A stretch of DNA of 64,000 nucleotides, from the NCBI RefSeq assembly GCF_902498785.1, contig NZ_LR701494.1, positions 496,001 through 560,000 of the forward strand, given 5' to 3'. Positions 1 through 64,000 of the stretch are shown here, one piece after another. The notes beneath the pieces are model-generated. The model had not been told where the DNA came from. It worked only from the letters and a program-made list of their open reading frames with translations, and did no database searches. A program made the translations under genes and the position numbers. Source of the DNA: Sphingomonas sp. EC-HK361 (GTDB taxonomy: Bacteria; Pseudomonadota; Alphaproteobacteria; Sphingomonadales; Sphingomonadaceae). Position 1 is the stretch's first letter. Every line of letters begins with the position of its first letter.

Positions 1-53
1 GGCGTCGGCTCGGCATTGTAGGGATCAGAACTGCGCTCGATCATATCGGTCAT
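1..53 (-). CDS. N-terminal fragment of an unidentified protein (partial)
   Basis: An ATG at 53 on the minus strand opens a frame that stays open to the left edge and reads MTDMIERSSDPYNAEPT. It would be divergent from the LysR gene at 200, the usual layout for a LysR-controlled locus. No clear ribosome binding site lies upstream, and 17 residues are too few to identify a family. It may be the start of a target gene or chance. Confidence 0.35.
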   Translation of the reverse strand, partial: MTDMIERSSDPYNAEPT

Positions 54-199
54 GGACGATCAAACGTCGCGGGCACGCGTAACGCTTCAAGTCTTCGAGA
101 CCATCGCAGACGAAAGGCTGCCGACCATTCCGATATCCAGATTGGAATGACCATATCAAACGGTTGGTCGTATCGATCTAAGTACGCGATATATGCTGC

Positions 200-1072
200 A
201 TGACTTTGGAGCAGCTCAGAATATTCGTCGGTGTCGCGGAGCGCGAACACGTCACCAAGGCAGCGGAGGCGCTGAACGTCACGCAGTCTGCTGCCTCCGG
301 GGCGGTTGCGGCCCTCGAAGCGCGCTACGGCGTTCCGCTGTTCCACCGCGTCGGGCGTGGCATCCAGCTTACCGAGGCAGGCCGCGGCTTTCTGGAGGAA
401 GCGCGCGCGGTGCTGGGGCGGGCAGCGCATGCCGAGACGATGCTCGCGGACTATGCCGGGCTCGCGCGTGGTTCGTTGCGGATCGTCGCCAGCCAGACGA
501 TCGCGAGCTACTGGTTGCCCGCAAAGCTCGCCGCCTTCCACGAACGCCACCCGCAGATCGCGGTCGAGCTGGCGATCGACAACACTGAGGGTGCAGCAGC
601 GCAGGTCCTGAGCGGCGCGGCCGAACTCGGCTTTGTCGAGGGCGAGGTGGACGAACCGGCGCTGGCGCATTGGATCGTAGGGCGTGACCCGATGGTACTG
701 GTCGGCCGCGAGGAAGCCGAACGCATCGACGATGCCTGGCTGCGCGCTGCACGCTGGATCGTCCGTGAGCAGGGATCGGGTACGCGCTCGACTTTCGAGG
801 ACGTGCTGCGAACGCGCGGGTTTGATCCGGCCCAGCTGACGATAGCGATGACGCTGCCGTCCAACGAGGCGGTGCGCACCGCCGTTGAGGCCGGTGCCGG
901 CGTTGCCGTCTTGTCGCGATTGGTCGTCGCGCGCGCGCTCAAGGCTGGCGATCTCGTCGAGCTGCCGCTCGGGCTGCCCGACCGCGCCTTTCACGCGCTG
1001 CGCCACAAGGAACGCTATCGCACCCGCGCGGCCGACGCGCTGACGGATCTCATCAAGGAGCAGGTCGCATGA
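200..1072 (+). CDS. LysR-family transcriptional regulator
   Basis: A 290-residue protein of standard LysR length. Residues 1-60 form the winged helix-turn-helix (VTKAAEALNVTQSAASGAVAAL, then the conserved RVGRGIQLTEAG stretch); residues 90-290 form the periplasmic-binding-like effector domain, starting RGSLRIVASQTI. It acts as a cytoplasmic DNA-binding activator or repressor. Its stop overlaps the start of the TDT exporter (ATGA at 1069), so the two are translationally coupled and the regulator probably controls the sulfite genes that follow. The ligand is inferred, not shown: sulfite or another sulfur compound would fit the neighbours. The start at 200 gives the canonical LysR N-terminus MTLEQLRIFV, although no strong Shine-Dalgarno is visible. 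Confidence 0.93.
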   Translation: MTLEQLRIFVGVAEREHVTKAAEALNVTQSAASGAVAALEARYGVPLFHRVGRGIQLTEAGRGFLEEARAVLGRAAHAETMLADYAGLARGSLRIVASQTIASYWLPAKLAAFHERHPQIAVELAIDNTEGAAAQVLSGAAELGFVEGEVDEPALAHWIVGRDPMVLVGREEAERIDDAWLRAARWIVREQGSGTRSTFEDVLRTRGFDPAQLTIAMTLPSNEAVRTAVEAGAGVAVLSRLVVARALKAGDLVELPLGLPDRAFHALRHKERYRTRAADALTDLIKEQVA

Positions 1073-2220
1073 CTGCCGACACGCACTCCGTTCTCAGCGG
1101 CCTCAAGCCGCTCAGCCGGCTCGATCACCCCCGCGAGATGATCCGCCAGTTCACGCCCAACTGGTTCGCCGCGACGATGGGCACGGGCATCCTTGCCCTC
1201 GCGCTGCCGCAGGTGCCCGGCATCGGGCCTTCGCTTAAACCTGTCGGCGAGGTGTTGTGGTTCTTCAATATCGCGCTCTTCGCGCTGTTCGCCGGCCTCT
1301 ATGGCGCGCGCTGGGTGATGTTCGGGCACGAGGCGCGGCGCATCTTCGGGCACAACACCGTGTCGATGTTCATCGGGACCATTCCGATGGGGCTGGCGAC
1401 GATCATCAACGGCTGTCTCGCCTTCGGCATCGCGCGGTTCGGAAATGGCATCGTGCCGGTCGCACATATCCTGTGGTGGATCGACGTCGCCATGTCGCTC
1501 GCCTGCGGCGTGCTGATCCCCTACCTGATGTTTACCCGCCACGAGCACAGCCTGGACGGCATGACCGCCGTATGGCTGCTGCCGGTCGTTGCTGCCGAAG
1601 TGGCGGGCGCCAGCGGCGGGCTGCTCGCGCCGCATCTAACCGATCCCCACGCGCAGATAGTGACGCTCGCGACCTCCTATGTGCTGTGGGCCTATTCGGT
1701 GCCGGTCGCGTTTGGCATCCTCGCCATCCTCATCCTGCGCATGGCACTCCACAAGTTGCCGCATGAAAGCATGGCGGCATCTTCCTGGCTGGCGCTGGGG
1801 CCGATCGGCACGGGTGCTCTGGGCATGCTGGTGCTCGGCGCGGATGCGCCGGCGATCCTCACCGCGCACGGGCTAGCCGGCGTCGGCACCGTCGCGCAGG
1901 GGATCGGCGTTGTCGCCGGGCTCTGCCTTTGGGGTTTCGGCCTGTGGTGGCTGGCGCTCGCGACGCTTATCACCATCCGCTACTGGCGCGCGGGCGTGCC
2001 GTTCAACCTCGGCTGGTGGGGCTACACCTTCCCGCTCGGCGTCTACACCGTCGCCACCTTCCGCCTCGGCACGACGCTGAACCTTATGTTTTTCGGTATC
2101 GTCGGCACGGTGCTGACGGTTGCGCTCGCGGCGATGTGGCTGCTGGTCGGTGCCAAGACGCTAGCCGGTGCATGGCGGGGCAACCTGTTCGTCTCGCCCT
2201 GCATCGCCACCCCGAACTGA
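1069..2220 (+). CDS. TDT-family membrane exporter, probable sulfite efflux pump
   Basis: A 383-residue protein with about ten hydrophobic segments. It starts with the family signature FTPNWFAATMGTGILALAL and ends with the GWWGYTFPLGVYTVATF block of the tellurite-resistance/dicarboxylate transporter (TehA, SLAC1, SSU1) family. Fungal SSU1 members export sulfite. The next two genes encode sulfite dehydrogenase subunits, so sulfite is the most likely substrate; this is inference from context. The ATG overlaps the LysR stop by 4 nt. The molybdoenzyme gene follows after 89 nt. An alternative is C4-dicarboxylate transport, which the neighbourhood does not favour. Confidence 0.88.
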   Translation: MTADTHSVLSGLKPLSRLDHPREMIRQFTPNWFAATMGTGILALALPQVPGIGPSLKPVGEVLWFFNIALFALFAGLYGARWVMFGHEARRIFGHNTVSMFIGTIPMGLATIINGCLAFGIARFGNGIVPVAHILWWIDVAMSLACGVLIPYLMFTRHEHSLDGMTAVWLLPVVAAEVAGASGGLLAPHLTDPHAQIVTLATSYVLWAYSVPVAFGILAILILRMALHKLPHESMAASSWLALGPIGTGALGMLVLGADAPAILTAHGLAGVGTVAQGIGVVAGLCLWGFGLWWLALATLITIRYWRAGVPFNLGWWGYTFPLGVYTVATFRLGTTLNLMFFGIVGTVLTVALAAMWLLVGAKTLAGAWRGNLFVSPCIATPN

Positions 2221-2309
2221 TCCGCCATGATGATCGGATCAGTCGGTCCGATCACTTGCAGAATGCCCCTTCGATCCGCCAGCGTGACTGGCCACAGGAG
2301 AGCCTTGTC

Positions 2310-3545
2310 ATGGACAATTTCGACGCCGGGCTGGCGAGTGAGACCAGCCGTCGCCGCTTCCTCAGCCATGCCGCGCTCGGCACCGCCGGCCTTGCCGCCG
2401 CGCCGGCACTGGCGCAGCAGCTCGTCGACCTGAAGCTGCCCGGCGGCAATGCCGAGCGGCCGATGACCAGCGCCTTTCCCGGCAAGGGCAGCATGATCCT
2501 CCAGCGCGTCCATCCACCCTTGCTGGAGACGCCGATGGAGGTCTTCGACAAGTCGGTGTTCACGCCCAACGACCAGTTCTTCGTCCGCTGGCACTGGGCC
2601 GACATACCGACCTCGATCGACGTCGAAAGTTTCCGCCTCAACGTCTTCGGCCACGTCAATCGGCCGCTGTCGATCAGCCTCGCTCAGCTGCTGCGCCTTC
2701 CACGGGTCGAGATGGCGGCGGTGAACCAGTGCTCGGGCAACAGCCGCGGGCTGTTCCAGCCGCGCGTCGCCGGCGCGCAATGGGGCAATGGCGCGATGGG
2801 CAACGCCAAGTGGCTCGGCGTTCGCCTGCGCGACGTGCTCGACCTCGCCGGGGTCAAGGCAGGCGCGGTGCAGGTGCGCTTCGGCGCTCTCGATCAGCCG
2901 GTCGTGGCGGGCGCTCCTGACTTCGAGAAGGCACTCGACATCGACCATGCCCGCGACGGCGAGGTCATGATCGCCTTCGGCATGAACGGCGAGCAACTGC
3001 CGCTCCTCAACGGCTTTCCCTGCCGGCTGATCGTGCCGGGCTGGTACTCGACCTATTGGGTCAAGATGCTGAACGCGATCGAGGTACTGCCCGGCCCTGA
3101 CGACCAGTATTGGATGGCCAAGGCCTACAAGATCCCCGCGACACCCGGCGCGAATGTCGCGCCCGGTGCCAAGGACTTCCCGACCGTACCGATCAATCGC
3201 ATGATCCCGCGTAGCTGGATGACCAGCCTGCCCGATGGTCAGGCGATCGCCTATGAAGCGTCGATCCCGGTCGGCGGCATCGCAATGGGCGGCGATTGCG
3301 GCGTCGCCAAGGTCGATGTGTCGTCGGACGGTGGCCGCACCTGGTACAGGACGACGCTCGGAGCGGACGAGGGCAGGTACAGCTTCCGGCGCTGGGACGG
3401 GCGGGTGCCGCTGAGACGCGGGCCTAACCCCATCATGGTGCGCTGCTGGAACACCAACGGTGTCGCTCAGCCGATGAAGCCGATCTGGAATCCCGGCGGG
3501 TTCATGCGCGGCAACATTGAAACCACCACCATCATCGCGGCCTGA
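2310..3545 (+). CDS. sorA: Sulfite dehydrogenase molybdopterin subunit (SorA-like)
   Basis: A 411-residue sulfite-oxidase family molybdoenzyme that oxidises sulfite to sulfate in the periplasm and passes electrons to a cytochrome c. The N-terminus has a twin-arginine signal (SRRRFL at about residue 13, a hydrophobic stretch, then ALAQQ). The molybdenum-ligand cysteine lies in AVNQCSGNSRG (Cys141). The SUOX-type dimerisation domain covers roughly residues 285-405, ending in CWNTNGVAQPMKPIWNPGG. The start is set by ATG 2310 with ACAGGAG at 2294-2300; the frame is open further upstream, but that part is a shadow of the exporter gene. The cytochrome subunit follows after 14 nt. Confidence 0.93.
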   Translation: MDNFDAGLASETSRRRFLSHAALGTAGLAAAPALAQQLVDLKLPGGNAERPMTSAFPGKGSMILQRVHPPLLETPMEVFDKSVFTPNDQFFVRWHWADIPTSIDVESFRLNVFGHVNRPLSISLAQLLRLPRVEMAAVNQCSGNSRGLFQPRVAGAQWGNGAMGNAKWLGVRLRDVLDLAGVKAGAVQVRFGALDQPVVAGAPDFEKALDIDHARDGEVMIAFGMNGEQLPLLNGFPCRLIVPGWYSTYWVKMLNAIEVLPGPDDQYWMAKAYKIPATPGANVAPGAKDFPTVPINRMIPRSWMTSLPDGQAIAYEASIPVGGIAMGGDCGVAKVDVSSDGGRTWYRTTLGADEGRYSFRRWDGRVPLRRGPNPIMVRCWNTNGVAQPMKPIWNPGGFMRGNIETTTIIAA

Positions 3546-3559
3546 GGAGCGAGCAAATC

Positions 3560-4042
3560 ATGAAGACTCCGTCTCCCGGCATGATGGCTGCTGGCCTGAT
3601 CGGCCTGACCGGCATCATCCTCGTCTCGATCGGCGCGCCGAGCAGCCGCAAGGCGCCCGTTCCGATCTCCGAGATGTCTGAGCCGGCACCGGCCGCCAGC
3701 GTGTCAGCGCGCGGCTTCTCGCTTGCCTCGACCAGCGTCGACCTGCCGGCCGACGACGCGACCTACCCCGACGGTCCGCACGCCGACGTCATCAATGCCA
3801 ATTGCACCTCGTGCCACTCAGCCAGCATGGCGCTGACCCAGCCTGCGCTATCGGCGGATCAGTGGAAGGCGACCGTCACCAAGATGCGTGAGGTGTATAA
3901 GGCGCCAGTGGCCGAGAAGGACGTCGATGCGATCGTTGCTTATCTCACCGCTATGCCGAGCCAGAAGGTGGCACCCGCGACCGGCAAGGCGCAGGACCCG
4001 GACCCCAAAGTGGCTCCTGATGTCTCAGGTGGAACCGGCTAA
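3560..4042 (+). CDS. sorB: Cytochrome c subunit of sulfite dehydrogenase (SorB-like)
   Basis: A 160-residue protein with an N-terminal hydrophobic signal or anchor (residues 8-26), a low-complexity linker, and one c-type heme site CTSCH at residues 82-86. The domain ends with the IVAYLTAMPS helix typical of small class I cytochromes. It would accept electrons from the upstream molybdoenzyme and pass them to the respiratory chain. GAGGAGCGAG precedes the ATG. The gene pair has the order of known sorAB operons. The C-terminal 25 residues are proline- and lysine-rich and probably disordered. Confidence 0.9.
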   Translation: MKTPSPGMMAAGLIGLTGIILVSIGAPSSRKAPVPISEMSEPAPAASVSARGFSLASTSVDLPADDATYPDGPHADVINANCTSCHSASMALTQPALSADQWKATVTKMREVYKAPVAEKDVDAIVAYLTAMPSQKVAPATGKAQDPDPKVAPDVSGGTG

Positions 4043-4301
4043 CCGATCTACTTCCATAATCCCGAAATACCATCCCAATCGGGACGGTGTCGGAGCCGTC
4101 CGGTTGTGACACCTGCGTAGCACCCCAGCTTTTCCGCGGGTCTACAGGTGTCGGAACCCCGTGTCAGAATGGCAGTTTGGAAGCGACTATGCGCGATTAT
4201 CCTGCGGTGATACCCAGGATGCCGCTCTGCTGCTCCACGCGGAGACCAATCCGCGGTGGGGTTCGGTCTGCCACGACCCGCAGGTAAAACATGTACGGTA
4301 C

Positions 4302-4955
4302 TCAACTAGTCTTCTGCGGCTGAGCGGCCCTTGAGCGGTGGAGCGCGGTCACGCGCTTGACGTGGGCGATGCTGCACCCGGCGAGCTCCGCGGTCTTCGC
4401 GATGCTCATGCCCGCCTCGCGCAGACCTACGATGCGCCGGTGGTGGGCGAGGTCCGGCTTGCGGCCGGTGTACCGCCCCGCCCGCTTGGCAATCTCGATG
4501 CCCTCGCGTTGCCGCTCGCGCCGGGTCTCGTAGTCATCCCGCGCCGTCTGCAGCGCGACCCGCAGCAGCATGTCCTGCACCGCCTCCAGCACGATGCGCG
4601 CCACGCCTGCGCTATCAGCTACCAAGTCCGACAGGTCCACAATGCCCGGCACCGCCAGCCGAGCCCCCCTGCCCCGGATAGCATCCACCAGCAGTTCCGC
4701 TTCCTGCAGAGGCAGGCGGCTGATGCGGTCGATCTTCTCGGCCACCACCACCTCGCCCGGCTGCAGGTCCGCCACCATGCGCAGCAGCTCCGGCCGGTCC
4801 GGTCGCGCGCCCGACGCCTTCTCCCGGTATACGGCCGCGACATAAAAGCCGGCCGCCCGCGCACCAGCCACAATGCTCTCCTGCCGCGTCAGGTCCTGCT
4901 CGTCCGTGCTTACCCGCAAATACACCCGCGCCGCCCTAACCTCGCTGCCTGCCAC
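4302..4955 (-). CDS. Serine recombinase/resolvase
   Basis: A resolvase/invertase-family site-specific recombinase of about 217 residues. The catalytic serine sits in RVYLRVSTDEQDLTRQ near the N-terminus. Conserved arginines follow in the KIDRISRLPLQEAELL region, and a helix-turn-helix lies at the C-terminus (AGMSIAKTAELAGCSIAHVKRV). I chose GTG 4955 because AGGAG lies 10 nt upstream and the sequence starts just before the family-typical first strand; the frame is open to an ATG at 5093, but those 46 residues look non-coding. It lies between the sulfite operon and the element's repressor block, so it may act on the element boundary or resolve multimers. No transposase accompanies it. Confidence 0.85.
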   Translation of the reverse strand: MAGSEVRAARVYLRVSTDEQDLTRQESIVAGARAAGFYVAAVYREKASGARPDRPELLRMVADLQPGEVVVAEKIDRISRLPLQEAELLVDAIRGRGARLAVPGIVDLSDLVADSAGVARIVLEAVQDMLLRVALQTARDDYETRRERQREGIEIAKRAGRYTGRKPDLAHHRRIVGLREAGMSIAKTAELAGCSIAHVKRVTALHRSRAAQPQKTS

Positions 4956-5100
4956 CTGCTCATCACTCCTACTTGGCGTTGTTGGGTATACCTGAGTTAG
5001 CCACCGCCTTACTGGACGGCTCAAAACCCACGTCTCCGACTCTGTCGCGCCTAGCCATACACGCCGACCTTTAGGAGCCGCCCCGCGGCTCAAGGCCGAA

Positions 5101-5364
5101 CTAATGCACGCTCGCCAGCTGCAGCTCCTCCAACGCGCTGATCACCACCGCCCAACGCGCCACAGCAGAGGCACTCTTCCGTTGCCGGACTTCATTCAGG
5201 TAGGCGCCAGCCCACGCGACCGCCTCAGCGATCCCAAGATCGGCGCGCAGATCGACCGCGATTGCCCATGCCTCATCCAGGATGGGCAGCTCGGGCGAAA
5301 CGGCTGACCCTTCCGGCAGGATCTCGGACTTGCGCAGGGGAGTGTGATGGTCGCGGTCAGTCAT
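5101..5364 (-). CDS. Conserved small protein of unknown function
   Basis: An 87-residue protein starting MTDRDHHTPLRKSEIL, with two predicted helical stretches (residues 28-58 and 62-84). I do not recognise a family. Its ATG overlaps the last codons of the HIRAN-domain gene by 8 nt, so it is the distal gene of a repressor/HIRAN operon. No membrane segment or signal peptide is present. Confidence 0.6.
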   Translation of the reverse strand: MTDRDHHTPLRKSEILPEGSAVSPELPILDEAWAIAVDLRADLGIAEAVAWAGAYLNEVRQRKSASAVARWAVVISALEELQLASVH

Positions 5365-5749
5365 CAGGATAGATCTCGTCTGGCCAAAACTCGACGTCTG
5401 TCGGCTGCGGAGGCGGAGGCGGTGCAGCCGGGGGCAGAACGGGCTCGTCATTATCGAAGGCCACGCGGATTGCAGCGCCGGCGGGCGTGGCCGTCAGGAA
5501 GATTGCTGTGACTGGTCGCCCGTTACGTAGCATCCCGCCGATCCACGGCGCCCTGTCAGCGGTCAAATAGCCGATCTGGACTCCGCGGCAGCTGAACACT
5601 GCTAGTGCATTCGGATCAGCGGGGTTCTTGGGCTCAGGAACAAGGTCGACGGCCTCGCCGGGAACACAGAGCAGGATCTCGAAGCGCCGGTTGCCACCGT
5701 CAGCGTTGGGGTGGTTTGCGCCGACCACGTGCAAGCTCATCTGCTTCAT
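5357..5749 (-). CDS. HIRAN-domain protein
   Basis: A protein of about 130 residues whose core (LHVVGANHPNADGGNRRFEI, then NPADPNALAVF and VQIGYLTAD) matches the HIRAN fold. HIRAN domains bind DNA ends or damaged and stalled-fork DNA and are usually fused to helicases or nucleases; here the domain stands alone with a proline-rich tail (about residues 105-120). It follows the S24 repressor by 26 nt and overlaps the next small gene, so it is probably co-transcribed with the repressor and SOS-controlled. The start is uncertain: MKQMSLH at 5749 or MSL at 5740. Confidence 0.75.
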   Translation of the reverse strand: MKQMSLHVVGANHPNADGGNRRFEILLCVPGEAVDLVPEPKNPADPNALAVFSCRGVQIGYLTADRAPWIGGMLRNGRPVTAIFLTATPAGAAIRVAFDNDEPVLPPAAPPPPPQPTDVEFWPDEIYPDD

Positions 5750-5775
5750 GGCTTGGCTTCGCACGCTCGCATCGT

Positions 5776-6429
5776 TCAGCTCAGCGTCCGGCCGAACCAC
5801 AGCACCCGCCCGACGATATCGATCCGGCTGAGCTCGATATTCTGCCAGCTGGGGTAATCCGGGTTGTCGCTTCTAATCGATATGCCCCTGCCGGACGGCT
5901 GGCGGGCGAGGCGCTTGACCATCAGGCTGTCATCGAGCCGCAGAACATAGATGCCGTCGCGCAGGCGCCCTACTCCATCCTTGCGATCGACGAGAACGTC
6001 ATCGCCGTCGGCGAGCGTCGGCGCCATGGAGTCGCCCTTGACCTGGATGATCGACAGCCCATCGGCCGACCCCTTGGTCCGCGCACGTAGCCAGCGCGGG
6101 TCGAACCCGATCGACGTCCGTCGCGCCTCGCCGAAATCGGCGGCCCCAAACCCGGCCGAGGCATAGACGTCGAGCACCGGCACCTGCTGGAGCGTCGGCT
6201 TCTCCCACTCCTCGGCGCCGCCGAGCAGCGTCTCCTTGACGCCGAAATACGCAGCTAGCCTGCGCCGATCCTCCTCGGCGAGGCGCTTGGGCGTGCCGCG
6301 CTTGATGAACTGCTGAATGTACGCGGGATTGCGGCCGATCAACCGCGATAGTGCCGCATACTCTTCCTTGTTCTCCTCGATCAGACGCTGGAGCGCCTCA
6401 CGCGGATGTTCGATCGTCGGGACCATCAT
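5776..6429 (-). CDS. S24-family (LexA/CI-like) self-cleaving repressor
   Basis: A repressor of about 217 residues. The N-terminal half carries a lambda-repressor-like helix-turn-helix (EEYAALSRLIGRNPAYIQQFIKRGTPKRL). The C-terminal half is a LexA/UmuD-type S24 peptidase with the nucleophile serine in VKGDSMAPTL and the general-base lysine in SLMVKRLAR; an Ala-Gly cleavage site candidate occurs in VYASAGFGAA. By family precedent it would bind an operator and self-cleave with RecA after DNA damage. ATG 6429 is chosen (MMVPTIEHPREAL); upstream residues overlap the promoter. A GAAC-N7-GAAC box lies exactly between its -35 and -10, so autoregulation or LexA control is likely. It is the best candidate for master switch of transfer. 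Confidence 0.88.
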   Translation of the reverse strand: MMVPTIEHPREALQRLIEENKEEYAALSRLIGRNPAYIQQFIKRGTPKRLAEEDRRRLAAYFGVKETLLGGAEEWEKPTLQQVPVLDVYASAGFGAADFGEARRTSIGFDPRWLRARTKGSADGLSIIQVKGDSMAPTLADGDDVLVDRKDGVGRLRDGIYVLRLDDSLMVKRLARQPSGRGISIRSDNPDYPSWQNIELSRIDIVGRVLWFGRTLS

Positions 6430-6457
6430 AGGGTATTTCCTATCGCTCCTGGCGCGA

Positions 6458-6486
6458 GGTATAGAACATATGGAGAACACAGTAAA
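6458..6486 (-). promoter_or_regulatory. Repressor promoter with SOS-type operator
   Basis: On the minus strand a -35 TTTACT (6486-6481) and a -10 TATACC (6463-6458) are separated by 17 nt. That spacer contains GAAC-N7-GAAC (6464-6478 on the plus strand), the layout of alphaproteobacterial LexA boxes. The box also lies 22 nt upstream of the divergent gene at 6501, so one operator can control both directions. Confidence 0.75.
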
Positions 6487-6500
6487 GCGAGTCGGTATCG

Positions 6501-6683
6501 ATGGACGGAGATCTCCTGCCCCGCGTCGAGGCGTTCCTGATCCGGGTCGGCATCAGCGCGACCCGATTTGGACGCATCGTGGTGCATGATCCCCGCTTCG
6601 TGTTCGATCTGCGCGCCGGTCGCCGACCGCGTCGCCTCGTCCATGCCCGCGTCGCTGCGTACCTGGTCGAGCATGGGGCCTGA
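6501..6683 (+). CDS. Small conserved protein divergent from the repressor, possible DNA-binding
   Basis: A 60-residue basic protein (RVEAFLIRVGISATRFGRIVVHDPRFVFDLRAGRRPR). I recognise the pattern, a helix, then TRFG, then DPRFVxDLRxGR, as a small alphaproteobacterial family resembling a minimal HTH regulator. It sits in the lambda cro position relative to the S24 repressor, sharing the SOS-type operator. A Cro-like antagonist role is inference. Loose spacing of the start and its small size keep confidence moderate. Confidence 0.62.
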   Translation: MDGDLLPRVEAFLIRVGISATRFGRIVVHDPRFVFDLRAGRRPRRLVHARVAAYLVEHGA

Positions 6684-6706
6684 TCGCTGCCGCTGAGCGC
6701 AGTCCA

Positions 6707-7336
6707 TCAGCGGGCCCCCATGCGCCACATCGCCAAGACTTTCCGGACGTAGCCGGGTGTCTCCGCATTTCCAGGAATGCCGCCGGCACGGACCACGGCC
6801 CCCGGGCCTGCATTATAGGCTGCAAGCGCGAGCGCGACCGATCCGAAGCGATCAAGCATGGCCCGGAGGAAGCGGGCGCCACCGTCGACATTGGCGCGCG
6901 GATCGAACGGGTCGAAGACGCCAAGCGCGTGCGCCGTCGCCGGCATCAGCTGCGCGAGGCCCATCGCACCTGCCCGACTGACGATGTCCGGGCGATAGGC
7001 AGACTCCACCGCCACTAGCGCGTCGAGCAGCCCTTCAGGCAGCGCGTGCCGAAGCTCCGCCGCCCGAACGAACGTCAGAAATTTCTCACGACCAGCCGGG
7101 CGTGCAAAGCCTCCTCGGGAAAGCATCGGCTGGGGCACGCTTCGCGGCTCGCCACTAGGCGGAGCGAGGCCGGATTGCTCTGGAAGAACCGAAGCGGGTG
7201 CCGAGGTGCCGATCCGATGCTCGACGAGACTGAAACTCGCGGAGATCAGTGCCTCGTCATGGGTTTGCGCCACAGCCGGACAGGACTGGCTGGCAACCGC
7301 CACGGTCGCCGCCAGGAGAAGGGATCGGATCATCAT
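6707..7336 (-). CDS. Lytic transglycosylase (VirB1-like)
   Basis: A 209-residue SLT-type murein hydrolase that opens peptidoglycan for assembly of the conjugation channel. The N-terminus MMIRSLLLAATVAVASQSCPAVAQ is a signal peptide. The catalytic domain (about residues 100-205) has the glutamate in LVAVESAYRP, the GAMGLAQLMP motif and AYNAGPGAV. ATG 7336 was chosen because it gives the signal peptide. It lies away from the tra operon but has its own strong promoter overlapped by an SOS-type box, so it is likely induced with transfer. Confidence 0.9.
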   Translation of the reverse strand: MMIRSLLLAATVAVASQSCPAVAQTHDEALISASFSLVEHRIGTSAPASVLPEQSGLAPPSGEPRSVPQPMLSRGGFARPAGREKFLTFVRAAELRHALPEGLLDALVAVESAYRPDIVSRAGAMGLAQLMPATAHALGVFDPFDPRANVDGGARFLRAMLDRFGSVALALAAYNAGPGAVVRAGGIPGNAETPGYVRKVLAMWRMGAR

Positions 7337-7373
7337 CGTCTCGCAACATGCAATTACCCTCTTCCTCGAATCG

Positions 7374-7404
7374 GAACATAGTGCGAACACACTCGTGTAG
7401 GAAA
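7374..7404 (-). promoter_or_regulatory. Transglycosylase promoter (TTTCCTACA type) overlapped by GAAC-N7-GAAC
   Basis: The minus strand carries TTTCCTACA (7404-7396) with -35 TTTCCT, an 18-nt spacer and -10 TATGTT (7380-7375), 39 nt upstream of the transglycosylase ATG. GAAC at 7374-7377 and 7385-7388, 7 nt apart, covers the -10. The shared stretch GAACATA...GAACACA matches the repressor operator at 6464 beyond the core. Confidence 0.72.
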
Positions 7405-7432
7405 GCGCCGCGGCCGGAGAGGACAGGCAGCG

Positions 7433-8368
7433 ATGCGGGGCACGCAATCAGGATGCGAGATGCCCATGACCTTGCACGATCACCGGTTCGACAGCGCGTC
7501 ATCCAATGGCCAAGCCATTGTCGAAGCGCTCGGCGGCCACTGGACGCCACGTGGCGGCCTGTGCCGCTGTCCCGCTCATGCCGACCGCAGCCCTTCGCTC
7601 AGCATTCGGCCAGGTCGCCGCCGGCTGCTCTTCCACTGCTTCGCCGGCTGCCGGACGGAGGACGTGCTCAGCGCCCTTCGCGGCCTCAACCTGCCGACCA
7701 CAACCGGCTGGACCGATCGCGAGCGACCCGACGCCAGGGAGCGAGGCTCGGCGCTGGCAGCGCGTCTCTGGTCGGAGGCACGACCGATTGTGGGCACGCC
7801 CGCTGCGCATTACCTTTGGCGCCGCGGCTTGGCGGCGAACTCTGCCCTGCGGTTCCACCCGCGTACGCCGCAGGGTCGCGCGCCGCTTACACGCTTCGTG
7901 CCTGCTCTGATCGCGCCGGTCCGCGACGAGACGGGTCTGGTGGCCGTCCACCGTGCCTTTCTCACCGACGACGGGCGGCTGTCTGATCGGCAACCTGCCA
8001 AGGCTGCGCTCGGACGGCTCGGCAGCGGGCTCGTTCGCCTTGCGCCGGCGGCACGAGCGCTTGGTCTGGCCGAGGGCATCGAGACCGCATTGTCAGCGCA
8101 AGCGCTGTCCGGCGTGCCGGTCTGGGCGACGCTCGGGACCGAGCGCTTCCGCCGCGTCGCGCTGCCTTCCTGTGTTGAGCAACTAACCCTCTTCCTTGAT
8201 CATGACGAAGGTGGCCGCCGCGCGGAACGGCTCGCTCGCGAGGCCTTTCCGACCGTCCGCATCACTTCCCGCATGCCCGCAGATTTGGGCGAGGACTGGA
8301 ACGACGTCCTTCGGCGGGAACGCCAGGCCAGCGCCGAGGCCGAGAGGAAAGACGGGCGGCAGGTCTGA
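7433..8368 (+). CDS. Toprim-domain DNA primase-like protein
   Basis: A 311-residue protein with an N-terminal zinc-finger-like region (CRCPAHADRSPSLSI, then FHCFAGC) of the CHC2 type, and a C-terminal Toprim domain with the glutamate in LAEGIETALSA and the acidic pair in LFLDHDEGGR. Such primases are common on conjugative elements and help convert transferred single-stranded DNA to duplex. GGAGAGGA precedes the ATG by 10 nt. The methylase/helicase gene follows after 45 nt in the same direction. It is divergent from the transglycosylase. Confidence 0.85.
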   Translation: MRGTQSGCEMPMTLHDHRFDSASSNGQAIVEALGGHWTPRGGLCRCPAHADRSPSLSIRPGRRRLLFHCFAGCRTEDVLSALRGLNLPTTTGWTDRERPDARERGSALAARLWSEARPIVGTPAAHYLWRRGLAANSALRFHPRTPQGRAPLTRFVPALIAPVRDETGLVAVHRAFLTDDGRLSDRQPAKAALGRLGSGLVRLAPAARALGLAEGIETALSAQALSGVPVWATLGTERFRRVALPSCVEQLTLFLDHDEGGRRAERLAREAFPTVRITSRMPADLGEDWNDVLRRERQASAEAERKDGRQV

Positions 8369-8413
8369 TGCCCGGGTGACGGCGATCGAGCCGGCCGGGG
8401 CGGAGATCCCGTC

Positions 8414-11400
8414 ATGCACGCTGCCGTCCAACACCACGCCCTCAACCCGCATCCCGTCGTCCACGTCGCCCGGCGCTTGCTCGCCTTCCTGGAAACTGGG
8501 GAGGCGATCGATGCTCGCCTGCTGCGCTCCCTGTTCAGCGACGCGACGGGGCGGTCTCAGGCAGCTTCGGGCTGGTCGATGCGCCATGCCTATGACGCGC
8601 TCGAGCTCGCGCAGGTGCTGTATTTCAGATCGCAGGCGCTCCCCGATGACGACAACGCGGCCCTGGCCCGCATTCAGGAAATATCGGTCAATCTACCGGT
8701 GCAGAGCGTCCGCACCGATGACCAGCTCGCGCTGCAGCAGTTCTCGACCCCTGCCCCGCTCGCCTGGATCATGGCGCAGGCCGCGGCGGTGCGACCGGGC
8801 ACGACGGTGCTTGAACCTTCCGCCGGCACGGGTATGCTTGTCTGGGCGTCGCCGCCGACCGCGAGGCTGCTGCTCAACGAGATCGATGTCGACCGCCAGG
8901 CCTGCCTCGCAGAGGCATTCCCGGCTGGCGCACTCACCGGCCATGATGCCGAGCTGATCGACGACCTGCTGCCACCAACGCTGATCGCCGACAGGGTTCT
9001 GATGAACCCGCCGTTCGCGCGCTCGACTGGTCGCGGCGAGGACCCCCACGCCGCCGAACGCCACGTGCGCGCCGCAATCCGGCGGCTGCGACCCGGCGGC
9101 CGGGTCGTCGCGCTGCTGCCACCCCGCTTCGATGTCGGCCGCCTCTCCTCCGACCTCACCATCCGGCTAGATGCGCTGCTGCCACGCGGCATCTATGCCA
9201 GGCACGGGACCGGCATCGCCGTGCGGCTGATCGTCTGCGATCGGCTGACGGGACCTGTCCCTGCCGACCCTTGCGAGGTCCTCGACCTGCCCGACCTCTT
9301 GCGCCGCGTGCAGGCGCTGCCCCTGCCCGATGCCTCCACCACGACATCGGTGCGGCCGGCGCTTACCGCTTCAACTCGGCTGTCGCTGTTCAGCAGGGCA
9401 ACAGGGCAACGACCGGCGACACTCGCCCCGGCACCCAAACACGCCGATCGGAGCGCGCCCGAGCCGGTGAACGTGGTGGTGCTGGATGAGCCCGCGCCTG
9501 CGGGCGATCCTGCCGGCATCTATCTGCCATGGCGCGCGAGCCGCCTGCAGCTGCCCGGCGCCGCAGAACACCCTACCCCACTCGTCGAGTCCCTGGCGAT
9601 GGGTTCGATCGCGGCGCCCAGAGCTCATCATGTGCCGCTGCTCCCCGCCCGGACCGTTGCCGATGGCATCCTCTCCGCCGCTCAGCTCGAGACCCTCGTC
9701 TATGCCGGTGCCGCATTCGAGCGCGATCTGCCTGGGCTCTTCGCGGCCAAGGACGAGGGCGGAGCACTCGAACCCGCCGAGCAGGGCTGCGCCTACACCC
9801 AAGGCTTCTACCTTGGCGACGGGACAGGCGCCGGCAAAGGGCGCCAGGTCGCCGGCATCATCCTTGATCAGTGGCTCCGCGGGCGTCGCCGGCATATCTG
9901 GTTCAGCAAGAACGAGGCGCTGCTCGAAGATGCTCGCCGCGACTGGACGGCGGTCGGCGGCGTGGCGCTCGACGTCCAGCCGCTCTCGGCCTGGAAGCTC
10001 GGCGCTGCGATCACGCTCGACGCGGGCGTCCTGTTCGTGACCTACCCGACGCTGCGGTCGGGTCGCGAGGACGCGACGCGACTTCGACAGATCCTCGATT
10101 GGGCAGGTGTTGGCTTCGACGGCGTAATCGCCTTCGACGAAGCGCACGCACTCGCCAATGCTGCGGGCGGTGAAGGCTCGCGCGGTCGCATCAAGGGTTC
10201 GGAGCAGGGCATCGCCGGACTACGCCTCCAGAACCTCCTGCCGCGCGCCCGCGTCCTGTACGTCTCGGCGACCGGCGCCTCGGACGTCGCCAATTTGAGC
10301 TATGCGACACGGCTTGGGCTCTGGGGGCCAGGAACCGCCTTCGCTGATCGAGAAGCCTTCGTGTCGGGTGTTCGCCAAGGCGGCATCGCGGCAATGGAAC
10401 TCGTCGCGCGCGACCTCAAGGCGCTCGGTCTCTACACCTCCCGCGCGCTGTCTTTCGCCGGCGTCGAATATGATCTGCTCGAACATCAGCTCACGCCCGA
10501 GCAGATCGCGACCTACGACGCCTATGCCGACGCCTGGGCGATCATTCATCGCAACCTGACCGCCGCACTCGAATCGACCCGCGTCGTCGACAGTGTCACC
10601 GGCTCCACGCTTAACGCGAACGCGAAATCCGCGGCGCTGTCGAGGTTCGAGAGCGTCAAGCAGCGCTTCTTCGCGCAACTGCTGCTGTCGGCGAAGCTGC
10701 CGAGCCTGCTTCCCGCGATTGAGCAGGATCTCGGCCGCGGCAACGCGGTCGTCGTCCAGCTTGTCTCGACCGCCGAAGCGATGCTCGGCCGCCGGCTCGC
10801 CGAACTCACTCCCGAAGAGCGGGAAAGCCTCGAGATCGACCTGTCGCCGCGCGAGTACGTCATTGACTATCTGCTCGGCGCTTTCCCGACCCGGCAGATG
10901 CGCGTCTTCACCGATCCGGACGGCAATACCCGCTCCGAACCGATGTGCGACGAGCACGGCAACCCAGTTCATTGCCGCGAGGCCGAGGCCGCGCGGGACG
11001 CTCTGGTAGAGCAGCTTTGCGCCCTGCCGCCGATCGCGACCGCTCTCGACGCCATGATTGAGCGCTTCGGGGTCGACGCGGTTGCCGAAGTTACGGGACG
11101 CACCCGCCGGCTGGTGGTCGGCTCGGACGGCGCGCAGCGCATCGAGCGCCGCAGCCAGCGGGCGAATCTCACCGAGGCGCAGGCATTCATGGACGGCGCC
11201 AAGAAGCTGCTCGTCTTTAGCGACGCCGGCGGGACCGGCCGCAGCTATCATGCCTGCGTGCACGCGAAGAACCAGGCGCGCCGCATCCACTATCTCATCG
11301 AGCCAGGCTGGCGCGCCGACGCCGCGATCCAGGGTCTCGGCCGTACGCACCGAAGCGCACAGGCATCGGCGCCGCTGTTCCGACCGGTGACCACCGATGT

Positions 11401-12622
11401 GCGCGGCGAGCGACGCTTCATCTCGACTATTGCCCGGCGGCTCGACACGCTGGGCGCCCTGACGCGCGGGCAGCGCCAGACCGGCGGGCAGAACCTCTTC
11501 AACCCCGCTGACAACCTCGAGAGCAGCTACGCCAAGGACGCGCTGCTCGCCTGGTACCGCCTGCTCTTCGCCGGCAAGCTCGCGTCGATCACGGTGGCCG
11601 ACTTTCAGGAGCGATCTGGCCTGAGCCTCGAGGCAGAAGGCGGCGGCCTGCGCGAGGACCTGCCGCCCATCCAGCGCTGGCTCAACCGGCTCCTGGCGTT
11701 CCCGATCGAGCTGCAGAACGCCATCTTCGACGAGTATCTCGGACTGGTCGAGGCCCGGGTCGATGCGGCTCGCGAAGCCGGCACGCTCGACCTCGGCGTC
11801 GAAACGCTGCCGGTCGAGGACATCCGGATCGTCTGTGACACGCTGCTGCGCACCGATCTGTCGAGCGGCGCCGAGACCCACCTGCTGGAGCTGGCGCTGA
11901 CACGCCGGCCGCGCCCGCTCACGCTGGCGTCCGCACGACGTTTGGCTCAAGGCGGCAACGGTCGCCTGCTCGTCAACGCCCGCTCCGGGCGCGCGGCGGT
12001 GCGCCGCGACGGGCGCAGCCTGCTCACCGAGGATGGACAGCTGCAGCGGCGATACGAGCTCGTCAGGCCCATGAAGCGCGAGCATGTCGCCGCCGATCGC
12101 TTCGGCGAGACGAGCTGGACCGAGGCCGATCCGCAAGCGTTCGAGCGTGCCTGGCAGGAGGAAATGGACGAGGCGCTCGCCTCGACTTCGACCGAGACAC
12201 TCTATCTCGCGACCGGACTCCTGCTGCCGATCTGGAACGTCCTGCCGGACGATCAGGTCCAGGTCCTCCGCATCGTCGACCAGGCCGGCCAGTCGCTTCT
12301 CGGCCGCGAGGTCCCGGCACTCGCGTTGCCTGAGCTTGGCAAACGTCTCGGGCTTGATCTCGATGGCGCGCTCGATCCCAAGCTCATCGCGAGTGCCGTG
12401 CTCGACACGGGCCGTCCCTGTCAGTTGCCCGGCCTTGCCCGCCTGACGCTCAAGCGTGCGCTCGTGGGCGGCGAACGGCGGCTCGAACTCGCCGGGTTCG
12501 AGCCGGAACGTCTGCCCGAATACAAGGCGCTTGGCTGCTTCACCGAGATCATCCGTTATCAGACCCGGCTCTTCGTCCCGCTCGATCGTGCAAACGCCAT
12601 CCTGTCGTCGCTCGCCACCTAA
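8414..12622 (+). CDS. DNA methylase-like/strawberry-notch helicase fusion
   Basis: A 1402-residue protein. Residues 110-290 resemble an N6-adenine methyltransferase: a SAM-binding motif in LEPSAGTGML (about 133-142) and the catalytic NPPF tetrad near residue 198. Residues 440-1000 form a strawberry-notch-like SF2 helicase with Walker A GDGTGAGKGRQ (about 468), a DEAH box in AFDEAHALAN (about 575), SATGASD, and the late motif GLGRTHRSAQ. The C-terminal 350 residues are the SBNO helicase C domain. Such large proteins are typical cargo of alphaproteobacterial plasmids and ICEs. They are proposed to protect or process incoming DNA, but the function is not established. The primase lies directly upstream. 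Confidence 0.85.
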   Translation: MHAAVQHHALNPHPVVHVARRLLAFLETGEAIDARLLRSLFSDATGRSQAASGWSMRHAYDALELAQVLYFRSQALPDDDNAALARIQEISVNLPVQSVRTDDQLALQQFSTPAPLAWIMAQAAAVRPGTTVLEPSAGTGMLVWASPPTARLLLNEIDVDRQACLAEAFPAGALTGHDAELIDDLLPPTLIADRVLMNPPFARSTGRGEDPHAAERHVRAAIRRLRPGGRVVALLPPRFDVGRLSSDLTIRLDALLPRGIYARHGTGIAVRLIVCDRLTGPVPADPCEVLDLPDLLRRVQALPLPDASTTTSVRPALTASTRLSLFSRATGQRPATLAPAPKHADRSAPEPVNVVVLDEPAPAGDPAGIYLPWRASRLQLPGAAEHPTPLVESLAMGSIAAPRAHHVPLLPARTVADGILSAAQLETLVYAGAAFERDLPGLFAAKDEGGALEPAEQGCAYTQGFYLGDGTGAGKGRQVAGIILDQWLRGRRRHIWFSKNEALLEDARRDWTAVGGVALDVQPLSAWKLGAAITLDAGVLFVTYPTLRSGREDATRLRQILDWAGVGFDGVIAFDEAHALANAAGGEGSRGRIKGSEQGIAGLRLQNLLPRARVLYVSATGASDVANLSYATRLGLWGPGTAFADREAFVSGVRQGGIAAMELVARDLKALGLYTSRALSFAGVEYDLLEHQLTPEQIATYDAYADAWAIIHRNLTAALESTRVVDSVTGSTLNANAKSAALSRFESVKQRFFAQLLLSAKLPSLLPAIEQDLGRGNAVVVQLVSTAEAMLGRRLAELTPEERESLEIDLSPREYVIDYLLGAFPTRQMRVFTDPDGNTRSEPMCDEHGNPVHCREAEAARDALVEQLCALPPIATALDAMIERFGVDAVAEVTGRTRRLVVGSDGAQRIERRSQRANLTEAQAFMDGAKKLLVFSDAGGTGRSYHACVHAKNQARRIHYLIEPGWRADAAIQGLGRTHRSAQASAPLFRPVTTDVRGERRFISTIARRLDTLGALTRGQRQTGGQNLFNPADNLESSYAKDALLAWYRLLFAGKLASITVADFQERSGLSLEAEGGGLREDLPPIQRWLNRLLAFPIELQNAIFDEYLGLVEARVDAAREAGTLDLGVETLPVEDIRIVCDTLLRTDLSSGAETHLLELALTRRPRPLTLASARRLAQGGNGRLLVNARSGRAAVRRDGRSLLTEDGQLQRRYELVRPMKREHVAADRFGETSWTEADPQAFERAWQEEMDEALASTSTETLYLATGLLLPIWNVLPDDQVQVLRIVDQAGQSLLGREVPALALPELGKRLGLDLDGALDPKLIASAVLDTGRPCQLPGLARLTLKRALVGGERRLELAGFEPERLPEYKALGCFTEIIRYQTRLFVPLDRANAILSSLAT

Positions 12623-12653
12623 TCGCCGCCATGCTCGACACGCGCCATCTTAC

Positions 12654-12667
12654 CACCTATTTAGGTG
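12654..12667. promoter_or_regulatory. Palindromic operator candidate upstream of the TA pair
   Basis: CACCTA-TT-TAGGTG is a perfect inverted repeat 22 nt upstream of the antitoxin start. Phd and VapB antitoxins commonly repress their own operons at such palindromes; this role is inferred. Confidence 0.5.
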
Positions 12668-12689
12668 TTGCCACTAGAAAGGCTTCGAC

Positions 12690-12923
12690 ATGGAACGCGC
12701 GATCACCGCCAGCGATGCCAACCAGCGCTTTTCCGAACTGCTGCGCGAGGTGCAGGACGGCGAGACCTTCGTCGTGACCTCGCGCGGACGGCCCGTCGCC
12801 AAGATGGTCCCGGTCGACGACCTCGATCGGCAGGCGCCTGCGATCGACGCTCTGCTCGCGCATGTCGAGACGCTGCCGCGGCGATCTCTCACTGGCTGGA
12901 GCCGCGCGGACCTCTACGAGTGA
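12690..12923 (+). CDS. Phd/YefM-type antitoxin
   Basis: A 77-residue antitoxin. The N-terminal half has the Phd fold signature ITASDANQRFSELLREVQDGETFVVTSRGRPVAKMVP; the C-terminal tail (from about residue 50) is the likely toxin-wrapping segment. It neutralises the VapC-like toxin encoded next and probably represses the operon through the palindrome upstream. AAAGG precedes the ATG. The stop overlaps the toxin GTG start. Confidence 0.88.
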   Translation: MERAITASDANQRFSELLREVQDGETFVVTSRGRPVAKMVPVDDLDRQAPAIDALLAHVETLPRRSLTGWSRADLYE

Positions 12924-13378
12924 CCCGCGTCGCGCTCGACACCAACATCCTCGCTTATGTCGCCGGCGTCGATCGCCACGCCGATGATGCCGCCAAGATC
13001 GACGCAAGCCGCACGCTGTTGAAGCGCCTGCGCGGACGCGCCTCGCTGGTCGTTCCGGTCCAGGTGATGGGCGAGCTGTTCGTCGTACTGACGCGGGCTA
13101 GCGCCAGCCGCAGCGACGCGCGTGCGACGGTGCTGCGCATGACCGAAGCCTTCGGCACCGCCGACAGCGGCGCGTCTGCGCTCTACTCGGCACTGGATCT
13201 GGTCGCGGCGCACCAGCTTCAGTTCTGGGACGCGCTGATCCTCAATGCCGCGGCCGAGGCGGGCTGCACGCTCCTCCTGTCCGAGGACATGAGCAGCGGC
13301 TTCACCTGGCGGGGCGTCACGGTTCTAGATCCGCTCGCGGCAACGTCCGACGATCGGTTGACGCGGCTGTTCGCCTGA
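12920..13378 (+). CDS. PIN-domain ribonuclease toxin (VapC-like)
   Basis: A 152-residue PIN-domain nuclease. The acidic catalytic residues are visible in ALDTNILAY (Asp near residue 7), the GELF stretch, FWDALIL and LLLSEDMSSG. PIN toxins cleave tRNA or rRNA when freed from antitoxin. The GTG start at 12920 overlaps the antitoxin stop as GTGA, so translation is coupled; upstream in-frame sequence is a shadow of the antitoxin gene. The role would be element maintenance by post-segregational killing. Confidence 0.88.
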   Translation: MTRVALDTNILAYVAGVDRHADDAAKIDASRTLLKRLRGRASLVVPVQVMGELFVVLTRASASRSDARATVLRMTEAFGTADSGASALYSALDLVAAHQLQFWDALILNAAAEAGCTLLLSEDMSSGFTWRGVTVLDPLAATSDDRLTRLFA

Positions 13379-13390
13379 GCGCCTGACGAG

Positions 13391-13411
13391 AGAGGAAAGG
13401 CGGGCGCCGGG
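13391..13411 (+). repeat. Short upstream repeat, copy 1 (AGAGGAAAGGCGG)
   Basis: AGAGGAAAGGCGG followed by GCGCCGGG lies 51 nt upstream of the ParB-like gene. Nearly the same string occurs at 15549-15573 upstream of the ArdC-like gene. It may be a shared promoter or leader element of this gene block. Confidence 0.5.
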
Positions 13412-13461
13412 CGGGTAAGCCTCGGGCGCAATCGGGCGCCAGGGCTCATGGAGCCTGTCCC

Positions 13462-15477
13462 ATGATCCAGACCATCCCGCTCAACAAGCTCGTCCCGTCA
13501 ACGCGCAACGTCCGGCGACGGAGCGACGAGGCGGCGGACGCCCAGCTGCGCGCCGACATCGAAGCGCGCGGCCTGCTGCAGAATCTGATCGTCACCGCCA
13601 ACAAGAAGCCGCGCGGCACCTTCGCGGTCGAAGCGGGCGGCCGCCGCCACGCGGCGCTCAAGGCGCTGGCCGAGGCGGGCACGCTCGCGGTCGACGTCGC
13701 GGTGCCCTGCCTCGTGCTCGACGACCTCGGCAGTGCCGTCTCGGAAGCGAGCCTCGCCGAGAACTTCCAGAAGCTCGCCCTCAATCCCGCCGACGAATGC
13801 CTCGCCTTCCAGCACTTCATCGAGCAGGGCTCCGACGTCGAAGGGATCGCGCGTCGCTTCGGCGTCACCGTCCGCTTTGTCGAAGGCCGGCTGCGCCTCG
13901 CCAGCCTCGCTCCCGTCGTCTTCCAGGCGCTTGCCGATGGCGAGATCACGCTCGATGTCGCCAAGGCTTATGCCTCGACGCCCGACCGCGAGCGTCAGGC
14001 CCATGTCTTCGACCAGATGAGCCGCGGCTATGGCGGCGCGCATCCCGACAGTGTGCGGCGCATGATGACGCAGGCCACCGTGTCGGCGAGCGATCCACGC
14101 GCGCGACTCGTCGGCGAGGATGCTTATCTCGCGGCGGGTGGCCGGATCGACCGTGACCTGTTCGCCGACGATGCCTCGACCCGATGGCTCGACATCGCCA
14201 TTCTCGAGCGGCTCGCCAACGAGAAGATGGAGGAGGCCGCTGCAGCGCTGGCGGCCAAAACCGGCTTCGCCTGGGTGCGCCCGACGCTCGACCGCTACGT
14301 CGACTGGCAGCAGACCGAGGGTATGACGCGCGTTGAACTCGAAGCAGCTGAGCTCAGCGATGACGAGCAGCGCCAGGTCGCCGAGCTGGAAGCGCAGGCG
14401 GCGGACCAGGTCGGTATGCTGGAGGATGAGGCCAGCAGCGAGGAGGATCGCGCCGCCGCCGAAGCCCGGCTCGAAGCGCTCGACAAGGCTATCGAGGCGA
14501 TCACCGACAAGCCGCCGGTGCTGGGCGACGACCTTCGTCCGACCGTCGGCGCGTTTCTGGTGCTCGGTCCCGATGGCAAGCCGAAGCTGCACCAGACCCT
14601 GTACGCCGATCGTCCTGTTCCCAGCGACAGCGAGGACGGCGAGGCGCCGGCTGATGGCGTCGACACACCTTCACCGCGCATCATCGGCCTCTCCCAGCGA
14701 CTGACCGATGAACTCGCGATCCAGCGGCGCGATATTCTGGCCGTTTATGTCGCGGCCGATCCGGACTTCGCGCTCGATCTCGCCATCTTCCTTATGGTCG
14801 ATCGCCTGTCGGGTCACCGGACGGACCGCTACGGCTCGACGCTGAGCGCTCGTCCGCCCCAAGAACCGGTGATCGGATTCCGCACGCCTGGGGCGGCCGC
14901 GACGATCGCGCGGGCCGAAGCCGAGGAGCAGCTCGATCGCAGCTGGGCCGGGCATGACCAGGTCGAGGCGCGGTTCGACGCTTTCCGCGCGGTCGACCCG
15001 GAGCAGCGGGCGGCGTGGCTGGGGCACGCGGTCGCAGCATCGCTCGAGGCCAGCATCGGCGGGACGGGCGCGAGTGCGTGCCGGTTCCACGATCATCTCG
15101 GGCACCTGCTCGAGGTCGACGTCGCGGCCTGGTGGCGTCCCACCGCCACCAACTTCTTCGACAAGGTCACCAAGCCGGTGATGTTCGAGGCACTCGATCA
15201 GATCGAAGGACCGGCGCTCGCCGCACGCTACGGCGCCGCCAAGAAGGCTGACCTCGCCGGCACGTGCGAGCGCATCTGCGCAGGCGATTTCATCGGTGAG
15301 GTCGGAACGAAGGAGGTCGCGCGCGCTTGGCTTCCCGCAGCAATGCGCTTCGCCTCGCCCACCGGTGATCCCGACGCGGCGACCGGCGCCGCGACGGATC
15401 CCGAGCTCGTCGATGCTGAAGGCATCGAGGAGCCAGGCGACATCGGAGATCCCGCAGCGCCGCGCGCCGCCGCCTGA
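13462..15477 (+). CDS. Large ParB-like protein
   Basis: A 671-residue protein. Residues 1-110 are a ParB/Srx N-terminal domain (IPLNKLVPSTRNVRR, IEARGLLQNLIV, GGRRHAALKAL, LAENFQKLALNP), and about residues 110-190 a KorB/ParB-like helix-turn-helix region. Residues 285-345 are acidic and helical, probably coiled coil; the C-terminal half is a plasmid-specific extension. ParB proteins bind centromere sites for partition, but no ParA is encoded nearby. Related stand-alone ParB-like proteins on alphaproteobacterial elements may be nucleases or regulators instead. A strong terminator follows. Confidence 0.82.
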   Translation: MIQTIPLNKLVPSTRNVRRRSDEAADAQLRADIEARGLLQNLIVTANKKPRGTFAVEAGGRRHAALKALAEAGTLAVDVAVPCLVLDDLGSAVSEASLAENFQKLALNPADECLAFQHFIEQGSDVEGIARRFGVTVRFVEGRLRLASLAPVVFQALADGEITLDVAKAYASTPDRERQAHVFDQMSRGYGGAHPDSVRRMMTQATVSASDPRARLVGEDAYLAAGGRIDRDLFADDASTRWLDIAILERLANEKMEEAAAALAAKTGFAWVRPTLDRYVDWQQTEGMTRVELEAAELSDDEQRQVAELEAQAADQVGMLEDEASSEEDRAAAEARLEALDKAIEAITDKPPVLGDDLRPTVGAFLVLGPDGKPKLHQTLYADRPVPSDSEDGEAPADGVDTPSPRIIGLSQRLTDELAIQRRDILAVYVAADPDFALDLAIFLMVDRLSGHRTDRYGSTLSARPPQEPVIGFRTPGAAATIARAEAEEQLDRSWAGHDQVEARFDAFRAVDPEQRAAWLGHAVAASLEASIGGTGASACRFHDHLGHLLEVDVAAWWRPTATNFFDKVTKPVMFEALDQIEGPALAARYGAAKKADLAGTCERICAGDFIGEVGTKEVARAWLPAAMRFASPTGDPDAATGAATDPELVDAEGIEEPGDIGDPAAPRAAA

Positions 15478-15499
15478 ACCTCTCACCTGTAGAACGTCC

Positions 15500-15530
15500 G
15501 GGGCGATCTCGTCGGCGAGGTCGCCCCTTT
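15500..15530 (+). terminator. Rho-independent terminator after the ParB-like gene
   Basis: GGGGCGA and TCGCCCC, with inner pairing CTCG/CGAG around TCGG, form a long GC-rich hairpin followed by TTTCTCCT, 23 nt after the stop. Confidence 0.8.
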
Positions 15531-15548
15531 CTCCTGTGCGCCTTCGAA

Positions 15549-15573
15549 AGAGGAAAGGCGGCTGGCGCCGGGG
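15549..15573 (+). repeat. Short upstream repeat, copy 2 (AGAGGAAAGGCGG)
   Basis: AGAGGAAAGGCGG followed by CTGGCGCCGGGG, 36 nt upstream of the ArdC-like gene. It matches copy 1 at 13391 apart from a small insertion. Confidence 0.5.
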
Positions 15574-15608
15574 CGAGCCGATCCCGGCTCGTCAGAGGGA
15601 GACGCGCC

Positions 15609-16529
15609 ATGCGCCAGTATCGATCAGACAAGGTCCCGGCCAACCCCGCCGAGACGATCACCCGAGCCATCATCGAACGCCTCGAGGCGGGCGTCCGCCC
15701 GTGGCGGCAGCCGTGGACCGGTGGTCCTGTTTCCCGGCCCTTGCGCGTCTGCGGCACGCCCTACCGCGGCGCCAATGTCATCTGGTTGTGGATGGCGGCA
15801 CAGGCGCGCGGCTTCGCTTCCCCCACGTGGATGACCTACCATCAGGCGCAGCTGCTCGGCGGTCAGGTCCGCAAGGGCGAGCTCGGCACGCTCGCGATCT
15901 TCTACAAAAGCTACACCAAGGAGGTCGAGAACCCGGGCACGGGCGAGCGCGAGGATGAAGCGCGTCGCGTGCTCAAGAGCTTCACCGTCTTCAACGTCGA
16001 CCAGATCGATGGGCTTCCCGAACGGTTCACGCCCGTGACGATGCCCCTGCCCGCGCCCGATGCCCGCGACCACGCGCTCGACGCTTGGTTCGCCGGCGTG
16101 CCGGCGCGGCTTCGCCACGGTGGCGGCGAGGCCTATTACATACCGTCGAGCGACGAGATCACCATGCCTGAGATCGCGGCGTTCCGCAGTCGTGACCATT
16201 ATCGGGCGACGCTCGCACACGAGTTGGCCCACTGGACCGGGCACGCCAGCCGGCTCGATCGCGCGCTCGGCAACCGCTTCGGCAGCGACGCCTATGCGAT
16301 GGAAGAGCTCGTCGCCGAACTCACCGCGGCGATGATCGGCGCCGAGCTCGGGCTCCCGGTCGATCATCTCGACGATCATGCGAGCTACCTCGCCTCCTGG
16401 CTCAAGGTGCTCAAGACCGACAGCCGCGCTATCCTGACCGCCGCCGCCAAGGCCGAGGAGGCCAGCGCCTTCCTGCTCGCCTTCCAGGCACCTGGGCGAG
16501 TGCAAGCGCCCACGCTGCTCGCTGCCTGA
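15609..16529 (+). CDS. ardC: ArdC-like antirestriction protein (zincin metallopeptidase)
   Basis: A 306-residue protein. The N-terminal ArdC domain (residues 1-125: ITRAIIERLEAGVRPWRQPW, PYRGANVIWLW, SPTWMTYHQAQ) binds single-stranded DNA. The C-terminal half is a zincin-type peptidase with HELAHWTGH at residues 204-212 and a downstream glutamate in MEELVAELTAA. ArdC proteins protect incoming conjugative DNA from restriction in the recipient. Placement in the leading, establishment-type gene block fits that role. GAGGGAGACGC precedes the ATG. Confidence 0.88.
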   Translation: MRQYRSDKVPANPAETITRAIIERLEAGVRPWRQPWTGGPVSRPLRVCGTPYRGANVIWLWMAAQARGFASPTWMTYHQAQLLGGQVRKGELGTLAIFYKSYTKEVENPGTGEREDEARRVLKSFTVFNVDQIDGLPERFTPVTMPLPAPDARDHALDAWFAGVPARLRHGGGEAYYIPSSDEITMPEIAAFRSRDHYRATLAHELAHWTGHASRLDRALGNRFGSDAYAMEELVAELTAAMIGAELGLPVDHLDDHASYLASWLKVLKTDSRAILTAAAKAEEASAFLLAFQAPGRVQAPTLLAA

Positions 16530-16599
16530 TCCCACCCAGCATGCTGCCATCGATGCGCCCATTGCGGCGCCACGGCGGCGTTCGACCGGAGAAATCCCC

Positions 16600-17244
16600 A
16601 TGACCTATGACGTCGGCTACCGCTTCTCACAGGCGCTCGATCCGAGCGGCCTCGACACTATCGCCGCGTGCCTTCACGCCCTCCAGGCAGCTGCCAAGGA
16701 CTGCCGCAACGCAGGCAAGCCGTTCGAGGCTGACCCTGCCGTGGTGCTGCTGGCACAGCATCTCGGGAGCGTGGCCACGATGAAGATGCCCGACCGCTCC
16801 GGACTCCGATCGCTCTGCGGCGAGGCGCTCGCCGAGATTGCGCGCACGCCCCTCCTGGTCCTGCTCGCAGCCCGCGGCGCCTCCTACGACGCCGATGCCA
16901 AGCGCACCTTCCACACCGAGGCCCGGCGTGCGCTGAGACGGCTCGCGGGAGACCTGCAGCTGCCGGCGAAGAGCTTCGACATCCGCGTATGCGAGGGTGG
17001 GCCTGCGGTCTCCGGCGAGGTCATCCTCCATGCCGAGGAACTCTACGTCCAGGTCTCGATCGGCGGCTTTGGCGGTGGCGAGATCCTGTTCCGGCGGTGC
17101 CGCGGGCGTTCGGATTATAGCGGCGAGCGCAACCACTGGGCCCGCATGCCCGCCTTGCTCGACACCTCGGCTTTTGCCCGGCGGATCGCGCACGAGCTGG
17201 GCCTCTTCCTAGCCGCGGAGATCCAGCCCCGGCTGGTCGCGTGA
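16600..17244 (+). CDS. Conserved protein of unknown function
   Basis: A 214-residue protein, mostly helical in its N-terminal 120 residues (LDTIAACLHALQAAAKDCRN, then SLCGEALAEIARTPLLVLLAARGA) with a strand-rich, glycine-rich section at residues 130-180. No signal peptide or catalytic motif is recognised. GGAGAAATCCCC precedes the ATG. It sits between the ArdC-like and DUF2493 genes, in a block of element genes expressed in one direction. Confidence 0.65.
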   Translation: MTYDVGYRFSQALDPSGLDTIAACLHALQAAAKDCRNAGKPFEADPAVVLLAQHLGSVATMKMPDRSGLRSLCGEALAEIARTPLLVLLAARGASYDADAKRTFHTEARRALRRLAGDLQLPAKSFDIRVCEGGPAVSGEVILHAEELYVQVSIGGFGGGEILFRRCRGRSDYSGERNHWARMPALLDTSAFARRIAHELGLFLAAEIQPRLVA

Positions 17245-17314
17245 GGGTGGCGGAGGGTTTCAGGCGACGCCGGCATGCGGCGCGAGAGGCCCTCTACCCG
17301 CCGGCGGGATGCGC

Positions 17315-17386
17315 GCAACCCGCCCGCCTGCGGCCCGTGTTGCCCGGCGACGTGGTCGCCGCCGGGCTGCCCGCGCCAGCCTTGCC
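17315..17386 (+). repeat. Structured intergenic element, copy A
   Basis: GCAACCCGCC, 7 nt, GGCCCGTGTTGC, then a 23-nt GC-rich hairpin (CCGGCGAC...GTCGCC with CCGG) and CTGCCCGCGCCAGCCTTGCC. The same framework recurs at 19575-19642 upstream of ssb. It lies 82 nt upstream of the DUF2493 gene, inside the 224-nt gap after 17244. Fixed outer pairing with changing loops suggests an RNA structure. Confidence 0.6.
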
Positions 17387-17468
17387 GGGGAGTGGCGCCC
17401 ACCCCTGATGCCGACGGGTGGGAGGGCGCGTCGCCGCACTTGCGCGGCGTCAGACCTGGAGACCTCTC

Positions 17469-18437
17469 ATGCCCACGACCCTTGCCGCCCAGCTCGCCGC
17501 GCTGGAACTCGGTCACCTCTCGATCAGCGCCGACGCGAGCACCGCGTGCCGCAATCCCCTTCAACCCGATGCCATCGACCAGACCTTGGCGGCGGTCTGG
17601 TCCGACCTGTTCGGGCTCTTCACCGATACCGTCCTTGAGGATCAGGCCGAGGAACTCGGCTGGGGCGTCGTCAACCTGTTCCACCGCGCCGCCGCCAAGG
17701 CATCCACCCGGATCGATCGCGCGACCGACGAGATCCGGCTGCTGCTCGCCACCAACGATGGCTCGGAAGTCCACTCCACCGAACTCGAACAGCAGGTCGA
17801 GCGTGCGCAGGTCGCGGAGGACGAGATGCTGGCGCTGGAGGCGCTCCGCGAGACCGCCGCTGCTCTTTACCTCGCCGAGACCGGGTCATCGTGGCGGCCG
17901 GCCAGTGGCTCGCGGCTCAGCCACGACGCGCTCACCACCTCGGCGGTCGTCCAGGGGCGCGAGTTCCTCAAGGCACGCGCCGAGGGCAAGCGCCGCGCGG
18001 CGATGCCGCAGGGGACGCCGATCGTCTTTGCCGGTGGTCGGCTGAGCTTCGCCTCGACCGATGACGCCAAGACCTATGGCGATGCGATCTGGCAGACGCT
18101 CGACCGCGTGCGGGCCAATGTCGGGGACATGGTCCTCGTTCACGGCGGCGACGGCAAGGGTGCTGACCGCCTCGCGGCATCCTGGGCCGAACGGCACAAG
18201 GTGCCCCAGATCGCCTTCAGCCTCGACAAGCGGCTGGGTGCTCGGGCCGGGTTCAAGCGCAACGAGCAGATGCTCGATTTGAAGCCGCGCTACGTCGTCG
18301 CCTTTGCCGGCAACGGCGTCCTCGAGCGCCTCGTCATCCAGGCCAAGGAGCGCGGTCTCTCCGTTGTCGATCGCCGCGGTCCGCTCGGCACCAATCCCAA
18401 GCAGCATGCGCGTGCGCAGGCGTCAGGGCGCCCCTAA
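17469..18437 (+). CDS. DUF2493 (SLOG-superfamily) protein
   Basis: A 322-residue protein. The C-terminal third (from about residue 180) is a Rossmann-like DUF2493/YspA domain: IVFAGGRLSFASTDD, then VLVHGGDGKGADRLAASWA and a final lysine- and arginine-rich region. SLOG-family proteins bind nucleotides or nucleotide-derived ligands. The N-terminal 170 residues are helical, with a possible coiled coil (VHSTELEQQVERAQVAEDEML). ATG 17469 was chosen because TGGAGA lies 5 nt upstream. The structured element copy A precedes it and a hairpin terminator follows. Confidence 0.8.
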   Translation: MPTTLAAQLAALELGHLSISADASTACRNPLQPDAIDQTLAAVWSDLFGLFTDTVLEDQAEELGWGVVNLFHRAAAKASTRIDRATDEIRLLLATNDGSEVHSTELEQQVERAQVAEDEMLALEALRETAAALYLAETGSSWRPASGSRLSHDALTTSAVVQGREFLKARAEGKRRAAMPQGTPIVFAGGRLSFASTDDAKTYGDAIWQTLDRVRANVGDMVLVHGGDGKGADRLAASWAERHKVPQIAFSLDKRLGARAGFKRNEQMLDLKPRYVVAFAGNGVLERLVIQAKERGLSVVDRRGPLGTNPKQHARAQASGRP

Positions 18438-18445
18438 ATCAATCG

Positions 18446-18469
18446 GGAGCGTGGCTTCGGCCACGCTCC
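18446..18469 (+). terminator. Hairpin terminator after the DUF2493 gene
   Basis: A perfect 10-bp stem GGAGCGTGGC/GCCACGCTCC closes on a TTCG tetraloop 8 nt after the stop. No T-run follows, so it may act bidirectionally or with help. Confidence 0.65.
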
Positions 18470-18482
18470 TCCAGCCGTTGCG

Positions 18483-18920
18483 TTAGCCGCATCGCGTTGC
18501 AGGCGACGCCTTGATCCACCGCCCGAATGCCTCCAGCACCCGGCGCAGCTCGGCGTTTTTGACCGCGCGTCGGGCGTGGGGCAGCGTGAACTATCGTCGC
18601 TGCCGCTCGTGTCGCTCCTGCCAGTCCGCGAGCTCGGTCTGGACCTCGAGCGGAAATGCATCGATCCGGATCGTGCCGCCGAATCCGAGCATCGATCCGC
18701 CCGGTTGACAGTAGAGTCCGATCGGCTCTGACGCGATGCGGCCGGTCACACCTGCCTCCTCATAGGTGTCGCGCTCGGCGGACCGGGAGGCCACCAACCC
18801 GCGGGCGATCTTGCCCTTCGGCAGAATCCAGCGCCGCCGCGTGCGCGAGATCTTGAGCAGCACCGACACATCTCCGCCGGACTCGACGCGGTAGGGGATG
18901 GCGGCCGACTGAGCCTCACG
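18483..18920 (-). pseudogene. Decayed NUDIX hydrolase gene
   Basis: The minus-strand frame reads REAQSAAIPYRVESGGD then VSVLLKISRTRRRWILPKG, the usual opening of a NUDIX protein. It is interrupted by TAG at 18593-18591 after QERHERQRR and then continues in the same frame as FTLPHARRAVKNAELRRVL to a TAA at 18485. A TGG-to-TAG change in an RRRW-type context would explain this. The upstream part has no ATG, GTG or TTG between a TGA and the family N-terminus, so the only start is an internal GTG at 18869. The NUDIX box also lacks its first glutamate (Leu) and has Asp for the RE glutamate. Confidence 0.72.
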
Positions 18921-18998
18921 GATGAGGCGAAAGGATGGTCACGATCAACGTCTAGATCACCTTCAGCCGGCACGCTCCATCACATTGTGCTTACTCGC

Positions 18999-19028
18999 TT
19001 TCCTACACTTGGGTGGGACCGCTAGGAC
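18999..19028 (+). promoter_or_regulatory. TTTCCTACA-type promoter of the secreted nuclease gene
   Basis: TTTCCT at 18999-19004, an 18-nt spacer, then TAGGAC at 19023-19028. The ATG is only 6 nt further, so the transcript may be nearly leaderless; AGGA within the -10 could instead serve as ribosome binding site. Confidence 0.5.
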
Positions 19029-19034
19029 GTTGCC

Positions 19035-19487
19035 ATGTCACTCCTGCTCCTCGCTGCCGCTTCGATGGTTGTGCCCTCCGGGGAGCGTTTCACCTGCACC
19101 CCGGTCGCGGTCTGGGACGGCGATGGTCCGATCTGGTGCCGGGAGGGACCCCGCATCCGGCTGGCGGGGATCGCCGCACGCGAGATCGACGGCAGCTGCC
19201 GACCAGGTCATCCCTGTCCCCGTGCCTCGGGCCGCGAAGCGCGCGATCACCTCGTCGCCCTGCTGGGTGGAGCGCGCGGCACGCTGCGGACCGGCCATGT
19301 TATCGTGCGCGGTCCGGTGCTCAGCTGCCGCTCGAATGGCTCTGCCCGCGGCTCCCGGACGGGCGCTTTCTGCCGCTCCGGCTCGACGGGTGACCTTTCC
19401 TGCGCGATGGTCCGGGGCGGCTACGCTCTGTCGTGGTCACGCTACGATGGCAGGCTGGTCTGCCGATCGGCCCCAGGCTCGTCCTGA
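19035..19487 (+). CDS. Thermonuclease-like (SNase fold) secreted protein
   Basis: A 150-residue protein with a short hydrophobic N-terminus (MSLLLLAAASMVVPSG) that may be a signal peptide. The SNase-like pattern is visible: GDGPIWC, RIRLAGIAAREIDG, then a cysteine-rich middle and SCAMVRGGYALSWSRYDG. SNase-family proteins on conjugative elements are usually exported nucleases. Some SNase catalytic arginines are not obvious, so activity is uncertain. Confidence 0.75.
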   Translation: MSLLLLAAASMVVPSGERFTCTPVAVWDGDGPIWCREGPRIRLAGIAAREIDGSCRPGHPCPRASGREARDHLVALLGGARGTLRTGHVIVRGPVLSCRSNGSARGSRTGAFCRSGSTGDLSCAMVRGGYALSWSRYDGRLVCRSAPGSS

Positions 19488-19574
19488 CCCATCGCTGCCG
19501 GACGGCTCGTCTTCCTGAGCGCGTACGAAACCCTCCCCATCGCCGCCTGATCCCTATGGCGGCCGCGGATCCCT

Positions 19575-19642
19575 GCAACCCGCCGTTCAAGGCCCGTGTT
19601 GCGCCCGCGCTGACGCTTGGCGCTGCCCGCGCCAGCCTTGCC
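19575..19642 (+). repeat. Structured intergenic element, copy B
   Basis: GCAACCCGCC, 6 nt, GGCCCGTGTTGC, a 20-nt variable segment with GCGC/GCGC pairing, then CTGCCCGCGCCAGCCTTGCC. It is 115 nt upstream of the ssb start and matches copy A at 17315-17386 in all fixed blocks. It lies in the 269-nt gap between the nuclease gene and ssb. Confidence 0.6.
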
Positions 19643-19756
19643 CGTCAGGTTCCCCTCCGGCCTCACGGCCTTCAGTGCAGCGCTCCGCTCGAGCCCGCCA
19701 TGGCCGGGTTCTGCGTCGACGGGGACGGTCCCGGCGACCTTCCAGGAGTGAGCCTC

Positions 19757-20167
19757 ATGACCAACACCGTTCTTCTCGTCGGCAACCTCGGCACCGATCC
19801 CGAGACCCGCACCACCCGCGGCGAAACCCGCGTCGTCAGCCTGAGCCTCGGCACCAGTCGGCCCAAGCGCGACAGCGAGGGCAAGACCTTCAAGGATGCG
19901 AGCGGCTACACCGCCAAGGAAACCGAGTGGCACCGCATCACCTGCTTCAACGGCCTCGGCAAGACGGTCGCGCAATATGCCACCAAGGGCATGATGGTCG
20001 CCGTGCGTGGCCGCATCCACTACAGCAAGTGGACCGACCGGGAGGGTGTCGAGCGCTACGGCTGCGAGATCATCGCCGAGGATGTCCAGTTCCTCAGCCG
20101 CGGCAAGCCGGCGGGCGGCGGCGAGCCTTCGGGCCAGAACGATATCGACGACGACCTGCCCTTCTGA
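19757..20167 (+). CDS. ssb: Single-stranded DNA-binding protein
   Basis: A 136-residue OB-fold SSB. The N-terminus MTNTVLLVGNLGTDPETR, the ETEWHRITCFNGLGKTVAQY block and RGRIHYSKWTDREGVERYGCEIIAEDVQFL are typical, and the tail ends DDDLPF, which binds DNA-repair partners. It is somewhat shorter than chromosomal SSB and would coat transferred DNA. AGGAGTGAGCCTC precedes ATG 19757. Two strong terminator arms follow 14 nt after the stop. Confidence 0.95.
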   Translation: MTNTVLLVGNLGTDPETRTTRGETRVVSLSLGTSRPKRDSEGKTFKDASGYTAKETEWHRITCFNGLGKTVAQYATKGMMVAVRGRIHYSKWTDREGVERYGCEIIAEDVQFLSRGKPAGGGEPSGQNDIDDDLPF

Positions 20168-20180
20168 CCGGGCCCGATCA

Positions 20181-20212
20181 GCCCCGGCGGCGTCGCCGCC
20201 GGGGCCTTCTTC
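20181..20212 (+). terminator. Rho-independent terminator after ssb
   Basis: GCCCCGGCGGC and GCCGCCGGGGC form an 11-bp stem around GTC, followed by CTTCTTC. It also lies just beyond the end of the convergent gene at 20211 and may serve both. Confidence 0.8.
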
Positions 20213-20432
20213 ATGCCTGCGGGCGGGTTCCGAAATGCCGAGCGACGATCGCATCCAGGCGCCGCGTCAGCAGTGCGGCAAGCGCCAGCGCATCGCGTTC
20301 CGCATCGAACGGATCGCGCTCGCAGGACGACACGATCGCGTCACGCAGCCAATAGCTGGTCGCAGGATCGGCGAGAATCGCCAGCAACTCGACCACCTCG
20401 GCTCCGTCGAACCGCGGCTCAGGGCTGGCCAT
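20211..20432 (-). CDS. Small helical protein of unknown function
   Basis: A 73-residue acidic protein (FDGAEVVELLAILADPATSYWLRDAIVSSC, then ERDALALAALLTRRLDAIVARHF). No family recognised. Its ATG overlaps the end of the upstream gene by 14 nt, so both form a two-gene operon convergent with ssb. Confidence 0.6.
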   Translation of the reverse strand: MASPEPRFDGAEVVELLAILADPATSYWLRDAIVSSCERDPFDAERDALALAALLTRRLDAIVARHFGTRPQA

Positions 20433-20688
20433 CGTCGCCTCCCTTCACACCAGGCTTTCCGGCCGTCTTGCGCCCCGCACAGGGACCCTGCGACCCGTCG
20501 CCGAGCGCCTTGCGGATGGCCACGCGGAGGCCTTCGGAGCCGAGGGCACCGCCCCCGGCGTCGAGCACGATGATGCCAAGTTCGAGTGCGGCGGCCTGGC
20601 GCAGTGCGTCGCGCAGACTGGCGAGGCGCCGTTCTTCTTCGTCATGTCGGGTGAGCGCATCGAGCGCGCTCGGCTTCTTCTTGGCCAC
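20419..20688 (-). CDS. Conserved small protein (DUF6437-like)
   Basis: An 89-residue protein beginning MAKKKPSALDALTRHDEEERRL with a glycine-rich C-terminal half. I associate it with a small family (DUF6437) of alphaproteobacterial mobile elements, with moderate certainty. AGGAGACTGGTCGTG lies just upstream of the start. The TTTCCTACA promoter box lies 60 nt upstream on the same strand. Confidence 0.65.
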   Translation of the reverse strand: MAKKKPSALDALTRHDEEERRLASLRDALRQAAALELGIIVLDAGGGALGSEGLRVAIRKALGDGSQGPCAGRKTAGKPGVKGGDDGQP

Positions 20689-20726
20689 GACCAGTCTCCT
20701 GTCGGTCGAAGCCCCTTCCGACGTCC

Positions 20727-20756
20727 TTCTTCGCGCAGCGGCGTGGCTGTAGGAAA
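20727..20756 (-). promoter_or_regulatory. TTTCCTACA-type promoter of the 20688 gene
   Basis: The minus strand carries TTTCCTACA at 20756-20748, preceded by the same GCGC that occurs at the copy upstream of the transglycosylase gene. At 18-nt spacing the -10 is GAAGAA, which is poor, so the element is called from the box and its position. Confidence 0.5.
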
Positions 20757-20919
20757 GCGCTTTCTTCAGCTGCCCGGGTCAGTCCCTTTCCTCGAGCGTG
20801 CCGCATCCAATCGGCCGCCGCGGGCATCGAGCCCGCACCGGCCGAGCTCTTCTACTCGCTCGACATGGGGTAGCATGACAGCGGCGAAGACCGGGCCTCA
20901 AGGACGACGGGGCCCCACC

Positions 20920-20979
20920 ATTTTTCCGGCCGATCGACGTTCGTCCTAACCACCAGCGTCATCGCGCGGCCGGAAAAAT
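20920..20979. repeat. 13-nt inverted repeat flanking 34 nt
   Basis: ATTTTTCCGGCCG (20920-20932) and CGGCCGGAAAAAT (20967-20979) are perfect inverted repeats. They lie in a 404-nt gene-free stretch (20689-21092) upstream of the small gene at 21093. A further hairpin CCGCTCC-TGC-GGAGCGG sits at 21006-21022. A partition site, operator or attenuator is possible. Confidence 0.6.
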
Positions 20980-21092
20980 CGTGACCCCCATCGCCGCTGG
21001 CGCGGCCGCTCCTGCGGAGCGGTCCCTGACCCCCGATCTTCCCCGCTGTCCCTCTGACGCCGTCTTTCACTTGAACATTGAGAGGACGGACG

Positions 21093-21332
21093 ATGACCTT
21101 CTACAGCCCGATCAACACCACCGCCGCCGCCACTGCGGACCACGACGCCTATCTCGCCGCCTACGCCAAGGCCGCCGCCAGGGCGCCCTACAGCTACTTC
21201 GACCAGCACATCATCCGCACCGACGACGGCTGCTACTGGGTCGCCGACGAAGGTGACTACGAAAGCCTGATGGCAGACCTGATCGACCGGATCGTCCACA
21301 CCGTGGCCGCCGGACGCAGCGACGAGGAGTAA
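21093..21332 (+). CDS. Small acidic protein of unknown function
   Basis: A 79-residue protein (MTFYSPINTTAAATADHDAYLAAYAKAAARAPYSYFDQHII, then DDGCYWVADEGDYESLMADLIDRIVHTV). GAGAGGACGGACG precedes the ATG. No membrane segment. It is flanked by hairpins on both sides, so it is a single-gene transcription unit, a pattern seen for highly expressed small antirestriction or regulatory proteins; that link is only a suggestion. Confidence 0.65.
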   Translation: MTFYSPINTTAAATADHDAYLAAYAKAAARAPYSYFDQHIIRTDDGCYWVADEGDYESLMADLIDRIVHTVAAGRSDEE

Positions 21333-21336
21333 GACG

Positions 21337-21365
21337 GCGAGAGGGGCTTCGGCGCCTCTCGCTTT
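21337..21365 (+). terminator. Rho-independent terminator
   Basis: GCGAGAGG and CCTCTCGC form an 8-bp stem, with GGCTTCGGCG as the inner loop, followed by TTT, 5 nt after the stop at 21332. Confidence 0.78.
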
Positions 21366-21700
21366 GCTCGTCCAGAGCATCGATCTCTTCTGAAGTAGGT
21401 GCGAGAAGCGCCTGCTCGTGCGGAGCTCCGGCTCGCATATTGACGGGACAGCCTCGCGTTCGCGCTCCTCCCGGATGACCGATCACGGCCCGATCGACAG
21501 ACCAACATCACCGACCGCAGCACCTCGACGATATGGGGCAAAGAGGGCACACCCTATGCGGCAAGCCCGCAGGTTAAGTAGTTGATTTCGGCGGAGCAAA
21601 CCTGTCCCACACGCCGCTCGATTTCGTGGGTCCGTTTTGGCGGACGGTCAACCTGCTGATTCGACTGGATTTCAGCTCCGCAGGTGGCGAGCGAATTCGT
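21366..21700. other. Gene-free stretch with oriT candidate
   Basis: About 335 nt with no supported gene, directly upstream of the traD-traI mobilisation operon, the usual place for a MobF oriT. It contains a hairpin GTCCG-TTTTGG-CGGAC (21630-21645) and an AT-richer patch around 21570-21590. I cannot identify a nick site. The assignment rests only on position and the hairpin. Confidence 0.35.
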
Positions 21701-21730
21701 TTTCCTACACCCCGTCTGTCGCGCTACATC
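21701..21730 (+). promoter_or_regulatory. TTTCCTACA-type promoter of the traD operon
   Basis: TTTCCT at 21701-21706, an 18-nt spacer, then TACATC at 21725-21730, 52 nt upstream of the first gene of the mobilisation operon. Confidence 0.6.
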
Positions 21731-21781
21731 GGCCGAGCCTTGCGAAGCGCGACCACGCTCCATCCGGTGATGGAGACGTGC

Positions 21782-22072
21782 ATGTCGTATCATGAATTCA
21801 TTACCGTGCGGATGAGCGGCACCATGCGTGCCGAGCTGTTCGCCCATGCCGCCGAGCGCCAGCTCGATGTCGGCAAACTCGTCCGCGACCTGATCGCCTT
21901 CGAGCTCGCCGTCGGGCGTCATCGCGCGCGCGAGGCGCTCGGCCAGCTCCTGTTCCTGGCGATCGCCATGGACGAGCTGCTGGCAGCACACAGCGACGAG
22001 ACGCTGCGCGACCATGTCATCCAGCAATGGCGCACGCGCCTCGACGAGGAGGCGTCGTCCGATGCGCAATAA
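21782..22072 (+). CDS. Small protein upstream of traD, possible mobilisation accessory
   Basis: A 96-residue protein (MSYHEFITVRMSGTMRAELFAHAAERQLDVGKLVRDLIAFELAVG). The first 45 residues look like a ribbon-helix-helix: a strand with alternating residues and two helices. RHH proteins such as TraY act as relaxosome accessory factors at oriT, and the position before traD and the relaxase fits; this is inference. GGAG 6 nt before the ATG sets the start at 21782. The stop overlaps the traD start by 11 nt. Confidence 0.68.
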   Translation: MSYHEFITVRMSGTMRAELFAHAAERQLDVGKLVRDLIAFELAVGRHRAREALGQLLFLAIAMDELLAAHSDETLRDHVIQQWRTRLDEEASSDAQ

Positions 22073-24371
22073 GCTCGTCAACTTCACCCGCGGCTCGCAG
22101 CTCATCGGGCATTTCGGCTTCATGTTCGCCGCCGGTCTGAAGGGCCCTCTCCTCTTCGCCATCGCGATCTTCGGAGGCTTCATCTGGTGGCGCGTGTCGG
22201 CGACCCTCAGCAATGCCGAAAGCTACCTCTGCTGGATGCGCCTTTATGTCGCCGGCTACACCTGGTTCGAATTCGATCCCGGGCGCCCGGTCAATCTGGC
22301 GCGGGATGGCGCGCCCCTGCTCGTGCCGATGGCCCGTGCCGCCAGCCATCCGATCATGGCGGCCGCATGGTCGAAGTGCCTGGTCGCGGCGCGCGACGGC
22401 GCCGTGACCGCCTCCCTCATCACGGTTCCCGCAACGATTGCCTTCGCCTGGATCGCCGCGTGGTTCGGCCGCCGCTCGAAGGAAAGCAAGCATGAGCGCG
22501 GCGCCACGCTTGCCGATCTTCCGACCCTGGTTGCCGAAATCGACGCTCACAATCGCGGCGAGCGCGCGATCGAGTATCGGCGGACGCTCGGGCCCGGCTG
22601 GCGCCTCACCTCTCCGGCGGAGCGCCGCGCCGCACAGCTCTACGAACCCTATCGTCTCGCGGGCGTCCCGTTCCCGTGGCGGCTCGAGCAGAGCCACGCC
22701 ATGCTCATCGGCACGACCGGCACCGGCAAGACCGTCTGCCTGCGTGACCTGCTGAGCCAGGTCCGCGCCGCTGGGCACCGCGCGGTGATCTTCGACCTGA
22801 CCGGTGCCTTTATCGAGGCATTCTACGATCCGGAGCGGGACGTCATCCTCAACCCGCTTGATGCGCGCTGCCCGCAATGGTCGGTCTTCGAGGATTGCAC
22901 GGACGAGGCGAGTTTCACCGCCGCCGCGGAAGCACTCGTGCCCCATGACGGGGGCGGCGCGGAGGCCTTCTGGGTACTCGCGGCGCGCATGCTGTTCGTT
23001 GAAATGTGCCTCAAGCTCGCCGCGGAGGGACGCGCGACCAATGCGGCGCTCTCGAACGAGCTGATGACGGCCAGCCTCGCCCATGTGCACCAGCTGATGC
23101 AGGGCACCGTCGCCGATCCGCTCACCGCACCCGAGGCCGCGCGCATGGCGGAGTCGATCCGAGCGGTGTTCAACGCCAACGCCAAGGCGCTCCGCATGCT
23201 GCCGGTGACGGGGGTGCCCTTCTCCGTCCGCCGCTGGGTTGAGGGCAACTGCGCCGAGGCGAGCTTTCTCTTCGTCTCAGCGCGCTATGTCGACATGTCG
23301 GTCGCCTCCAGGCTCCTCACCGTCTGGATGGACACCGCCATGAACACGCTCATGGCAGGACCGCGCACCACCGACCTCAAGGTCTGGTTCCTGTTCGACG
23401 AGCTCGGCGCACTGCATCGCTTGCCCGCGCTCGAAAAAGGACTCCAGACCGCGCGCAACTATGGCGGCGCTATCGTCGCGGGGGTCCATGCCTATGCCAA
23501 GCTGAAGGAAACCTACGGCGACAACATGGCGATGACCCTTGCCGCGCTCGCACGGACCAAGCTCATCTTCGCCACCGCCGACCGCGAGTCCGCGACCTGG
23601 TGCTCCGACTTCATCGGCCACCGTCAGTATCGCGAGATGGAGGAGGGCTACAGCTACGGGTACAATAATGCGCGGGACGCGGTGAGCCTCACGCCCAGGC
23701 GCCAGATCGAACCGCTTCTGCTGCCCGACCAGCTGATGAACCTGCCGAGGCTGCAAGGCTATCTCAAGTTCCCCGACGGCTTTCCGGCGGCACCAGTGCG
23801 CCTCGACTACGTCGCCTATCCGAGCCGTGCCGAGCCGTTCATTCCCCGCTCTTCGACGCTTCCGAGCACCTCCGGACCGGACCCCAGTGCCGCTCAAAAC
23901 GAGCCCACCGGAGACACGAGCGGCGCCAGCGACCAGGGGCCGGGCCCGCGCTCACAGCAGGACCGCAAAGCCGATCCGGCGAGCGCGCGCAGGCTGCCGG
24001 ACGGCCACGCGAAGCCGAAGATGCGTGCCGCCGACCGCGAGCCTGCCTTCGGAAAGGCGCCGGCAGATCCACCGCGCGACAGGCACAATGGCGAAGGCCT
24101 ACCACAAGGCGCTCGGCAGCCGACCGCCTCCGTCGGATCGGCCCGGCTTCTGCTCTCAAAGGCGACCGGCGCGACTGACGGGGCCCCGGAGGCCATTGAT
24201 CAAGCGACGGCGCCTGCCGCCCCGGTGACCCGGACGGGCGCAGACGCTGGCCGTCAGGGAGGTGCCACCGAACGCCCGCGACAGCAGGAGAATATCACCC
24301 GTCGAGAGCTGCGCGAGGGCATTGCGCCCTCAGACCCGCACGCCAGCGACGAACCCGAACTCGATTTCTGA
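22062..24371 (+). CDS. traD: Type IV coupling protein TraD
   Basis: A 769-residue TraD/VirD4-family ATPase that links the relaxosome to the T4SS. Two membrane segments lie at about residues 15-40 and 105-130. The P-loop domain has Walker A GTTGTGKT (217-224) and Walker B FLFDELGAL (Asp446, Glu447). After about residue 595 the protein becomes a low-complexity hydrophilic tail rich in Pro, Ser and Gly, ending EPELDF. F TraD also has a C-terminal tail for relaxosome recognition. The start MRNKLVNFTRGSQ overlaps the upstream gene; traI follows after 9 nt. Confidence 0.93.
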   Translation: MRNKLVNFTRGSQLIGHFGFMFAAGLKGPLLFAIAIFGGFIWWRVSATLSNAESYLCWMRLYVAGYTWFEFDPGRPVNLARDGAPLLVPMARAASHPIMAAAWSKCLVAARDGAVTASLITVPATIAFAWIAAWFGRRSKESKHERGATLADLPTLVAEIDAHNRGERAIEYRRTLGPGWRLTSPAERRAAQLYEPYRLAGVPFPWRLEQSHAMLIGTTGTGKTVCLRDLLSQVRAAGHRAVIFDLTGAFIEAFYDPERDVILNPLDARCPQWSVFEDCTDEASFTAAAEALVPHDGGGAEAFWVLAARMLFVEMCLKLAAEGRATNAALSNELMTASLAHVHQLMQGTVADPLTAPEAARMAESIRAVFNANAKALRMLPVTGVPFSVRRWVEGNCAEASFLFVSARYVDMSVASRLLTVWMDTAMNTLMAGPRTTDLKVWFLFDELGALHRLPALEKGLQTARNYGGAIVAGVHAYAKLKETYGDNMAMTLAALARTKLIFATADRESATWCSDFIGHRQYREMEEGYSYGYNNARDAVSLTPRRQIEPLLLPDQLMNLPRLQGYLKFPDGFPAAPVRLDYVAYPSRAEPFIPRSSTLPSTSGPDPSAAQNEPTGDTSGASDQGPGPRSQQDRKADPASARRLPDGHAKPKMRAADREPAFGKAPADPPRDRHNGEGLPQGARQPTASVGSARLLLSKATGATDGAPEAIDQATAPAAPVTRTGADAGRQGGATERPRQQENITRRELREGIAPSDPHASDEPELDF

Positions 24372-24380
24372 GAGAAGACC

Positions 24381-27302
24381 ATGTTGTCGGTGGCGACGGT
24401 CCGCTCAGCTCAGGGCGCGGCAGGCTATTTCGCCGCCGATAACTACTACACGGCCGACCAGCCCGAGGCGGCGGGCGAGTGGGTCGGCCGCGGCGCCGCG
24501 ACACTTGGTCTGGTCGGGCCGGTCGACCAGAAGACCTTCGAGGCTGTGCTCCGTGGCGAACTCCCGAACGGTCAACAGGTCGGGGTTTCGGAGCGACACA
24601 GCGCCGGCGTCGACCTGACCTTTTCGCTCCCCAAGAGCTGGTCGCTGCTTGCCCTGGTCGGCGGCGACCGGCGCATCGTCGAAGCCTATCGCGAGGCCGT
24701 CAAACACACGCTCGCCTGGGCCGAAAAGAACGCCACCGAGACGCGAATGGAGGTGCGCGGGCGCGAGAAAGTGGTGGCGACGAACAACCTCGTCGTCGCT
24801 CTGTTCGAGCATGACACCAGCCGGGCGCACGATCCACAGGCGCACCTCCACGCGGTCGTCGCCAATGTCACGCAGGGTCCGGATGGCAAGTGGCGTGCGC
24901 TTCACAACGGCAAGCTCTGGCAGCTCAACACCTTGCTCAACGCCATCGCCATGGCTGGCTTTCGGGAGCGCGTCGAGGCCCTGGGATACAGGGTTGGCGA
25001 CCGCTCCCGCCACGGCAATTTCGAAGCCGCGGGCATCCCGCGCAATCTCGTGATGGCCTTCAGCACACGCCGCCAGCAGATCCTCGCCAAGGTCGCGGAA
25101 CTGGGCGCCAGAAGCCCCGCCGCGTTCGACGCCGCGACGCTCATGACCCGCCCGGACAAGGCGCCAGTCACCGACCGCGCCGCGCTTTACACCAGCTGGC
25201 GAGGCAGCGCAGCCGATGTCGGCCTGGATCTCGCCGGCGTGATGTCTGGCGCAGAGCGGATCGCCACTGCCACCGTCGCACCCTGGGCGCGCCTAGCCCA
25301 GTCGATTGGTTCGGTCGCGACGAGAATGAAGGATGTCGTCGGCGACCTCGGACGCAAGCTCGGGCTGGCGTCGAGTGACCCGTACCTGCCGCGACCAGGA
25401 CCGGGTCTCCGCCCGGACAACGCCGCCGCGGCCCATGCCGTCGCCTCGGGAGTTCGGCACCTGGAGGCACGCGAGGCGGCCTTTGCCAGAACCGATCTCC
25501 TGAAGGCAGCGCTCGACACCGGGCTGCCCACCAATATCGAAGCGGTGGAGCGGCGCGTCGAGCAGCTCCTCGCCGCAGGCGCGTTGGTGCGCGGCGTGGG
25601 ACGTCGGGACACGATGCTCACGACCGCGCAGGGCATCGCAACCGAGGCCGCGATCCTGGATGCGACCGAGGTCGGTCGCGGCCAGGGCCGTGCCTATCAG
25701 ACGATCGCGCAGGCGCCCGCCGCGCTTCAGGACGCCGCCGCGAAGCGGTCAGGGATCAGGCTGAACGTCGGCCAGCAGGCCGCCGGCACCATGCTGTTGT
25801 CTTCGCCCAACCGCATCGTCGCGATCCAAGGCGTCGCCGGCGCCGGCAAGAGCAGCGTGCTTGCGCCCGCTGCCGAGATCATCTTGGGCCACGGTGACAA
25901 GGTGATCGGGCTCGCCGTCCAGAACACCCTGGTGCAGATGCTCCAACGCGAAACCGGTATCCCGTCGATGACCGTCGCGCGCTTCCTGAAGACGCATGAA
26001 GCCGCGCTGCGCTCCACGCCGGATCCGATCGCTCTGGCGCAGGCACGGACGACGCTGGGCGGCGCAGCGATCCTCGTCGACGAGGCCTCCATGCTGTCGA
26101 ACCGCGACCAGTTGAGCCTCGTCCGGCTCGCCAATCTGGCAGGCGTCGGACGCCTGGCGTTCGTGGGCGATGCCCGTCAGCTCGGCGCGGTGGATGCCGG
26201 CAAGCCCTTCTCGGTCATGCAGCAGGCCGGTGCACCGACGGCCCAGATGAGCGAGAACCTGCGCGCGCGGAGCGAGGATATCCGCACAGCGGCTGCTGCG
26301 GCGCAGATCGGCGCCGTTGACCGCGCGATGGAAGCGTTGCGGCCCTTTACCGTCGAAGCGCCCGACCGGGCGAGTGCGGAAGCGGCTGAGCGCTGGCTGG
26401 CGCTGCCGGATGCCGACCGGGCACGCACCGCGATCTACGCTTCAGGGCGACGGCTGCGCGCCGAGGTGAACAGCGCGGTTCAGGCCGGCCTGCTCGCGCG
26501 CGGCGAGCTCGGTCCCGGCAAGCTGGATCTGACCGTCCTCGACCGTGTCAGCCTGACCGACGAGGAACTGCGCTATCCGCACAGCTATGCGGCCGGGATG
26601 GTCGTCGAGATCAGCCGCGCGCAGCCGGGCCTGCGACTGCCTCGAGCCCGAGCCACTGTCGAGCGCGTCGATGCACTCGCCGGAACGGTCACGCTCAAGC
26701 TGTCGGGTGGCGCGGAGCGCGTCATCCGCCCTGCCAGGCTCCGCATTCGTGACGGTGCCTCCCCCGTCCAGCTCTATGAGCAGAAGAGCCTGACGCTCCA
26801 CGAGCGCGATCGTATCCGGTGGACCGCCAACGACCATGATCGCGGCCTCTTCAACGCCGACCAGGCGCAGGTGATGGCGATCGATAGCGGGCGGGTGACG
26901 GTCGCGACCAGCCAGGGACTGACGGTCACGATGCGCGCCGATGATCCAATGCTCTCGCGGCTGGATCTCGCTTATGCGCTGAACGCCCATATGGCGCAGG
27001 GCCTGACTTCGGATCGGGGAATCGCGGTGATGGAAACCCGTGACGCCAAGCTCGTCAACCAGCAGACCTTCCTCGTCACCGTGACCCGCCTGCGGGACTC
27101 GCTGACGCTGATCGTCGACAGTGCCGACAAGCTCCAGGCGAAGCTGGCGCGCAATCCGGGCGGCAAGACCTCAGCCCTGGAGACGACCGGCCAGCTGCGA
27201 TCCGCGCCGGGCCGGGACGGCAGCCGCACATCCGTCACTCCTCCCGAACGGAGCCTGGATTTAGACCCTGGCCGCAGCAAACCCTATGACATCGGCATCT
27301 GA
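24381..27302 (+). CDS. traI: MobF-family relaxase-helicase TraI
   Basis: A 973-residue conjugative relaxase. The nuclease domain (residues 1-290) has tyrosines Tyr16, Tyr22 and Tyr23 in GYFAADNYYTADQ and the three-histidine metal site His144, His155, His157 (EHDTSRAHDPQAHLH), spaced as in F TraI. The helicase domain has Walker A GVAGAGKS (484-491), Walker B ILVDEASML (Asp567, Glu568) and a C-terminal RecD-like MAQGLTSDRG block. It is much shorter than F TraI (1756 residues) and close to the compact TrwC/TraI class. It nicks oriT, stays covalently attached and unwinds the strand. A 72-nt gap separates the next gene. Confidence 0.94.
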   Translation: MLSVATVRSAQGAAGYFAADNYYTADQPEAAGEWVGRGAATLGLVGPVDQKTFEAVLRGELPNGQQVGVSERHSAGVDLTFSLPKSWSLLALVGGDRRIVEAYREAVKHTLAWAEKNATETRMEVRGREKVVATNNLVVALFEHDTSRAHDPQAHLHAVVANVTQGPDGKWRALHNGKLWQLNTLLNAIAMAGFRERVEALGYRVGDRSRHGNFEAAGIPRNLVMAFSTRRQQILAKVAELGARSPAAFDAATLMTRPDKAPVTDRAALYTSWRGSAADVGLDLAGVMSGAERIATATVAPWARLAQSIGSVATRMKDVVGDLGRKLGLASSDPYLPRPGPGLRPDNAAAAHAVASGVRHLEAREAAFARTDLLKAALDTGLPTNIEAVERRVEQLLAAGALVRGVGRRDTMLTTAQGIATEAAILDATEVGRGQGRAYQTIAQAPAALQDAAAKRSGIRLNVGQQAAGTMLLSSPNRIVAIQGVAGAGKSSVLAPAAEIILGHGDKVIGLAVQNTLVQMLQRETGIPSMTVARFLKTHEAALRSTPDPIALAQARTTLGGAAILVDEASMLSNRDQLSLVRLANLAGVGRLAFVGDARQLGAVDAGKPFSVMQQAGAPTAQMSENLRARSEDIRTAAAAAQIGAVDRAMEALRPFTVEAPDRASAEAAERWLALPDADRARTAIYASGRRLRAEVNSAVQAGLLARGELGPGKLDLTVLDRVSLTDEELRYPHSYAAGMVVEISRAQPGLRLPRARATVERVDALAGTVTLKLSGGAERVIRPARLRIRDGASPVQLYEQKSLTLHERDRIRWTANDHDRGLFNADQAQVMAIDSGRVTVATSQGLTVTMRADDPMLSRLDLAYALNAHMAQGLTSDRGIAVMETRDAKLVNQQTFLVTVTRLRDSLTLIVDSADKLQAKLARNPGGKTSALETTGQLRSAPGRDGSRTSVTPPERSLDLDPGRSKPYDIGI

Positions 27303-27374
27303 TCCGGCCGTTTTAGCTTCGAGATTTAAGGCTCGGCATGGCCAAATGGATCGCGCTGACTAGGGTAGCTATCC

Positions 27375-27575
27375 ATGCCGATGACCCAGGACCAGGAACG
27401 ATGGGCCGAAGCGCTCGCGATCGAGCGGCTTCATGGCGGGCGGGCCATGGCCTGGATTTTGGAGCGGATCGAGGCGCTTCGGGCGAAGGGCGACGGCTTG
27501 GGCGTCGAGCGCTTCACCATCCTTGCCGCGCGCCTGGACCAGCTTCAGGTCGGCCGACACTCGACAATCGGCTGA
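27375..27575 (+). CDS. Small conserved protein (DUF6961-like)
   Basis: A 66-residue protein (MTQDQERWAEALAIERLHGGRAMAWILERIEALRAKGDGLGVERF). The pattern QExWAxAL, HGxxA, ERI, GD, then W/RF is one I associate with DUF6961, common on sphingomonad mobile elements near traI. The start is either ATG 27375 or 27381. Function unknown. Confidence 0.65.
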   Translation: MPMTQDQERWAEALAIERLHGGRAMAWILERIEALRAKGDGLGVERFTILAARLDQLQVGRHSTIG

Positions 27576-27633
27576 ATGCACCGACGGATCGACCGACGCC
27601 TGAACCGGCTAGGTGCCCGCTCGTTCGGTGCAG

Positions 27634-27996
27634 ATGTCTTCGCTCGAAACCGCCTCCGTCGCTGGGACGTCAGCGTCGCCCCCGGTGACCCCGGACGGCC
27701 GCTACATCGTCGTGCGTGGCCGGCTCTGGCGGCGGGCCAACCCTGGCCTCGATGATCAGCAGCGCAAGGCGCTGACCGACCTGCTGATGAGCGCACGGCG
27801 GGCCGTGGGCGCAGCCCTGCGCGCCCGAGATGACACCGCACTCGCTGCCGCGCGGGCGCGAGTGCAGGGCGCGAAGGTCGCGCTTGGTGAGCGTGGCCCC
27901 GTCTGGTGGAGCGACGGCACGCCTGACCAGAACCGGCGGATGGCTCGGAACACGAACTATGCCGACTGGTACGAAACGCTCGGGAGCACGACATGA
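27634..27996 (+). CDS. Conserved protein of unknown function
   Basis: A 120-residue protein with the core VTPDGRYIVVRGRLWRRANPGLDDQQRKAL, a helical middle, and the C-terminal block VALGERGPVWWSDGTPDQNRRMA. I recognise the core as recurring in sphingomonad genomes but not a function. The stop overlaps the methyltransferase start by ATGA, so the two are coupled. Confidence 0.65.
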   Translation: MSSLETASVAGTSASPPVTPDGRYIVVRGRLWRRANPGLDDQQRKALTDLLMSARRAVGAALRARDDTALAAARARVQGAKVALGERGPVWWSDGTPDQNRRMARNTNYADWYETLGSTT

Positions 27997-28616
27997 GCGA
28001 CGTTGACGCATTGGGTCTGCCGCCCGAGGCATTTACCAAGCAGGACGGCGGGGCCGACCTCGATTGTTATGCGCCGCCCCGCCTGGTCACGCACATTGAT
28101 GAGACAGCCGTCGAAGCGCTCACCGGCCACTATGCTGCGCGGTTGAAAGCCGGCGATCACGTCCTCGATCTCATGTCGAGCTGGGTCAGCCATTTGCCCG
28201 GCGACCTCGATCTCAAGGTCGTCGGTCACAGCATGAATGCGGAGGAGCTCGCGGCCAACCCGCGCCTCTGCCGATGGTTCGTTCAGGATCTCAATCAGAA
28301 TAGCGTCCTGCCGGAGCCGGACGGTGCGTTCGACGCGGTCCTGGTGTGCGACGGGGTCCAATATCTTCAGCGCCCGCTGGCCGTATTTCAGGAGATCAGG
28401 CGCATTCTCACATCGGATGGGGTAGTGATCGCCAGCTTCTCGAACCGATGCTTCCCGACAAGGGCGGTGGCGATCTGGCGCGCGCTCGACATGAACGGCC
28501 AAGCTGCGCTCATACGGCTCTATCTCGAGAAAGCTGGCTTCCACGATGTCCAAGCGCATGTGCTCGCGGACGGTCAAAACGGCGATCCGCTGATCGCGGT
28601 GGAGGCGCGCCGCTGA
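27993..28616 (+). CDS. Class I SAM-dependent methyltransferase-like protein
   Basis: A 207-residue Rossmann-type protein. The motif I strand HVLDLMSSWVSHLP (about residue 51) lacks the usual glycine-rich loop. The later strands are typical: FDAVLVCDGVQYLQ, then RILTSDGVVIASFSNRCFP. The substrate is unknown; DNA methylation is unlikely, as there is no (D/N)PP(Y/F). It is coupled to the upstream gene by a 4-nt overlap. Confidence 0.75.
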   Translation: MSDVDALGLPPEAFTKQDGGADLDCYAPPRLVTHIDETAVEALTGHYAARLKAGDHVLDLMSSWVSHLPGDLDLKVVGHSMNAEELAANPRLCRWFVQDLNQNSVLPEPDGAFDAVLVCDGVQYLQRPLAVFQEIRRILTSDGVVIASFSNRCFPTRAVAIWRALDMNGQAALIRLYLEKAGFHDVQAHVLADGQNGDPLIAVEARR

Positions 28617-28618
28617 GG

Positions 28619-28804
28619 TCAGCCGAAGCGGATGGTGTCCTCCAGCCCGGCAGCTTTGCTTGTTACGCCGGGCACCTCCTCGAGCTGCCGCACCGCTTCG
28701 AACCGGCCGCGCTCCTCGCGGTAGCGGACGATCTCGAACCCATGCCTCGTCAGCTGCGGAACCGCGTCGATCTCGTCCGCCGATGCCGTGTTGAGGTTGA
28801 TCAT
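28619..28804 (-). CDS. Helix-hairpin-helix (ComEA-like) protein
   Basis: A 61-residue protein starting MINLNTASADEIDAVPQLTRHGFEIVRYRE, followed by LEEVPGVTS: two helix-hairpin-helix motifs of the ComEA type that bind DNA without sequence preference. The frame is open upstream to 28993, and residues such as QTKAKKSSASQARRAARP could belong to a longer protein, so the start is uncertain. It ends 2 nt from the convergent methyltransferase gene. Confidence 0.68.
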   Translation of the reverse strand: MINLNTASADEIDAVPQLTRHGFEIVRYREERGRFEAVRQLEEVPGVTSKAAGLEDTIRFG

Positions 28805-29425
28805 ACCTCTTTGCTCCACAACCGGACGAGCGGCCCTTCTGGCCTGGCTTGCCGAAGACTTCTTCGCCTTTGTCTGTACGACCAATACGCCGTCACGCCT
28901 CCAGCGCTCGGAAGCGACACCGTTGAGGTAACCGAGACGCAGCATGCGTCTTATGCGGCGATCATCGACGCATTGGCTTGCGGTTGACGCCACCGCTGCC
29001 GCAGCGATGGTTCGGTCATTCAGCTTCTGTCACTCGGCTGAGGACGCAAAGACCCATGAGACGACGTTGAACGCGCCTTATCGCCTTTTCGACTTCCGAC
29101 ATTCCTTCATCGGCTTGAGATCACCTGAAAACCCACTCGAATGGTGAGCATTGAGGGATGAAGCCGACGCTACCGCTGGCCCATCTGAACGGCGGCAATC
29201 CATCGATGCGGACGTTGCCTGAGCTGATGTATCGTCAGTCAGTCCCTTTGTACACCTGCGGCGCGTGGCGGCGCTACCGGCGGTATCGACGATAGAGATT
29301 GCACCTTGCGTCCCGCGCATCTCCGATAGCGCACAGATTGGCGCACGTGTTGCCTATCGCAATCTGCGCTCGCCGTCCTTCAACAGTCTAGCTATCGTAA
29401 CCAGTTGAAGGGGGATCCGCTGCGG
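28805..29425. other. Gene-poor junction upstream of the ABC/nuclease operon
   Basis: About 620 nt without a convincing gene, apart from a possible N-terminal extension of the HhH gene to 28993. Base composition becomes noticeably less GC-rich from about 29080. This is consistent with a junction between transfer genes and inserted cargo. No inverted or direct repeat typical of an IS was seen. Confidence 0.5.
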
Positions 29426-30724
29426 ATGGACGAGCCAGCTGACGCGTCATCAAAAGGAAAGGACGATATCGCGCCGGTTGTTGCGGACCCGACGCAACGG
29501 CGAAACACGACCGATCCCGGCGACGCTACCAGTCGAAACTATCGGTATCAGCACGCCTACGGCATCATCATCATGGTCGCTGCGGATCGTGGCGTGCGGC
29601 CATATGTCGCGATCTGGTGTGAGCATCACGAAGACTTCCTCGCGCAACGCAGCGACAATGTCTTCGACGGCTATCAAATCAAGACCTCGCGGCCCGAAAG
29701 CGGAGCTTGGAAGCTCACTGATGGCGAACTGACCAAATCGATCGGTCGCTTCCTCGATCTTGTCGAAGCGTTTGGTGACAAGATCGGTGATCTGTTCTTC
29801 GTCTCGAACAAGGATTTCGACCGCGTCACGCCGGAGAGCAAGAATGAGCGCCAGAGGGGACGTTGCCCCGGTCTCTTCCTCAAGCATGTAAAAGCCTGCT
29901 CCGCCCGCAGCGAGATCGCCGCGCCCTTCGACAGTGCGTTCGATGAGCTCCAGGCCACCTGCGGTTGCAGCCCGGAGCAGCTGATCGCTGTCCTGCATCG
30001 GATGGACCTAGTCGTGGGACCCTCTCGCGGTGAGTTCGACGCGACGATCTCCAATGAGCACCTCCCTCAACTCGACGATTGTCGCAGTCTCACGCCCGAC
30101 CAGCTCAACGCTTTCCGGGACGACCTCGTGGCGCTCATCCACCGGGCGTCATCGTTACAGGTGACCGATCCGATCCGACATCTTCGCCCCCTCGTCGCGC
30201 CGCGCGATGGCGATCCTGCGCTTGCTGCGAAGAAGATCGTGATCGCGGATGCGCTTCGATATGACGGCGGCTCTGCAACGCCAGACTTTCGCTATCCCGG
30301 CGATCCGAAGCTTGATCTCGGTGCCGGGCTGAAATCGGACGTCCTCGAACAGAAGTTCGACGCTGCCGGACTAAAGGAGGACATCGAATACATCAGCGAA
30401 AGGGCCCGAGCAGCGGAATATAACCTGCTCGAAGATATTATGCGGCGGCCGGAGCGTTTTCCCGCTCTGCTACGGCAAATTGAGCAGCGGGTGCATGGAG
30501 AGTTGTCCGAAGCCTATTTGCGCGCGCGCCAACAGACCGCCCCATTCGGCCCCGCCATGCTCATAGACGCGCAGGATAGGCTGCGCCGGGTAGCAGCCGA
30601 TGATGCGGCAATAATCGGCGGCCATTCCTATGACTGTCTGGTGGGCGTCGCGGGATTGCTCACCGGCGAGTGCCGCGTGTGGTGGAGCCCTCGATTTCCG
30701 CTCAATCCGCCGGTGGTCACATGA
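29426..30724 (+). CDS. DUF4297 (Cap4-like) nuclease effector of an ABC three-component system
   Basis: A 432-residue protein. Residues 36-150 match the dsDNA nuclease domain of DUF4297: RNYRYQHAYGIIIMVAADRG, then an acidic cluster CEHHEDF (Glu69, Asp70) and FDGYQIKTS (Asp81, Gln84, Lys86), a PD-(D/E)xK-type site. The rest is helical with a final conserved HSYDCLVGVAGLLTGECRVWW block. In Lamassu and Cap4 systems this domain degrades DNA once triggered. The next gene overlaps by 4 nt and an SMC-like ATPase follows, the order of Lamassu type II (lmuA-lmuC-lmuB). ATG 29426 was preferred over an upstream TTG. Confidence 0.82.
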   Translation: MDEPADASSKGKDDIAPVVADPTQRRNTTDPGDATSRNYRYQHAYGIIIMVAADRGVRPYVAIWCEHHEDFLAQRSDNVFDGYQIKTSRPESGAWKLTDGELTKSIGRFLDLVEAFGDKIGDLFFVSNKDFDRVTPESKNERQRGRCPGLFLKHVKACSARSEIAAPFDSAFDELQATCGCSPEQLIAVLHRMDLVVGPSRGEFDATISNEHLPQLDDCRSLTPDQLNAFRDDLVALIHRASSLQVTDPIRHLRPLVAPRDGDPALAAKKIVIADALRYDGGSATPDFRYPGDPKLDLGAGLKSDVLEQKFDAAGLKEDIEYISERARAAEYNLLEDIMRRPERFPALLRQIEQRVHGELSEAYLRARQQTAPFGPAMLIDAQDRLRRVAADDAAIIGGHSYDCLVGVAGLLTGECRVWWSPRFPLNPPVVT

Positions 30725-31293
30725 GCCTTCGCCTCGTTCAAGCGGTAGCCGAGACCGAAAATCTCGACGATTTCCACCTCGGCCGATTGCTAGTTCTGCT
30801 GGCGAGCGCCGATGCTCGGAAGTCGACGCCGTCTACCAAGGCCAAGGCGGTCGAAGGCATCACCAAGCTAGCCAAGCTCGACTTCTTGCTGCGCTACCCT
30901 ACGGCCTTGGAGAGGGCGCTGATCGAACTCGGCCGCGACCCGGCCGACGCAAAGGTGCAACCACGCGAACGGTCGTCGATCGAGGCGAAAATGGTTCGAT
31001 TTCGCTATGGACCGTGGGATGCGCGCTATCGGCGTTGGCTGGGTCTTCTCGCGGCGCGCGGTCTCGTCATTCTGGGCCTGCAGGGCAATACGGTGCAGAT
31101 CGGCCTCTCCGACGCAGGCAGAGTGCTGGCTGCCGAGTTTCAAGCGGATCCGCTGTTCGCCGACCTCGCCCGCCGTGCCGATGTGGTCATGAAGGCGGTT
31201 GGACCGATGTCGGCCACGCGGCTGAAGGATTTCGTGTACGTCGCGATCCCCGAGATCGTTGATATGAAGTGGGGAAGGGAAATCGATCTATGA
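30721..31293 (+). CDS. Middle component of the ABC three-component system (LmuC-like)
   Basis: A 190-residue protein starting at the ATGA overlap with the nuclease gene. Residues 15-60 and 95-190 look like winged-helix segments (HLGRLLVLLASADARKST, then VEGITKLAKLDFLLRYPTAL and RYRRWLGLLAARGLVIL). ABC-3C middle components have this size and a wHTH character, and bridge ATPase and effector. The assignment rests on gene order plus this pattern. Confidence 0.75.
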   Translation: MSLRLVQAVAETENLDDFHLGRLLVLLASADARKSTPSTKAKAVEGITKLAKLDFLLRYPTALERALIELGRDPADAKVQPRERSSIEAKMVRFRYGPWDARYRRWLGLLAARGLVILGLQGNTVQIGLSDAGRVLAAEFQADPLFADLARRADVVMKAVGPMSATRLKDFVYVAIPEIVDMKWGREIDL

Positions 31294-31336
31294 GGCAAAA
31301 CCTCTTGTCTCGCCCCGTCATCGTCGGCGTCCAAGC

Positions 31337-33292
31337 ATGAAGTTCAGGCTCACCTCTCTTGTCCTGAACCTTCGGCGTGGCGCGGTTCAGATCGATTTCG
31401 CCGACGTCAGCTATTTTTGGGGTCAGATGGGTGCCGGCAAGACCAGCATCCTGCGGCTAATCGACTATTGCCTGGGCGGCAGCATCCAGCTCTCCCCCGC
31501 TATGCAGGATGAATTCGTTTCGGCGACGCTCGGTGTGTTGCTTTTGAACGGTGAAATCACGATCGAACGTCCGCGCGATTCGGACCGGGTTATCGCCAAG
31601 TGGGGCGAAGGCGACGAGGGGTTCGAGCTGAGCCTTCCGGCGCGACGTCCCGATGGTGAGGTGCTGCCGGGGACCGGTGTCGAACAACTCTCGGACTTGA
31701 TCTTTTGGCTATCCGACATTCGCCCGCCCCGTGTGCGAAAGAGCAAGACACGTGACGATAGCGACACCGCCCGGCTCTCGTTGCGGGATTTGCTCTGGTA
31801 CTGCTATCTCGACCAGGACGAGATCGACAGCTCCTTTTTTCACCTGGACGAGAGCGCTCCATTCTACAAACGGTACAAGAGCCGTGACGTGCTGCGGTAC
31901 GTCATCGGGTTCCACGATGAGAGGGTCGCCGAGCTCGAAGCTGAACTGGATCAGTTGCGTGGCGAACGTCTCGCGCTAACGGCGACGATCGACGGTCTAG
32001 TCAAGGTACTCAAGGAAGTCGGAGTCGAGTCCGAGATGCAGATCCTGCAGCGCGTCTCGGGGCTGCGGGATCAGGCCGCAGGCTTCTACGCGGAGATCGA
32101 GTCGGCCCGAGAGCGCACGACACGCGACCAGGGAACCGACCATGCGGCCGACATCCTGCGCGCGCAGGCGCGTGAAATGGGGGTAGAACTCGGCCGCTTA
32201 GACGAAGCGATCGCGAATATTCTCGAGGCCCAGGAGCGGGACCGGCGGCATTTGCACGAGATCGAGACGCTTTCCCTCAAGTTCCGGAGGTCTGTGTCTG
32301 CCAAGGCGGTGCTGACCGGCGTCGCGTTTGAGTCATGCCCTCGGTGCGCGCAGGATTTGCCCGAACGGGATACCGGCTGCTGCAAGGTTTGCGGCCAGGC
32401 CGACAATGTCGAGATTGCCGATCCAGTCGAACTGGCGGTGATCGAGCGAGATGCGAAAGCCCGGATCGCGGAACTCAATGGCATTCTCGCGCTGCATAAT
32501 GCCAAGTTAGGAGCACTGCGAAGCGAAAGGGAATCGTTGCTCGCGACAAAGGCTCGCATCGAGCGTGAGCGCAATGAAGCGATGCATCGGTACGACACGG
32601 CCTATCTTTCGACCATGATCACGGCTGAGCGCGAGGCAGCGTCGCTGTTGCAGGAGGCCGAGAATATTGGATCTCTGATCCGCCTGCCTCGCATGGTCGA
32701 GGCGCAGCGTGAAGGTCTCGCTGAGATCGTAGGCAAGGAACAGCGGCTTCGCGCGGAACTCAAGGAAACCCGAGAGGCCGCAGAGAGCGACGCCACCAAC
32801 CTCGATCAACTTAAAGAGTATTTCCTCGATTGCCTGGTTCGCGCAGGCGTCCCCGGCATTACGGAGAATGATCGCGTCCAAATACCAACTCCGTCATTCT
32901 ATGCGGAAGTCTTTGGCCCCAATCCCAATCAGCACGCAGTCACGACATTTGCGACAATTAGTAGCGGAGGCAAGAAAACTCTCTTCAAATGCTGCTTTGC
33001 GATCGCCGTGCATCGGCTTGCTGTTCAATTGAAAGCGCCGCTGCCCGAATTGCTGATCATTGACTCCCCGATGAAGAATATCAGCGAGCGGGAGAATCGT
33101 GATCAGTTCGAGGGCTTCTATCGGCTGCTCTACGAGCTCAAAGCCGGAGAGTTTCGCAACACGCAGCTGATCCTGATCGATAAGGAATTTTCGCCACCAC
33201 TCGAGCAGACGGACTTCGCTCTGTTCGAGCGGCACATGCGGCCCGGCGACCCAGAGAACCCGCCGCTAATTCCATATTACAACGGAAAGTGA
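31337..33292 (+). CDS. SMC/Rad50-like ABC ATPase (LmuB-like)
   Basis: A 651-residue ABC-type ATPase. Walker A is GQMGAGKTS (29-37). Two coiled-coil arms (about 195-320 and 365-500) flank a zinc-hook-like tip with Cys334-x2-Cys337 and Cys349-x2-Cys352. The ABC signature is in ISSGGKKTLFK (541-551), and Walker B is ELLIIDSP with Asp576. This is the Rad50-like layout of Lamassu LmuB and related defence ATPases, which sense DNA ends or structures and unleash the nuclease. It is short compared with SMC proteins but normal for Lamassu. Codon use is less GC-biased than in the tra genes, supporting separate acquisition. Confidence 0.85.
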   Translation: MKFRLTSLVLNLRRGAVQIDFADVSYFWGQMGAGKTSILRLIDYCLGGSIQLSPAMQDEFVSATLGVLLLNGEITIERPRDSDRVIAKWGEGDEGFELSLPARRPDGEVLPGTGVEQLSDLIFWLSDIRPPRVRKSKTRDDSDTARLSLRDLLWYCYLDQDEIDSSFFHLDESAPFYKRYKSRDVLRYVIGFHDERVAELEAELDQLRGERLALTATIDGLVKVLKEVGVESEMQILQRVSGLRDQAAGFYAEIESARERTTRDQGTDHAADILRAQAREMGVELGRLDEAIANILEAQERDRRHLHEIETLSLKFRRSVSAKAVLTGVAFESCPRCAQDLPERDTGCCKVCGQADNVEIADPVELAVIERDAKARIAELNGILALHNAKLGALRSERESLLATKARIERERNEAMHRYDTAYLSTMITAEREAASLLQEAENIGSLIRLPRMVEAQREGLAEIVGKEQRLRAELKETREAAESDATNLDQLKEYFLDCLVRAGVPGITENDRVQIPTPSFYAEVFGPNPNQHAVTTFATISSGGKKTLFKCCFAIAVHRLAVQLKAPLPELLIIDSPMKNISERENRDQFEGFYRLLYELKAGEFRNTQLILIDKEFSPPLEQTDFALFERHMRPGDPENPPLIPYYNGK

Positions 33293-33614
33293 AGTCGCGA
33301 GTGGGCCGCCTCAGCGCGATTAGCAAAAGACGCGCAAACAACGCCGGGCCTGTCTGAGTCAAGAAGGCTGGGATCCGCCTATGTCCGCAAACGGCTTCTA
33401 ATGGCATCTGAGAGCCCGAAAGCGGACAGGCCGCTCTCCACCCATTGTGGCGGACGTTTCTGCTTCCGCACGCATTAGCCTTCGGGGTCAACCCGGCGCG
33501 GCTACACTGAGTGGGCTTCAGCTCCCCTGAGAGGAGGTATGCTTGGCATGGCGCTTGAGCCTGTCGGATCGAGAGAAGCGCTGCTATGACACTGTGCGAG
33601 CAAACAGGTGCTGC
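33293..33614. other. Intergenic stretch after the ABC ATPase
   Basis: About 320 nt without a supported gene. Nothing repeat-like was recognised apart from short GC-rich inverted segments around 33380-33430. It marks the right edge of the ABC/nuclease cargo. Confidence 0.4.
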
Positions 33615-33872
33615 ATGCCGGACCCGACCTTTCCCGATCCAGCCCGAAGCGGCGATCGTCTCCGTGCGCTGGAGGATGAGCGCATGATGCAACGAAGCAC
33701 CTACCAAGCAGACGCACTGGATGGCTTTCGCGAGGCTGGTCAGGCCTGGAGCGAGAACCGCTCAACGGCATATCTTCTGCGGAAAAGCTGGGCCGACCCC
33801 CTAAGCCGCGCTTTGACGGTTATAGTATTGTCGATCATCGCGCTCGTTTGGGCTTATCTTCTGCTTTCCTAA
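33615..33872 (+). CDS. Small C-terminally membrane-anchored protein next to traG
   Basis: An 85-residue protein: a hydrophilic first 60 residues (SGDRLRALEDERMMQRSTYQ, then AGQAWSENRSTAYLLRKSW) and one C-terminal membrane span (ALTVIVLSIIALVWAYLLLS). It converges with traG and overlaps its 3' end by 38 nt. In SXT and F, small membrane proteins for entry exclusion are encoded beside traG and recognise its C-terminus, so an Eex-like role is possible but unproven. No strong ribosome binding site. Confidence 0.45.
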   Translation: MPDPTFPDPARSGDRLRALEDERMMQRSTYQADALDGFREAGQAWSENRSTAYLLRKSWADPLSRALTVIVLSIIALVWAYLLLS

Positions 33873-36660
33873 TTCTGTTCTCCGAAAGCTGTGGAATGGA
33901 CTGGCCCCAGGATCGGGCACGATCGGCACCCTTCTTCGTTGGCGGTCCAACCGCCTCGGTATCAGCCTCGCGAAGGTGGCGCGATTGGGACACTCTCGCC
34001 CTGCCCAGGTGTTGAGCCGCTTCGACTTCTGCACGAATGCTTTCGGTCTCAGCGCTAATGTCCGTCGCCTGAATTGCCCCGACGACACTTCCGGCAGCCC
34101 CTTCGCCTGATCTGAGCGCCCGGACTTCGCTGCTCCTACGAACGGTAAGCCCAGTGATCCCGGCTGAGCTTGGCTTCACTAAACGTGTCGCCAGGTCCGT
34201 CCGCATGCGATCGCTGGCGTGAGAGACATAGCGCTGCAGCAGCATGTTACGCTCGCTTTCAAGCTGGGGGTCCCCGCTGGACCAGTGCGTTGCGTTGGCG
34301 GGATCGAAGTTGCCATAGACAAGTGGTGTTTTGGCAATTTCGTCTCGGGCGAAGGTCAGGAAGGCGTCGCTAGTGTTCAGCGCACCGCTGACTGTGGCAC
34401 CGTCACTCAGTGACCAGCGCTGCTCCAGGCGATTTGCTTCCTCGTAAAATTTTCGCGCCTCTCGGCTGAAGCTGTTCGCCTCGGTGATGCTCGATGACAT
34501 ACCGGACGCACGGCTTGCCACGTCCGTCTGCGACGTCGCCACGACTGACCTATCGAACGTGTCGCGGTTTGTCGCCCAGCCCCGGTTGGAGGACCATTGA
34601 GTGAGCGCGTCCTCAATACGGGCGCCGTCCCGTGATACGGAAGCAACGTCGTTGTCCGTCCAGCGTCGCGTGATCCCAGCACTCGCGCTTGCAGATGCGC
34701 CGATGCGAGCGGCACCGAAGTTCGCACCTATACCTGCCTCCGCACGAGCCGTACCGCTGACAAACTTCTCGACGGCGATCGAATCCGCAACCTCGGCGCG
34801 CAGCCCGAAACGGCTCTGGAGCATCCGCGACGCCTGATCTACCTCGTTGAACGTCGAAGAGATGTTCGCCCGATCCTCGTTCCCATAGCTCTCGGAAACT
34901 GAGCGGTCCGTGCTCATGGCATGGCGGAACTCCTGAAATCGGCTTACTGCATTGCTGGTGCTCTGAACCGCTTGATTGGAGAGGGTCTCACCACGGCTTC
35001 GCGTTTCCGACGCGACCTTTGCGGCCTCCGCAGCGACGGATTGGGTGACCTGCGGCATGAAGGGCAGCTTGGATACGGGTACGTCGAGGAGTTGATTGCT
35101 CGCGAAGCTCGTCGAGAGCGTGCCGGTGTCATTAAACGACCGGGTCTGCGCGGCACCGTAGGTGAAGCTGGGTGCCTGGTTCCACTGGTCGTGCTGGCGC
35201 GTTTTTACGGTCTGATTGTCGAAGCTTGAGTTCCCCAGCGCGATGTTGCCGGTGGACGCTTCTCGCGCCGCTTCCTCGGCAGCGTTCTGCGACGGATTGA
35301 GGTAGCTCGTCGCTTGGCTCGAGATCGCCATCGCGCCGCGAGCGATTCCTCCAGCGAGGAACGGGATCGAGGCCACGAGATAGCCGGCGAGAAGGCTGAT
35401 GTCGTCGTTAGCCTCGCTCATGCCGGTGAAGCTTGCGAGCGTCAGACCGGAGCCGCCGCTGGCACCCGCCACCTCGGCCGCTCCTTTGAACATCATCACC
35501 ATGTGAAGGATGACGTAGAGGGGCCCCCACGCGGCCAGATAGAAGAAACCGGTCAAGTATCCCTTCAGCGCATAAGGCCCGCTGCGCGGCATTAAGAACA
35601 GCGGGAAGAGCACCGGGAACAGCGCATAGAAGACCACCGTTAGGACGATGTTGAGGACAGGCACCCATTTCATCGCGGCGTGGGCAATCGAGCCGTAGGT
35701 TCGCTCGGTCTGGATGTCGGCCCGGGTCTGCGCATAGACGTCGACGTTGCCAGTGCCGCTGGTGCCCGCCGCGCTGTGCATCGCCTGCTGCATCGCGTTG
35801 ATCGTGAGCGTCTGACGCATGATCGTGCTGGCGGACGCAGAGACGCCGGTCAGGTACTGATAGGCGATCGGCAGGTCGGCGAAGAGCTTGGCGCGGGCGA
35901 GATCAGCCGTCTGCTTCGGGTAGAGCTGCCGCCCGAAGGCGCGGCCGAGATCATCGACCATACCGTTCCACTGGCCGCTGAGGCTCGTGTACGCCTCGCG
36001 GCAGGTCTGAATGGTTGAGGTGACCGCTCCTGAGCCATCGCGCGTCAGGAAGCGCTGTGCACGTGCCTGGCTGCCGGGCGCGATCGCTGTCCAAAGATCA
36101 GGTGTGGTTGCCAGCGTCTCCATCGAGTAGCGGCCGAGCAGCACGTCGTAGAAGACACACTGCTTGAAATGCTCGTCGAGATTGGCCGCGAACTCGGGAT
36201 CGTTGATCCTGAGGCTGCGCGTCGCCTCAAACAGCCGCGAGCCGTAGATCATGCCATTGCGGCTGTAGTCGAGGTCGCCCGGCAGGCCGAAGACCAGTTC
36301 GGACGATCGGACGAGATAGTCGCCCACCTGGCTCGTGAAGCTCGCCATCATGGCCAACCCAAGCGGCACATTGGCGACCTGCGCGGGCGCGAGGCTCGGG
36401 TTGATGCGATCGGTGACGTGCACGTCGAGCCGCGGCACCATCAGCACCATGTACATGAGCGTCGCCTGCAGGAACCAGTGCAGCCATGCCTTCCAGTCGA
36501 GGTTGAAGGCGACGATCAGGACAGAATAGGCAAGCCCCATAACCATGACCACCTGCAGGAGGCTCTTGTAGCCCCCTGCCCCGGTCCAGGCCGCGACTGC
36601 GTTGAGGACGGCGACGATGTACTCGCCCCCGCCGATCGTGAAGAGCTCGACCGTGCCCAT
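33835..36660 (-). CDS. traG: Conjugative transfer protein TraG (mating-pair stabilisation)
   Basis: A 941-residue protein, nearly the same length as F TraG (938). The N-terminal half has the TraG_N signature (LFTIGGGEYIVAVLNAVAAWTG) and several membrane spans at about 35-85, 325-360, 370-400 and 420-450. The second half is a long hydrophilic periplasmic or cytoplasmic domain with repeated Ser/Ala/Arg and coiled-coil-like stretches. It assembles the pilus with TraH/TraF and stabilises mating pairs; its C-terminus is the exclusion-recognition part in relatives. It is the last gene of the tra operon, 18 nt after traH. Confidence 0.92.
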   Translation of the reverse strand: MGTVELFTIGGGEYIVAVLNAVAAWTGAGGYKSLLQVVMVMGLAYSVLIVAFNLDWKAWLHWFLQATLMYMVLMVPRLDVHVTDRINPSLAPAQVANVPLGLAMMASFTSQVGDYLVRSSELVFGLPGDLDYSRNGMIYGSRLFEATRSLRINDPEFAANLDEHFKQCVFYDVLLGRYSMETLATTPDLWTAIAPGSQARAQRFLTRDGSGAVTSTIQTCREAYTSLSGQWNGMVDDLGRAFGRQLYPKQTADLARAKLFADLPIAYQYLTGVSASASTIMRQTLTINAMQQAMHSAAGTSGTGNVDVYAQTRADIQTERTYGSIAHAAMKWVPVLNIVLTVVFYALFPVLFPLFLMPRSGPYALKGYLTGFFYLAAWGPLYVILHMVMMFKGAAEVAGASGGSGLTLASFTGMSEANDDISLLAGYLVASIPFLAGGIARGAMAISSQATSYLNPSQNAAEEAAREASTGNIALGNSSFDNQTVKTRQHDQWNQAPSFTYGAAQTRSFNDTGTLSTSFASNQLLDVPVSKLPFMPQVTQSVAAEAAKVASETRSRGETLSNQAVQSTSNAVSRFQEFRHAMSTDRSVSESYGNEDRANISSTFNEVDQASRMLQSRFGLRAEVADSIAVEKFVSGTARAEAGIGANFGAARIGASASASAGITRRWTDNDVASVSRDGARIEDALTQWSSNRGWATNRDTFDRSVVATSQTDVASRASGMSSSITEANSFSREARKFYEEANRLEQRWSLSDGATVSGALNTSDAFLTFARDEIAKTPLVYGNFDPANATHWSSGDPQLESERNMLLQRYVSHASDRMRTDLATRLVKPSSAGITGLTVRRSSEVRALRSGEGAAGSVVGAIQATDISAETESIRAEVEAAQHLGRARVSQSRHLREADTEAVGPPTKKGADRARSWGQSIPQLSENRIRKAEDKPKRAR

Positions 36661-36678
36661 CTAGTCTGATCCCAAAGC

Positions 36679-38220
36679 TTAGTTGAGGCCGCGCGCGGCG
36701 ACGCCGCGGGACCAATCGAGCGACGCCGCCATCCCCGGCGACATCGAGTTCGCGAGCACGTTTTCGAGGAACTGCGTCTTCTGAATGATCGCCATGATCG
36801 CGGTCACCCGGGCCTGTGTCGTCTGCTGGCGATCGGCGAGCGTGGTCCGGGCCGTGTTGATCTGCGCCGTCCAGGTCGCGAGCTTCGCCTCGTCGGCGGC
36901 AATGAACGTCGCCTTTGACTTGCCGACCTCGCTCACCAGCTGGTCGAGGATCGCGTAGAGGAGGTCGATCGAAGCGATCTCGGCGAGGGTCGAGCGGTCG
37001 TCGGTGGAGAGCCCGCGCGCGTAGGCAGCCTGCACGGTCAGGATCTTATACAGCGGGATGGAGGAGATCTGGAGCAGCTCCTTCTGCTCGGGGCTGATCG
37101 CCGTGTCGGTTCGGATCGCCTCGACCATGCCGTCGATCAGCGCGGTCACGCGCGGCCGCAATGCCTTGGCGGTTGGCACCGACAGCGGGCTAAGCGTCGG
37201 GTTGAGACACTGGTCCTCGGTGTCGCAGTGATAGGCCTGAACCTCGCCGGCGCTGGTGCCATCGAGGAGCGCGGTGACGAGCGTCGATGTCGTGTCACCG
37301 GTCAGCGGCTGGAAGCGACCCGCATCGCTGTCGGTCGGCGGCACGTAGATGATCGTGCCGACCATGGTCATGACGTACTCGGCGAGGTCCCGATCGAAGC
37401 TGCCGCCGGCGTTGAAGAACTTGGAACCCCGCAGCACGTGCCAGGTGTAGTTGCGCGGCACCGCGCTGTTCACGGCATCCCACTTGGACGGATCGGCGCC
37501 GTTGATGGTCGAACTGCGATCACCCTTGCTGCCACAACCGTGCTTGGCGGCGGCATAGTCCGAAAAGATACCGTCCGAGTTGCCGATCGCCTCGCAGATC
37601 GCCTTGTCGGCGAGGTCACCCTTCGGCCACACCGAGCCGACGAGCGCCTGGGCGGCTTCGCAGCTCGAGATATTGAGATTGTTCATGAGCTGCGCCTTCT
37701 GGGCGAACTCATCCATGACCTTCGAGCATTCCGGGCAGACGGTGTCGATCGCGAGCTTGAAGGCGAAGCCGATCGCGTTGTTCGCGACCGCCTTCAGCAT
37801 GGCGACGATTTCGCTCGAGTTGATGAAGCTGAAGCTGCCAGCGAACAGGTCGATGCCGCCGCAGCCCGCGCGCGCCGACGGCAGCTGCACGTTGGCGAGG
37901 TTGGTCGTCTTCTGCGGGAAGCGCGTCCAGACGTTGCCGAGGCTGTAATAGCCTGCCGACTGGCCCTGAAAGGCGCTCGGGCCGGTCACGTTGGCGGCAC
38001 TGCCGGCTTCCGTCACAAACCGGTCCATCGCGCTGCCGACGTCCGCCGCAGCAGGCGCGGCCGGCAGCACCAGCGGCACAACCGCGCCGGTGAGGCTCAG
38101 CGAGCAAGCCAGCGTGCCCGCCAAACGGGTGTAGCGGCCAAGAGCAGCGCCCGTGGTGGCGAGCGCGGAACGGGCGAGCGCGCGCAGGCGCCCGGCAACG
38201 GTCGCTGGATCAATAGTCAC
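36679..38220 (-). CDS. traH: Pilus assembly protein TraH
   Basis: A 513-residue exported protein, longer than F TraH (about 458). An extended N-terminal region precedes the signal peptide (LACSLSLTGAVVPLVLPAAPAAAD). Conserved TraH features: YYSLGNVWTRFPQKT, ARAGCGGIDLFAGSFSFIN, VCPECSKVMDEF and SCEAAQALVGS, all with paired cysteines. The C-terminal 100 residues are helical and likely coiled coil. It acts in the periplasm or outer membrane with TraF and TraG. The start overlaps traF by 11 nt. Confidence 0.92.
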   Translation of the reverse strand: MTIDPATVAGRLRALARSALATTGAALGRYTRLAGTLACSLSLTGAVVPLVLPAAPAAADVGSAMDRFVTEAGSAANVTGPSAFQGQSAGYYSLGNVWTRFPQKTTNLANVQLPSARAGCGGIDLFAGSFSFINSSEIVAMLKAVANNAIGFAFKLAIDTVCPECSKVMDEFAQKAQLMNNLNISSCEAAQALVGSVWPKGDLADKAICEAIGNSDGIFSDYAAAKHGCGSKGDRSSTINGADPSKWDAVNSAVPRNYTWHVLRGSKFFNAGGSFDRDLAEYVMTMVGTIIYVPPTDSDAGRFQPLTGDTTSTLVTALLDGTSAGEVQAYHCDTEDQCLNPTLSPLSVPTAKALRPRVTALIDGMVEAIRTDTAISPEQKELLQISSIPLYKILTVQAAYARGLSTDDRSTLAEIASIDLLYAILDQLVSEVGKSKATFIAADEAKLATWTAQINTARTTLADRQQTTQARVTAIMAIIQKTQFLENVLANSMSPGMAASLDWSRGVAARGLN

Positions 38221-39028
38221 TGCCGGCCTTTCGCTGGGTAAGGAGGAAGATGCGCTCCATCAGCTCGTCGGCAGCGATGATGCCGTAGCCGATGGGAATG
38301 GCGGTCTGGGTCGCGCTGTCGAACAGGACCACGGCGGGCGTGACCCTGGCGGTAAGGCCCATTCGTGTCCGCTGGTTGGTCTCGACCGTGTAGCGCGGAA
38401 AGGTCTCGGACGGCCCGCCGTCCGTCGAGATCGCACGAACCGTCAGGTGGTGGGTGTCAGCAACCGCCTTCACGATCGGCGACATGACACGGCACGAGCC
38501 GCAGCTCTGGGCGAAGAAGTAGAACAGCCCGTAGCGTGCCCCAAGCCGATCAAGCGCCTGGTCGCGTTCGACCTTGCGCGCATCGGTCCACTGCTGCTTG
38601 GCGACCGTCCCGACCGGCCGCTGAAGCGTGTAGTCGAGGTCAGGTGCCTGCCAGAGCGACCGCTGCCACACGTCGCCGAACAGTGACGCGCGATCGAGCT
38701 GGGCGCGCTGGAAGCGGATATAGGCGGTGACATTGTCTGGCGTCGGCTCGAGGATCGCTCGCGCCTTGAGCTCGCGCAGTTCGGCCGTGACCGCGTCCAG
38801 CTGCTCTGCCGCCGACTTCGCCGGCGGTGGTGGCGGGACGGTCGCCGGTTCCTCGTCTCGTGGACGCTCGCAGTAGAACCAGGTGCCGAGTTTGCGATCC
38901 TGGCAGTAGAAGCGGTCACCCGCCTGGATCGTCTGACGGTCGGCCGGCGGCTGGGCCTGCGCCGGCGCCAGCATGAGTGCAGTCGCGACGAGCGCGACGA
39001 TGCGCGTAAGCATGACGACCGGCCTCAT
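38210..39028 (-). CDS. traF: Pilus assembly protein TraF (thioredoxin-like)
   Basis: A 272-residue periplasmic protein. Signal peptide ends at APAQAQ; a YCQDRKLGTWFYC pair follows, a proline-rich linker (PPPPP), and a C-terminal thioredoxin fold. The active-site-like motif is QSCGSCRVM, so unlike many TraF homologues it keeps a CxxC. It helps fold or assemble disulfide-rich pilus proteins such as TraN, TraU and TraH. The start overlaps the traN stop by 4 nt; an internal Met five codons later is an alternative. Confidence 0.92.
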   Translation of the reverse strand: MRPVVMLTRIVALVATALMLAPAQAQPPADRQTIQAGDRFYCQDRKLGTWFYCERPRDEEPATVPPPPPAKSAAEQLDAVTAELRELKARAILEPTPDNVTAYIRFQRAQLDRASLFGDVWQRSLWQAPDLDYTLQRPVGTVAKQQWTDARKVERDQALDRLGARYGLFYFFAQSCGSCRVMSPIVKAVADTHHLTVRAISTDGGPSETFPRYTVETNQRTRMGLTARVTPAVVLFDSATQTAIPIGYGIIAADELMERIFLLTQRKAGSDY

Positions 39029-40770
39029 CGGCCGCCTCCATTTATCACGTAAAAGTCCTCGATCTTGCGCTGCATCGTCTCGACGGTGCCGAGTTCTTCC
39101 GGCAGCTTGGCCGCATCCTGGAACTCGGCATAGACCTCGGAGAAGTTCATGCGGCTGAGGTCAAGCCGGGCGAACTCGTCGATGGTGAAGCCTTGGCAGC
39201 TTTCCCGCTTGGGCGAGCCCCATGGTTTGTTGATCTGCGCCCGCCCCTGCTCCTGCAGGATCCGGCTGAGCTTGGACTCGAAGCAGCAATAGGCCTTCTT
39301 CTTGGTGACGCAGATGCCGAAGACACTGTCCGAACAATAGCTGCCGACATAATGGCAGAGCCCCTGCGCATCGCGCTGGTGCAGCAGCACTTCCTCGCGG
39401 TTGCAGCCGAGCGCCACCAGCAGCTGGGAGTAAGGGATCAGCGGGAAGGCCTTGCCCGCGCAGCAGTTGAGGATGCCGAAAACCTTGGAGTGGCAGGTCT
39501 CTCGCTCGCCCTTGAACAGCGTCAGGTTGGCCGGATCGAACTCCTTGCCGGCCTGCGACGCAGCGTTGAGCGCGACCGCGGCATCCTTGAACTCAGTGTT
39601 CGGCTGGCGATCGATCGTCTCGCACTCGCCATTGACGCAATAGATGTCGCCATCGCAGACATATTGCTTCTCGGGTGCGGGGCCGCCCGGCACCGAGCAG
39701 ACATAGATGCGCTCGCGGGTGGGGCACGGCACCTCCTCGGTCAGGCACTCTTCCCGGGCGAACCGGCAATTGCTGTCATTCTCGAGCGTACCGCAGTCCT
39801 GCGCCGGCACCGCGCGATGGCATTCATAGGTGCGCGTCCACGCCCAGCAGGGCTTCGTGACCGAAACGCCGTCGATGACACGGGTGACCGGATCGCTCGA
39901 TGTACAAGTCTCGTCCGTGCTGGTGCAGCTCGCCTCGCCCGCGAGGCTCGCGCATTGGCTCTCGTCACGCCGTTCGCTGACGCTGCTGCTCGTCTCGGTG
40001 CCGCGGAGCGTGCCGCCGGCGACTTCCGCGTCACAGAGCAGCTCATGAACCGGTTCGCCCGGCTCAGTGCACCATTCATAGGGCGGGCGATTGCGGCCCT
40101 GCAGGCAGCGCCCCTCGTGCGAGCCCGTCCGCTGGCACGAGGCCTGTTCGAAAAGGCTGCAGTCATCGACACGGTTGAAGCCGGCATTGAAGTCGCTGCA
40201 CCAATAGCGATAGCCGGTCGTGCGCGTGACGCTGACGTTGAGCGGGATGGTGCAGCTGGCGGTGCGCTGTTCGAGCGCGACGCCGTTGTTGCAGGTTGCC
40301 TCATAGGTGCCCGTGGTGCCGCTCGATGGCGGCAACTCGCGGCACTTCCCCTGCCCGCCGCCAACGCTCATGCCGCTGACAAAATTGGTGGGATCATCAG
40401 AGATGGTCCGCCCACGGGCGATGGTCGCCTCGATGTCCTCAACGGCAATGCGCGGGCGGCTGTCGAGTGAGGAGCGCACCGTCGCATAGCCCTCGTTCGA
40501 GGCCGCTGCCGTTGCCGCCTGTCGCGCGATCGCGTCGGGATCGTCGAACAGGGTCGACTGGCTCGGTGTGCCCCCAAACCCCGGAACGCGATCGGCGGTC
40601 GGTTGAGTTTTGGCAGCGGTCTGCGCCTTACCGAGCACCTCTCCGCCGAACGCCTTGCCCTCCGCACGGGCCGCTTCGGTGCCGGTCTGGCTCTGTCCGA
40701 AGGCGCCGCTGCCGAGTCCGGCGGTAAATAGCGAGAGCGCCAGCGTGCAGCTGAGACGGGTCCGGCTCAC
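39025..40770 (-). CDS. traN: Outer-membrane mating-pair protein TraN
   Basis: A 581-residue cysteine-rich exported protein, close to F TraN (602). Signal peptide LALSLFTAGLGSGAFGQ. More than 30 cysteines occur in short CxC and CC clusters, with a C-terminal DUF-like end (VLNCCAGKAFPLI, then FGICVTKKKAYCCFESKLSRILQEQGR). TraN contacts recipient surface receptors and decides recipient range. The disulfide load explains TraF and DsbC in the same operon. Confidence 0.92.
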   Translation of the reverse strand: MSRTRLSCTLALSLFTAGLGSGAFGQSQTGTEAARAEGKAFGGEVLGKAQTAAKTQPTADRVPGFGGTPSQSTLFDDPDAIARQAATAAASNEGYATVRSSLDSRPRIAVEDIEATIARGRTISDDPTNFVSGMSVGGGQGKCRELPPSSGTTGTYEATCNNGVALEQRTASCTIPLNVSVTRTTGYRYWCSDFNAGFNRVDDCSLFEQASCQRTGSHEGRCLQGRNRPPYEWCTEPGEPVHELLCDAEVAGGTLRGTETSSSVSERRDESQCASLAGEASCTSTDETCTSSDPVTRVIDGVSVTKPCWAWTRTYECHRAVPAQDCGTLENDSNCRFAREECLTEEVPCPTRERIYVCSVPGGPAPEKQYVCDGDIYCVNGECETIDRQPNTEFKDAAVALNAASQAGKEFDPANLTLFKGERETCHSKVFGILNCCAGKAFPLIPYSQLLVALGCNREEVLLHQRDAQGLCHYVGSYCSDSVFGICVTKKKAYCCFESKLSRILQEQGRAQINKPWGSPKRESCQGFTIDEFARLDLSRMNFSEVYAEFQDAAKLPEELGTVETMQRKIEDFYVINGGGR

Positions 40771-41522
40771 CGTCGGTCTCCCAGGCGCGTACGATAGACA
40801 GCGGACACGCGCGCAGTGGCGCCGCCGCCGTCTGCGAAGGCGTCGAGCGCATAGTCAAGGCTGACATTGCCGGACATGCGGTCATGCGGCGGCAGCGCCG
40901 TGCGGCAGTCGAACCCATCGCACAGGTCGAAGTCGGTGGCGGTCACGACATATGCCGGCACCGCCTCGATGCCGAAGGCGCGGAACAGACGCGGGTCGAT
41001 CCCGACGGCCGCTTTGACCTCGCCCTGCGGCAGCACCTTCGCGAGAGCGGTCGTGAAGGTGCGCGCCGAGTTGCCCGGCATGCCCCGGAACACGACGACG
41101 CCCCCGGCGCGCCCGACATCCGTGATCATCGCCTTGAGCGATGCCGGCGGCATGGAGAGGCTGGCGAAGGCGACGAGCCGCGGCGCGTCCTCCGGCGCCA
41201 TCGGCCCGGCGGTCGCCGCGACCATGGTATCGAAGTCGAAGGTCGCCGTCGGATCGCCGGGACCCGCCTTCCTCGCATAGCGCGCCGACGCCGCGCGCGC
41301 GGTGGCGGCGCTCGCCGTCGCTTCCTGCCGCAGCGCCTCGCCGCGGCGCGCCACAACCTTGGTCAGCGCCTCGGCGTCCTGCGGCGACAGCTTTGCGCGG
41401 GCACGCACTCTGGCAAGGTCGAGCCCCTCGACGGTCTGCGCCGCCGATCCCGCACCCAGACCGAGGAGCAGGCCGACCAGCGCGGCGCTGCCGATAGTTA
41501 GGGAAACACGGCGCCGCATCAC
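40767..41522 (-). CDS. trbC: Pilus assembly protein TrbC (F-type)
   Basis: A 251-residue periplasmic protein with signal peptide (GSAALVGLLLGLGAGSAAQT). The F-type TrbC domain: LVAFASLSMPPASLKAMITDVGRAGGVVVFRGMPG, then VGIDPRLFRAFGIEAVPAYVV. The fold is thioredoxin-like without CxxC. It pairs with TraW in pilus assembly. Overlaps of 4 nt with both traU and traN. Confidence 0.92.
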   Translation of the reverse strand: MMRRRVSLTIGSAALVGLLLGLGAGSAAQTVEGLDLARVRARAKLSPQDAEALTKVVARRGEALRQEATASAATARAASARYARKAGPGDPTATFDFDTMVAATAGPMAPEDAPRLVAFASLSMPPASLKAMITDVGRAGGVVVFRGMPGNSARTFTTALAKVLPQGEVKAAVGIDPRLFRAFGIEAVPAYVVTATDFDLCDGFDCRTALPPHDRMSGNVSLDYALDAFADGGGATARVSAVYRTRLGDRR

Positions 41523-42607
41523 AGCACGCAGCAGTTGCGTTTGCGCCAGACGAGATAGCCCATATCTTCTCCGATCGCGGGATAGACTTGGCCGGCCGAC
41601 ATGAAGGTGGTCGACGCGCCGATCGGCGCGCAGGCGTAGCGCCCGCCGGTCTGGGGATTGGGGTTGGTGGCTTGGAAGCGGTATTGCTGCTTACGCATCA
41701 CCGGCATCAGGTAGCTGCCGCACAGGCCCTTGCTGCCCATCGTGCCCCAGGCGACGAGCTCGCGGTGGAGCTTGTAGGCGAAGCGGGCAAGCGCGAGCCG
41801 TGAGGCCTGCACATGGCCGATCGACGCGCCAATGTTGCCGTTGAGCGGATACATCGTGCCCTGGCAGCCCGCGCACCAGAAGAGCGGGTCGGTCGGCAGC
41901 CTGGCGCTCGCGGCGACGCAGTCGGCCGCGCAGGCGGCGAGTGCCAGCGGGTTGGCGAACAGCACCGCCTCCGGGTTGATCAGCGCGGTGAGCTCGGAAT
42001 CCTGCCAGAGCGGATCGACCTCGGTGATGTAGAGGATGTCGATCGATCCCTGCTCAAGGCAGAGGAAGTCGGCGACGATTTCCATCCAGTACAGCAACGG
42101 ATAGGCGTACCAGTGGACGTGCCAGCCGCTGGTGTTCTGCGCCTTGCCGCCGATCGCGCTCGGCCCGGCGATGGTCTTGAAGCCAATGTCGAACCCGGGA
42201 TCGAGCTTGAGGCCGCCCAGGTTCACGAAGCACCACGGCTTCATGCTGACGTCGGCTAGCCGCACCGGCTCCCAGAAGCCCATGGCGATGCCGACACGCA
42301 GGCCGCACGCACAGACCGGCAGCGCTGGATTGTCGGTGTCGGGGCGACCGGCGAGCGAAGGCCAGATGTTGAGCCCGCCGACCGACATCGGAAACATGCA
42401 GCTCCAGCAGACGTCAGTGATCGGATTGACGAAGCGACCCGTGCACCGCCCCGGCGTCCCCTCTGCTCTTGCCGGCGAGGCGAGTACGAAGCTGACGATC
42501 AGCACGAGTGCGGCGAGGCCCGCCAGCAGCCAGCGGACGCGCCGGCGCACGATCAGGCGGCGCCGGGCGGACGCGGCAAACCACTCGCGATTGCTCACCG
42601 CGCTCAC
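41519..42607 (-). CDS. traU: Conjugative transfer protein TraU
   Basis: A 362-residue cysteine-rich exported protein. The signal/anchor (WLLAGLAALVLIVSFVLASPARA) is preceded by an Arg-rich cytoplasmic start. TraU-typical blocks: CTGRFVNPITDVCWSCMFPMSVGG, then WCAGCQGTMYPLNG and ending RKRNCCVL. It is required for DNA transfer more than pilus growth in F. Somewhat longer than F TraU (330). Overlaps traW and trbC by 4 nt. Confidence 0.93.
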   Translation of the reverse strand: MSAVSNREWFAASARRRLIVRRRVRWLLAGLAALVLIVSFVLASPARAEGTPGRCTGRFVNPITDVCWSCMFPMSVGGLNIWPSLAGRPDTDNPALPVCACGLRVGIAMGFWEPVRLADVSMKPWCFVNLGGLKLDPGFDIGFKTIAGPSAIGGKAQNTSGWHVHWYAYPLLYWMEIVADFLCLEQGSIDILYITEVDPLWQDSELTALINPEAVLFANPLALAACAADCVAASARLPTDPLFWCAGCQGTMYPLNGNIGASIGHVQASRLALARFAYKLHRELVAWGTMGSKGLCGSYLMPVMRKQQYRFQATNPNPQTGGRYACAPIGASTTFMSAGQVYPAIGEDMGYLVWRKRNCCVL

Positions 42608-43245
42608 TTGCGATCTCCTTTTGTTCCCCGAATCACCAGTTCGCGGATGGCGAGCGTGCGCCCCTGCTGCTCGACGAGCGCCGGCACGGCATGGATGCCG
42701 AAGTGGCGGGTGAGCGTGCCCTGCTGGTCGAAGTAGAAGCGGCGCTGCTCGGCCTTCATCAGCGCGAAGGGCGATCCGCCAACGAGGATGAGCTTGGCGT
42801 TGAGCGCCGTCGTCGTGCTGCGCGCCCAGGCGACCTGCGCCGGATCGTCGCCATCGAGGAACACCAGCCGCTGGCGGAGCGGCACCGTGTCGAGCGGGTT
42901 CACGCGCGTACCGGCAGCCACCACGATGCGGCCCCGTCCGTCGCGCAGATCCTCGCGCACGGTGATTGTCGGATCGAAGGTCCAGCGCCGCTCCTCGGTC
43001 GCTGGGGCGATCCCGGGCACGGGTGCCGGGCGGCGCACCCGCGCGGCGGTGCGCTCGGCCAGCTGCCGGTTCGCGCGATCAATCGCACCGCTCGCCTGCA
43101 TTGTCGTCAGCCGCTGCTGGATCACCGAAAGCAGGTCCGCCTCGATGACCGGGAAGACCGCGCCCTGCTGGCCATAGTCGTGCGCCGCCGCCGGAGCGGC
43201 GAGGAGCAGGGCTGCGAGCCCGAGCGGGACAAGCCGCGTGCTCAC
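42604..43245 (-). CDS. traW: Pilus assembly protein TraW
   Basis: A 213-residue exported protein, close to F TraW (210). Signal peptide LGLAALLLAAPAAAHDYG; the conserved blocks are GAVFPVIEADLLSVIQ, NPLDTVPLRQRLVFLDGDDP and QGTLTRHFGIHAVPALVEQ. It works with TrbC in the periplasm. Overlaps the S26 peptidase and traU genes by 4 nt. Confidence 0.92.
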   Translation of the reverse strand: MSTRLVPLGLAALLLAAPAAAHDYGQQGAVFPVIEADLLSVIQQRLTTMQASGAIDRANRQLAERTAARVRRPAPVPGIAPATEERRWTFDPTITVREDLRDGRGRIVVAAGTRVNPLDTVPLRQRLVFLDGDDPAQVAWARSTTTALNAKLILVGGSPFALMKAEQRRFYFDQQGTLTRHFGIHAVPALVEQQGRTLAIRELVIRGTKGDRK

Positions 43246-43778
43246 AGGATCGCCTTTCCGACACCGATCAACTGGCGACCGCAGACCCAGCCGATCAGTG
43301 CATAGCGGCTGTCGAAGCTGTCCTTGTTGGGCGTGCCGACGAAGTAGCAGCCGCGCGGCACGATTCCGGTCGGCCCGAGCGCCAGCGGCTCGCCGCGCAG
43401 CGTTTGCTCCTTGGCGAGCGCCACCGCCCGGCCGTTGACGAGGAACAGCCGTCCCCGACGCGTCACCTTGTCACCGGCGATGCCGTAGACGACCTTGCCG
43501 AACGGCGGATGATCGCGCCCAAAGTGACGCTCGAGCAGCCGGCTCGCCGGTGGATCGAAGAAGATCGTGTCGCCACGTGCGGGCAGACGATGGCGCTCGA
43601 CCAGAAACGCCCAGCTGGGCAGGCTGGTGCTCTGGTTGACCAGAAAGACGTGCCCGTCGCTCCAACTGGCCAAGCTGGCATAGGCGCTGGCCGCGGCCGC
43701 GACCGCCAGCATCACGCCCCAGCGCTGGCGGCGAACGGGCGACCAGAAGCGCCGGTCGATGGATTCAGCGGCGGTCAT
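43242..43778 (-). CDS. S26-family signal peptidase (conjugative TraF/TrhF type)
   Basis: A 178-residue membrane-anchored serine peptidase. One N-terminal span (MLAVAAAASAYASLASW); the nucleophile serine is in NQSTSLPSWAFLVER and the lysine in VYGIAGDKVTRRGR. F itself lacks this gene, but F-like systems of the SXT, IncA/C and IncH groups carry it, where it processes pilin. ATG 43778 overlaps the trbI stop by 14 nt; a longer upstream frame is a shadow. Confidence 0.9.
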   Translation of the reverse strand: MTAAESIDRRFWSPVRRQRWGVMLAVAAAASAYASLASWSDGHVFLVNQSTSLPSWAFLVERHRLPARGDTIFFDPPASRLLERHFGRDHPPFGKVVYGIAGDKVTRRGRLFLVNGRAVALAKEQTLRGEPLALGPTGIVPRGCYFVGTPNKDSFDSRYALIGWVCGRQLIGVGKAIL

Positions 43779-44163
43779 GCTCGGCCTCCATCGCGCGGGC
43801 GACCCGCGCCCGAACGTCAGCGGTGCGGTCGTCGACGGAGCGCCCAAGGGTTGCTTCGGACACGAGGACGGTCGTGCCGCCCTGCCCGAATTCCGCGACC
43901 GCCTTGTTGACGGCCGCGAGATAGCTCGCCGTGCGGCTTGCGGACTGTTCGGGCGTGCCGCCGTTGCGGGCCTCGGCAGCGACGAAGTCCTCGACCAGCC
44001 GCGAGAGGCTGACCGACACGATCCGGCGCTGCTGGAGCTCGACCACCGTCCGCGTCGTCCACGCCGCCCAGACGAGCGCGGCAGTGAGCAGGACGGCGGC
44101 TATTACGCGCGCGACCGGCCAGCCCGCGATCGTGCGGTGCTTGCGGACAGCGGGCTCAGCCAT
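43765..44163 (-). CDS. trbI: Conjugative transfer protein TrbI (F-type)
   Basis: A 132-residue inner-membrane protein, about the F TrbI length (128). One span (VIAAVLLTAALVWAAW) is followed by a periplasmic helical domain with VSVSLSRLVEDFVAAEAR. It affects pilus retraction in F. Overlaps its neighbours by 8 and 14 nt. Confidence 0.88.
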   Translation of the reverse strand: MAEPAVRKHRTIAGWPVARVIAAVLLTAALVWAAWTTRTVVELQQRRIVSVSLSRLVEDFVAAEARNGGTPEQSASRTASYLAAVNKAVAEFGQGGTTVLVSEATLGRSVDDRTADVRARVARAMEAEHDRR

Positions 44164-44515
44164 TTTGGCCTCCGCGCGCCAGATCGCGCCGCAGCTTGCC
44201 GACGAAGGACGGCAGCCGAGCGATGACGAGGAGGCCGACCAGGCCGAGGATTAGCGCCAGCACCTGCCGATCGAAGTGCGCGCGCGCCAGCGGATCGGCG
44301 AACAGATAATGGGTCGAGAGGTTCTGGAGGTGCGCGAAGAAGCGTAGCGGTCGCCCGTCTGCGGCGACGACCAGGAAGGCGAGCACCATCCCGAGCGCGG
44401 CCAGCAGGGTGCCGGCGAGCCAGAGGCTGACGCTCAGGCCGACATGGCAAATGTCGGACGCGATGCGGCCGGCGCGCGCGAGCCGCGCTCGCAAAGTGGG
44501 TCGGGGATCAGCCAT
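44156..44515 (-). CDS. Small inner-membrane protein of the tra operon
   Basis: A 119-residue protein with two membrane spans (SVSLWLAGTLLAALGMVLAFLVV and VLALILGLVGLLVIARL). No F counterpart recognised. It lies between traC and trbI with 8-nt overlaps, so it is likely co-translated and inserted with the T4SS inner-membrane complex. ATG 44515 is chosen because it overlaps the traC stop; the longer frame is a shadow. Confidence 0.75.
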   Translation of the reverse strand: MADPRPTLRARLARAGRIASDICHVGLSVSLWLAGTLLAALGMVLAFLVVAADGRPLRFFAHLQNLSTHYLFADPLARAHFDRQVLALILGLVGLLVIARLPSFVGKLRRDLARGGQNG

Positions 44516-47081
44516 TGCGGCGCTCCGGATGGGTGGGATCGACCTCGCCGCGCGCGACGGCGTCGATCGCTTCGGCGATCGGCTCGCCGGCCGCGACCCG
44601 TGCCTCGATGGCGGCATAGGTGTCGGGCGAGGAGGAGAAGACGGTCGCGGAGAAGCGGTCGAGCACCAGCCGGCCGATCGCCTGGCACTCCGGGCCGCGG
44701 ATGAAGACCTCCGAATATTCGCTGCCCGATCGCTTCAGCGAGCGGATCAGCCCTTCGGTGCGGTCGTCCATGTCGAGCCGGGCGGACTTGCGCAGATCGG
44801 CGATCGTCTCCGGCTTCTGCTGGAGCACCAGCATCCAGTCGGAGTTCTCGAGCGCGGCGGTGGCGCCATCCGACTTGTAAAAGTCGTTGAGCGACTGCGT
44901 CGCGGTGCAGAGCGCCCCACCATATTTGCGGGCGGTACGGGCATAGGTCTCGACGAAGTCGGACATCGACCCGCCCTTGAGCATCGCCCAGGCCTCGTCG
45001 ATCAGCAGCAGCTTCTTCACCGAGCGGGGTGAGCGCGTCATCGCCTGGCCGGTCATGAACATGATCGCGGTGAGCACAACCGAGCGCAGCTCCTCGCGGG
45101 TCGCGAGGTCCGACATCTCGAAGACTGTGAAGTCGGCCTCGAGCCGGAGCGTCGCCTCGCCATTGAAGAACCCGCCATAGGTGCCGCCCGCGCGGAACGG
45201 GCCCATGGCGATGGCGAGATTGGCAGCGTCGGCATTGCCGGTGCCTTCGAGCGCAAGCGCAACCGCCTCGACCGATCCTGCCCTGCCCTGCTCTTCCCAG
45301 ACTCGGTTGACCGCCTGGTCGATCAGGCCGCGCTCGGTGTCGGTCAGCCGGTCAATGAAGCGCGCCATCTGGCCGACGATCGACTTGAGCATCGCCATGC
45401 AGTCGAGACGATAATCCTCGTCCTCGACGACCCGTCCGGCGTCGATCATCGAGAAGGGATTGAGGCAGAAGCCGCTCGCCAGGGTGAACTCGATGAAGCG
45501 CCCGCCCTGCAGACGGCAGCTGTTCATGAAGGAGCGACCGTCATCGATGACGACGACCTTGGCGCCCGCGCCGCACAGGCTCGCGCACATCTCCTGCAGC
45601 AGCACCGACTTGCCCGAGCCTGATTTGCCGAGAATCGCGACATTGTGGTTGCCGGCGCCATTCTCGAACGGCGACCAGAAGAAGGGCTGACCGCGCCGAC
45701 CGAGGAACAGCAGGTGCGGCACGGCGCCGCCGAGATATTCACCCTGGACAGGTGCGATGTTCGCCGCCGTGGTCGACAGCATCGTCCGCATGCGCCGGCA
45801 GCGTTCGAGGTCTGCGGCGAGCCCGTCGGCGAGGGTCAGCGGCATCGCCGCGAGCAGGCCCTGCACCTGGAGGAAGCGCTCGTCGGCGAGGTCCCAGCCG
45901 GCCGACTTGTAGAGCGACTTGACCATGCGCTCGTTCCGGTCGCCGTCGCCCGCCGGCGAGAAGGTCGTCACGCCGTAGAAGGCGCGGACCAGCCGCCGGC
46001 CTTCCTGGAGCTGCGCCTGGACCTCGCGCCACTCGGCTGCCTGTTCACGGAGCTTGGGCACGTAGCGCGCGGACTTGCCTTCGGAGAGGCTGGTCGTGCG
46101 CAGGAACTTCATGCCTGCGCGCGTCGAGGCGGCCTCCTGGTCGGGATAGACGAGGCAGAGCATCGTCGCCGCGGGGCACGGGTAGCGGAGCTTGTCGGTG
46201 AACAGGTCGCCGATCAGCCGCGCGGTCTCCCACGGCGTCCAGCGCACCGGCATGTTGCGGACGCCGAAATGCCGGACGTCGAAGCTGTCGGGATAGATCT
46301 CGCCGATCTCGGGCGCCTCGCCGTCGTGCCCGCCGGTCGGACGAAAGCGCTCGGTCCGGAGCAGCATTCGGCTTTCCTCGACGGTGAGCTCTATATCGCG
46401 GCGGATCGCCTGATCGGCGATCGGGTCGAGCGGGTTGTAGTCGATGGCATCGTCTCCGCTCGCGGTGGTCGGCGAAGTCAGGTCGTCGAGGAAGGCGATG
46501 AGCTCGACTGGGTCGACGTCGAGTGCCGGCACGTCGAGCGAGCGCAGCACGCCGACGAGGCTCTCGCGCACCGCCACCAGCTCTTCCTTGGACGTGCTGC
46601 CGTTCGCGGGCACGCCGACCGACACGAGCAGCTGGTGATGACGCGCGTGGAAGGGCGCACCGCTGGAACCGCTGCTCCAGACGAGGTCGTAGAGGCACTG
46701 GGTGCGCGCCCGCGCGATCTGCTCGTACACGCCGCCACGGGCGTAGCGCGGCGCGAACCAGGGCGCGATGTTGCGGCTGATCCGTGGAGACGCCCAGTGG
46801 ACGATCTGCACGCAGGCGCCCGCCGGCAGCCCTTCGGACAGGAATTGGCCGAGCAGGTCGCCGACCCGCTCGTCGGCGCCGACGAGGGGTGCGACGTTGA
46901 GGATGAAGCCGGACGAGCGCGCGTTGAGGTAGAGCTTGGTCGAGGGCTCGTAGACCCGGTACGGCAGGAAGCTCGACAGCATGTCGAGGCCCAGCACCGG
47001 ACGCTCGCCCTCGCTCTCCTCGGCATCGCCGAACAGTCCGGTCATGAGCGATCCGGTGAGCGTCTTCAGCGACAGGCTCAT
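44508..47081 (-). CDS. traC: T4SS ATPase TraC (VirB4 family)
   Basis: An 857-residue cytoplasmic ATPase that powers pilus assembly (F TraC: 875). The N-terminal F-type TraC domain includes LGLDMLSSFLPYRVYEPSTK. Walker A is GKSGSGKS at residues 485-492; Walker B is KLLLIDEAWAML in the C-terminal third, followed by the TATQSLNDFY sensor block. Overlaps traV by 4 nt. Confidence 0.95.
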   Translation of the reverse strand: MSLSLKTLTGSLMTGLFGDAEESEGERPVLGLDMLSSFLPYRVYEPSTKLYLNARSSGFILNVAPLVGADERVGDLLGQFLSEGLPAGACVQIVHWASPRISRNIAPWFAPRYARGGVYEQIARARTQCLYDLVWSSGSSGAPFHARHHQLLVSVGVPANGSTSKEELVAVRESLVGVLRSLDVPALDVDPVELIAFLDDLTSPTTASGDDAIDYNPLDPIADQAIRRDIELTVEESRMLLRTERFRPTGGHDGEAPEIGEIYPDSFDVRHFGVRNMPVRWTPWETARLIGDLFTDKLRYPCPAATMLCLVYPDQEAASTRAGMKFLRTTSLSEGKSARYVPKLREQAAEWREVQAQLQEGRRLVRAFYGVTTFSPAGDGDRNERMVKSLYKSAGWDLADERFLQVQGLLAAMPLTLADGLAADLERCRRMRTMLSTTAANIAPVQGEYLGGAVPHLLFLGRRGQPFFWSPFENGAGNHNVAILGKSGSGKSVLLQEMCASLCGAGAKVVVIDDGRSFMNSCRLQGGRFIEFTLASGFCLNPFSMIDAGRVVEDEDYRLDCMAMLKSIVGQMARFIDRLTDTERGLIDQAVNRVWEEQGRAGSVEAVALALEGTGNADAANLAIAMGPFRAGGTYGGFFNGEATLRLEADFTVFEMSDLATREELRSVVLTAIMFMTGQAMTRSPRSVKKLLLIDEAWAMLKGGSMSDFVETYARTARKYGGALCTATQSLNDFYKSDGATAALENSDWMLVLQQKPETIADLRKSARLDMDDRTEGLIRSLKRSGSEYSEVFIRGPECQAIGRLVLDRFSATVFSSSPDTYAAIEARVAAGEPIAEAIDAVARGEVDPTHPERRNG

Positions 47082-47905
47082 CGCGGCTGCTCCTGCCCTG
47101 CGGGCGCGCTGAACGGGCTCGCATCACCTTCGGCTGGTGATGTGCCCTGGTCTGACCGCTTGCCCAGCCGCGCCAGATCGGGGGTGGCCAGCGTCTTGAG
47201 CCGCGCCCGCGCGGCCGCCGCGTCACCTTGCGGGAGCACGACCTTTCCAGGCGGCAGGGACGGTCGCACGGTCTTGTTCGGTTCAGCGGAAGCGGCTGAC
47301 GCAGGCGTTGCGTTTCCGGTGCCGCTGCCGATCCGGTGCCCGGCGCGCGCGGCCGCTAGCGATGCCGCGGTCGGCGCGCCGGGATCGACCGCGCGGGGCA
47401 ACGCGGCCGAACTGAAAGGTTGAGGGGCTTGAGCGGGAGGAGTCTCAAGCCCCTCGATCACCGGTGCCGAAGCACCGGCGATCGCCTCGCGCAGGGAGGA
47501 AGGGGCGGGACTGCGCGAGATCTCGGAATGCGAAGTCGGGTCGGTGGCCGCGGTGAAGGTCCAGCCAGGCTGCTCGACTACGGCATGGACGGTGGCCGCA
47601 TCGTGCAGCACGCCGGTCTCATCGACATGCGCGGGCAGCAGGATGGAGAGCATACGCTCGCCCGTCCGGACAGCGACGCTGCCGCCACGACCCGTCCGCG
47701 GCGGGTGCCGATCGGGCCCTACTGCAGGATCGGCCCCGTCCTCGGCGACTTGGCCGATTGCGGCCGCATCGATCCTGGTCATCGGCGCGCAGGTGCCGGC
47801 CGGCGCACGGCAGGTGAAGTCGCCCTTCACCGTGCCGCCGAGCGTCGTGCAGCCACCGAGCGCCGACGCGCCGGCGAGCAGGAGCGGGAGAATGGCGCGG
47901 TTCAT
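47078..47905 (-). CDS. traV: Outer-membrane lipoprotein TraV
   Basis: A 275-residue lipoprotein: signal peptide MNRAILPLLLAGASALGGC with lipobox cysteine at residue 19, then the TraV core GTVKGDFTCRAPAGTCAPM with two cysteines. It is much longer than F TraV (171): residues 120-275 are Ala/Pro-rich and low-complexity. With TraK and TraB it forms the outer-membrane core complex. The start overlaps dsbC by 4 nt. Confidence 0.88.
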   Translation of the reverse strand: MNRAILPLLLAGASALGGCTTLGGTVKGDFTCRAPAGTCAPMTRIDAAAIGQVAEDGADPAVGPDRHPPRTGRGGSVAVRTGERMLSILLPAHVDETGVLHDAATVHAVVEQPGWTFTAATDPTSHSEISRSPAPSSLREAIAGASAPVIEGLETPPAQAPQPFSSAALPRAVDPGAPTAASLAAARAGHRIGSGTGNATPASAASAEPNKTVRPSLPPGKVVLPQGDAAAARARLKTLATPDLARLGKRSDQGTSPAEGDASPFSAPAGQEQPR

Positions 47906-48783
47906 GCCCGGCCTCCCACGACGAAGGCCTTGAGCTGCTCGGCGGTGTGGAAGCCCTGCAGCACCGCACCATCGGCGCGGATGATTACCGGCGTGCCGCC
48001 GAACCCGTGCTTGCGGGCGAACGCCTCGTTCGCGTCGAGCCCCGACACGTCGCAGGTCTCGCCCGGCGCCACCGGCTGGCCGGCATAAGCGGCATGCGCC
48101 GCGGCGGCGGGATCGGGCGCGCAGAGCACCGCCTCGGCGAGCTTGCGGCTCTCCACGCCAAAGATCGAGATCGGGCGCTCCTCGACACGCGCACCCATGC
48201 GGGCGAGCTCGGCGGCGAGCTTGCGGCAGTAGCCACAATGAAAGTCGCTGAGGACGACGAGCCTGGGTCCGTTCGCCGGGCCCCAATGGATTGCGCTACT
48301 GGCGGGCAGGCTGGCGAGGTCGACCTTGGCAGCCGCCGGCGTCGCCGCGGCAGGCTTCGCCTCCTCGTCATCGCGCCGGCCCGCAGCGCCAGCGGCGAGC
48401 AAATCCGGGTTGAGCTCGAGCAGCCGCGTCGCGGTCAGGTCGCTGCGCGCCTCCATGTCGTAGAGCCGCCCAATCATCAGGTAGCGCGCGCTTCGGTCGA
48501 CGTAGAAGAGCGTGGTGCCGGCGACGACTTCGCACAGCCCGCCGAAGCGACCGCAGTCGATCGCCCCGATGCGGGTCTTCGGCAGGCGCAACTTGAGCGC
48601 CGCGCGGACCAGTGTGGTGTCCACGCCGGCCATCGCTGGGGCGGCATGGACAGACTTGGCGACCAGCCCTGCCCCCATGCCGAGCGCGAGCGACGCGGAG
48701 GCGATCAGGCTCCAGAACGGCGCGCCTTCCATGCGGCGCATCCTGGCCAGCTCGCGGCCAAGACGAGTGTCGGACGAATTCAT
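47902..48783 (-). CDS. dsbC: DsbC-like thiol:disulfide isomerase of the tra operon
   Basis: A 293-residue periplasmic protein. An N-terminal anchor (LIASASLALGMGAGLVA), a dimerisation-like domain to about residue 110, an Ala-rich linker, and a thioredoxin domain with SDFHCGYCRKL and the cis-proline in GFGGTPVII. It would isomerise disulfides in TraN, TraU and TraH. Position between traB and traV is as in other F-like systems. Overlaps both by 4 nt. Confidence 0.9.
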   Translation of the reverse strand: MNSSDTRLGRELARMRRMEGAPFWSLIASASLALGMGAGLVAKSVHAAPAMAGVDTTLVRAALKLRLPKTRIGAIDCGRFGGLCEVVAGTTLFYVDRSARYLMIGRLYDMEARSDLTATRLLELNPDLLAAGAAGRRDDEEAKPAAATPAAAKVDLASLPASSAIHWGPANGPRLVVLSDFHCGYCRKLAAELARMGARVEERPISIFGVESRKLAEAVLCAPDPAAAAHAAYAGQPVAPGETCDVSGLDANEAFARKHGFGGTPVIIRADGAVLQGFHTAEQLKAFVVGGRA

Positions 48784-50102
48784 TGGGAGTTCCTCACATA
48801 AACGCCGTCGAGGAAGACGATTTCGACATCGATGCCGGTCGGCATCTCCACGACTGGCTGATATTGTTCGGCGCGCTCGATCAGATATTTGGACACCGTG
48901 TCCGAGGCGTCAGCGACGCCCTGACCGAGACCGCCCTGGACGATGTCGCCGCCCGAAAGCTGCTGGCGCTTGCCGTCGACTCCGGTCGTGATCCCGGAGA
49001 AGAGGCTGTTCGAGTTGGCGGAGAAGCCACGCCCGAAGCCGCCGACGATGCCCGCGAGCAGCGCCTGGCTGACGAGACTGCCCTCGCGGCTGACGACCCG
49101 GCCGCGCACGCCGGTCTTGCCGGCGAAGCTGATGAAGCCCTTCACCTCGCTGACGGCGACCCGCCCACCGGGCTGGTCGCACGTCATCTTCTGGAGCTTG
49201 ACGTAGACCTTCTCGGCCGAGAGATCGCCGCGCGCCGCGCCATTGACGACGCAGCCCTGGATGCGCGTGGTCAGCAGCTTGCCGTCCTTGACGACCGAGC
49301 GCGCCGGCCCCGTGATCCGCAGCACGACCGGCAGCGGGTCGGTCTGGCTCGAGACGCCCGCCGAAGCGTCGACACCGACGATGACGCGAGCCGGCGCATA
49401 GCTGTTGGGCGGCAGATACTCGGGGCTGTCCTCGATCTCGATCGCCGGCGCACTCGGACGGCCAGCTCTGAGGCCGGTCTTCGCCGTTGCACCAGCTTCC
49501 GACGTGCCGCTCGAGAACGAGACGGTCTTTACCTGTCGCTCGGCCGGCGGCGGCAGCGCCGGGCCCTGCGCCGCAGCCATGTTCGGGTCGAGCGGCGACC
49601 CCGACGGGATCGACGGATCACGCACGGCCACCGGCGGCGGGGCAGCCGCTCGCGTCTGCGCGCGGGTCAGCTCGCCACGTAGCGTGCTGTTCTCCTGCGT
49701 CAGCGCATCGATCGTCTTGGTGCCGTCTGTCTTGAGCGCCTGGTTCTCGGCCGCGAGCGCGTCGAGCCTGGCCTGCACCTCGGGCGCGACCGCCTTGCTC
49801 TCTTCGAGCGCCTTCAGTTGCCGCGCCTGAGCATTGAGCCGATTGCCGTAGATCGCGACGAACTCCTTCTGGCTGAGGTCGCGATTGACGATGCCGTCGG
49901 TCTCGATCTTCTGCGGCGCGTCCGCGGCCGGCGTGTGATCGCCGGTGCCGCCGACCACGAACCAGAGCGCGAGCATCGCCGCCGAGCCGCCACCGCCGAG
50001 CAGCAGCATGCGCTGGCGTGCGCGCGTCTTGGCGTTGAGTGCGCCCAAAGCCGTGACGCTCTCCTGCGCCGGGTTGGACGGAGGGGTGGCCTGCTCGCTC
50101 AT
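48780..50102 (-). CDS. traB: T4SS core protein TraB (VirB10 family)
   Basis: A 440-residue inner-membrane-to-outer-membrane scaffold protein. One span (MLLLGGGGSAAMLALWFVVG, about 33-52), a coiled-coil region (about 75-150), a linker, and a C-terminal VirB10-like beta domain (YAPARVIVGVDASAGVSS, GCVVNGAARGDLSAEKVYVKL, RVVSREGSLVSQALLAGIVGGFG). Overlaps traK and dsbC by 4 nt. Confidence 0.94.
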   Translation of the reverse strand: MSEQATPPSNPAQESVTALGALNAKTRARQRMLLLGGGGSAAMLALWFVVGGTGDHTPAADAPQKIETDGIVNRDLSQKEFVAIYGNRLNAQARQLKALEESKAVAPEVQARLDALAAENQALKTDGTKTIDALTQENSTLRGELTRAQTRAAAPPPVAVRDPSIPSGSPLDPNMAAAQGPALPPPAERQVKTVSFSSGTSEAGATAKTGLRAGRPSAPAIEIEDSPEYLPPNSYAPARVIVGVDASAGVSSQTDPLPVVLRITGPARSVVKDGKLLTTRIQGCVVNGAARGDLSAEKVYVKLQKMTCDQPGGRVAVSEVKGFISFAGKTGVRGRVVSREGSLVSQALLAGIVGGFGRGFSANSNSLFSGITTGVDGKRQQLSGGDIVQGGLGQGVADASDTVSKYLIERAEQYQPVVEMPTGIDVEIVFLDGVYVRNSQ

Positions 50103-50911
50103 GCGCCGGCACTCCCGTCGAGCACGACGTAGAGCGTGGTTGCCTGCTGCGCGCCGAGCTCGCGATCGGCGACGCTCACTGAGAGACTACCGGCGGGGGT
50201 GAGCTGTGCCGGATCGATGGTAACGGGCTTGGCGCCGCGATTGTCGATCCGCAGCACACGGCCCGTGAGCGCGGCACCACGATACTCGGCGACGAGGCGT
50301 ACGGTGAGGTCACCGACCCGGGTCGGGGCGGCGGCGACCTGCCGCATCGTATAGCCATCCGGCGCACGGTTCGCGGCCATGGCCTGGATCAGGCGCACCG
50401 CGGCATCGCGGGGTCCGGCCTTCGCTTCCCAGGCCTGCGCTCGCTCGCCGGCGATCGCCGGGTTCGAGACGAAGATCTGCTCGGCGTCGGGTCCGCCGAC
50501 GCTACAGGCGAACTTGTAGACATAGCCCTTGCGGGTCGTGGCGAAGAAGCTCAGCCGCCCCGGCGCGAAGCCTTCGGGCACCGACAGGTAAATGTCGCCC
50601 CGGACCGGCTCGTTGGTGACGGTGAAGTCGTTGAACGGGTACCCGGTCGTGATCTTGCTGACGCTGGCGAAGGCATCGCCGACCAGGCTGATCCGCGTCA
50701 GCTCATGGTTCGAGACGACGCAATCGACCTGCGCATTATCGACGGCCTGCCGATACTGGTCGGCCCACGCCGGAGTGGCGGCGAGCGCGATGGCAGCGCC
50801 GATCAGTGCCATGCCGAGCGGCTTCAGGCTGATGTCGCGCGGTCGGGATGTGCCGGTCGCAAAGGTGGCGGCGCCGGCCCCGAGCAGGCAGGCGGGTGTC
50901 GCGGCGATCAT
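50099..50911 (-). CDS. traK: T4SS core protein TraK
   Basis: A 270-residue exported protein of the VirB9-like/TraK family. The start at 50911 overlaps the traE stop as ATGA; an internal Met (50812) would give the cleaner signal peptide MALIGAAIALAATPAWA, so the true start is debatable. The core has CVVSNHELTRISLVGDAF, then GYPFNDFTVTNEPVRGDIY. It binds TraV and TraB in the outer-membrane complex. Confidence 0.9.
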   Translation of the reverse strand: MIAATPACLLGAGAATFATGTSRPRDISLKPLGMALIGAAIALAATPAWADQYRQAVDNAQVDCVVSNHELTRISLVGDAFASVSKITTGYPFNDFTVTNEPVRGDIYLSVPEGFAPGRLSFFATTRKGYVYKFACSVGGPDAEQIFVSNPAIAGERAQAWEAKAGPRDAAVRLIQAMAANRAPDGYTMRQVAAAPTRVGDLTVRLVAEYRGAALTGRVLRIDNRGAKPVTIDPAQLTPAGSLSVSVADRELGAQQATTLYVVLDGSAGA

Positions 50912-51474
50912 TGGAGCGCCTCCTTGTGATCTTGGGTGAGCGCGAAGCTCGAGAGCGAGAGGCGCAGGCCGACGTAGGTCCAGCCGAACCGGAACCGCTT
51001 CTTCTCGCTGGCGATGACCTGGCCGCCGACGAAGGTCTTGAGATCGCCCTCGACGGTGGAGCTCAGGCCCTTTGGATCGACGGTCATGCCGGTGATCACG
51101 AAGGCCTGGGCGAGGTCGGAGCCGCGCTGCTCGGTGACGATTTTGACGAGCTCGGCCTTGAGCGCCCCATAGGCAGACGGGTCCGCCACCTTCAGGATCT
51201 GCTCCATCCAATAGTCGAGCCCGGTCGGCGACCTGTTGAGCAGCATCAGCGCGACGTCGCGCGTAACCAGCTCGAGATAGTCGGCCGACACGCCCGACGA
51301 GCTGATCGCCAGCGGCCGCGTCGTGACCGGCTGCAGGATCACTTCGCGGTCGCGGCTGCTGAGCGCCGTCAGCAGTGCGAGGTTCGCCAGGAACGACGCG
51401 GCAGCCGCGACGACCAGGACCTTGCGCTGGCGAAGCAGCGACTGGCTGCGCTGATGCGCGATATCGGATAGCAT
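50908..51474 (-). CDS. traE: T4SS protein TraE (VirB5/8-like)
   Basis: A 188-residue inner-membrane protein, the same length as F TraE. One span (VLVVAAAASFLANLALLTALS) is followed by a periplasmic domain with SADYLELVTRDVALMLLNRSP and GWTYVGLRLSLSSF. ATG 51474 was chosen for this standard N-terminus; GGGGAGGGG lies upstream. It is 13 nt after traL. Confidence 0.93.
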   Translation of the reverse strand: MLSDIAHQRSQSLLRQRKVLVVAAAASFLANLALLTALSSRDREVILQPVTTRPLAISSSGVSADYLELVTRDVALMLLNRSPTGLDYWMEQILKVADPSAYGALKAELVKIVTEQRGSDLAQAFVITGMTVDPKGLSSTVEGDLKTFVGGQVIASEKKRFRFGWTYVGLRLSLSSFALTQDHKEALQ

Positions 51475-51487
51475 GGAGCCCCTCCCC

Positions 51488-51775
51488 TCAGCCGGCGAGC
51501 CGGCGGCAGTGGGAGGGCGGCGTGGCGCGAAGCCTGACGAAGCTTGCCCCCAGGTACCAATAGGCCGCGTGGATGATCCAGGAACTGGCCCGGCCAGCCT
51601 TGGCCTTGCGAAGCGCGAACCACGCTCCTCCGGCACCCACGAGACCCAGCAGGATGTGCTGGGAGAAGATGCCCCAGGCGAACGGCGCCGCGAGCCCCAA
51701 GAATTCGTCCAGGGTCCAAAGGCCGATGAGCTCCGGATCGTCGAGCCGCCGGGGGACAAGGTACTTGTCAGTCAT
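51488..51775 (-). CDS. traL: T4SS protein TraL
   Basis: A 95-residue protein (F TraL: 91) with one or two hydrophobic segments (LAAPFAWGIFSQHILLGLVG). The N-terminus KYLVPRRLDDPELIGLWTLDE is diagnostic of TraL. It belongs to the inner-membrane pilus assembly complex. It lies between traA and traE. Confidence 0.93.
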   Translation of the reverse strand: MTDKYLVPRRLDDPELIGLWTLDEFLGLAAPFAWGIFSQHILLGLVGAGGAWFALRKAKAGRASSWIIHAAYWYLGASFVRLRATPPSHCRRLAG

Positions 51776-51803
51776 GTGCGCTACGCCGCCCTCGCCGCCG
51801 CGA

Positions 51804-52127
51804 TCAGATGATCGCGGTCACGGTGGAGGTGACGATCGGCACGCCCGTGCCGACGCCGATGCCGACGGCGACGGGGATCGCCACCTGCCCGAGCGTGAAC
51901 CGGCCGGACGCCATGCCGATGATGCCGCCGGCCAGGCTGAGCACGGCGATGATCTTGCCGCCTGAGCCCTCCAGAAAGTCGGTGAACTTGGTGAGCGCCG
52001 GCCCGAAGGTCGTGTCGGCGCCGGCATAGGCCGCGCTCGCCACGGCCATGAGGCCGATCGCCGGGATGAGATAGTCGCTGGCCCGGCCGAGGCCGGCACG
52101 GGTCAGCGGGAGCTTCAGGCTGTGCAT
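51804..52127 (-). CDS. traA: Conjugative pilin TraA
   Basis: A 107-residue propilin with a long leader (YLIPAIGLMAVASAAYAGAD; cleavage probably after AYA), a short acidic-to-basic segment, and two hydrophobic helices (KIIAVLSLAGGIIGMA and VAIPVAVGIGVGTGVPIV). This is the VirB2/TraA pattern. It is the first gene of the tra operon. ATG 52127 gives the expected leader; a longer frame upstream overlaps the SOS-type box and is unlikely. Confidence 0.88.
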   Translation of the reverse strand: MHSLKLPLTRAGLGRASDYLIPAIGLMAVASAAYAGADTTFGPALTKFTDFLEGSGGKIIAVLSLAGGIIGMASGRFTLGQVAIPVAVGIGVGTGVPIVTSTVTAII

Positions 52128-52215
52128 CGAGAGCGTCTCCGAAGGTGTTCGCCGCGGCCGCATCCCGACCGCACAATCACCTTCACGCCGGCTCGGGCCG
52201 CCGCTCAACGAAAAG

Positions 52216-52230
52216 GAACACGACGAGAAC
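52216..52230. promoter_or_regulatory. SOS-type operator (GAAC-N7-GAAC) upstream of traA
   Basis: GAAC at 52216-52219 and 52227-52230 are 7 nt apart, 89 nt upstream of the traA ATG, inside the 400-nt divergent region (52128-52527). The -35/-10 of the tra promoter could not be assigned with confidence. The box matches those at 6464 and 7374. Confidence 0.65.
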
Positions 52231-52455
52231 GGGTCGGCCGTTTGGTCGCGAAATCCGCGACGCAGATCGCGTCTGGAGTGTGAAGTTTCCTAGCTTCGCG
52301 CGATGCCGCTCGCGCTGAATGACAAGGCAGATGCGGTCGCTGGCGACAGCCGTCGCGAATCGCCTTTCCGGCTGCATTCCTTGCACTTCCGGTGAGAGGC
52401 CGACGGCGTAAGCGGCGCGACTCTGCCAATCGCACGTTTCACTACCGGCTAGGAT

Positions 52456-52497
52456 GTTCTTGTTTTGTTTTCCTACAGGCTCGGCGCTTGATACCGT
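52456..52497 (+). promoter_or_regulatory. TTTCCTACA-type promoter of the XRE regulator with imperfect SOS box
   Basis: TTTCCT at 52469-52474, a 17-nt spacer, then TACCGT at 52492-52497. GTTC-N7-GTTT (52456-52470), one mismatch from an SOS box, covers the upstream edge of the -35. The rest of the divergent region (52231-52455) shows no further clear site. Confidence 0.5.
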
Positions 52498-52527
52498 GCG
52501 TGCGAATCAGTCCTTGGAGTTGGAGTC

Positions 52528-53013
52528 GTGACCACCAGCAGCCCGGCAGCCCCGTCCTCGATACCGCTGCACATCATAGTTGGAGACCTCGTCGATCAGA
52601 GCGGGCTCAGCCAGCGCGACTTGGCGGCCAAGATCGGCCTGTCGAAGGATCAGATCTGTCGTACGCTGAAGGGCACGCGGCATCTCAGCCTTGAAGAAGC
52701 AGGATTGATGCTCTCCGCCGCCGGCCTGCCAGCACGCGGCGCCCTCACCCTCGCCCTCTTCGATCGCCGCGATCTCGCCAGCGAGTGGTCGCGGTCCGGC
52801 ATGGCTGCGTTTCTGGAGACACTCGTCGCCGCGCTGCCAGACGCGCTCGCAGCCGAGCTCGCCGAAAGCAGCGATCGCGTAGATCCGCGCTGGGGGCCAG
52901 CGGTGGCGAAGTTTGTTGCTCAGCGGATCGCGAGCCACATTGATGAGCTGATCGAGCGAGAAGAGAAGCTAGGCGAGTTCAGGCCTGCCGCAGGTTTGCG
53001 GCCTTCGGCTTAG
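52528..53013 (+). CDS. XRE-type transcriptional regulator
   Basis: A 161-residue protein with a helix-turn-helix at about residues 17-68 (IIVGDLVDQSGLSQRDLAAKIGLSKDQICRTLKG) and a helical C-terminal part without recognised enzymatic motif. The GTG start at 52528 follows TTGGAGTTGGAG. It is divergent from traA, the classic place for a tra operon regulator. Control of tra is inference. Confidence 0.8.
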   Translation: MTTSSPAAPSSIPLHIIVGDLVDQSGLSQRDLAAKIGLSKDQICRTLKGTRHLSLEEAGLMLSAAGLPARGALTLALFDRRDLASEWSRSGMAAFLETLVAALPDALAAELAESSDRVDPRWGPAVAKFVAQRIASHIDELIEREEKLGEFRPAAGLRPSA

Positions 53014-53500
53014 GCGTTCAGTCGCTTAATGGCGCTCAAACGTGCCCATCGGGCACGGGCTACAGGTCGACCTTATGGGCGGCGTGGTCGTCCGGTACGG
53101 CCGAAGCTGCTTTAGGATCAGGCGCGCCTTCGGTGCCAGCGGCGTTTGCGGAACACTTCAGCCGCATAGAGGCGCGGCGCGAATTAGATTCGGCGTGCAT
53201 CGACTGCAGCGGCTCAAGATGGATCTTCGCACCAGTGAGCGGACATTGCCTTCTCGGCATGCACCGGTCTGATCTTCAAAGCTAGGTCATATCCGGCGTC
53301 AGGCCTCACTCGCATATAAACGCGCCTACGCCAGACGAAACACACCCTTTGCCACGCCGCTTGCAGCTAGAATACCGGCCTGAAATGCAAATTTATCTGC
53401 TTCTTGGCCGTTGCATCGCTAGCAAGAGAAACTGCCGATCGGAAAGTGCGTATAGAGATGCTGCAAATTGCAATGCATATTGTGTCATCAGGAGGAAGAG
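53014..53500. other. Non-coding stretch with AT-rich promoter region
   Basis: About 490 nt without a convincing gene. The last 120 nt (53380-53500) are the most AT-rich part of the neighbourhood and contain TGCAAATT twice (53385 and 53462 areas) and TGCAATGCATATTG before the ribosome binding site of the next gene. This is a plausible autoregulatory operator for the XRE protein that follows. Confidence 0.45.
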
Positions 53501-54463
53501 ATGGCACGAATCAATTCAATCGTCGCAAAGCTCGAACGACAGAAAATGAAGCTGAGCCTCGACGATCTAGCCCGCAGAGCCGGCGTGGATAGAACGACGC
53601 TGCACCGCATCGAAACCGGACGCATGAAGCACAACGCCGAGCATGTCGTTGCACGTCTCGCCAAGGTGTTCAGACTGGAACCCGAACAGCTCACCGCCAC
53701 CCAAGTAGCCGAGGTGGAGATCCCCGCCGACGACACTGAAATCGGCCTGGAGAGCCCGTTCCTCTACCGCTCCCAGCTTAATGTTCGCGTGCCGCACGAG
53801 GTTCGCAACGCGCTGCATCTTGTCGCGTGGCGCTACGGCATGCGGCCGCTCGACATCATCGAGATCGCCCCGTTGCTGTTCCATGTGGTCGCCGCGGAGA
53901 CGCTCAAGCAACGGTCTGACAAGCTCGCAAGCCTGCGCGACCTGCGCAGCCGTATTTTGGACATGTCGGGAAGTTTCCCGCATCTTCATGAGCGGATGCT
54001 CAACGACTGGAATGCCGAGGAAATCGGATTGCGTGAAGAGCGCTCGATAACGGCACGCGACCTGCGCGGGGACAAGGTCGACGAAGGCGACGACTATGTC
54101 GATGCCCGACCGCTCGACTATGACGACAGTGTCGACAACCCCTTCGTCGCCCAGCTGCGCCACCGGCTCGACGCGCTCCAGCCGGCGGACAGCGAGCCCG
54201 AGCTGTTATATTGCTGGTCGGACGGCTATCCACCGCGGTACGAAATCTGCCGTGAGGAGGCGCTCGCCTATTTGGGCGGTGATGCCGATGCCGGCGAGGA
54301 GATCGTTACCGGCCGGGTCGGCCTGCACGAAATTCCCAAGGAGTTGCGCGATGTCGGCCAGGCCGAAGCCCGAGCGACGTGGGTCAAGGAGCGCGCTGCC
54401 GAACTTGGCGCGAAAAATGCCGCTTGGCTGGAGACACTCGGGCTTGGGGAGCTCGGACTGTGA
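53501..54463 (+). CDS. XRE-type HTH protein with long C-terminal domain
   Basis: A 320-residue protein. Residues 5-62 are a HTH (SIVAKLERQKMKLSLDDLARRAGVDRTTLHRIETGRM). A middle region has a possible ribbon-helix-helix (RSQLNVRVPHEVRNALHLVAWRYG), and an acidic C-terminal half follows. AGGAGGAAGAG precedes ATG 53501. Its stop overlaps the start of the next small gene (GTGA), so the two are translationally coupled like a toxin-antitoxin pair. Function beyond DNA binding is unknown. Confidence 0.78.
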   Translation: MARINSIVAKLERQKMKLSLDDLARRAGVDRTTLHRIETGRMKHNAEHVVARLAKVFRLEPEQLTATQVAEVEIPADDTEIGLESPFLYRSQLNVRVPHEVRNALHLVAWRYGMRPLDIIEIAPLLFHVVAAETLKQRSDKLASLRDLRSRILDMSGSFPHLHERMLNDWNAEEIGLREERSITARDLRGDKVDEGDDYVDARPLDYDDSVDNPFVAQLRHRLDALQPADSEPELLYCWSDGYPPRYEICREEALAYLGGDADAGEEIVTGRVGLHEIPKELRDVGQAEARATWVKERAAELGAKNAAWLETLGLGELGL

Positions 54464-54756
54464 GCGCGCCAATCGCAAACGGTTGTGGGGCCGGGCGCCG
54501 TACCCGACTCTCGCGCCATGCGACGACGCGGGTCCGGCAGCGGTCAATCCCTGCGTCGGTGGTCGATGCCCTGCTCGACTTCGGCGAACGGGCGCGGTCC
54601 GGTCCGGGTGCCGAGACGTGCTATTTCACCAAGAGGGCGTGGAAACGGTTCGCGGCCTATCTCGGGCAGGAGGCGCGGCATTTCGAACGCTACCGCGCCT
54701 GCTATGCGGTGATCGCCGACAACGGACAGGTCGTAACCGCCTGCTGGCGGCGCTGA
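54460..54756 (+). CDS. Small protein coupled to the XRE gene, possible toxin
   Basis: A 98-residue basic protein starting at GTG 54460, which overlaps the XRE stop. The core SRHATTRVRQRSIPASVVDALLDFGE, then GAETCYFTKRAWKRFAAYLG and a final strand VIADNGQVVTACWRR resemble the RelE/BrnT- or DUF4258-like fold of small toxins: an N-terminal SxHAxxRxxxR helix and late strands. Toxin activity is inferred from pattern and coupling. It converges with the HNH gene, 9 nt away. Confidence 0.65.
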   Translation: MSAPIANGCGAGRRTRLSRHATTRVRQRSIPASVVDALLDFGERARSGPGAETCYFTKRAWKRFAAYLGQEARHFERYRACYAVIADNGQVVTACWRR

Positions 54757-54765
54757 GCCTCCACC

Positions 54766-55614
54766 TCAACCCTTGCCACCCCGCTCGCGAAACTTTTCGC
54801 GGTGCCACGCAAGATAGGGCGCATGGCGCTTGGTGAGCCTGATCCTGCGCTCCGAATCGCAACCCAGGGCGCGCAGGTCATCGCTGCTGATCCCGGGGCC
54901 GACCAGCATCTCACCGGCATCGCTGAACGATATCAAGTGGCGATCGAACAGCGCGTCAATATTGGCGACCAGCAGCAGTCCGTTAAACCGGTCGAGGCGT
55001 TCGGTGTTCGACGATGCCCGCCAGGGCTTGATATGGGATGCCCGCAGCACGGGCCGGATGACACAACCGGTGACGCAACAGCGGCATCTCCAATGGTTCA
55101 ACAAGGCGTCGCGGAACACGCCCTGTCCCACGCGCGCCTTGATCAGCTGGTCCTTCTCGGTCGCCGTGAGGCCGGGGTCGCCGATGACGGCCTGCTCGGC
55201 CATGAGATCGAGCCGGTCCCGGATGTCGGCGGTGACCCAGTATTTTCGGGCAACGCCGAACGTGCCGGCCTTCGATGGTGTGAAGCCCAGCTCCAGGCAG
55301 AAGCGGTGATATTGCGCCTCGAGCGCCTCATCGAACACCGGCGGATGGCCTAGAAGCGCATTGATTTCGCCATTGGTTAGACGACCGTCGCGCGAGCTGT
55401 TGGCAGCATGCTTGATGAAGCTGTTGCCGGCATAGCCGATGAAGCGTGACGGCGCGAAGGCGATGCCGTCGGTCGTGGCATAGGGCAGGAAGCAGGTGCC
55501 CTTCTTAATGAGGCTGAGATAGGCTGCGCTGTCGCCGGGGCGGTGCCCAGTGCGCACGGCATCGAGCGTCGCAACATTGGTGAGCAGCTGGTCGAGCGTG
55601 CTGACGAACTTCAT
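54766..55614 (-). CDS. HNH endonuclease
   Basis: A 282-residue protein. The C-terminal half is an HNH_2-type nuclease: CRCCVTGC (Cys177-184), LRASHIKPW with His194, RLDRFNGLLLVANIDALFD, and RHLISF. The N-terminal 120 residues (KFVSTLDQLLTNVATLDAVRTGHRPG, then FAPSRFIGYAGNS) look like a target-recognition domain. ATG 55614 was chosen for GAGGGAGGGTCT upstream. The metallo-beta-lactamase gene ends 58 nt upstream, so they may share a transcript. Likely a restriction or defence nuclease. Confidence 0.85.
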   Translation of the reverse strand: MKFVSTLDQLLTNVATLDAVRTGHRPGDSAAYLSLIKKGTCFLPYATTDGIAFAPSRFIGYAGNSFIKHAANSSRDGRLTNGEINALLGHPPVFDEALEAQYHRFCLELGFTPSKAGTFGVARKYWVTADIRDRLDLMAEQAVIGDPGLTATEKDQLIKARVGQGVFRDALLNHWRCRCCVTGCVIRPVLRASHIKPWRASSNTERLDRFNGLLLVANIDALFDRHLISFSDAGEMLVGPGISSDDLRALGCDSERRIRLTKRHAPYLAWHREKFRERGGKG

Positions 55615-55672
55615 AGACCCTCCCTCGTTACGTAGGTTGCGCGCAGGATCCGGTCGAGTTGGCTCGGAGGTG

Positions 55673-56872
55673 TCATGGATAAAGCCGCCGGTTGCCACGC
55701 GGTCGCGTAGGCGTCGTAGCCGTGCGCTGGATTTGCCAGCCTTGCCCATCATGATCGGCGATGGTCTGGGCATGCGGGTGCCGGTAGCTGTTCCTGTCGC
55801 CATAGGACGCGATGGCGCGCTTCTGGTCGATCGCTAGCGGTGTTGCCGCATCGGAGCGGCCCCCATGATGCGGGATCGTCAACCCGCCGACGCCAGCGAG
55901 CATATGCGCTTGGATCAGATCGTAGCTGGTATCGCCGGTGAGCAGGACGGCGCGACCATCCTTCTCGTAGCGCAGCTGATAGCCCGAGCCGTTGCGGTCA
56001 TTGACGCCGGTCGCAGTTCCGCGCGCCAGTGTGAACCCGGCAAACGAGGCCGGTCCATCGATAAAGGTCAGCTTGTCGCCGAGGTCGGCCTGGAAGCGAG
56101 CGGTGTTTGGCCCGATTGGTTGATCGGGCGCGAACCAGTCGAGCTGCCGATAGGGCGTATGGCGTCGGCCGAGATCGAAATGGTCCCAGTCCCAGTGCGA
56201 AAGCAGGACAAAGCCACCGGAAATGACCGGATGCGTCATGGGCTGGGGCAGTGATCCGTTGTTGAACCACAGCGGCGCGCCGACATCAAAGAAACCTATC
56301 GCCCTGCCATTGCGCTTAATCAGCGCCGCCGATGCCTGCCCAACATCGAGCACGACGATCTCGACATCACCTGAACCGCGCAGCCGGTGGACAATCCGCG
56401 ACGCGGGGACCCTTTTTCGCCCCTGCATCGGCAGCGTGGCCGTCGCCATGAGCTTCATCACCAGTTCCGCATCGCCGGGCTGCTGAAGGACACCAGGTCC
56501 GTTGATCCGCCGCATCGCACTGATCGAACGCGACGGCCCCGCCAGGTAGTTGCGGTCGGCCCGCAGTTCCCATGCGCGGGGGATGTCGCCGCTGTCATCG
56601 AGCCGGAACGACAGCCAGTCGCCCTTGCCAAGATCGCCCAACCCGAAGCGTTCTTCCCAGCGCTTGGGCGTGGACATGGCGCGCACCAGTGCGAGGGCGC
56701 TGCGGTCCTCGAGTATCTGCGGCCCCATTTCCGCGAACCGATCAGCGCGCACGCAGTCGAGCAGGATGAACGAGCGGGTTCGGCCGTTGCGCGGATCCGC
56801 ATCGACCACTTCCTCGACCACGCCGAGATAGTTTACCGGCTCGCGCGTTTCGAACCGCTTCCTGATCGGCAC
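55673..56872 (-). CDS. Metallo-beta-lactamase-fold protein (ComEC-like)
   Basis: A 399-residue protein. The first 165 residues are a non-MBL domain without clear relatives. The MBL domain starts at VEIVVLDVGQASAALI and has the metal motif LLSHWDWDHFD (HxDxDH as in ComEC-type hydrolases), VLLTGDTSYD and LTIPHHGG. No membrane segment, so it is cytoplasmic. Substrate unknown; ComEC-like MBLs degrade nucleic acid or cyclic nucleotides. Paired with the HNH gene in a defence-like setting. Confidence 0.82.
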   Translation of the reverse strand: MPIRKRFETREPVNYLGVVEEVVDADPRNGRTRSFILLDCVRADRFAEMGPQILEDRSALALVRAMSTPKRWEERFGLGDLGKGDWLSFRLDDSGDIPRAWELRADRNYLAGPSRSISAMRRINGPGVLQQPGDAELVMKLMATATLPMQGRKRVPASRIVHRLRGSGDVEIVVLDVGQASAALIKRNGRAIGFFDVGAPLWFNNGSLPQPMTHPVISGGFVLLSHWDWDHFDLGRRHTPYRQLDWFAPDQPIGPNTARFQADLGDKLTFIDGPASFAGFTLARGTATGVNDRNGSGYQLRYEKDGRAVLLTGDTSYDLIQAHMLAGVGGLTIPHHGGRSDAATPLAIDQKRAIASYGDRNSYRHPHAQTIADHDGQGWQIQRTATTPTRPRGNRRLYP

Positions 56873-57277
56873 ACTCGTCCCCGTCTTCGATGCCTATTAA
56901 AGCTCAATGATAATGGCGCCGGGCCGCATTGCCGCAAACATACTTCGACGACGCTCCACAGTTTCGCGCCCTGTCGGGCAAGCCATCGCTGTCAAATTGC
57001 GAAACCGGTCACCTTATCGACAGAAGCAAGTCCCCACTGTCGCGACATGGACCGGCACCCTTGCGGCCTCCGGCCAAGCGGGGGCGTGCGCGCGGGCCTG
57101 TAGGCTAGCCTCCGCCGCGCCCCGCCGGACAGAGCAAGAGAGCCGCGCGGCAGGGCAAAGGCGCGCGACCCCTGACGGCTGCGCGCAGCCGTCAGCAACA
57201 GTTGACCGCGCTCCAATCATTCTACGGAGTCACAAGCCGCTCACCGTATCTCAACCCGCCGCTGCGATGACCGGACA
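56873..57277. other. Gene-free stretch with a perfect 24-nt palindrome
   Basis: About 405 nt. It contains CTGACGGCTGCG followed by its exact reverse complement (57172-57195) and a GC-rich part around 57060-57130 with short inverted segments (GGCCTCCGGCC). It separates the minus-strand MBL gene from the plus-strand broken gene. A bidirectional terminator, operator or attachment-type site is possible. Confidence 0.5.
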
Positions 57278-57804
57278 ATGAATGCGTCCGCCAGGATCGA
57301 GCCCGCAGGGCAGATGGTCAACTTCGACGCGGCCTGCGCGCGTCTCAACCAGTGGCGCGGACAGATGATTGAAAATCTTGCGCGCGCCGAACAAGCGGTG
57401 ACCGAGACGCTGGTGCGGCTCAACGAAACCGCACCGCCGGTCAAAGGCGTGAAGTTCCCTTATCTTGTCGGGCAGGATACGATCGGCTGCAATCGCTGCT
57501 CGCGGCGAGCGCAGCGCCAACCGCGCATGAAAGGGTCGCCGGAGCCGCGCTCGCGGACCTCCGAACCCATGACGCGGTGCGCACCATGTTATGTCACGGC
57601 GTGACCAAGGTTGCTGTAGACCGCGCGGGCGACTGGGTCGCCCCGATGACCCTGACCAGCTTCAAGGGCGGGACAAGCGCCACAGAGCGCCTGCCGTTGA
57701 TCGAAGCCGAGGGAACCGTCCAGCTTGCGCGGCTGATCGAGAGCCGGCGCAAGCTGACGACAGCGCTTGGCCAGGCTCGACGCGCGCACAGTCACCGATC
57801 CTGA
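57278..57804 (+). pseudogene. Frameshifted gene of unknown family
   Basis: The first frame reads MNASARIEPAGQMVNFDAAC, continues through a helical region to GVKFPYLVGQ, then becomes nonsense. The adjacent frame continues with GYDRLQSLLAASAAPTAHER, ALADLRTHDAVRTMLCHGV and ends ARRAHSHRS at 57804. Adding one G near 57475 (CAGGATAC to CAGGGATAC) joins them into about 176 residues. Either a real mutation or a sequencing error. Family not recognised; the N-terminal part is coiled-coil-like. Confidence 0.65.
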
Positions 57805-57854
57805 AATCGGAAAACGGGGCGCACCGCATCAGCAATGTCTTGTGGCTGACCAGA

Positions 57855-58610
57855 TCACGTCTGCGGAAAGTACGTTTCTCGCGCGTGCTGACCTGCCGCG
57901 ATCAAAACTTCGTCGATGAAGCTGAAGATCCGGTCGATGAACAGGTCCGACATATACCAGACCCAAGGCTTGCCGCCGGACTGGGCCGAGATAAACCAGT
58001 TCGCATCCCAGGTGCGCACACGCTGGGCGAATCTCTCTCGCCTCGCTGGCGGCCACTCGAATCCGGCGTGGAGCATGCCGTTGCGGTATTCGAACAAGGC
58101 CTCGAGGATTTTCCGCGTGTCCGATGGCAGCCGTGGTGCGAGTTTCGAGGCGTCGGCCAACTGCATGATCCCGTCGATCAGATTGGTCTTTACCTCGCTG
58201 GACCCGAAGCTGACGTGCGGATCCCAAAAATGGGCGCGCGCATTCTTCGACCGGGTCGAGTTCTTATCGCGCCCGAGATAGTCGTCTTCCTCGCTGCCGA
58301 TCCCTCTAAAAATCCCGGTGAAGAGGTTCTCGACGAACGGCGCCAGCATGCCCACGGCCGCCGCGCTGCGTGCCGCGCCACTATAGACTGAGGCGTGGAC
58401 ACTGTCGGTGTACATGCCGACCAGATGGTCACTGCCAATTTCCTCGGCGCGTCGGGCCAGCGCCTTAATGTCCTTGTCCTCCTGCCGCTCATCCTCGCTC
58501 GATCGGGCCAGAAAGTTTCGGATCGCGATCAGCTGCGCTTCGAGATCGTAGTCGTCGAAATAGAAATGCGCGTAATCGCGGTCATCGAGCTGGAGCATTG
58601 GTTTCGCCAT
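57855..58610 (-). CDS. HEPN-like helical protein
   Basis: A 251-residue all-helical protein. An RNGMLH segment (Arg176 to His181) fits the Rx4H catalytic signature of HEPN ribonucleases, with the common Asn after Arg and preceding helix ILEALFEYRNG. The first 70 residues are charged; a hydrophobic patch (AAAVGMLAPFVENLFTGIF) precedes the motif. HEPN proteins often act as RNase effectors. ATG 58610 overlaps the upstream methyltransferase by 29 nt, so it is the last gene of a three-gene operon. The HEPN call rests on one motif and helical content. Confidence 0.68.
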   Translation of the reverse strand: MAKPMLQLDDRDYAHFYFDDYDLEAQLIAIRNFLARSSEDERQEDKDIKALARRAEEIGSDHLVGMYTDSVHASVYSGAARSAAAVGMLAPFVENLFTGIFRGIGSEEDDYLGRDKNSTRSKNARAHFWDPHVSFGSSEVKTNLIDGIMQLADASKLAPRLPSDTRKILEALFEYRNGMLHAGFEWPPARRERFAQRVRTWDANWFISAQSGGKPWVWYMSDLFIDRIFSFIDEVLIAAGQHARETYFPQT

Positions 58611-59223
58611 TGGGTTTTGTGAGAAATTCGAACACGAAGCTGCGCCAGCGATAACCACCGCGCCCGATCGCATCATCGTCTTCGCCCCAATCGAGACACG
58701 CCAGTCCCGCTGCTTCAGCGGCCGCCAGCACCGCATCATCGCGGTGATCGAAGAACAGATCGGCCGGTTCGCCGGAACGCGGCGCACGCAGATTGAGGCC
58801 GAGACGCCCACCCTCCCCGAGCAGCGCAGCCATGGCAGTTAGGCTCGGCGCCAGATCGCCGGACGGCACCAGCATCAAAACGGCGGAACACAGGACGAAG
58901 TCATACTGCCCCGCCTCCCCCGCGAGCCGGGAAAGATGCGGCAAACGGTCGTCGATCCAGCGAATGCCAGCGCTGTTCGCCGCGGCGATCGCGCGCAACC
59001 CGTCGGACGGCTCGACCGCGGTAACCATCATCCCCCGCTTAGCCATCGCCCGCGCGTCACGGCCGCTCCCCGCACCGACATCGAGGGCGCGTCCGGTCGC
59101 CGGCAGATAGCGCAACAGCAAGGGGTGGACGGCCTCGAACGACACCGAATTATAGCGCGCGGCAAAGCCGACCGCGTCCCGGTCATAATAGTCCGGTGCA
59201 TCGAGGCGGTCGGACAAAGCCAT
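58582..59223 (-). CDS. Class I SAM-dependent methyltransferase
   Basis: A 213-residue methyltransferase with motif I ALDVGAGSGRDARAMA (about 46-61), acidic residue after strand 2 (VTAVEPSDG) and the post-motif strand YDFVLCSAVLMLVP. It resembles small-molecule or tRNA/TehB-type enzymes; no DNA-methylase tetrad. The start shares one nucleotide with the membrane-protein stop (TAATG). Substrate unknown; it may modify or regulate the HEPN-like partner. Confidence 0.82.
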   Translation of the reverse strand: MALSDRLDAPDYYDRDAVGFAARYNSVSFEAVHPLLLRYLPATGRALDVGAGSGRDARAMAKRGMMVTAVEPSDGLRAIAAANSAGIRWIDDRLPHLSRLAGEAGQYDFVLCSAVLMLVPSGDLAPSLTAMAALLGEGGRLGLNLRAPRSGEPADLFFDHRDDAVLAAAEAAGLACLDWGEDDDAIGRGGYRWRSFVFEFLTKPNGETNAPAR

Positions 59224-59648
59224 TAATCGACCGCCTTAGTGGCAGCGGGCTTGGTGAAATAGGCGCCGGGATGGCAGCTCGCGACGAACGAGCCGAGCGC
59301 CGTCAGTGTCAGCAGCGCCGAGAAAATTCCGACAATGATGTAGTTGCCGCCGATGCAGTGCTTGCCGTCATAACGGCGGATGTCGCGCAGCACGCTCTGC
59401 ATCACCCAGCGCAGGCGAATGAGCGCGCCGATCATGAGAATATTGGCGAGGCCAGCGAACAGCAGCAGCATCGACCGCGCCGGATCGCTGAGCGGAAAGC
59501 TCGCCACCGCGAACCACAAACCGCCGGTCAACGACATGATGATCAGGGGCGACTGCCACAGGAAACCGTTGAGCGACCGAAAGTCTGCACAGCGCTGTTC
59601 GTAAATCGCCTTCTGATCCGGTGCGTCTGCCGCTACATCTTCACCCAT
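59223..59648 (-). CDS. Three-span membrane protein
   Basis: A 141-residue protein with a soluble N-terminus of 30 residues (DQKAIYEQRCADFRSLNG) and three hydrophobic segments (about 33-53, 60-78 and 103-124). It is the first gene of the operon with the methyltransferase and HEPN-like protein. Small multi-span proteins of defence loci can be membrane-disrupting effectors or sensors (SLATT-like), but no family was recognised. It is divergent from the cysteine desulfurase gene. Confidence 0.7.
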   Translation of the reverse strand: MGEDVAADAPDQKAIYEQRCADFRSLNGFLWQSPLIIMSLTGGLWFAVASFPLSDPARSMLLLFAGLANILMIGALIRLRWVMQSVLRDIRRYDGKHCIGGNYIIVGIFSALLTLTALGSFVASCHPGAYFTKPAATKAVD

Positions 59649-59708
59649 GAATCACGCGCTCCTTTCCCCGGTCCATAGCAAGGCGCTCGCCGCCGCGCGC
59701 GGGCGTGC

Positions 59709-60884
59709 GTGACAGTGAGCGCACCGATCTATCTCGACGGGTTCGCGACCCTGCCGCTGGCCCCGGAGGCGCGCGACGCGATGCTTGCGGCATGGGAACA
59801 GCCCGGCAATGCCGGCTCGCCCAATGCCTCGGGCGAACGCGCGGCACGGCTGATCGCCGATGGCCGCGCTAATGTCGCTGCCCTGATCGGCGCCGCCCCG
59901 TCCGAGATCATCTTCACCGCCGGTGCCACCGAAGCCAATAATCTGGCGCTGTTCGGCGTGGCGCAGCGTGCCGTCGCGCAGTTTCCGGAGCGCCGCCGGA
60001 TCATCGTCTCGGCGATCGAGCACAAGGCCGTGCTCGAACCCGCGCAGGTGCTGGCGGCCCAAGGCTTCGCGGTCGATATCGCCCCGGTCGACCACAACGG
60101 CCGGCTCGCTCTCGATGCCTTCGCCGCACTGATGGGCGAGGATCTGCTGCTCGCCTCTATCATGCTGGTCAATAACGAGACCGGCACCATCCAACCCGTC
60201 GCCGAAGCCGCGGCGCTCGTCCATGCCGCCGGCGGCTTCATCCATAGCGATGCGGCGCAGGCGGCCGGAAAGATCCAAGTCGATGTGCTGGATTTCGACG
60301 TCGACTATCTCAGCCTCTCGGCTCACAAATGCTATGGGCCGATGGGGATCGGCGCACTCTATGTCGCCGCCCATGCGCCAAAGCCGATGCCGCTGATCCA
60401 TGGCGGCGGCCAACAGGATGCGATGCGGCCCGGCACCGAGCCGGTCGCGCTGATCGCGGGGTTCGGCGCTGCCGCCAAAGCGGCGCGCGCCGGCCTCGAT
60501 AACGATCGCGGCCACGGCGACGCGATGATCGCCGCCTTGCTCGATGGCCTGGCCAAGCGGCAATTGCGGTTCCGCCGGATCACCGGCGATGCGCCGGTCG
60601 TGTCTGGCAGCGCCGCGCTCCAGCTTGCCGGCGTCGATGCCGACCGATTGTGCGCGATGGCGGCGCGCGAAATTTCGCTGTCGACCGGTTCGGCCTGCAC
60701 ATCGGGTCAGATCAAACAATCGCATGTGCTTGAGGCAATTGGACTTTCCGAAATTGACGCGCGCCAGGTGGTCCGCATTTTCTGCCATCGCTACCTCGAC
60801 GATGGCGCGATCGACCACGCAGCCGACCGCATTGTCGCCGCCGCGGCCCGTTCTCGGCTTGCGGCTGGAGAGGTTCGCCAGTAG
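59709..60884 (+). CDS. Cysteine desulfurase (IscS/DndA-like)
   Basis: A 391-residue PLP enzyme that takes sulfur from cysteine. The PLP lysine is in YLSLSAHKCYGPMG, the persulfide cysteine in LSTGSACTSGQIKQSH, and IFTAGATEANNLALFG plus ASIMLVNNETGTIQP are family blocks. No iron-sulfur cluster scaffold genes are near; a DUF4007 gene and an ATPase follow. This suggests sulfur supply for DNA modification, as DndA does. The start is GTG 59709 or 59715; no ATG is available after an upstream TAG. Confidence 0.88.
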   Translation: MTVSAPIYLDGFATLPLAPEARDAMLAAWEQPGNAGSPNASGERAARLIADGRANVAALIGAAPSEIIFTAGATEANNLALFGVAQRAVAQFPERRRIIVSAIEHKAVLEPAQVLAAQGFAVDIAPVDHNGRLALDAFAALMGEDLLLASIMLVNNETGTIQPVAEAAALVHAAGGFIHSDAAQAAGKIQVDVLDFDVDYLSLSAHKCYGPMGIGALYVAAHAPKPMPLIHGGGQQDAMRPGTEPVALIAGFGAAAKAARAGLDNDRGHGDAMIAALLDGLAKRQLRFRRITGDAPVVSGSAALQLAGVDADRLCAMAAREISLSTGSACTSGQIKQSHVLEAIGLSEIDARQVVRIFCHRYLDDGAIDHAADRIVAAAARSRLAAGEVRQ

Positions 60885-60895
60885 CATTCCGCACA

Positions 60896-61819
60896 ATGCG
60901 GCGGGGCTCCATAAAATTTGATTCGAGAGGGCAGTTTGCCGGTCATGAAACATTTCCGCTGCGCCTGCTGTGGTTGAAAAAGGCATTTGATGCCGTCGGC
61001 GACGGCGCTGACGCAAGAACATTCCAGGAACAAGCAGCTATCGCACGCTTCGGCGTCGGTCGCAACATGGCCGCCTCGATGCGCTATTGGGCGCTGGCGA
61101 CCGGCTTCTTTATCGAACAGGACCGGGTCATTTTCCCGACCGCGCTTGGCAAGACCGTGCTGGCCGACGACGGTCTTGATCCCTATCTCGAACAGGCCGC
61201 GACCATCTGGCTCGCGCATTGGCATGTCGCCTCGACACCCGAGATGACGACGACGGCCTATTATGCCTTCAACCTGTTGAGCGCGATCGAGTTCGATCCG
61301 GCGATCCTGCTCGAGGAAATCTTCGCGCTGGTCGAGGAAAATGGCTGGCGCGCGACCCGCGGCACCTTGAAGCGCGACATCGAGGTGTTTCTGCGCAGCT
61401 ATGTCCGGCGCGGCGATGCACTCAACGAGGATGCTGCCGAGCCCTTGCTCGCCGAACTCGCGATCATTCGCGAAGCGCGGCTCGGCGGCTGGTATGAATT
61501 CGTGCGCGGCCCCAAGCCGAGCCTCAGCGACGCGGTGTTCGCCTATGCGCTTGGCGATTTCTGGGCGCGCAGCGGATATCCGACGACGCTGACCGCCGAG
61601 CAGATCTGCTATGCGCCGGGCTCGCCGGGCCGCGTGTTCAAGCTCGACGAGGACAGCGTCATCAGCCGGCTGATGAGGCTCGACGATCTGACCGATGACG
61701 CCTGGAAATGGGTCGATACCGCCGGCCTGCGTCAGATCCAGCGCGTGTCGGACTTCGACCCGCTGAACACCCTGCCCCTCGCCTATCCGCGGCCGGTGCC
61801 GCTGGAGGCAGCGGCATGA
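60896..61819 (+). CDS. DUF4007 protein
   Basis: A 307-residue protein with the DUF4007 start GQFAGHETFPLRLLWLKKAFDAV, then ARFGVGRNMAASMRYWALATGF and the later RVFKLDEDSVISRLMRL. The first 80 residues look like a winged helix. To my knowledge DUF4007 genes cluster with PAPS-reductase/DndC-like genes and cysteine desulfurases in DNA-modification or defence loci. It starts 11 nt after the desulfurase and overlaps the ATPase by 4 nt. Confidence 0.82.
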   Translation: MRRGSIKFDSRGQFAGHETFPLRLLWLKKAFDAVGDGADARTFQEQAAIARFGVGRNMAASMRYWALATGFFIEQDRVIFPTALGKTVLADDGLDPYLEQAATIWLAHWHVASTPEMTTTAYYAFNLLSAIEFDPAILLEEIFALVEENGWRATRGTLKRDIEVFLRSYVRRGDALNEDAAEPLLAELAIIREARLGGWYEFVRGPKPSLSDAVFAYALGDFWARSGYPTTLTAEQICYAPGSPGRVFKLDEDSVISRLMRLDDLTDDAWKWVDTAGLRQIQRVSDFDPLNTLPLAYPRPVPLEAAA

Positions 61820-64000
61820 CCAAGCTCTCCGCGATCGTCACGATCGACCGGCGCTTCGCGCGCTCGGCGCGGCTCGACGCGGACCTGAACGGCACGCCGC
61901 CGCTGGTCGGCTATGTCATGCAGGCGAGCATCGCCAAGGCGCTGAAGACCTTGGGCGACAGCCAGTGCGACAGCCACCAGGGCGCCTTCACCTGGACCGG
62001 CCCTTATGGCGGCGGCAAGTCGAGTGCGGCGCTGCTGCTTGCCAATCTGGTCGCGGGAACCAAGGGGAATCGCAAGATCGCGCGCGACATTGCCGGCGAA
62101 GCGCTGAGCCGCCTCTACACCGAAGCCTTTCCCGAGCCCAAGGGCCGCTGGAAAGTGGTCGCGGTCACCGGCAGCCGGCAGCGACTGCGCGATGCGATCA
62201 TCGACGCCGCGACGATCGCGCTCGACTGGAGCTCGGCCGAGGTTGCCGCCCATAGTGCGAGCGACGACAAGCTGATCGCTGCGCTCATCGCGGGTGGTGA
62301 AACCGCATCGAGCGGCACGCTGTTGATCCTCGACGAACTCGGCAAGCTGCTCGAACATGAAGCGCTCGAGGGCGGCGATGTGCATTTGCTGCAGGATCTC
62401 GCCGAACATGCGACGCGCAGCAAGGGCCGGCTGGTCGTCATCGGCATCCTGCACCAGTCGTTCGAGCAATATGCCGCTCGCGCCGCGCGCGATGCACGGC
62501 AGGAATGGGCCAAGGTCCAGGGCCGTTTCCACGATATCGCGTTCCTGTCCGGCGCCGACGAGACCGTCGCGCTGCTCGGACGCGCGATTTCGGCTGACCA
62601 CCCGCCGTCAGCCGAGGATGTCGCCAGAACCGTCGCGGAGGAAGTCGCCAAGCGGCGGCCGACCGATACGCAGAGCCTCGCTCGCGCGCTCGCCGATACC
62701 TGGCCGCTCAACCCGGTGACCGCGCTGCTGCTGGGGCCGGTTTCGCGCGCGCGCTTCGCGCAGAATGAGCGCAGCGTCTTCGGCTTCCTGAGTTCGGCTG
62801 AACCATCGGGTTTCCAGGATTTCCTCGATCATGCCGACGACGCCGGCGCGACCTATGATCCTGCAATGTTGTGGGACTATCTCGCCGCCAATTTCGGCAT
62901 GGCGCTCGCCGGCGGCACCGATGGCAGCCGGTTCAGCCTCGCCTATGAAGCGATCGAGCGCGCGGGCGCCAAGGGTGACGGCATCCATGTCGCGCTGACC
63001 AAGGCGGCGGCGGTGATCGAGTTCTTCCGCAACGGCTCGGGTGTGACGCTCGCTGACGAATTCCTCATCGCCTCGGTGCCGAATGCTCCGGAGAAAATGG
63101 TCCGCGCGGCAATCAGGGACCTGCTCGACTGGGCGGTGCTGATCCGCCAGCCGCGGCTGGGCGGCTATGCATTATTCGCGGGCAGCGACTTCGACCTCGA
63201 CGAAGCGATCGGGCGCGCGGAGATGCCGGTCGACAATGTCCAGCTCGAGGGCATTCCCAACCGAGTCGGGTTCGGCTTCGCGACCGCCAAGCGCCATTAT
63301 TTCCTGACCGGGGCGCTGCGTACCTTCGAGATCGCGCTGCAAGTGGTGTCGCCCGAAGACACGACCGAAACGCTGGTCGCACGCGTCAGCGCACGACCGC
63401 AGCGTGGCAGCGGACTGCTGTTGCTGTTCCTCGCCGATGGCAGCCTGCCGCGCCAGGCGGTGGAAGCGCTCGCCAAGAGCGTGGCCAAGGCGCTCAAGGC
63501 GAGCGGCCGGGTGATCGCGATCGGCAGCGCCAGCGAGAGTTTCGCGCTGCGCAGTGCCGCAGCTGAGCTGCTGGCGGTCGAACGTGTCTTCCGCGAGCAT
63601 CCCCAGCTCGAGGGTGACCGGATTGCCCGGCGTGAGATCGCCGCCCGCCAGTCGCGCTGTATCGACGAACTGCACCGCAAATTGGAAGCCGCGCTCGAAG
63701 GCGCGAAATGGTATCTGGCGCCGGCCCCCAAGCGCGCGCACAGCGAGCCGCTGGCGATCATCGCGAGCGCGCTCGCCGATGCCGGCTATGCCAAGGCGCC
63801 GATCCTCAAGAGCGAATTGCTCCAGCGCGACAAGCCGTCGTCGAACGCGATGGCGGCACTGCGCGATCTGGCGCATGCGATGGTCCATGCCGGCGACCAG
63901 GCGCAGCTCGGCATGACGCAATATCCCGCCGAGCTCGGGCTCTATCTGACGGTGATCAAGCCGTTCGGGCTCCACCGCGAGGTCGAACCGGGCCGCTATG
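61816..64000 (+). CDS. Large P-loop ATPase of the DUF4007 operon (partial)
   Basis: At least 728 residues, open to the right edge. Walker A GPYGGGKSS is at 62-70 and Walker B TLLILDELGKLLE has Asp173/Glu174. The remainder is a mixture of helical and winged-helix-like regions. The size and N-terminal P-loop recall BREX BrxC- or DUF6079-like ATPases, but I cannot assign it. Coupled to DUF4007 by ATGA. Downstream genes outside the window should decide the system type. Confidence 0.8.
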   Translation, partial: MTKLSAIVTIDRRFARSARLDADLNGTPPLVGYVMQASIAKALKTLGDSQCDSHQGAFTWTGPYGGGKSSAALLLANLVAGTKGNRKIARDIAGEALSRLYTEAFPEPKGRWKVVAVTGSRQRLRDAIIDAATIALDWSSAEVAAHSASDDKLIAALIAGGETASSGTLLILDELGKLLEHEALEGGDVHLLQDLAEHATRSKGRLVVIGILHQSFEQYAARAARDARQEWAKVQGRFHDIAFLSGADETVALLGRAISADHPPSAEDVARTVAEEVAKRRPTDTQSLARALADTWPLNPVTALLLGPVSRARFAQNERSVFGFLSSAEPSGFQDFLDHADDAGATYDPAMLWDYLAANFGMALAGGTDGSRFSLAYEAIERAGAKGDGIHVALTKAAAVIEFFRNGSGVTLADEFLIASVPNAPEKMVRAAIRDLLDWAVLIRQPRLGGYALFAGSDFDLDEAIGRAEMPVDNVQLEGIPNRVGFGFATAKRHYFLTGALRTFEIALQVVSPEDTTETLVARVSARPQRGSGLLLLFLADGSLPRQAVEALAKSVAKALKASGRVIAIGSASESFALRSAAAELLAVERVFREHPQLEGDRIARREIAARQSRCIDELHRKLEAALEGAKWYLAPAPKRAHSEPLAIIASALADAGYAKAPILKSELLQRDKPSSNAMAALRDLAHAMVHAGDQAQLGMTQYPAELGLYLTVIKPFGLHREVEPGRY

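What the first reader, a model, noticed from the sequence alone, without database searches (positions are those of the whole stretch)
6458..52230. Three GAAC-N7-GAAC boxes tie the S24 repressor, the transglycosylase and the tra operon together
Seen: boxes at 6464-6478 (between the -35 and -10 of the repressor gene and facing a divergent gene), 7374-7388 (over the -10 of the transglycosylase) and 52216-52230 (89 nt before traA). The first two also share GAACATA and GAACACA. A fourth, imperfect box (GTTC-N7-GTTT) is at 52456-52470. Established: GTTC-N7-GTTC is the alphaproteobacterial LexA operator, and S24 repressors self-cleave with RecA. Inferred: DNA damage induces transfer of this element, like SetR in SXT but with the host LexA code or a repressor that has adopted it.
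Basis: partly seen in the sequence, partly recalled or inferred. Interest (0 to 1): 0.82.

Follow-up and report, generated by a model that had tools for sequence, protein, structure and literature searches.

The report
DNA-damage switch of a conjugative element
A mobile DNA element of Sphingomonas bacteria seems wired so that DNA damage, sensed by both the host's and the element's own repressor, switches on its excision and transfer genes; the wiring is conserved between species but has not been tested at the bench.

Summary
Their number is close to chance (4 exact in the window, 1.33 expected; the fourth is inside a gene), but their position is strongly conserved: in diverged relatives of the element the eight half-site bases never change while much of the flanks does. 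The motif also precedes lexA, recA, imuA, recN and other repair genes in related hosts, so it is best read as the host LexA box. In three relatives seen whole the element is an ICE in tRNA-Arg(ACG); its integrase gene carries the same box.

A second motif, TAGGAAA (8 copies, 0.62 expected), marks the three box promoters and four further ones; its palindromic form sits at S24 genes, also at two without a LexA box, so it is probably the repressor's own operator. The divergent gene encodes a Cro-like helix-turn-helix protein, kept beside S24 in 78 of 80 relatives.

Best reading: a CI/Cro-like switch plus host LexA form a double SOS lock on integrase, transglycosylase/primase and tra genes, like SetR in SXT combined with LexA-RstR in CTXphi. 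Binding, cleavage and induction are untested.

The parts
6464..6478 (-). GTTC-N7-GTTC, LexA-type box between the divergent S24 and Cro-like genes
   Evidence: exact; present within 220 nt upstream of S24 in 77 of 80 relatives; 8/8 half-site bases invariant in 11 element copies
6429..6442 (-). TAGGAAATACCCTA, putative S24 operator next to the S24 start codon
   Evidence: TAGGA-N3..5-TCCT[AT] in 67 of 68 S24/Cro-like intergenic regions of the more distant relatives
5776..6429 (-). S24 (CI/LexA-like) repressor; start ATG at 6429 or 6426; Ala91-Gly92, Ser133, Lys171
   Evidence: Pfam PF00717, PHROG_4 transcriptional repressor, residues invariant in 28 of 28, fold match to LexA, lambda CI and 186 repressor
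6501..6683 (+). 60-aa Cro-like helix-turn-helix protein, divergent from S24
7374..7388 (-). GTTC-N7-GTTC box between the divergent transglycosylase and primase genes
   Evidence: exact; present in 10 of 11 close relatives, L009 lacks the region; 8/8 half-site bases invariant
7398..7404 (+). TAGGAAA, putative S24/Cro half-operator, transglycosylase/primase promoter
6707..7336 (-). lytic transglycosylase (SLT domain)
   Evidence: Pfam PF01464
7433..8368 (+). Toprim/DUF7146 primase-like protein, first gene of the rightward cluster
   Evidence: Pfam PF23639, PF13362
18999..19005 (-). TAGGAAA before a gene (19035-19487 +) taken by eye as nuclease-like
   Evidence: present in 3 of 10 copies; the other 7 have upstream sequence that does not align and lack it
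20750..20756 (+). TAGGAAA before a small leftward gene (20419-20688 -)
   Evidence: conserved in 10 of 10 copies
21701..21707 (-). TAGGAAA before a small gene, traD (22014-24371) and the TrwC-type relaxase (24381-27302)
   Evidence: conserved in 7 of 10 copies; the 3 without it have a diverged (34% identical) small gene
52216..52230 (-). GTTC-N7-GTTC box, -103 to -89 from the traA start codon
   Evidence: exact; same place in 8 of 11 TraA loci of related genomes plus the window; the 3 less similar TraA loci lack it
52286..52292 (-). TAGGAAA upstream of traA
   Evidence: TAGGAA[AG] kept in 9 of 9 copies
51804..52127 (-). traA pilin-like gene, first of the leftward F-type tra cluster that runs to traG at 33835
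   Evidence: both TraA family matches below their curated cut-offs
52450..52475 (+).
   Evidence: kept in 9 of 9 copies
52528..53013 (+). Xre-type helix-turn-helix gene divergent from traA
   Evidence: Pfam PF01381; relatives in 7 of 9 genomes

Best explanation
[quoted passage not shown] Lock one is the host SOS repressor LexA, bound to GTTC-N7-GTTC at the S24/Cro-like switch, the transglycosylase/primase promoter, the tra operon and, in relatives where that end of the element is visible, the integrase promoter. Lock two is the element's own CI-like S24 repressor, bound to TAGGA-type operators at the switch, transglycosylase/primase and tra promoters and at the traD/relaxase promoter and others. 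RecA filaments on damaged DNA would trigger self-cleavage of both repressors, so integrase, relaxosome and pilus genes open together; the divergent Cro-like protein would then hold the S24 promoter down, and the box at the S24 gene would let returning LexA help reset the switch. Shown: motifs, conservation, the host SOS code, conserved cleavage residues, ICE ends in relatives. Inferred: who binds what, cleavage, direction of control at each promoter, induction of transfer.
Against: Motif counts are weak: 4 against 1.33 in the window, no excess with one mismatch, and 5 against 2.5 in the S. jatrophae ICE, 13 of 100 simulations reaching 5. Two related (51% identical) integrases in two other genomes have no box; whether they belong to these elements was not settled. 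In 6 of 9 genomes the tRNA repeats were not seen on both sides of the element. L009 lacks the box and the partner gene; three of four plasmid-borne S24 relatives examined lack both exact motifs, and one of them (L197) also lacks the Ala-Gly and the Lys. Most ICE TAGGAAA sites are single half-sites rather than palindromes. TAGGA-N4-TCCTA is no more frequent than its reversed control in the 4 genomes; only its location is informative. No sigma-70 promoter was recognised. No binding, cleavage, expression or transfer data exist here, and in E. coli IncI1 and IncFII plasmids SOS level did not correlate with conjugation frequency (PMC12211044, abstract).
Confidence: 0.72

Rival explanations
1. The S24 repressor itself recognises GTTC-N7-GTTC, having adopted the LexA code, and host LexA is not needed.
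For: The box accompanies the S24 gene in 77 of 80 relatives and is absent from the related promoters examined on plasmids without S24.
Against: Two S24 genes without a GTTC box at the promoter still carry TAGGA palindromes; the box precedes lexA, recA and repair genes; the S24 N-terminus matches CI/Cro-type helix-turn-helix domains such as P22 c2 and 434 Cro, while the LexA matches cover its C-terminal half.
Confidence: 0.1
2. LexA binds the boxes, but TAGGA is read by the Xre-type or Cro-like protein or is a promoter element, and S24 is not cleaved; SOS control is through LexA alone.
For: Single TAGGAAA half-sites are unusual for a dimeric repressor; promoter elements here are unknown; some phage repressors are released without cleavage (Gifsy, PMC3121763, passages).
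Against: TAGGA palindromes occur at S24 promoters of distant relatives; cleavage residues are invariant in 28 of 28.
Confidence: 0.15
3. The boxes work, but SOS induction serves repair or stabilisation of the element (SSB, primase, partition genes), with little effect on transfer frequency.
For: LexA-regulated plasmid genes without significant effect on conjugation are reported for IncI1 (PMC12211044, abstract and one section); the primase cluster is one of the targets.
Against: The traA box is kept in 9 of 9 copies and the integrase box in 5 of 5 tRNA-Arg integrases, one with a mismatch.
Confidence: 0.2
4. The boxes are chance matches.
For: Counts near expectation.
Against: Invariant half-sites against 29-43% invariant background at three separate promoters.
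Confidence: 0.03

Closest known systems
SXT/R391 ICEs with SetR (PMC4542580, PMC4344509: passages seen)
   Same: CI-like S24 repressor with HTH and LexA-like C-terminus; operators between divergent genes, a Cro-like repressor among the products of the opposing transcript; RecA-dependent self-cleavage as trigger.
   Different: In SXT, SetR controls setCD, whose products activate the transfer operons; here LexA-type boxes and TAGGA sites lie at the operons themselves. SXT sits in prfC (strain list in PMC4344509), the three relatives seen whole here in tRNA-Arg. No SetCD-like activator was seen among 46 window ORFs scanned with Pfam.
CTXphi prophage: phage repressor RstR plus host LexA (PMC3323433, PMC3121763: passages seen)
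   Same: Host LexA acts together with the element's own repressor, and LexA also regulates the repressor gene.
   Different: CTXphi is a filamentous phage. The S24 repressor here looks self-cleavable; whether RstR is cleavable was not checked. Here the code extends to tra and integrase promoters far from the switch.
Alphaproteobacterial LexA regulon, GTTCN7GTTC (PMC12700426: passages, on Caulobacter)
   Same: Identical half-sites and spacing; same motif before lexA, recA, imuA and repair genes of related hosts.
   Different: Targets here are transfer, integration and switch genes of a mobile element.
LexA boxes of the IncI1 plasmid pTF2 (PMC12211044: abstract and one section)
   Same: LexA boxes on a conjugative element, three predicted at tra genes.
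   Different: There the tra boxes were weak and judged unlikely to act; here half-sites are exact and conserved between species.

Membership tests
Alphaproteobacterial LexA box | GTTC-N7-GTTC direct repeat | tested here: met
Alphaproteobacterial LexA box | Same motif upstream of lexA and recA in closely related hosts | tested here: met
   lexA 10/10, recA 9/9 genomes; the window's own genome is not held
Alphaproteobacterial LexA box | Bound by LexA and derepressed by DNA damage | not testable with these tools
   needs gel shift and expression data
CI-like self-cleaving S24 repressor | N-terminal HTH plus C-terminal S24 domain | tested here: met
   S24 by Pfam, PHROG_4 over residues 13-214, both domains by fold
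CI-like self-cleaving S24 repressor | Ala-Gly scissile bond, catalytic Ser and Lys | tested here: met
   A91-G92, S133, K171 invariant in 28 of 28; of four plasmid-borne relatives added, one (L197) lacks A, G and K
CI-like self-cleaving S24 repressor | RecA-stimulated cleavage | not testable with these tools
   biochemistry needed
Divergent CI/Cro switch | Small HTH protein divergent from the repressor with operators between | tested here: inconclusive
ICE | Relaxase, coupling protein and type IV secretion genes | tested here: met
   TraD, TrwC-type relaxase, TraG, H, F, N, TrbC, U, C by Pfam and a TraA-like gene; the remaining tra ORFs were not scanned
ICE | Integrase and att repeats at a tRNA gene | tested here: met
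   in relatives G001, G002, G003 of nine genomes; the ends lie outside the window
SXT/R391 ICE family | Integration into prfC | tested here: not met
   three relatives sit in tRNA-Arg(ACG); the window's own site is not seen
SXT/R391 ICE family | setC/setD activator genes | tested here: inconclusive
   none among 46 window ORFs scanned with Pfam; not all ORFs scanned

The most novel reading that the evidence does not exclude
A Sphingomonadales-wide CI/Cro-like S24 switch carrying a host LexA box, which in distant relatives seems to stand alone outside any recognised conjugative element, was taken up by an ICE family and extended into an element-wide two-repressor SOS circuit in which LexA and S24 sites together gate every step: excision (integrase), DNA processing (traD/relaxase), wall opening (transglycosylase), replication (primase) and the pilus (traA). 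If so, a second, LexA-subordinate SOS tier of unknown output also exists in the chromosomes of the order.
Probability: 0.45. Interest if true: 0.75.

Novelty: new variant of a known kind. Interest (0 to 1): 0.62.

Why it matters
SOS-triggered transfer is best known through SXT, where the element's own repressor senses damage. Here the host's LexA code is written directly into the transfer and integrase promoters of an ICE family in environmental bacteria, with the element's repressor as a probable second key. That makes the question of who controls conjugation under DNA damage, host or element, testable with two point alleles in one strain, and it predicts that genotoxic stress induces gene transfer among sphingomonads. 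The same switch in many relatives, apparently also outside such elements, points to an uncharacterised branch of the SOS response.

Tried and rejected
Box counting as evidence: exact and one-mismatch counts do not separate signal from chance; conservation was used instead. The fourth exact box (61017) was rejected as coding chance. EcfG (GGAAC-N16-CGTT, recalled) was considered for the box region and dropped by eye because relatives lack the second half. A search of TAGGA-N4-TCCTA in four genomes gave no excess over the reversed pattern (3 sites against 5, one strand counted), so only its location is used. The 51% integrases of two genomes have no box. phmmer with S24 alone found no solved structure at E 0.001; the profile found UmuD', LexA and, weakly, SipA. 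The small protein found no PDB sequence match up to E 1. No paper describing this element, the S24/Cro-like pair or TAGGA operators was noticed in the listings of ten searches of the open library; most subscription papers are not held, and seven papers were opened (passages, or abstract and one section).

Rows dropped before counts: L009 from the 11-copy S24 and transglycosylase sets (window plus ten relatives) because the region is missing; L131-L133 from the traA statistics because they are less similar TraA loci whose promoters do not align (both told above). In one search the 68 'distant' intergenic regions are loci L011-L080 without L027 and without L078, which has no partner gene. In one search two of the 78 partner genes (L021, L073) are cut by contig ends. 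One search covered 50 loci around boxes of the S. jatrophae assembly: the first 30 of 94 matches plus 20 of the others chosen by eye for a LexA-like look, so it is not an unbiased census; its simple ORF caller is crude (it puts even the recA box inside an opposing ORF). Eight flanking proteins were sent to NCBIfam, seven got a family. Control plasmids: 6 of 86 records with a TraA match and 4 of 1098 with a primase match were examined; one search found no S24 relative in these ten records but had no positive control of its own. The four plasmid-borne S24 genes examined are the four best of 86 records. Only 8 of 80 S24 neighbourhoods were read for neighbours.
Full report
Observation. The three boxes are exact at the stated places. 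By number they would not convince: four exact copies against 1.33 expected, and 5 of 100 shuffles reach four; with one mismatch there is no excess (39 against 40.11). The unlisted fourth copy (61017) is inside a DUF4007 ORF.

Conservation. Relatives of the S24 protein were fetched from one genome for each of 84,980 species (best 80 of 245). Eleven (L001-L010, L027; 72-99% identical) share further parts of the window; the assembly of L001 (Sphingomonas jatrophae) is collinear with window 5010-28832 and 34754-53009 at 91-92% DNA identity. Of the 80, 77 have GTTC-N7-GTTC within 220 nt upstream of S24 (not L009, L048, L058). The transglycosylase/primase box is present in 10 of the 11. TraA relatives were found at 11 places in 7 of 9 genomes; the traA box is at the same place in the 8 close ones and in the window, and missing in the 3 less similar ones. 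All eight half-site bases are invariant at each of the three promoters, where 29%, 43% and 41% of other positions are (9, 11 and 11 copies, 9 distinct sequences each). Spacers vary at S24 and traA (2 of 7 and 1 of 7 positions invariant) but hardly at transglycosylase (6 of 7). Sequences of one lineage are not independent, so the p^8 values printed by the script are only indicative.

Whose box is it? In 10 of 10 genomes lexA and in 9 of 9 recA carry the exact motif upstream. In the S. jatrophae assembly there are 94 copies against 44 of the reversed pattern; among 50 loci inspected, boxes lie before imuA, recN, rmuC, parC, pdeM, radA and a repair radical-SAM gene (names from NCBIfam, with the ImuA, RmuC and RecN matches below the curated cut-off; many other boxes lie inside ORFs). 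GTTCN7GTTC is the published Caulobacter LexA motif (PMC12700426, passages). The box is therefore most simply the host LexA box.

A second motif. TAGGAAA occurs 8 times in the window against 0.62 expected, none of 100 shuffles reaching 8: at S24, transglycosylase/primase, a nuclease-like gene, a small gene at 20688, the traD/relaxase genes, traA, the Xre-type gene, and one site at 33865 within the 3' end of traG, in a part that does not align with S. jatrophae. That assembly's element has 7 sites against 1.79 in first-order Markov simulations, maximum 5. Upstream alignments keep the motif in 10 of 10 copies at 20750, 7 of 10 at 21701 (the other three have a diverged small gene), 3 of 10 at 18999 (the other seven have upstream sequence that does not align), and 9 of 9 at traA (as TAGGAA[AG]) and Xre. 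At S24 it is part of a palindrome, TAGGA-N3..5-TCCT[AT], present in 67 of 68 intergenic regions of the more distant relatives, 66 of which also have the GTTC box. In four genomes the pattern TAGGA-N4-TCCTA has three sites, no more than the reversed control, but all three are immediately upstream of S24 genes (62, 54 and 40% identical), and the last two have no GTTC box at the promoter (at L236 the nearest lies about 150 nt inside the partner gene). The two motifs thus come apart: TAGGA follows S24, GTTC the LexA code. Tra promoters of six related plasmids (pNL1 among them) and four primase upstream regions lack both, and no S24 relative was found in those ten plasmids. Among the four best plasmid-borne S24 relatives one has both motifs, three neither.

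Where the switch lives. Seventeen of the 69 more distant relatives lie on contigs over 1 Mb; in L018 it lies among genes that look like housekeeping genes, and in L026, L060 and L067 beside an HNH-like gene (by eye, 8 of 80 loci read). That these copies are outside mobile elements was not tested.

What the element is. A 28-base tRNA-Arg sequence found beside the element in S. jatrophae occurs on both sides of it in three of nine genomes (G001 110.5 kb apart, G002 135 kb, G003 197 kb), with an intact tRNA-Arg(ACG) at one end and a truncated copy beside a tyrosine integrase at the other. In G004 and G005 the integrase and truncated copy are on another contig; in G006-G009 no flanking pair was seen. 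The integrase (92-100% identical in five genomes) has the exact GTTC box upstream in four and a one-mismatch form in the fifth, followed by [TC]AGGGTATC. Two 51% identical integrases in two other genomes lack the box. The window shows no tyrosine integrase among the 46 ORFs scanned with Pfam, so this part is inferred from relatives. The S. jatrophae element holds a further box just before a deaminase-like gene (named by eye).

Mechanism. LexA and S24 would together silence the switch, transglycosylase/primase and tra promoters, and LexA the integrase; RecA filaments would inactivate both. SetR of SXT (PMC4542580, PMC4344509, passages) gives the precedent for the S24 key, LexA with RstR in CTXphi (PMC3323433, PMC3121763, passages) for the double key and for LexA acting on the repressor gene itself; in CTXphi LexA is reported to activate rstR transcription, so the sign at the S24 gene here is open. 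Against over-reading: in E. coli IncI1 and IncFII plasmids SOS level did not track conjugation (PMC12211044, abstract), and the authors of PMC3340321 found no LexA box near three transfer genes of pRAS1 (passage). Steps shown are sequence facts; binding, cleavage and induction are inference.

Verdict. It is a new variant of a known kind.

Noticed in passing
window 61017-61031: A fourth exact GAAC-N7-GAAC, inside the DUF4007 ORF 60896-61819; taken as chance.
   Followed up: yes
window 1-4087; L159/L160 (G001 C5 580951-585035); L027 7183-10648: LysR, SLAC1 and molybdopterin-oxidoreductase genes lie left of S24 in the window, but on the other side and inverted in S. jatrophae; in L027 this part is 99.4% identical to the window while the two neighbouring matches are 71 and 77%, which suggests recent cargo exchange.
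   Followed up: partly
window 6482-6493: GACTCGCTTTAC (minus strand) is invariant in 11 of 11 element copies and holds a GANTC (CcrM-type, recalled) site; role unknown.
   Followed up: no
L026, L060, L067 near 5650-6630: The S24/Cro-like pair sits beside a convergent HNH-nuclease-like gene (by eye) of unknown role in these three loci.
   Followed up: no
L009 4663-5907: In S. solaris an S24 copy is joined directly to part of the Xre-type gene, without Cro-like partner or GTTC box: a rearranged copy.
   Followed up: partly
L197 8001-8642: A plasmid-borne S24 relative (Sphingobium sp. RC1) has lost Ala91, Gly92 and Lys171 and also lacks both promoter motifs and the partner gene, so it may be a non-cleavable relative.
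   Followed up: no
L226, L219, L222, L228, L233, upstream of the integrase: The integrase promoter has a third GTTC at 5-base spacing before the box (GTTC-N5-GTTC-N7-GTT[CT]).
   Followed up: no
window 29405-33292 and 53468-62601: Variable-looking genes, some defence-like by family: Cap4-type nuclease domain, AAA ATPase, HNH nuclease, DUF4007.
   Followed up: no
L235, L236: Further S24 genes with TAGGA palindromes but no LexA box at the promoter in two sphingomonad genomes.
   Followed up: no
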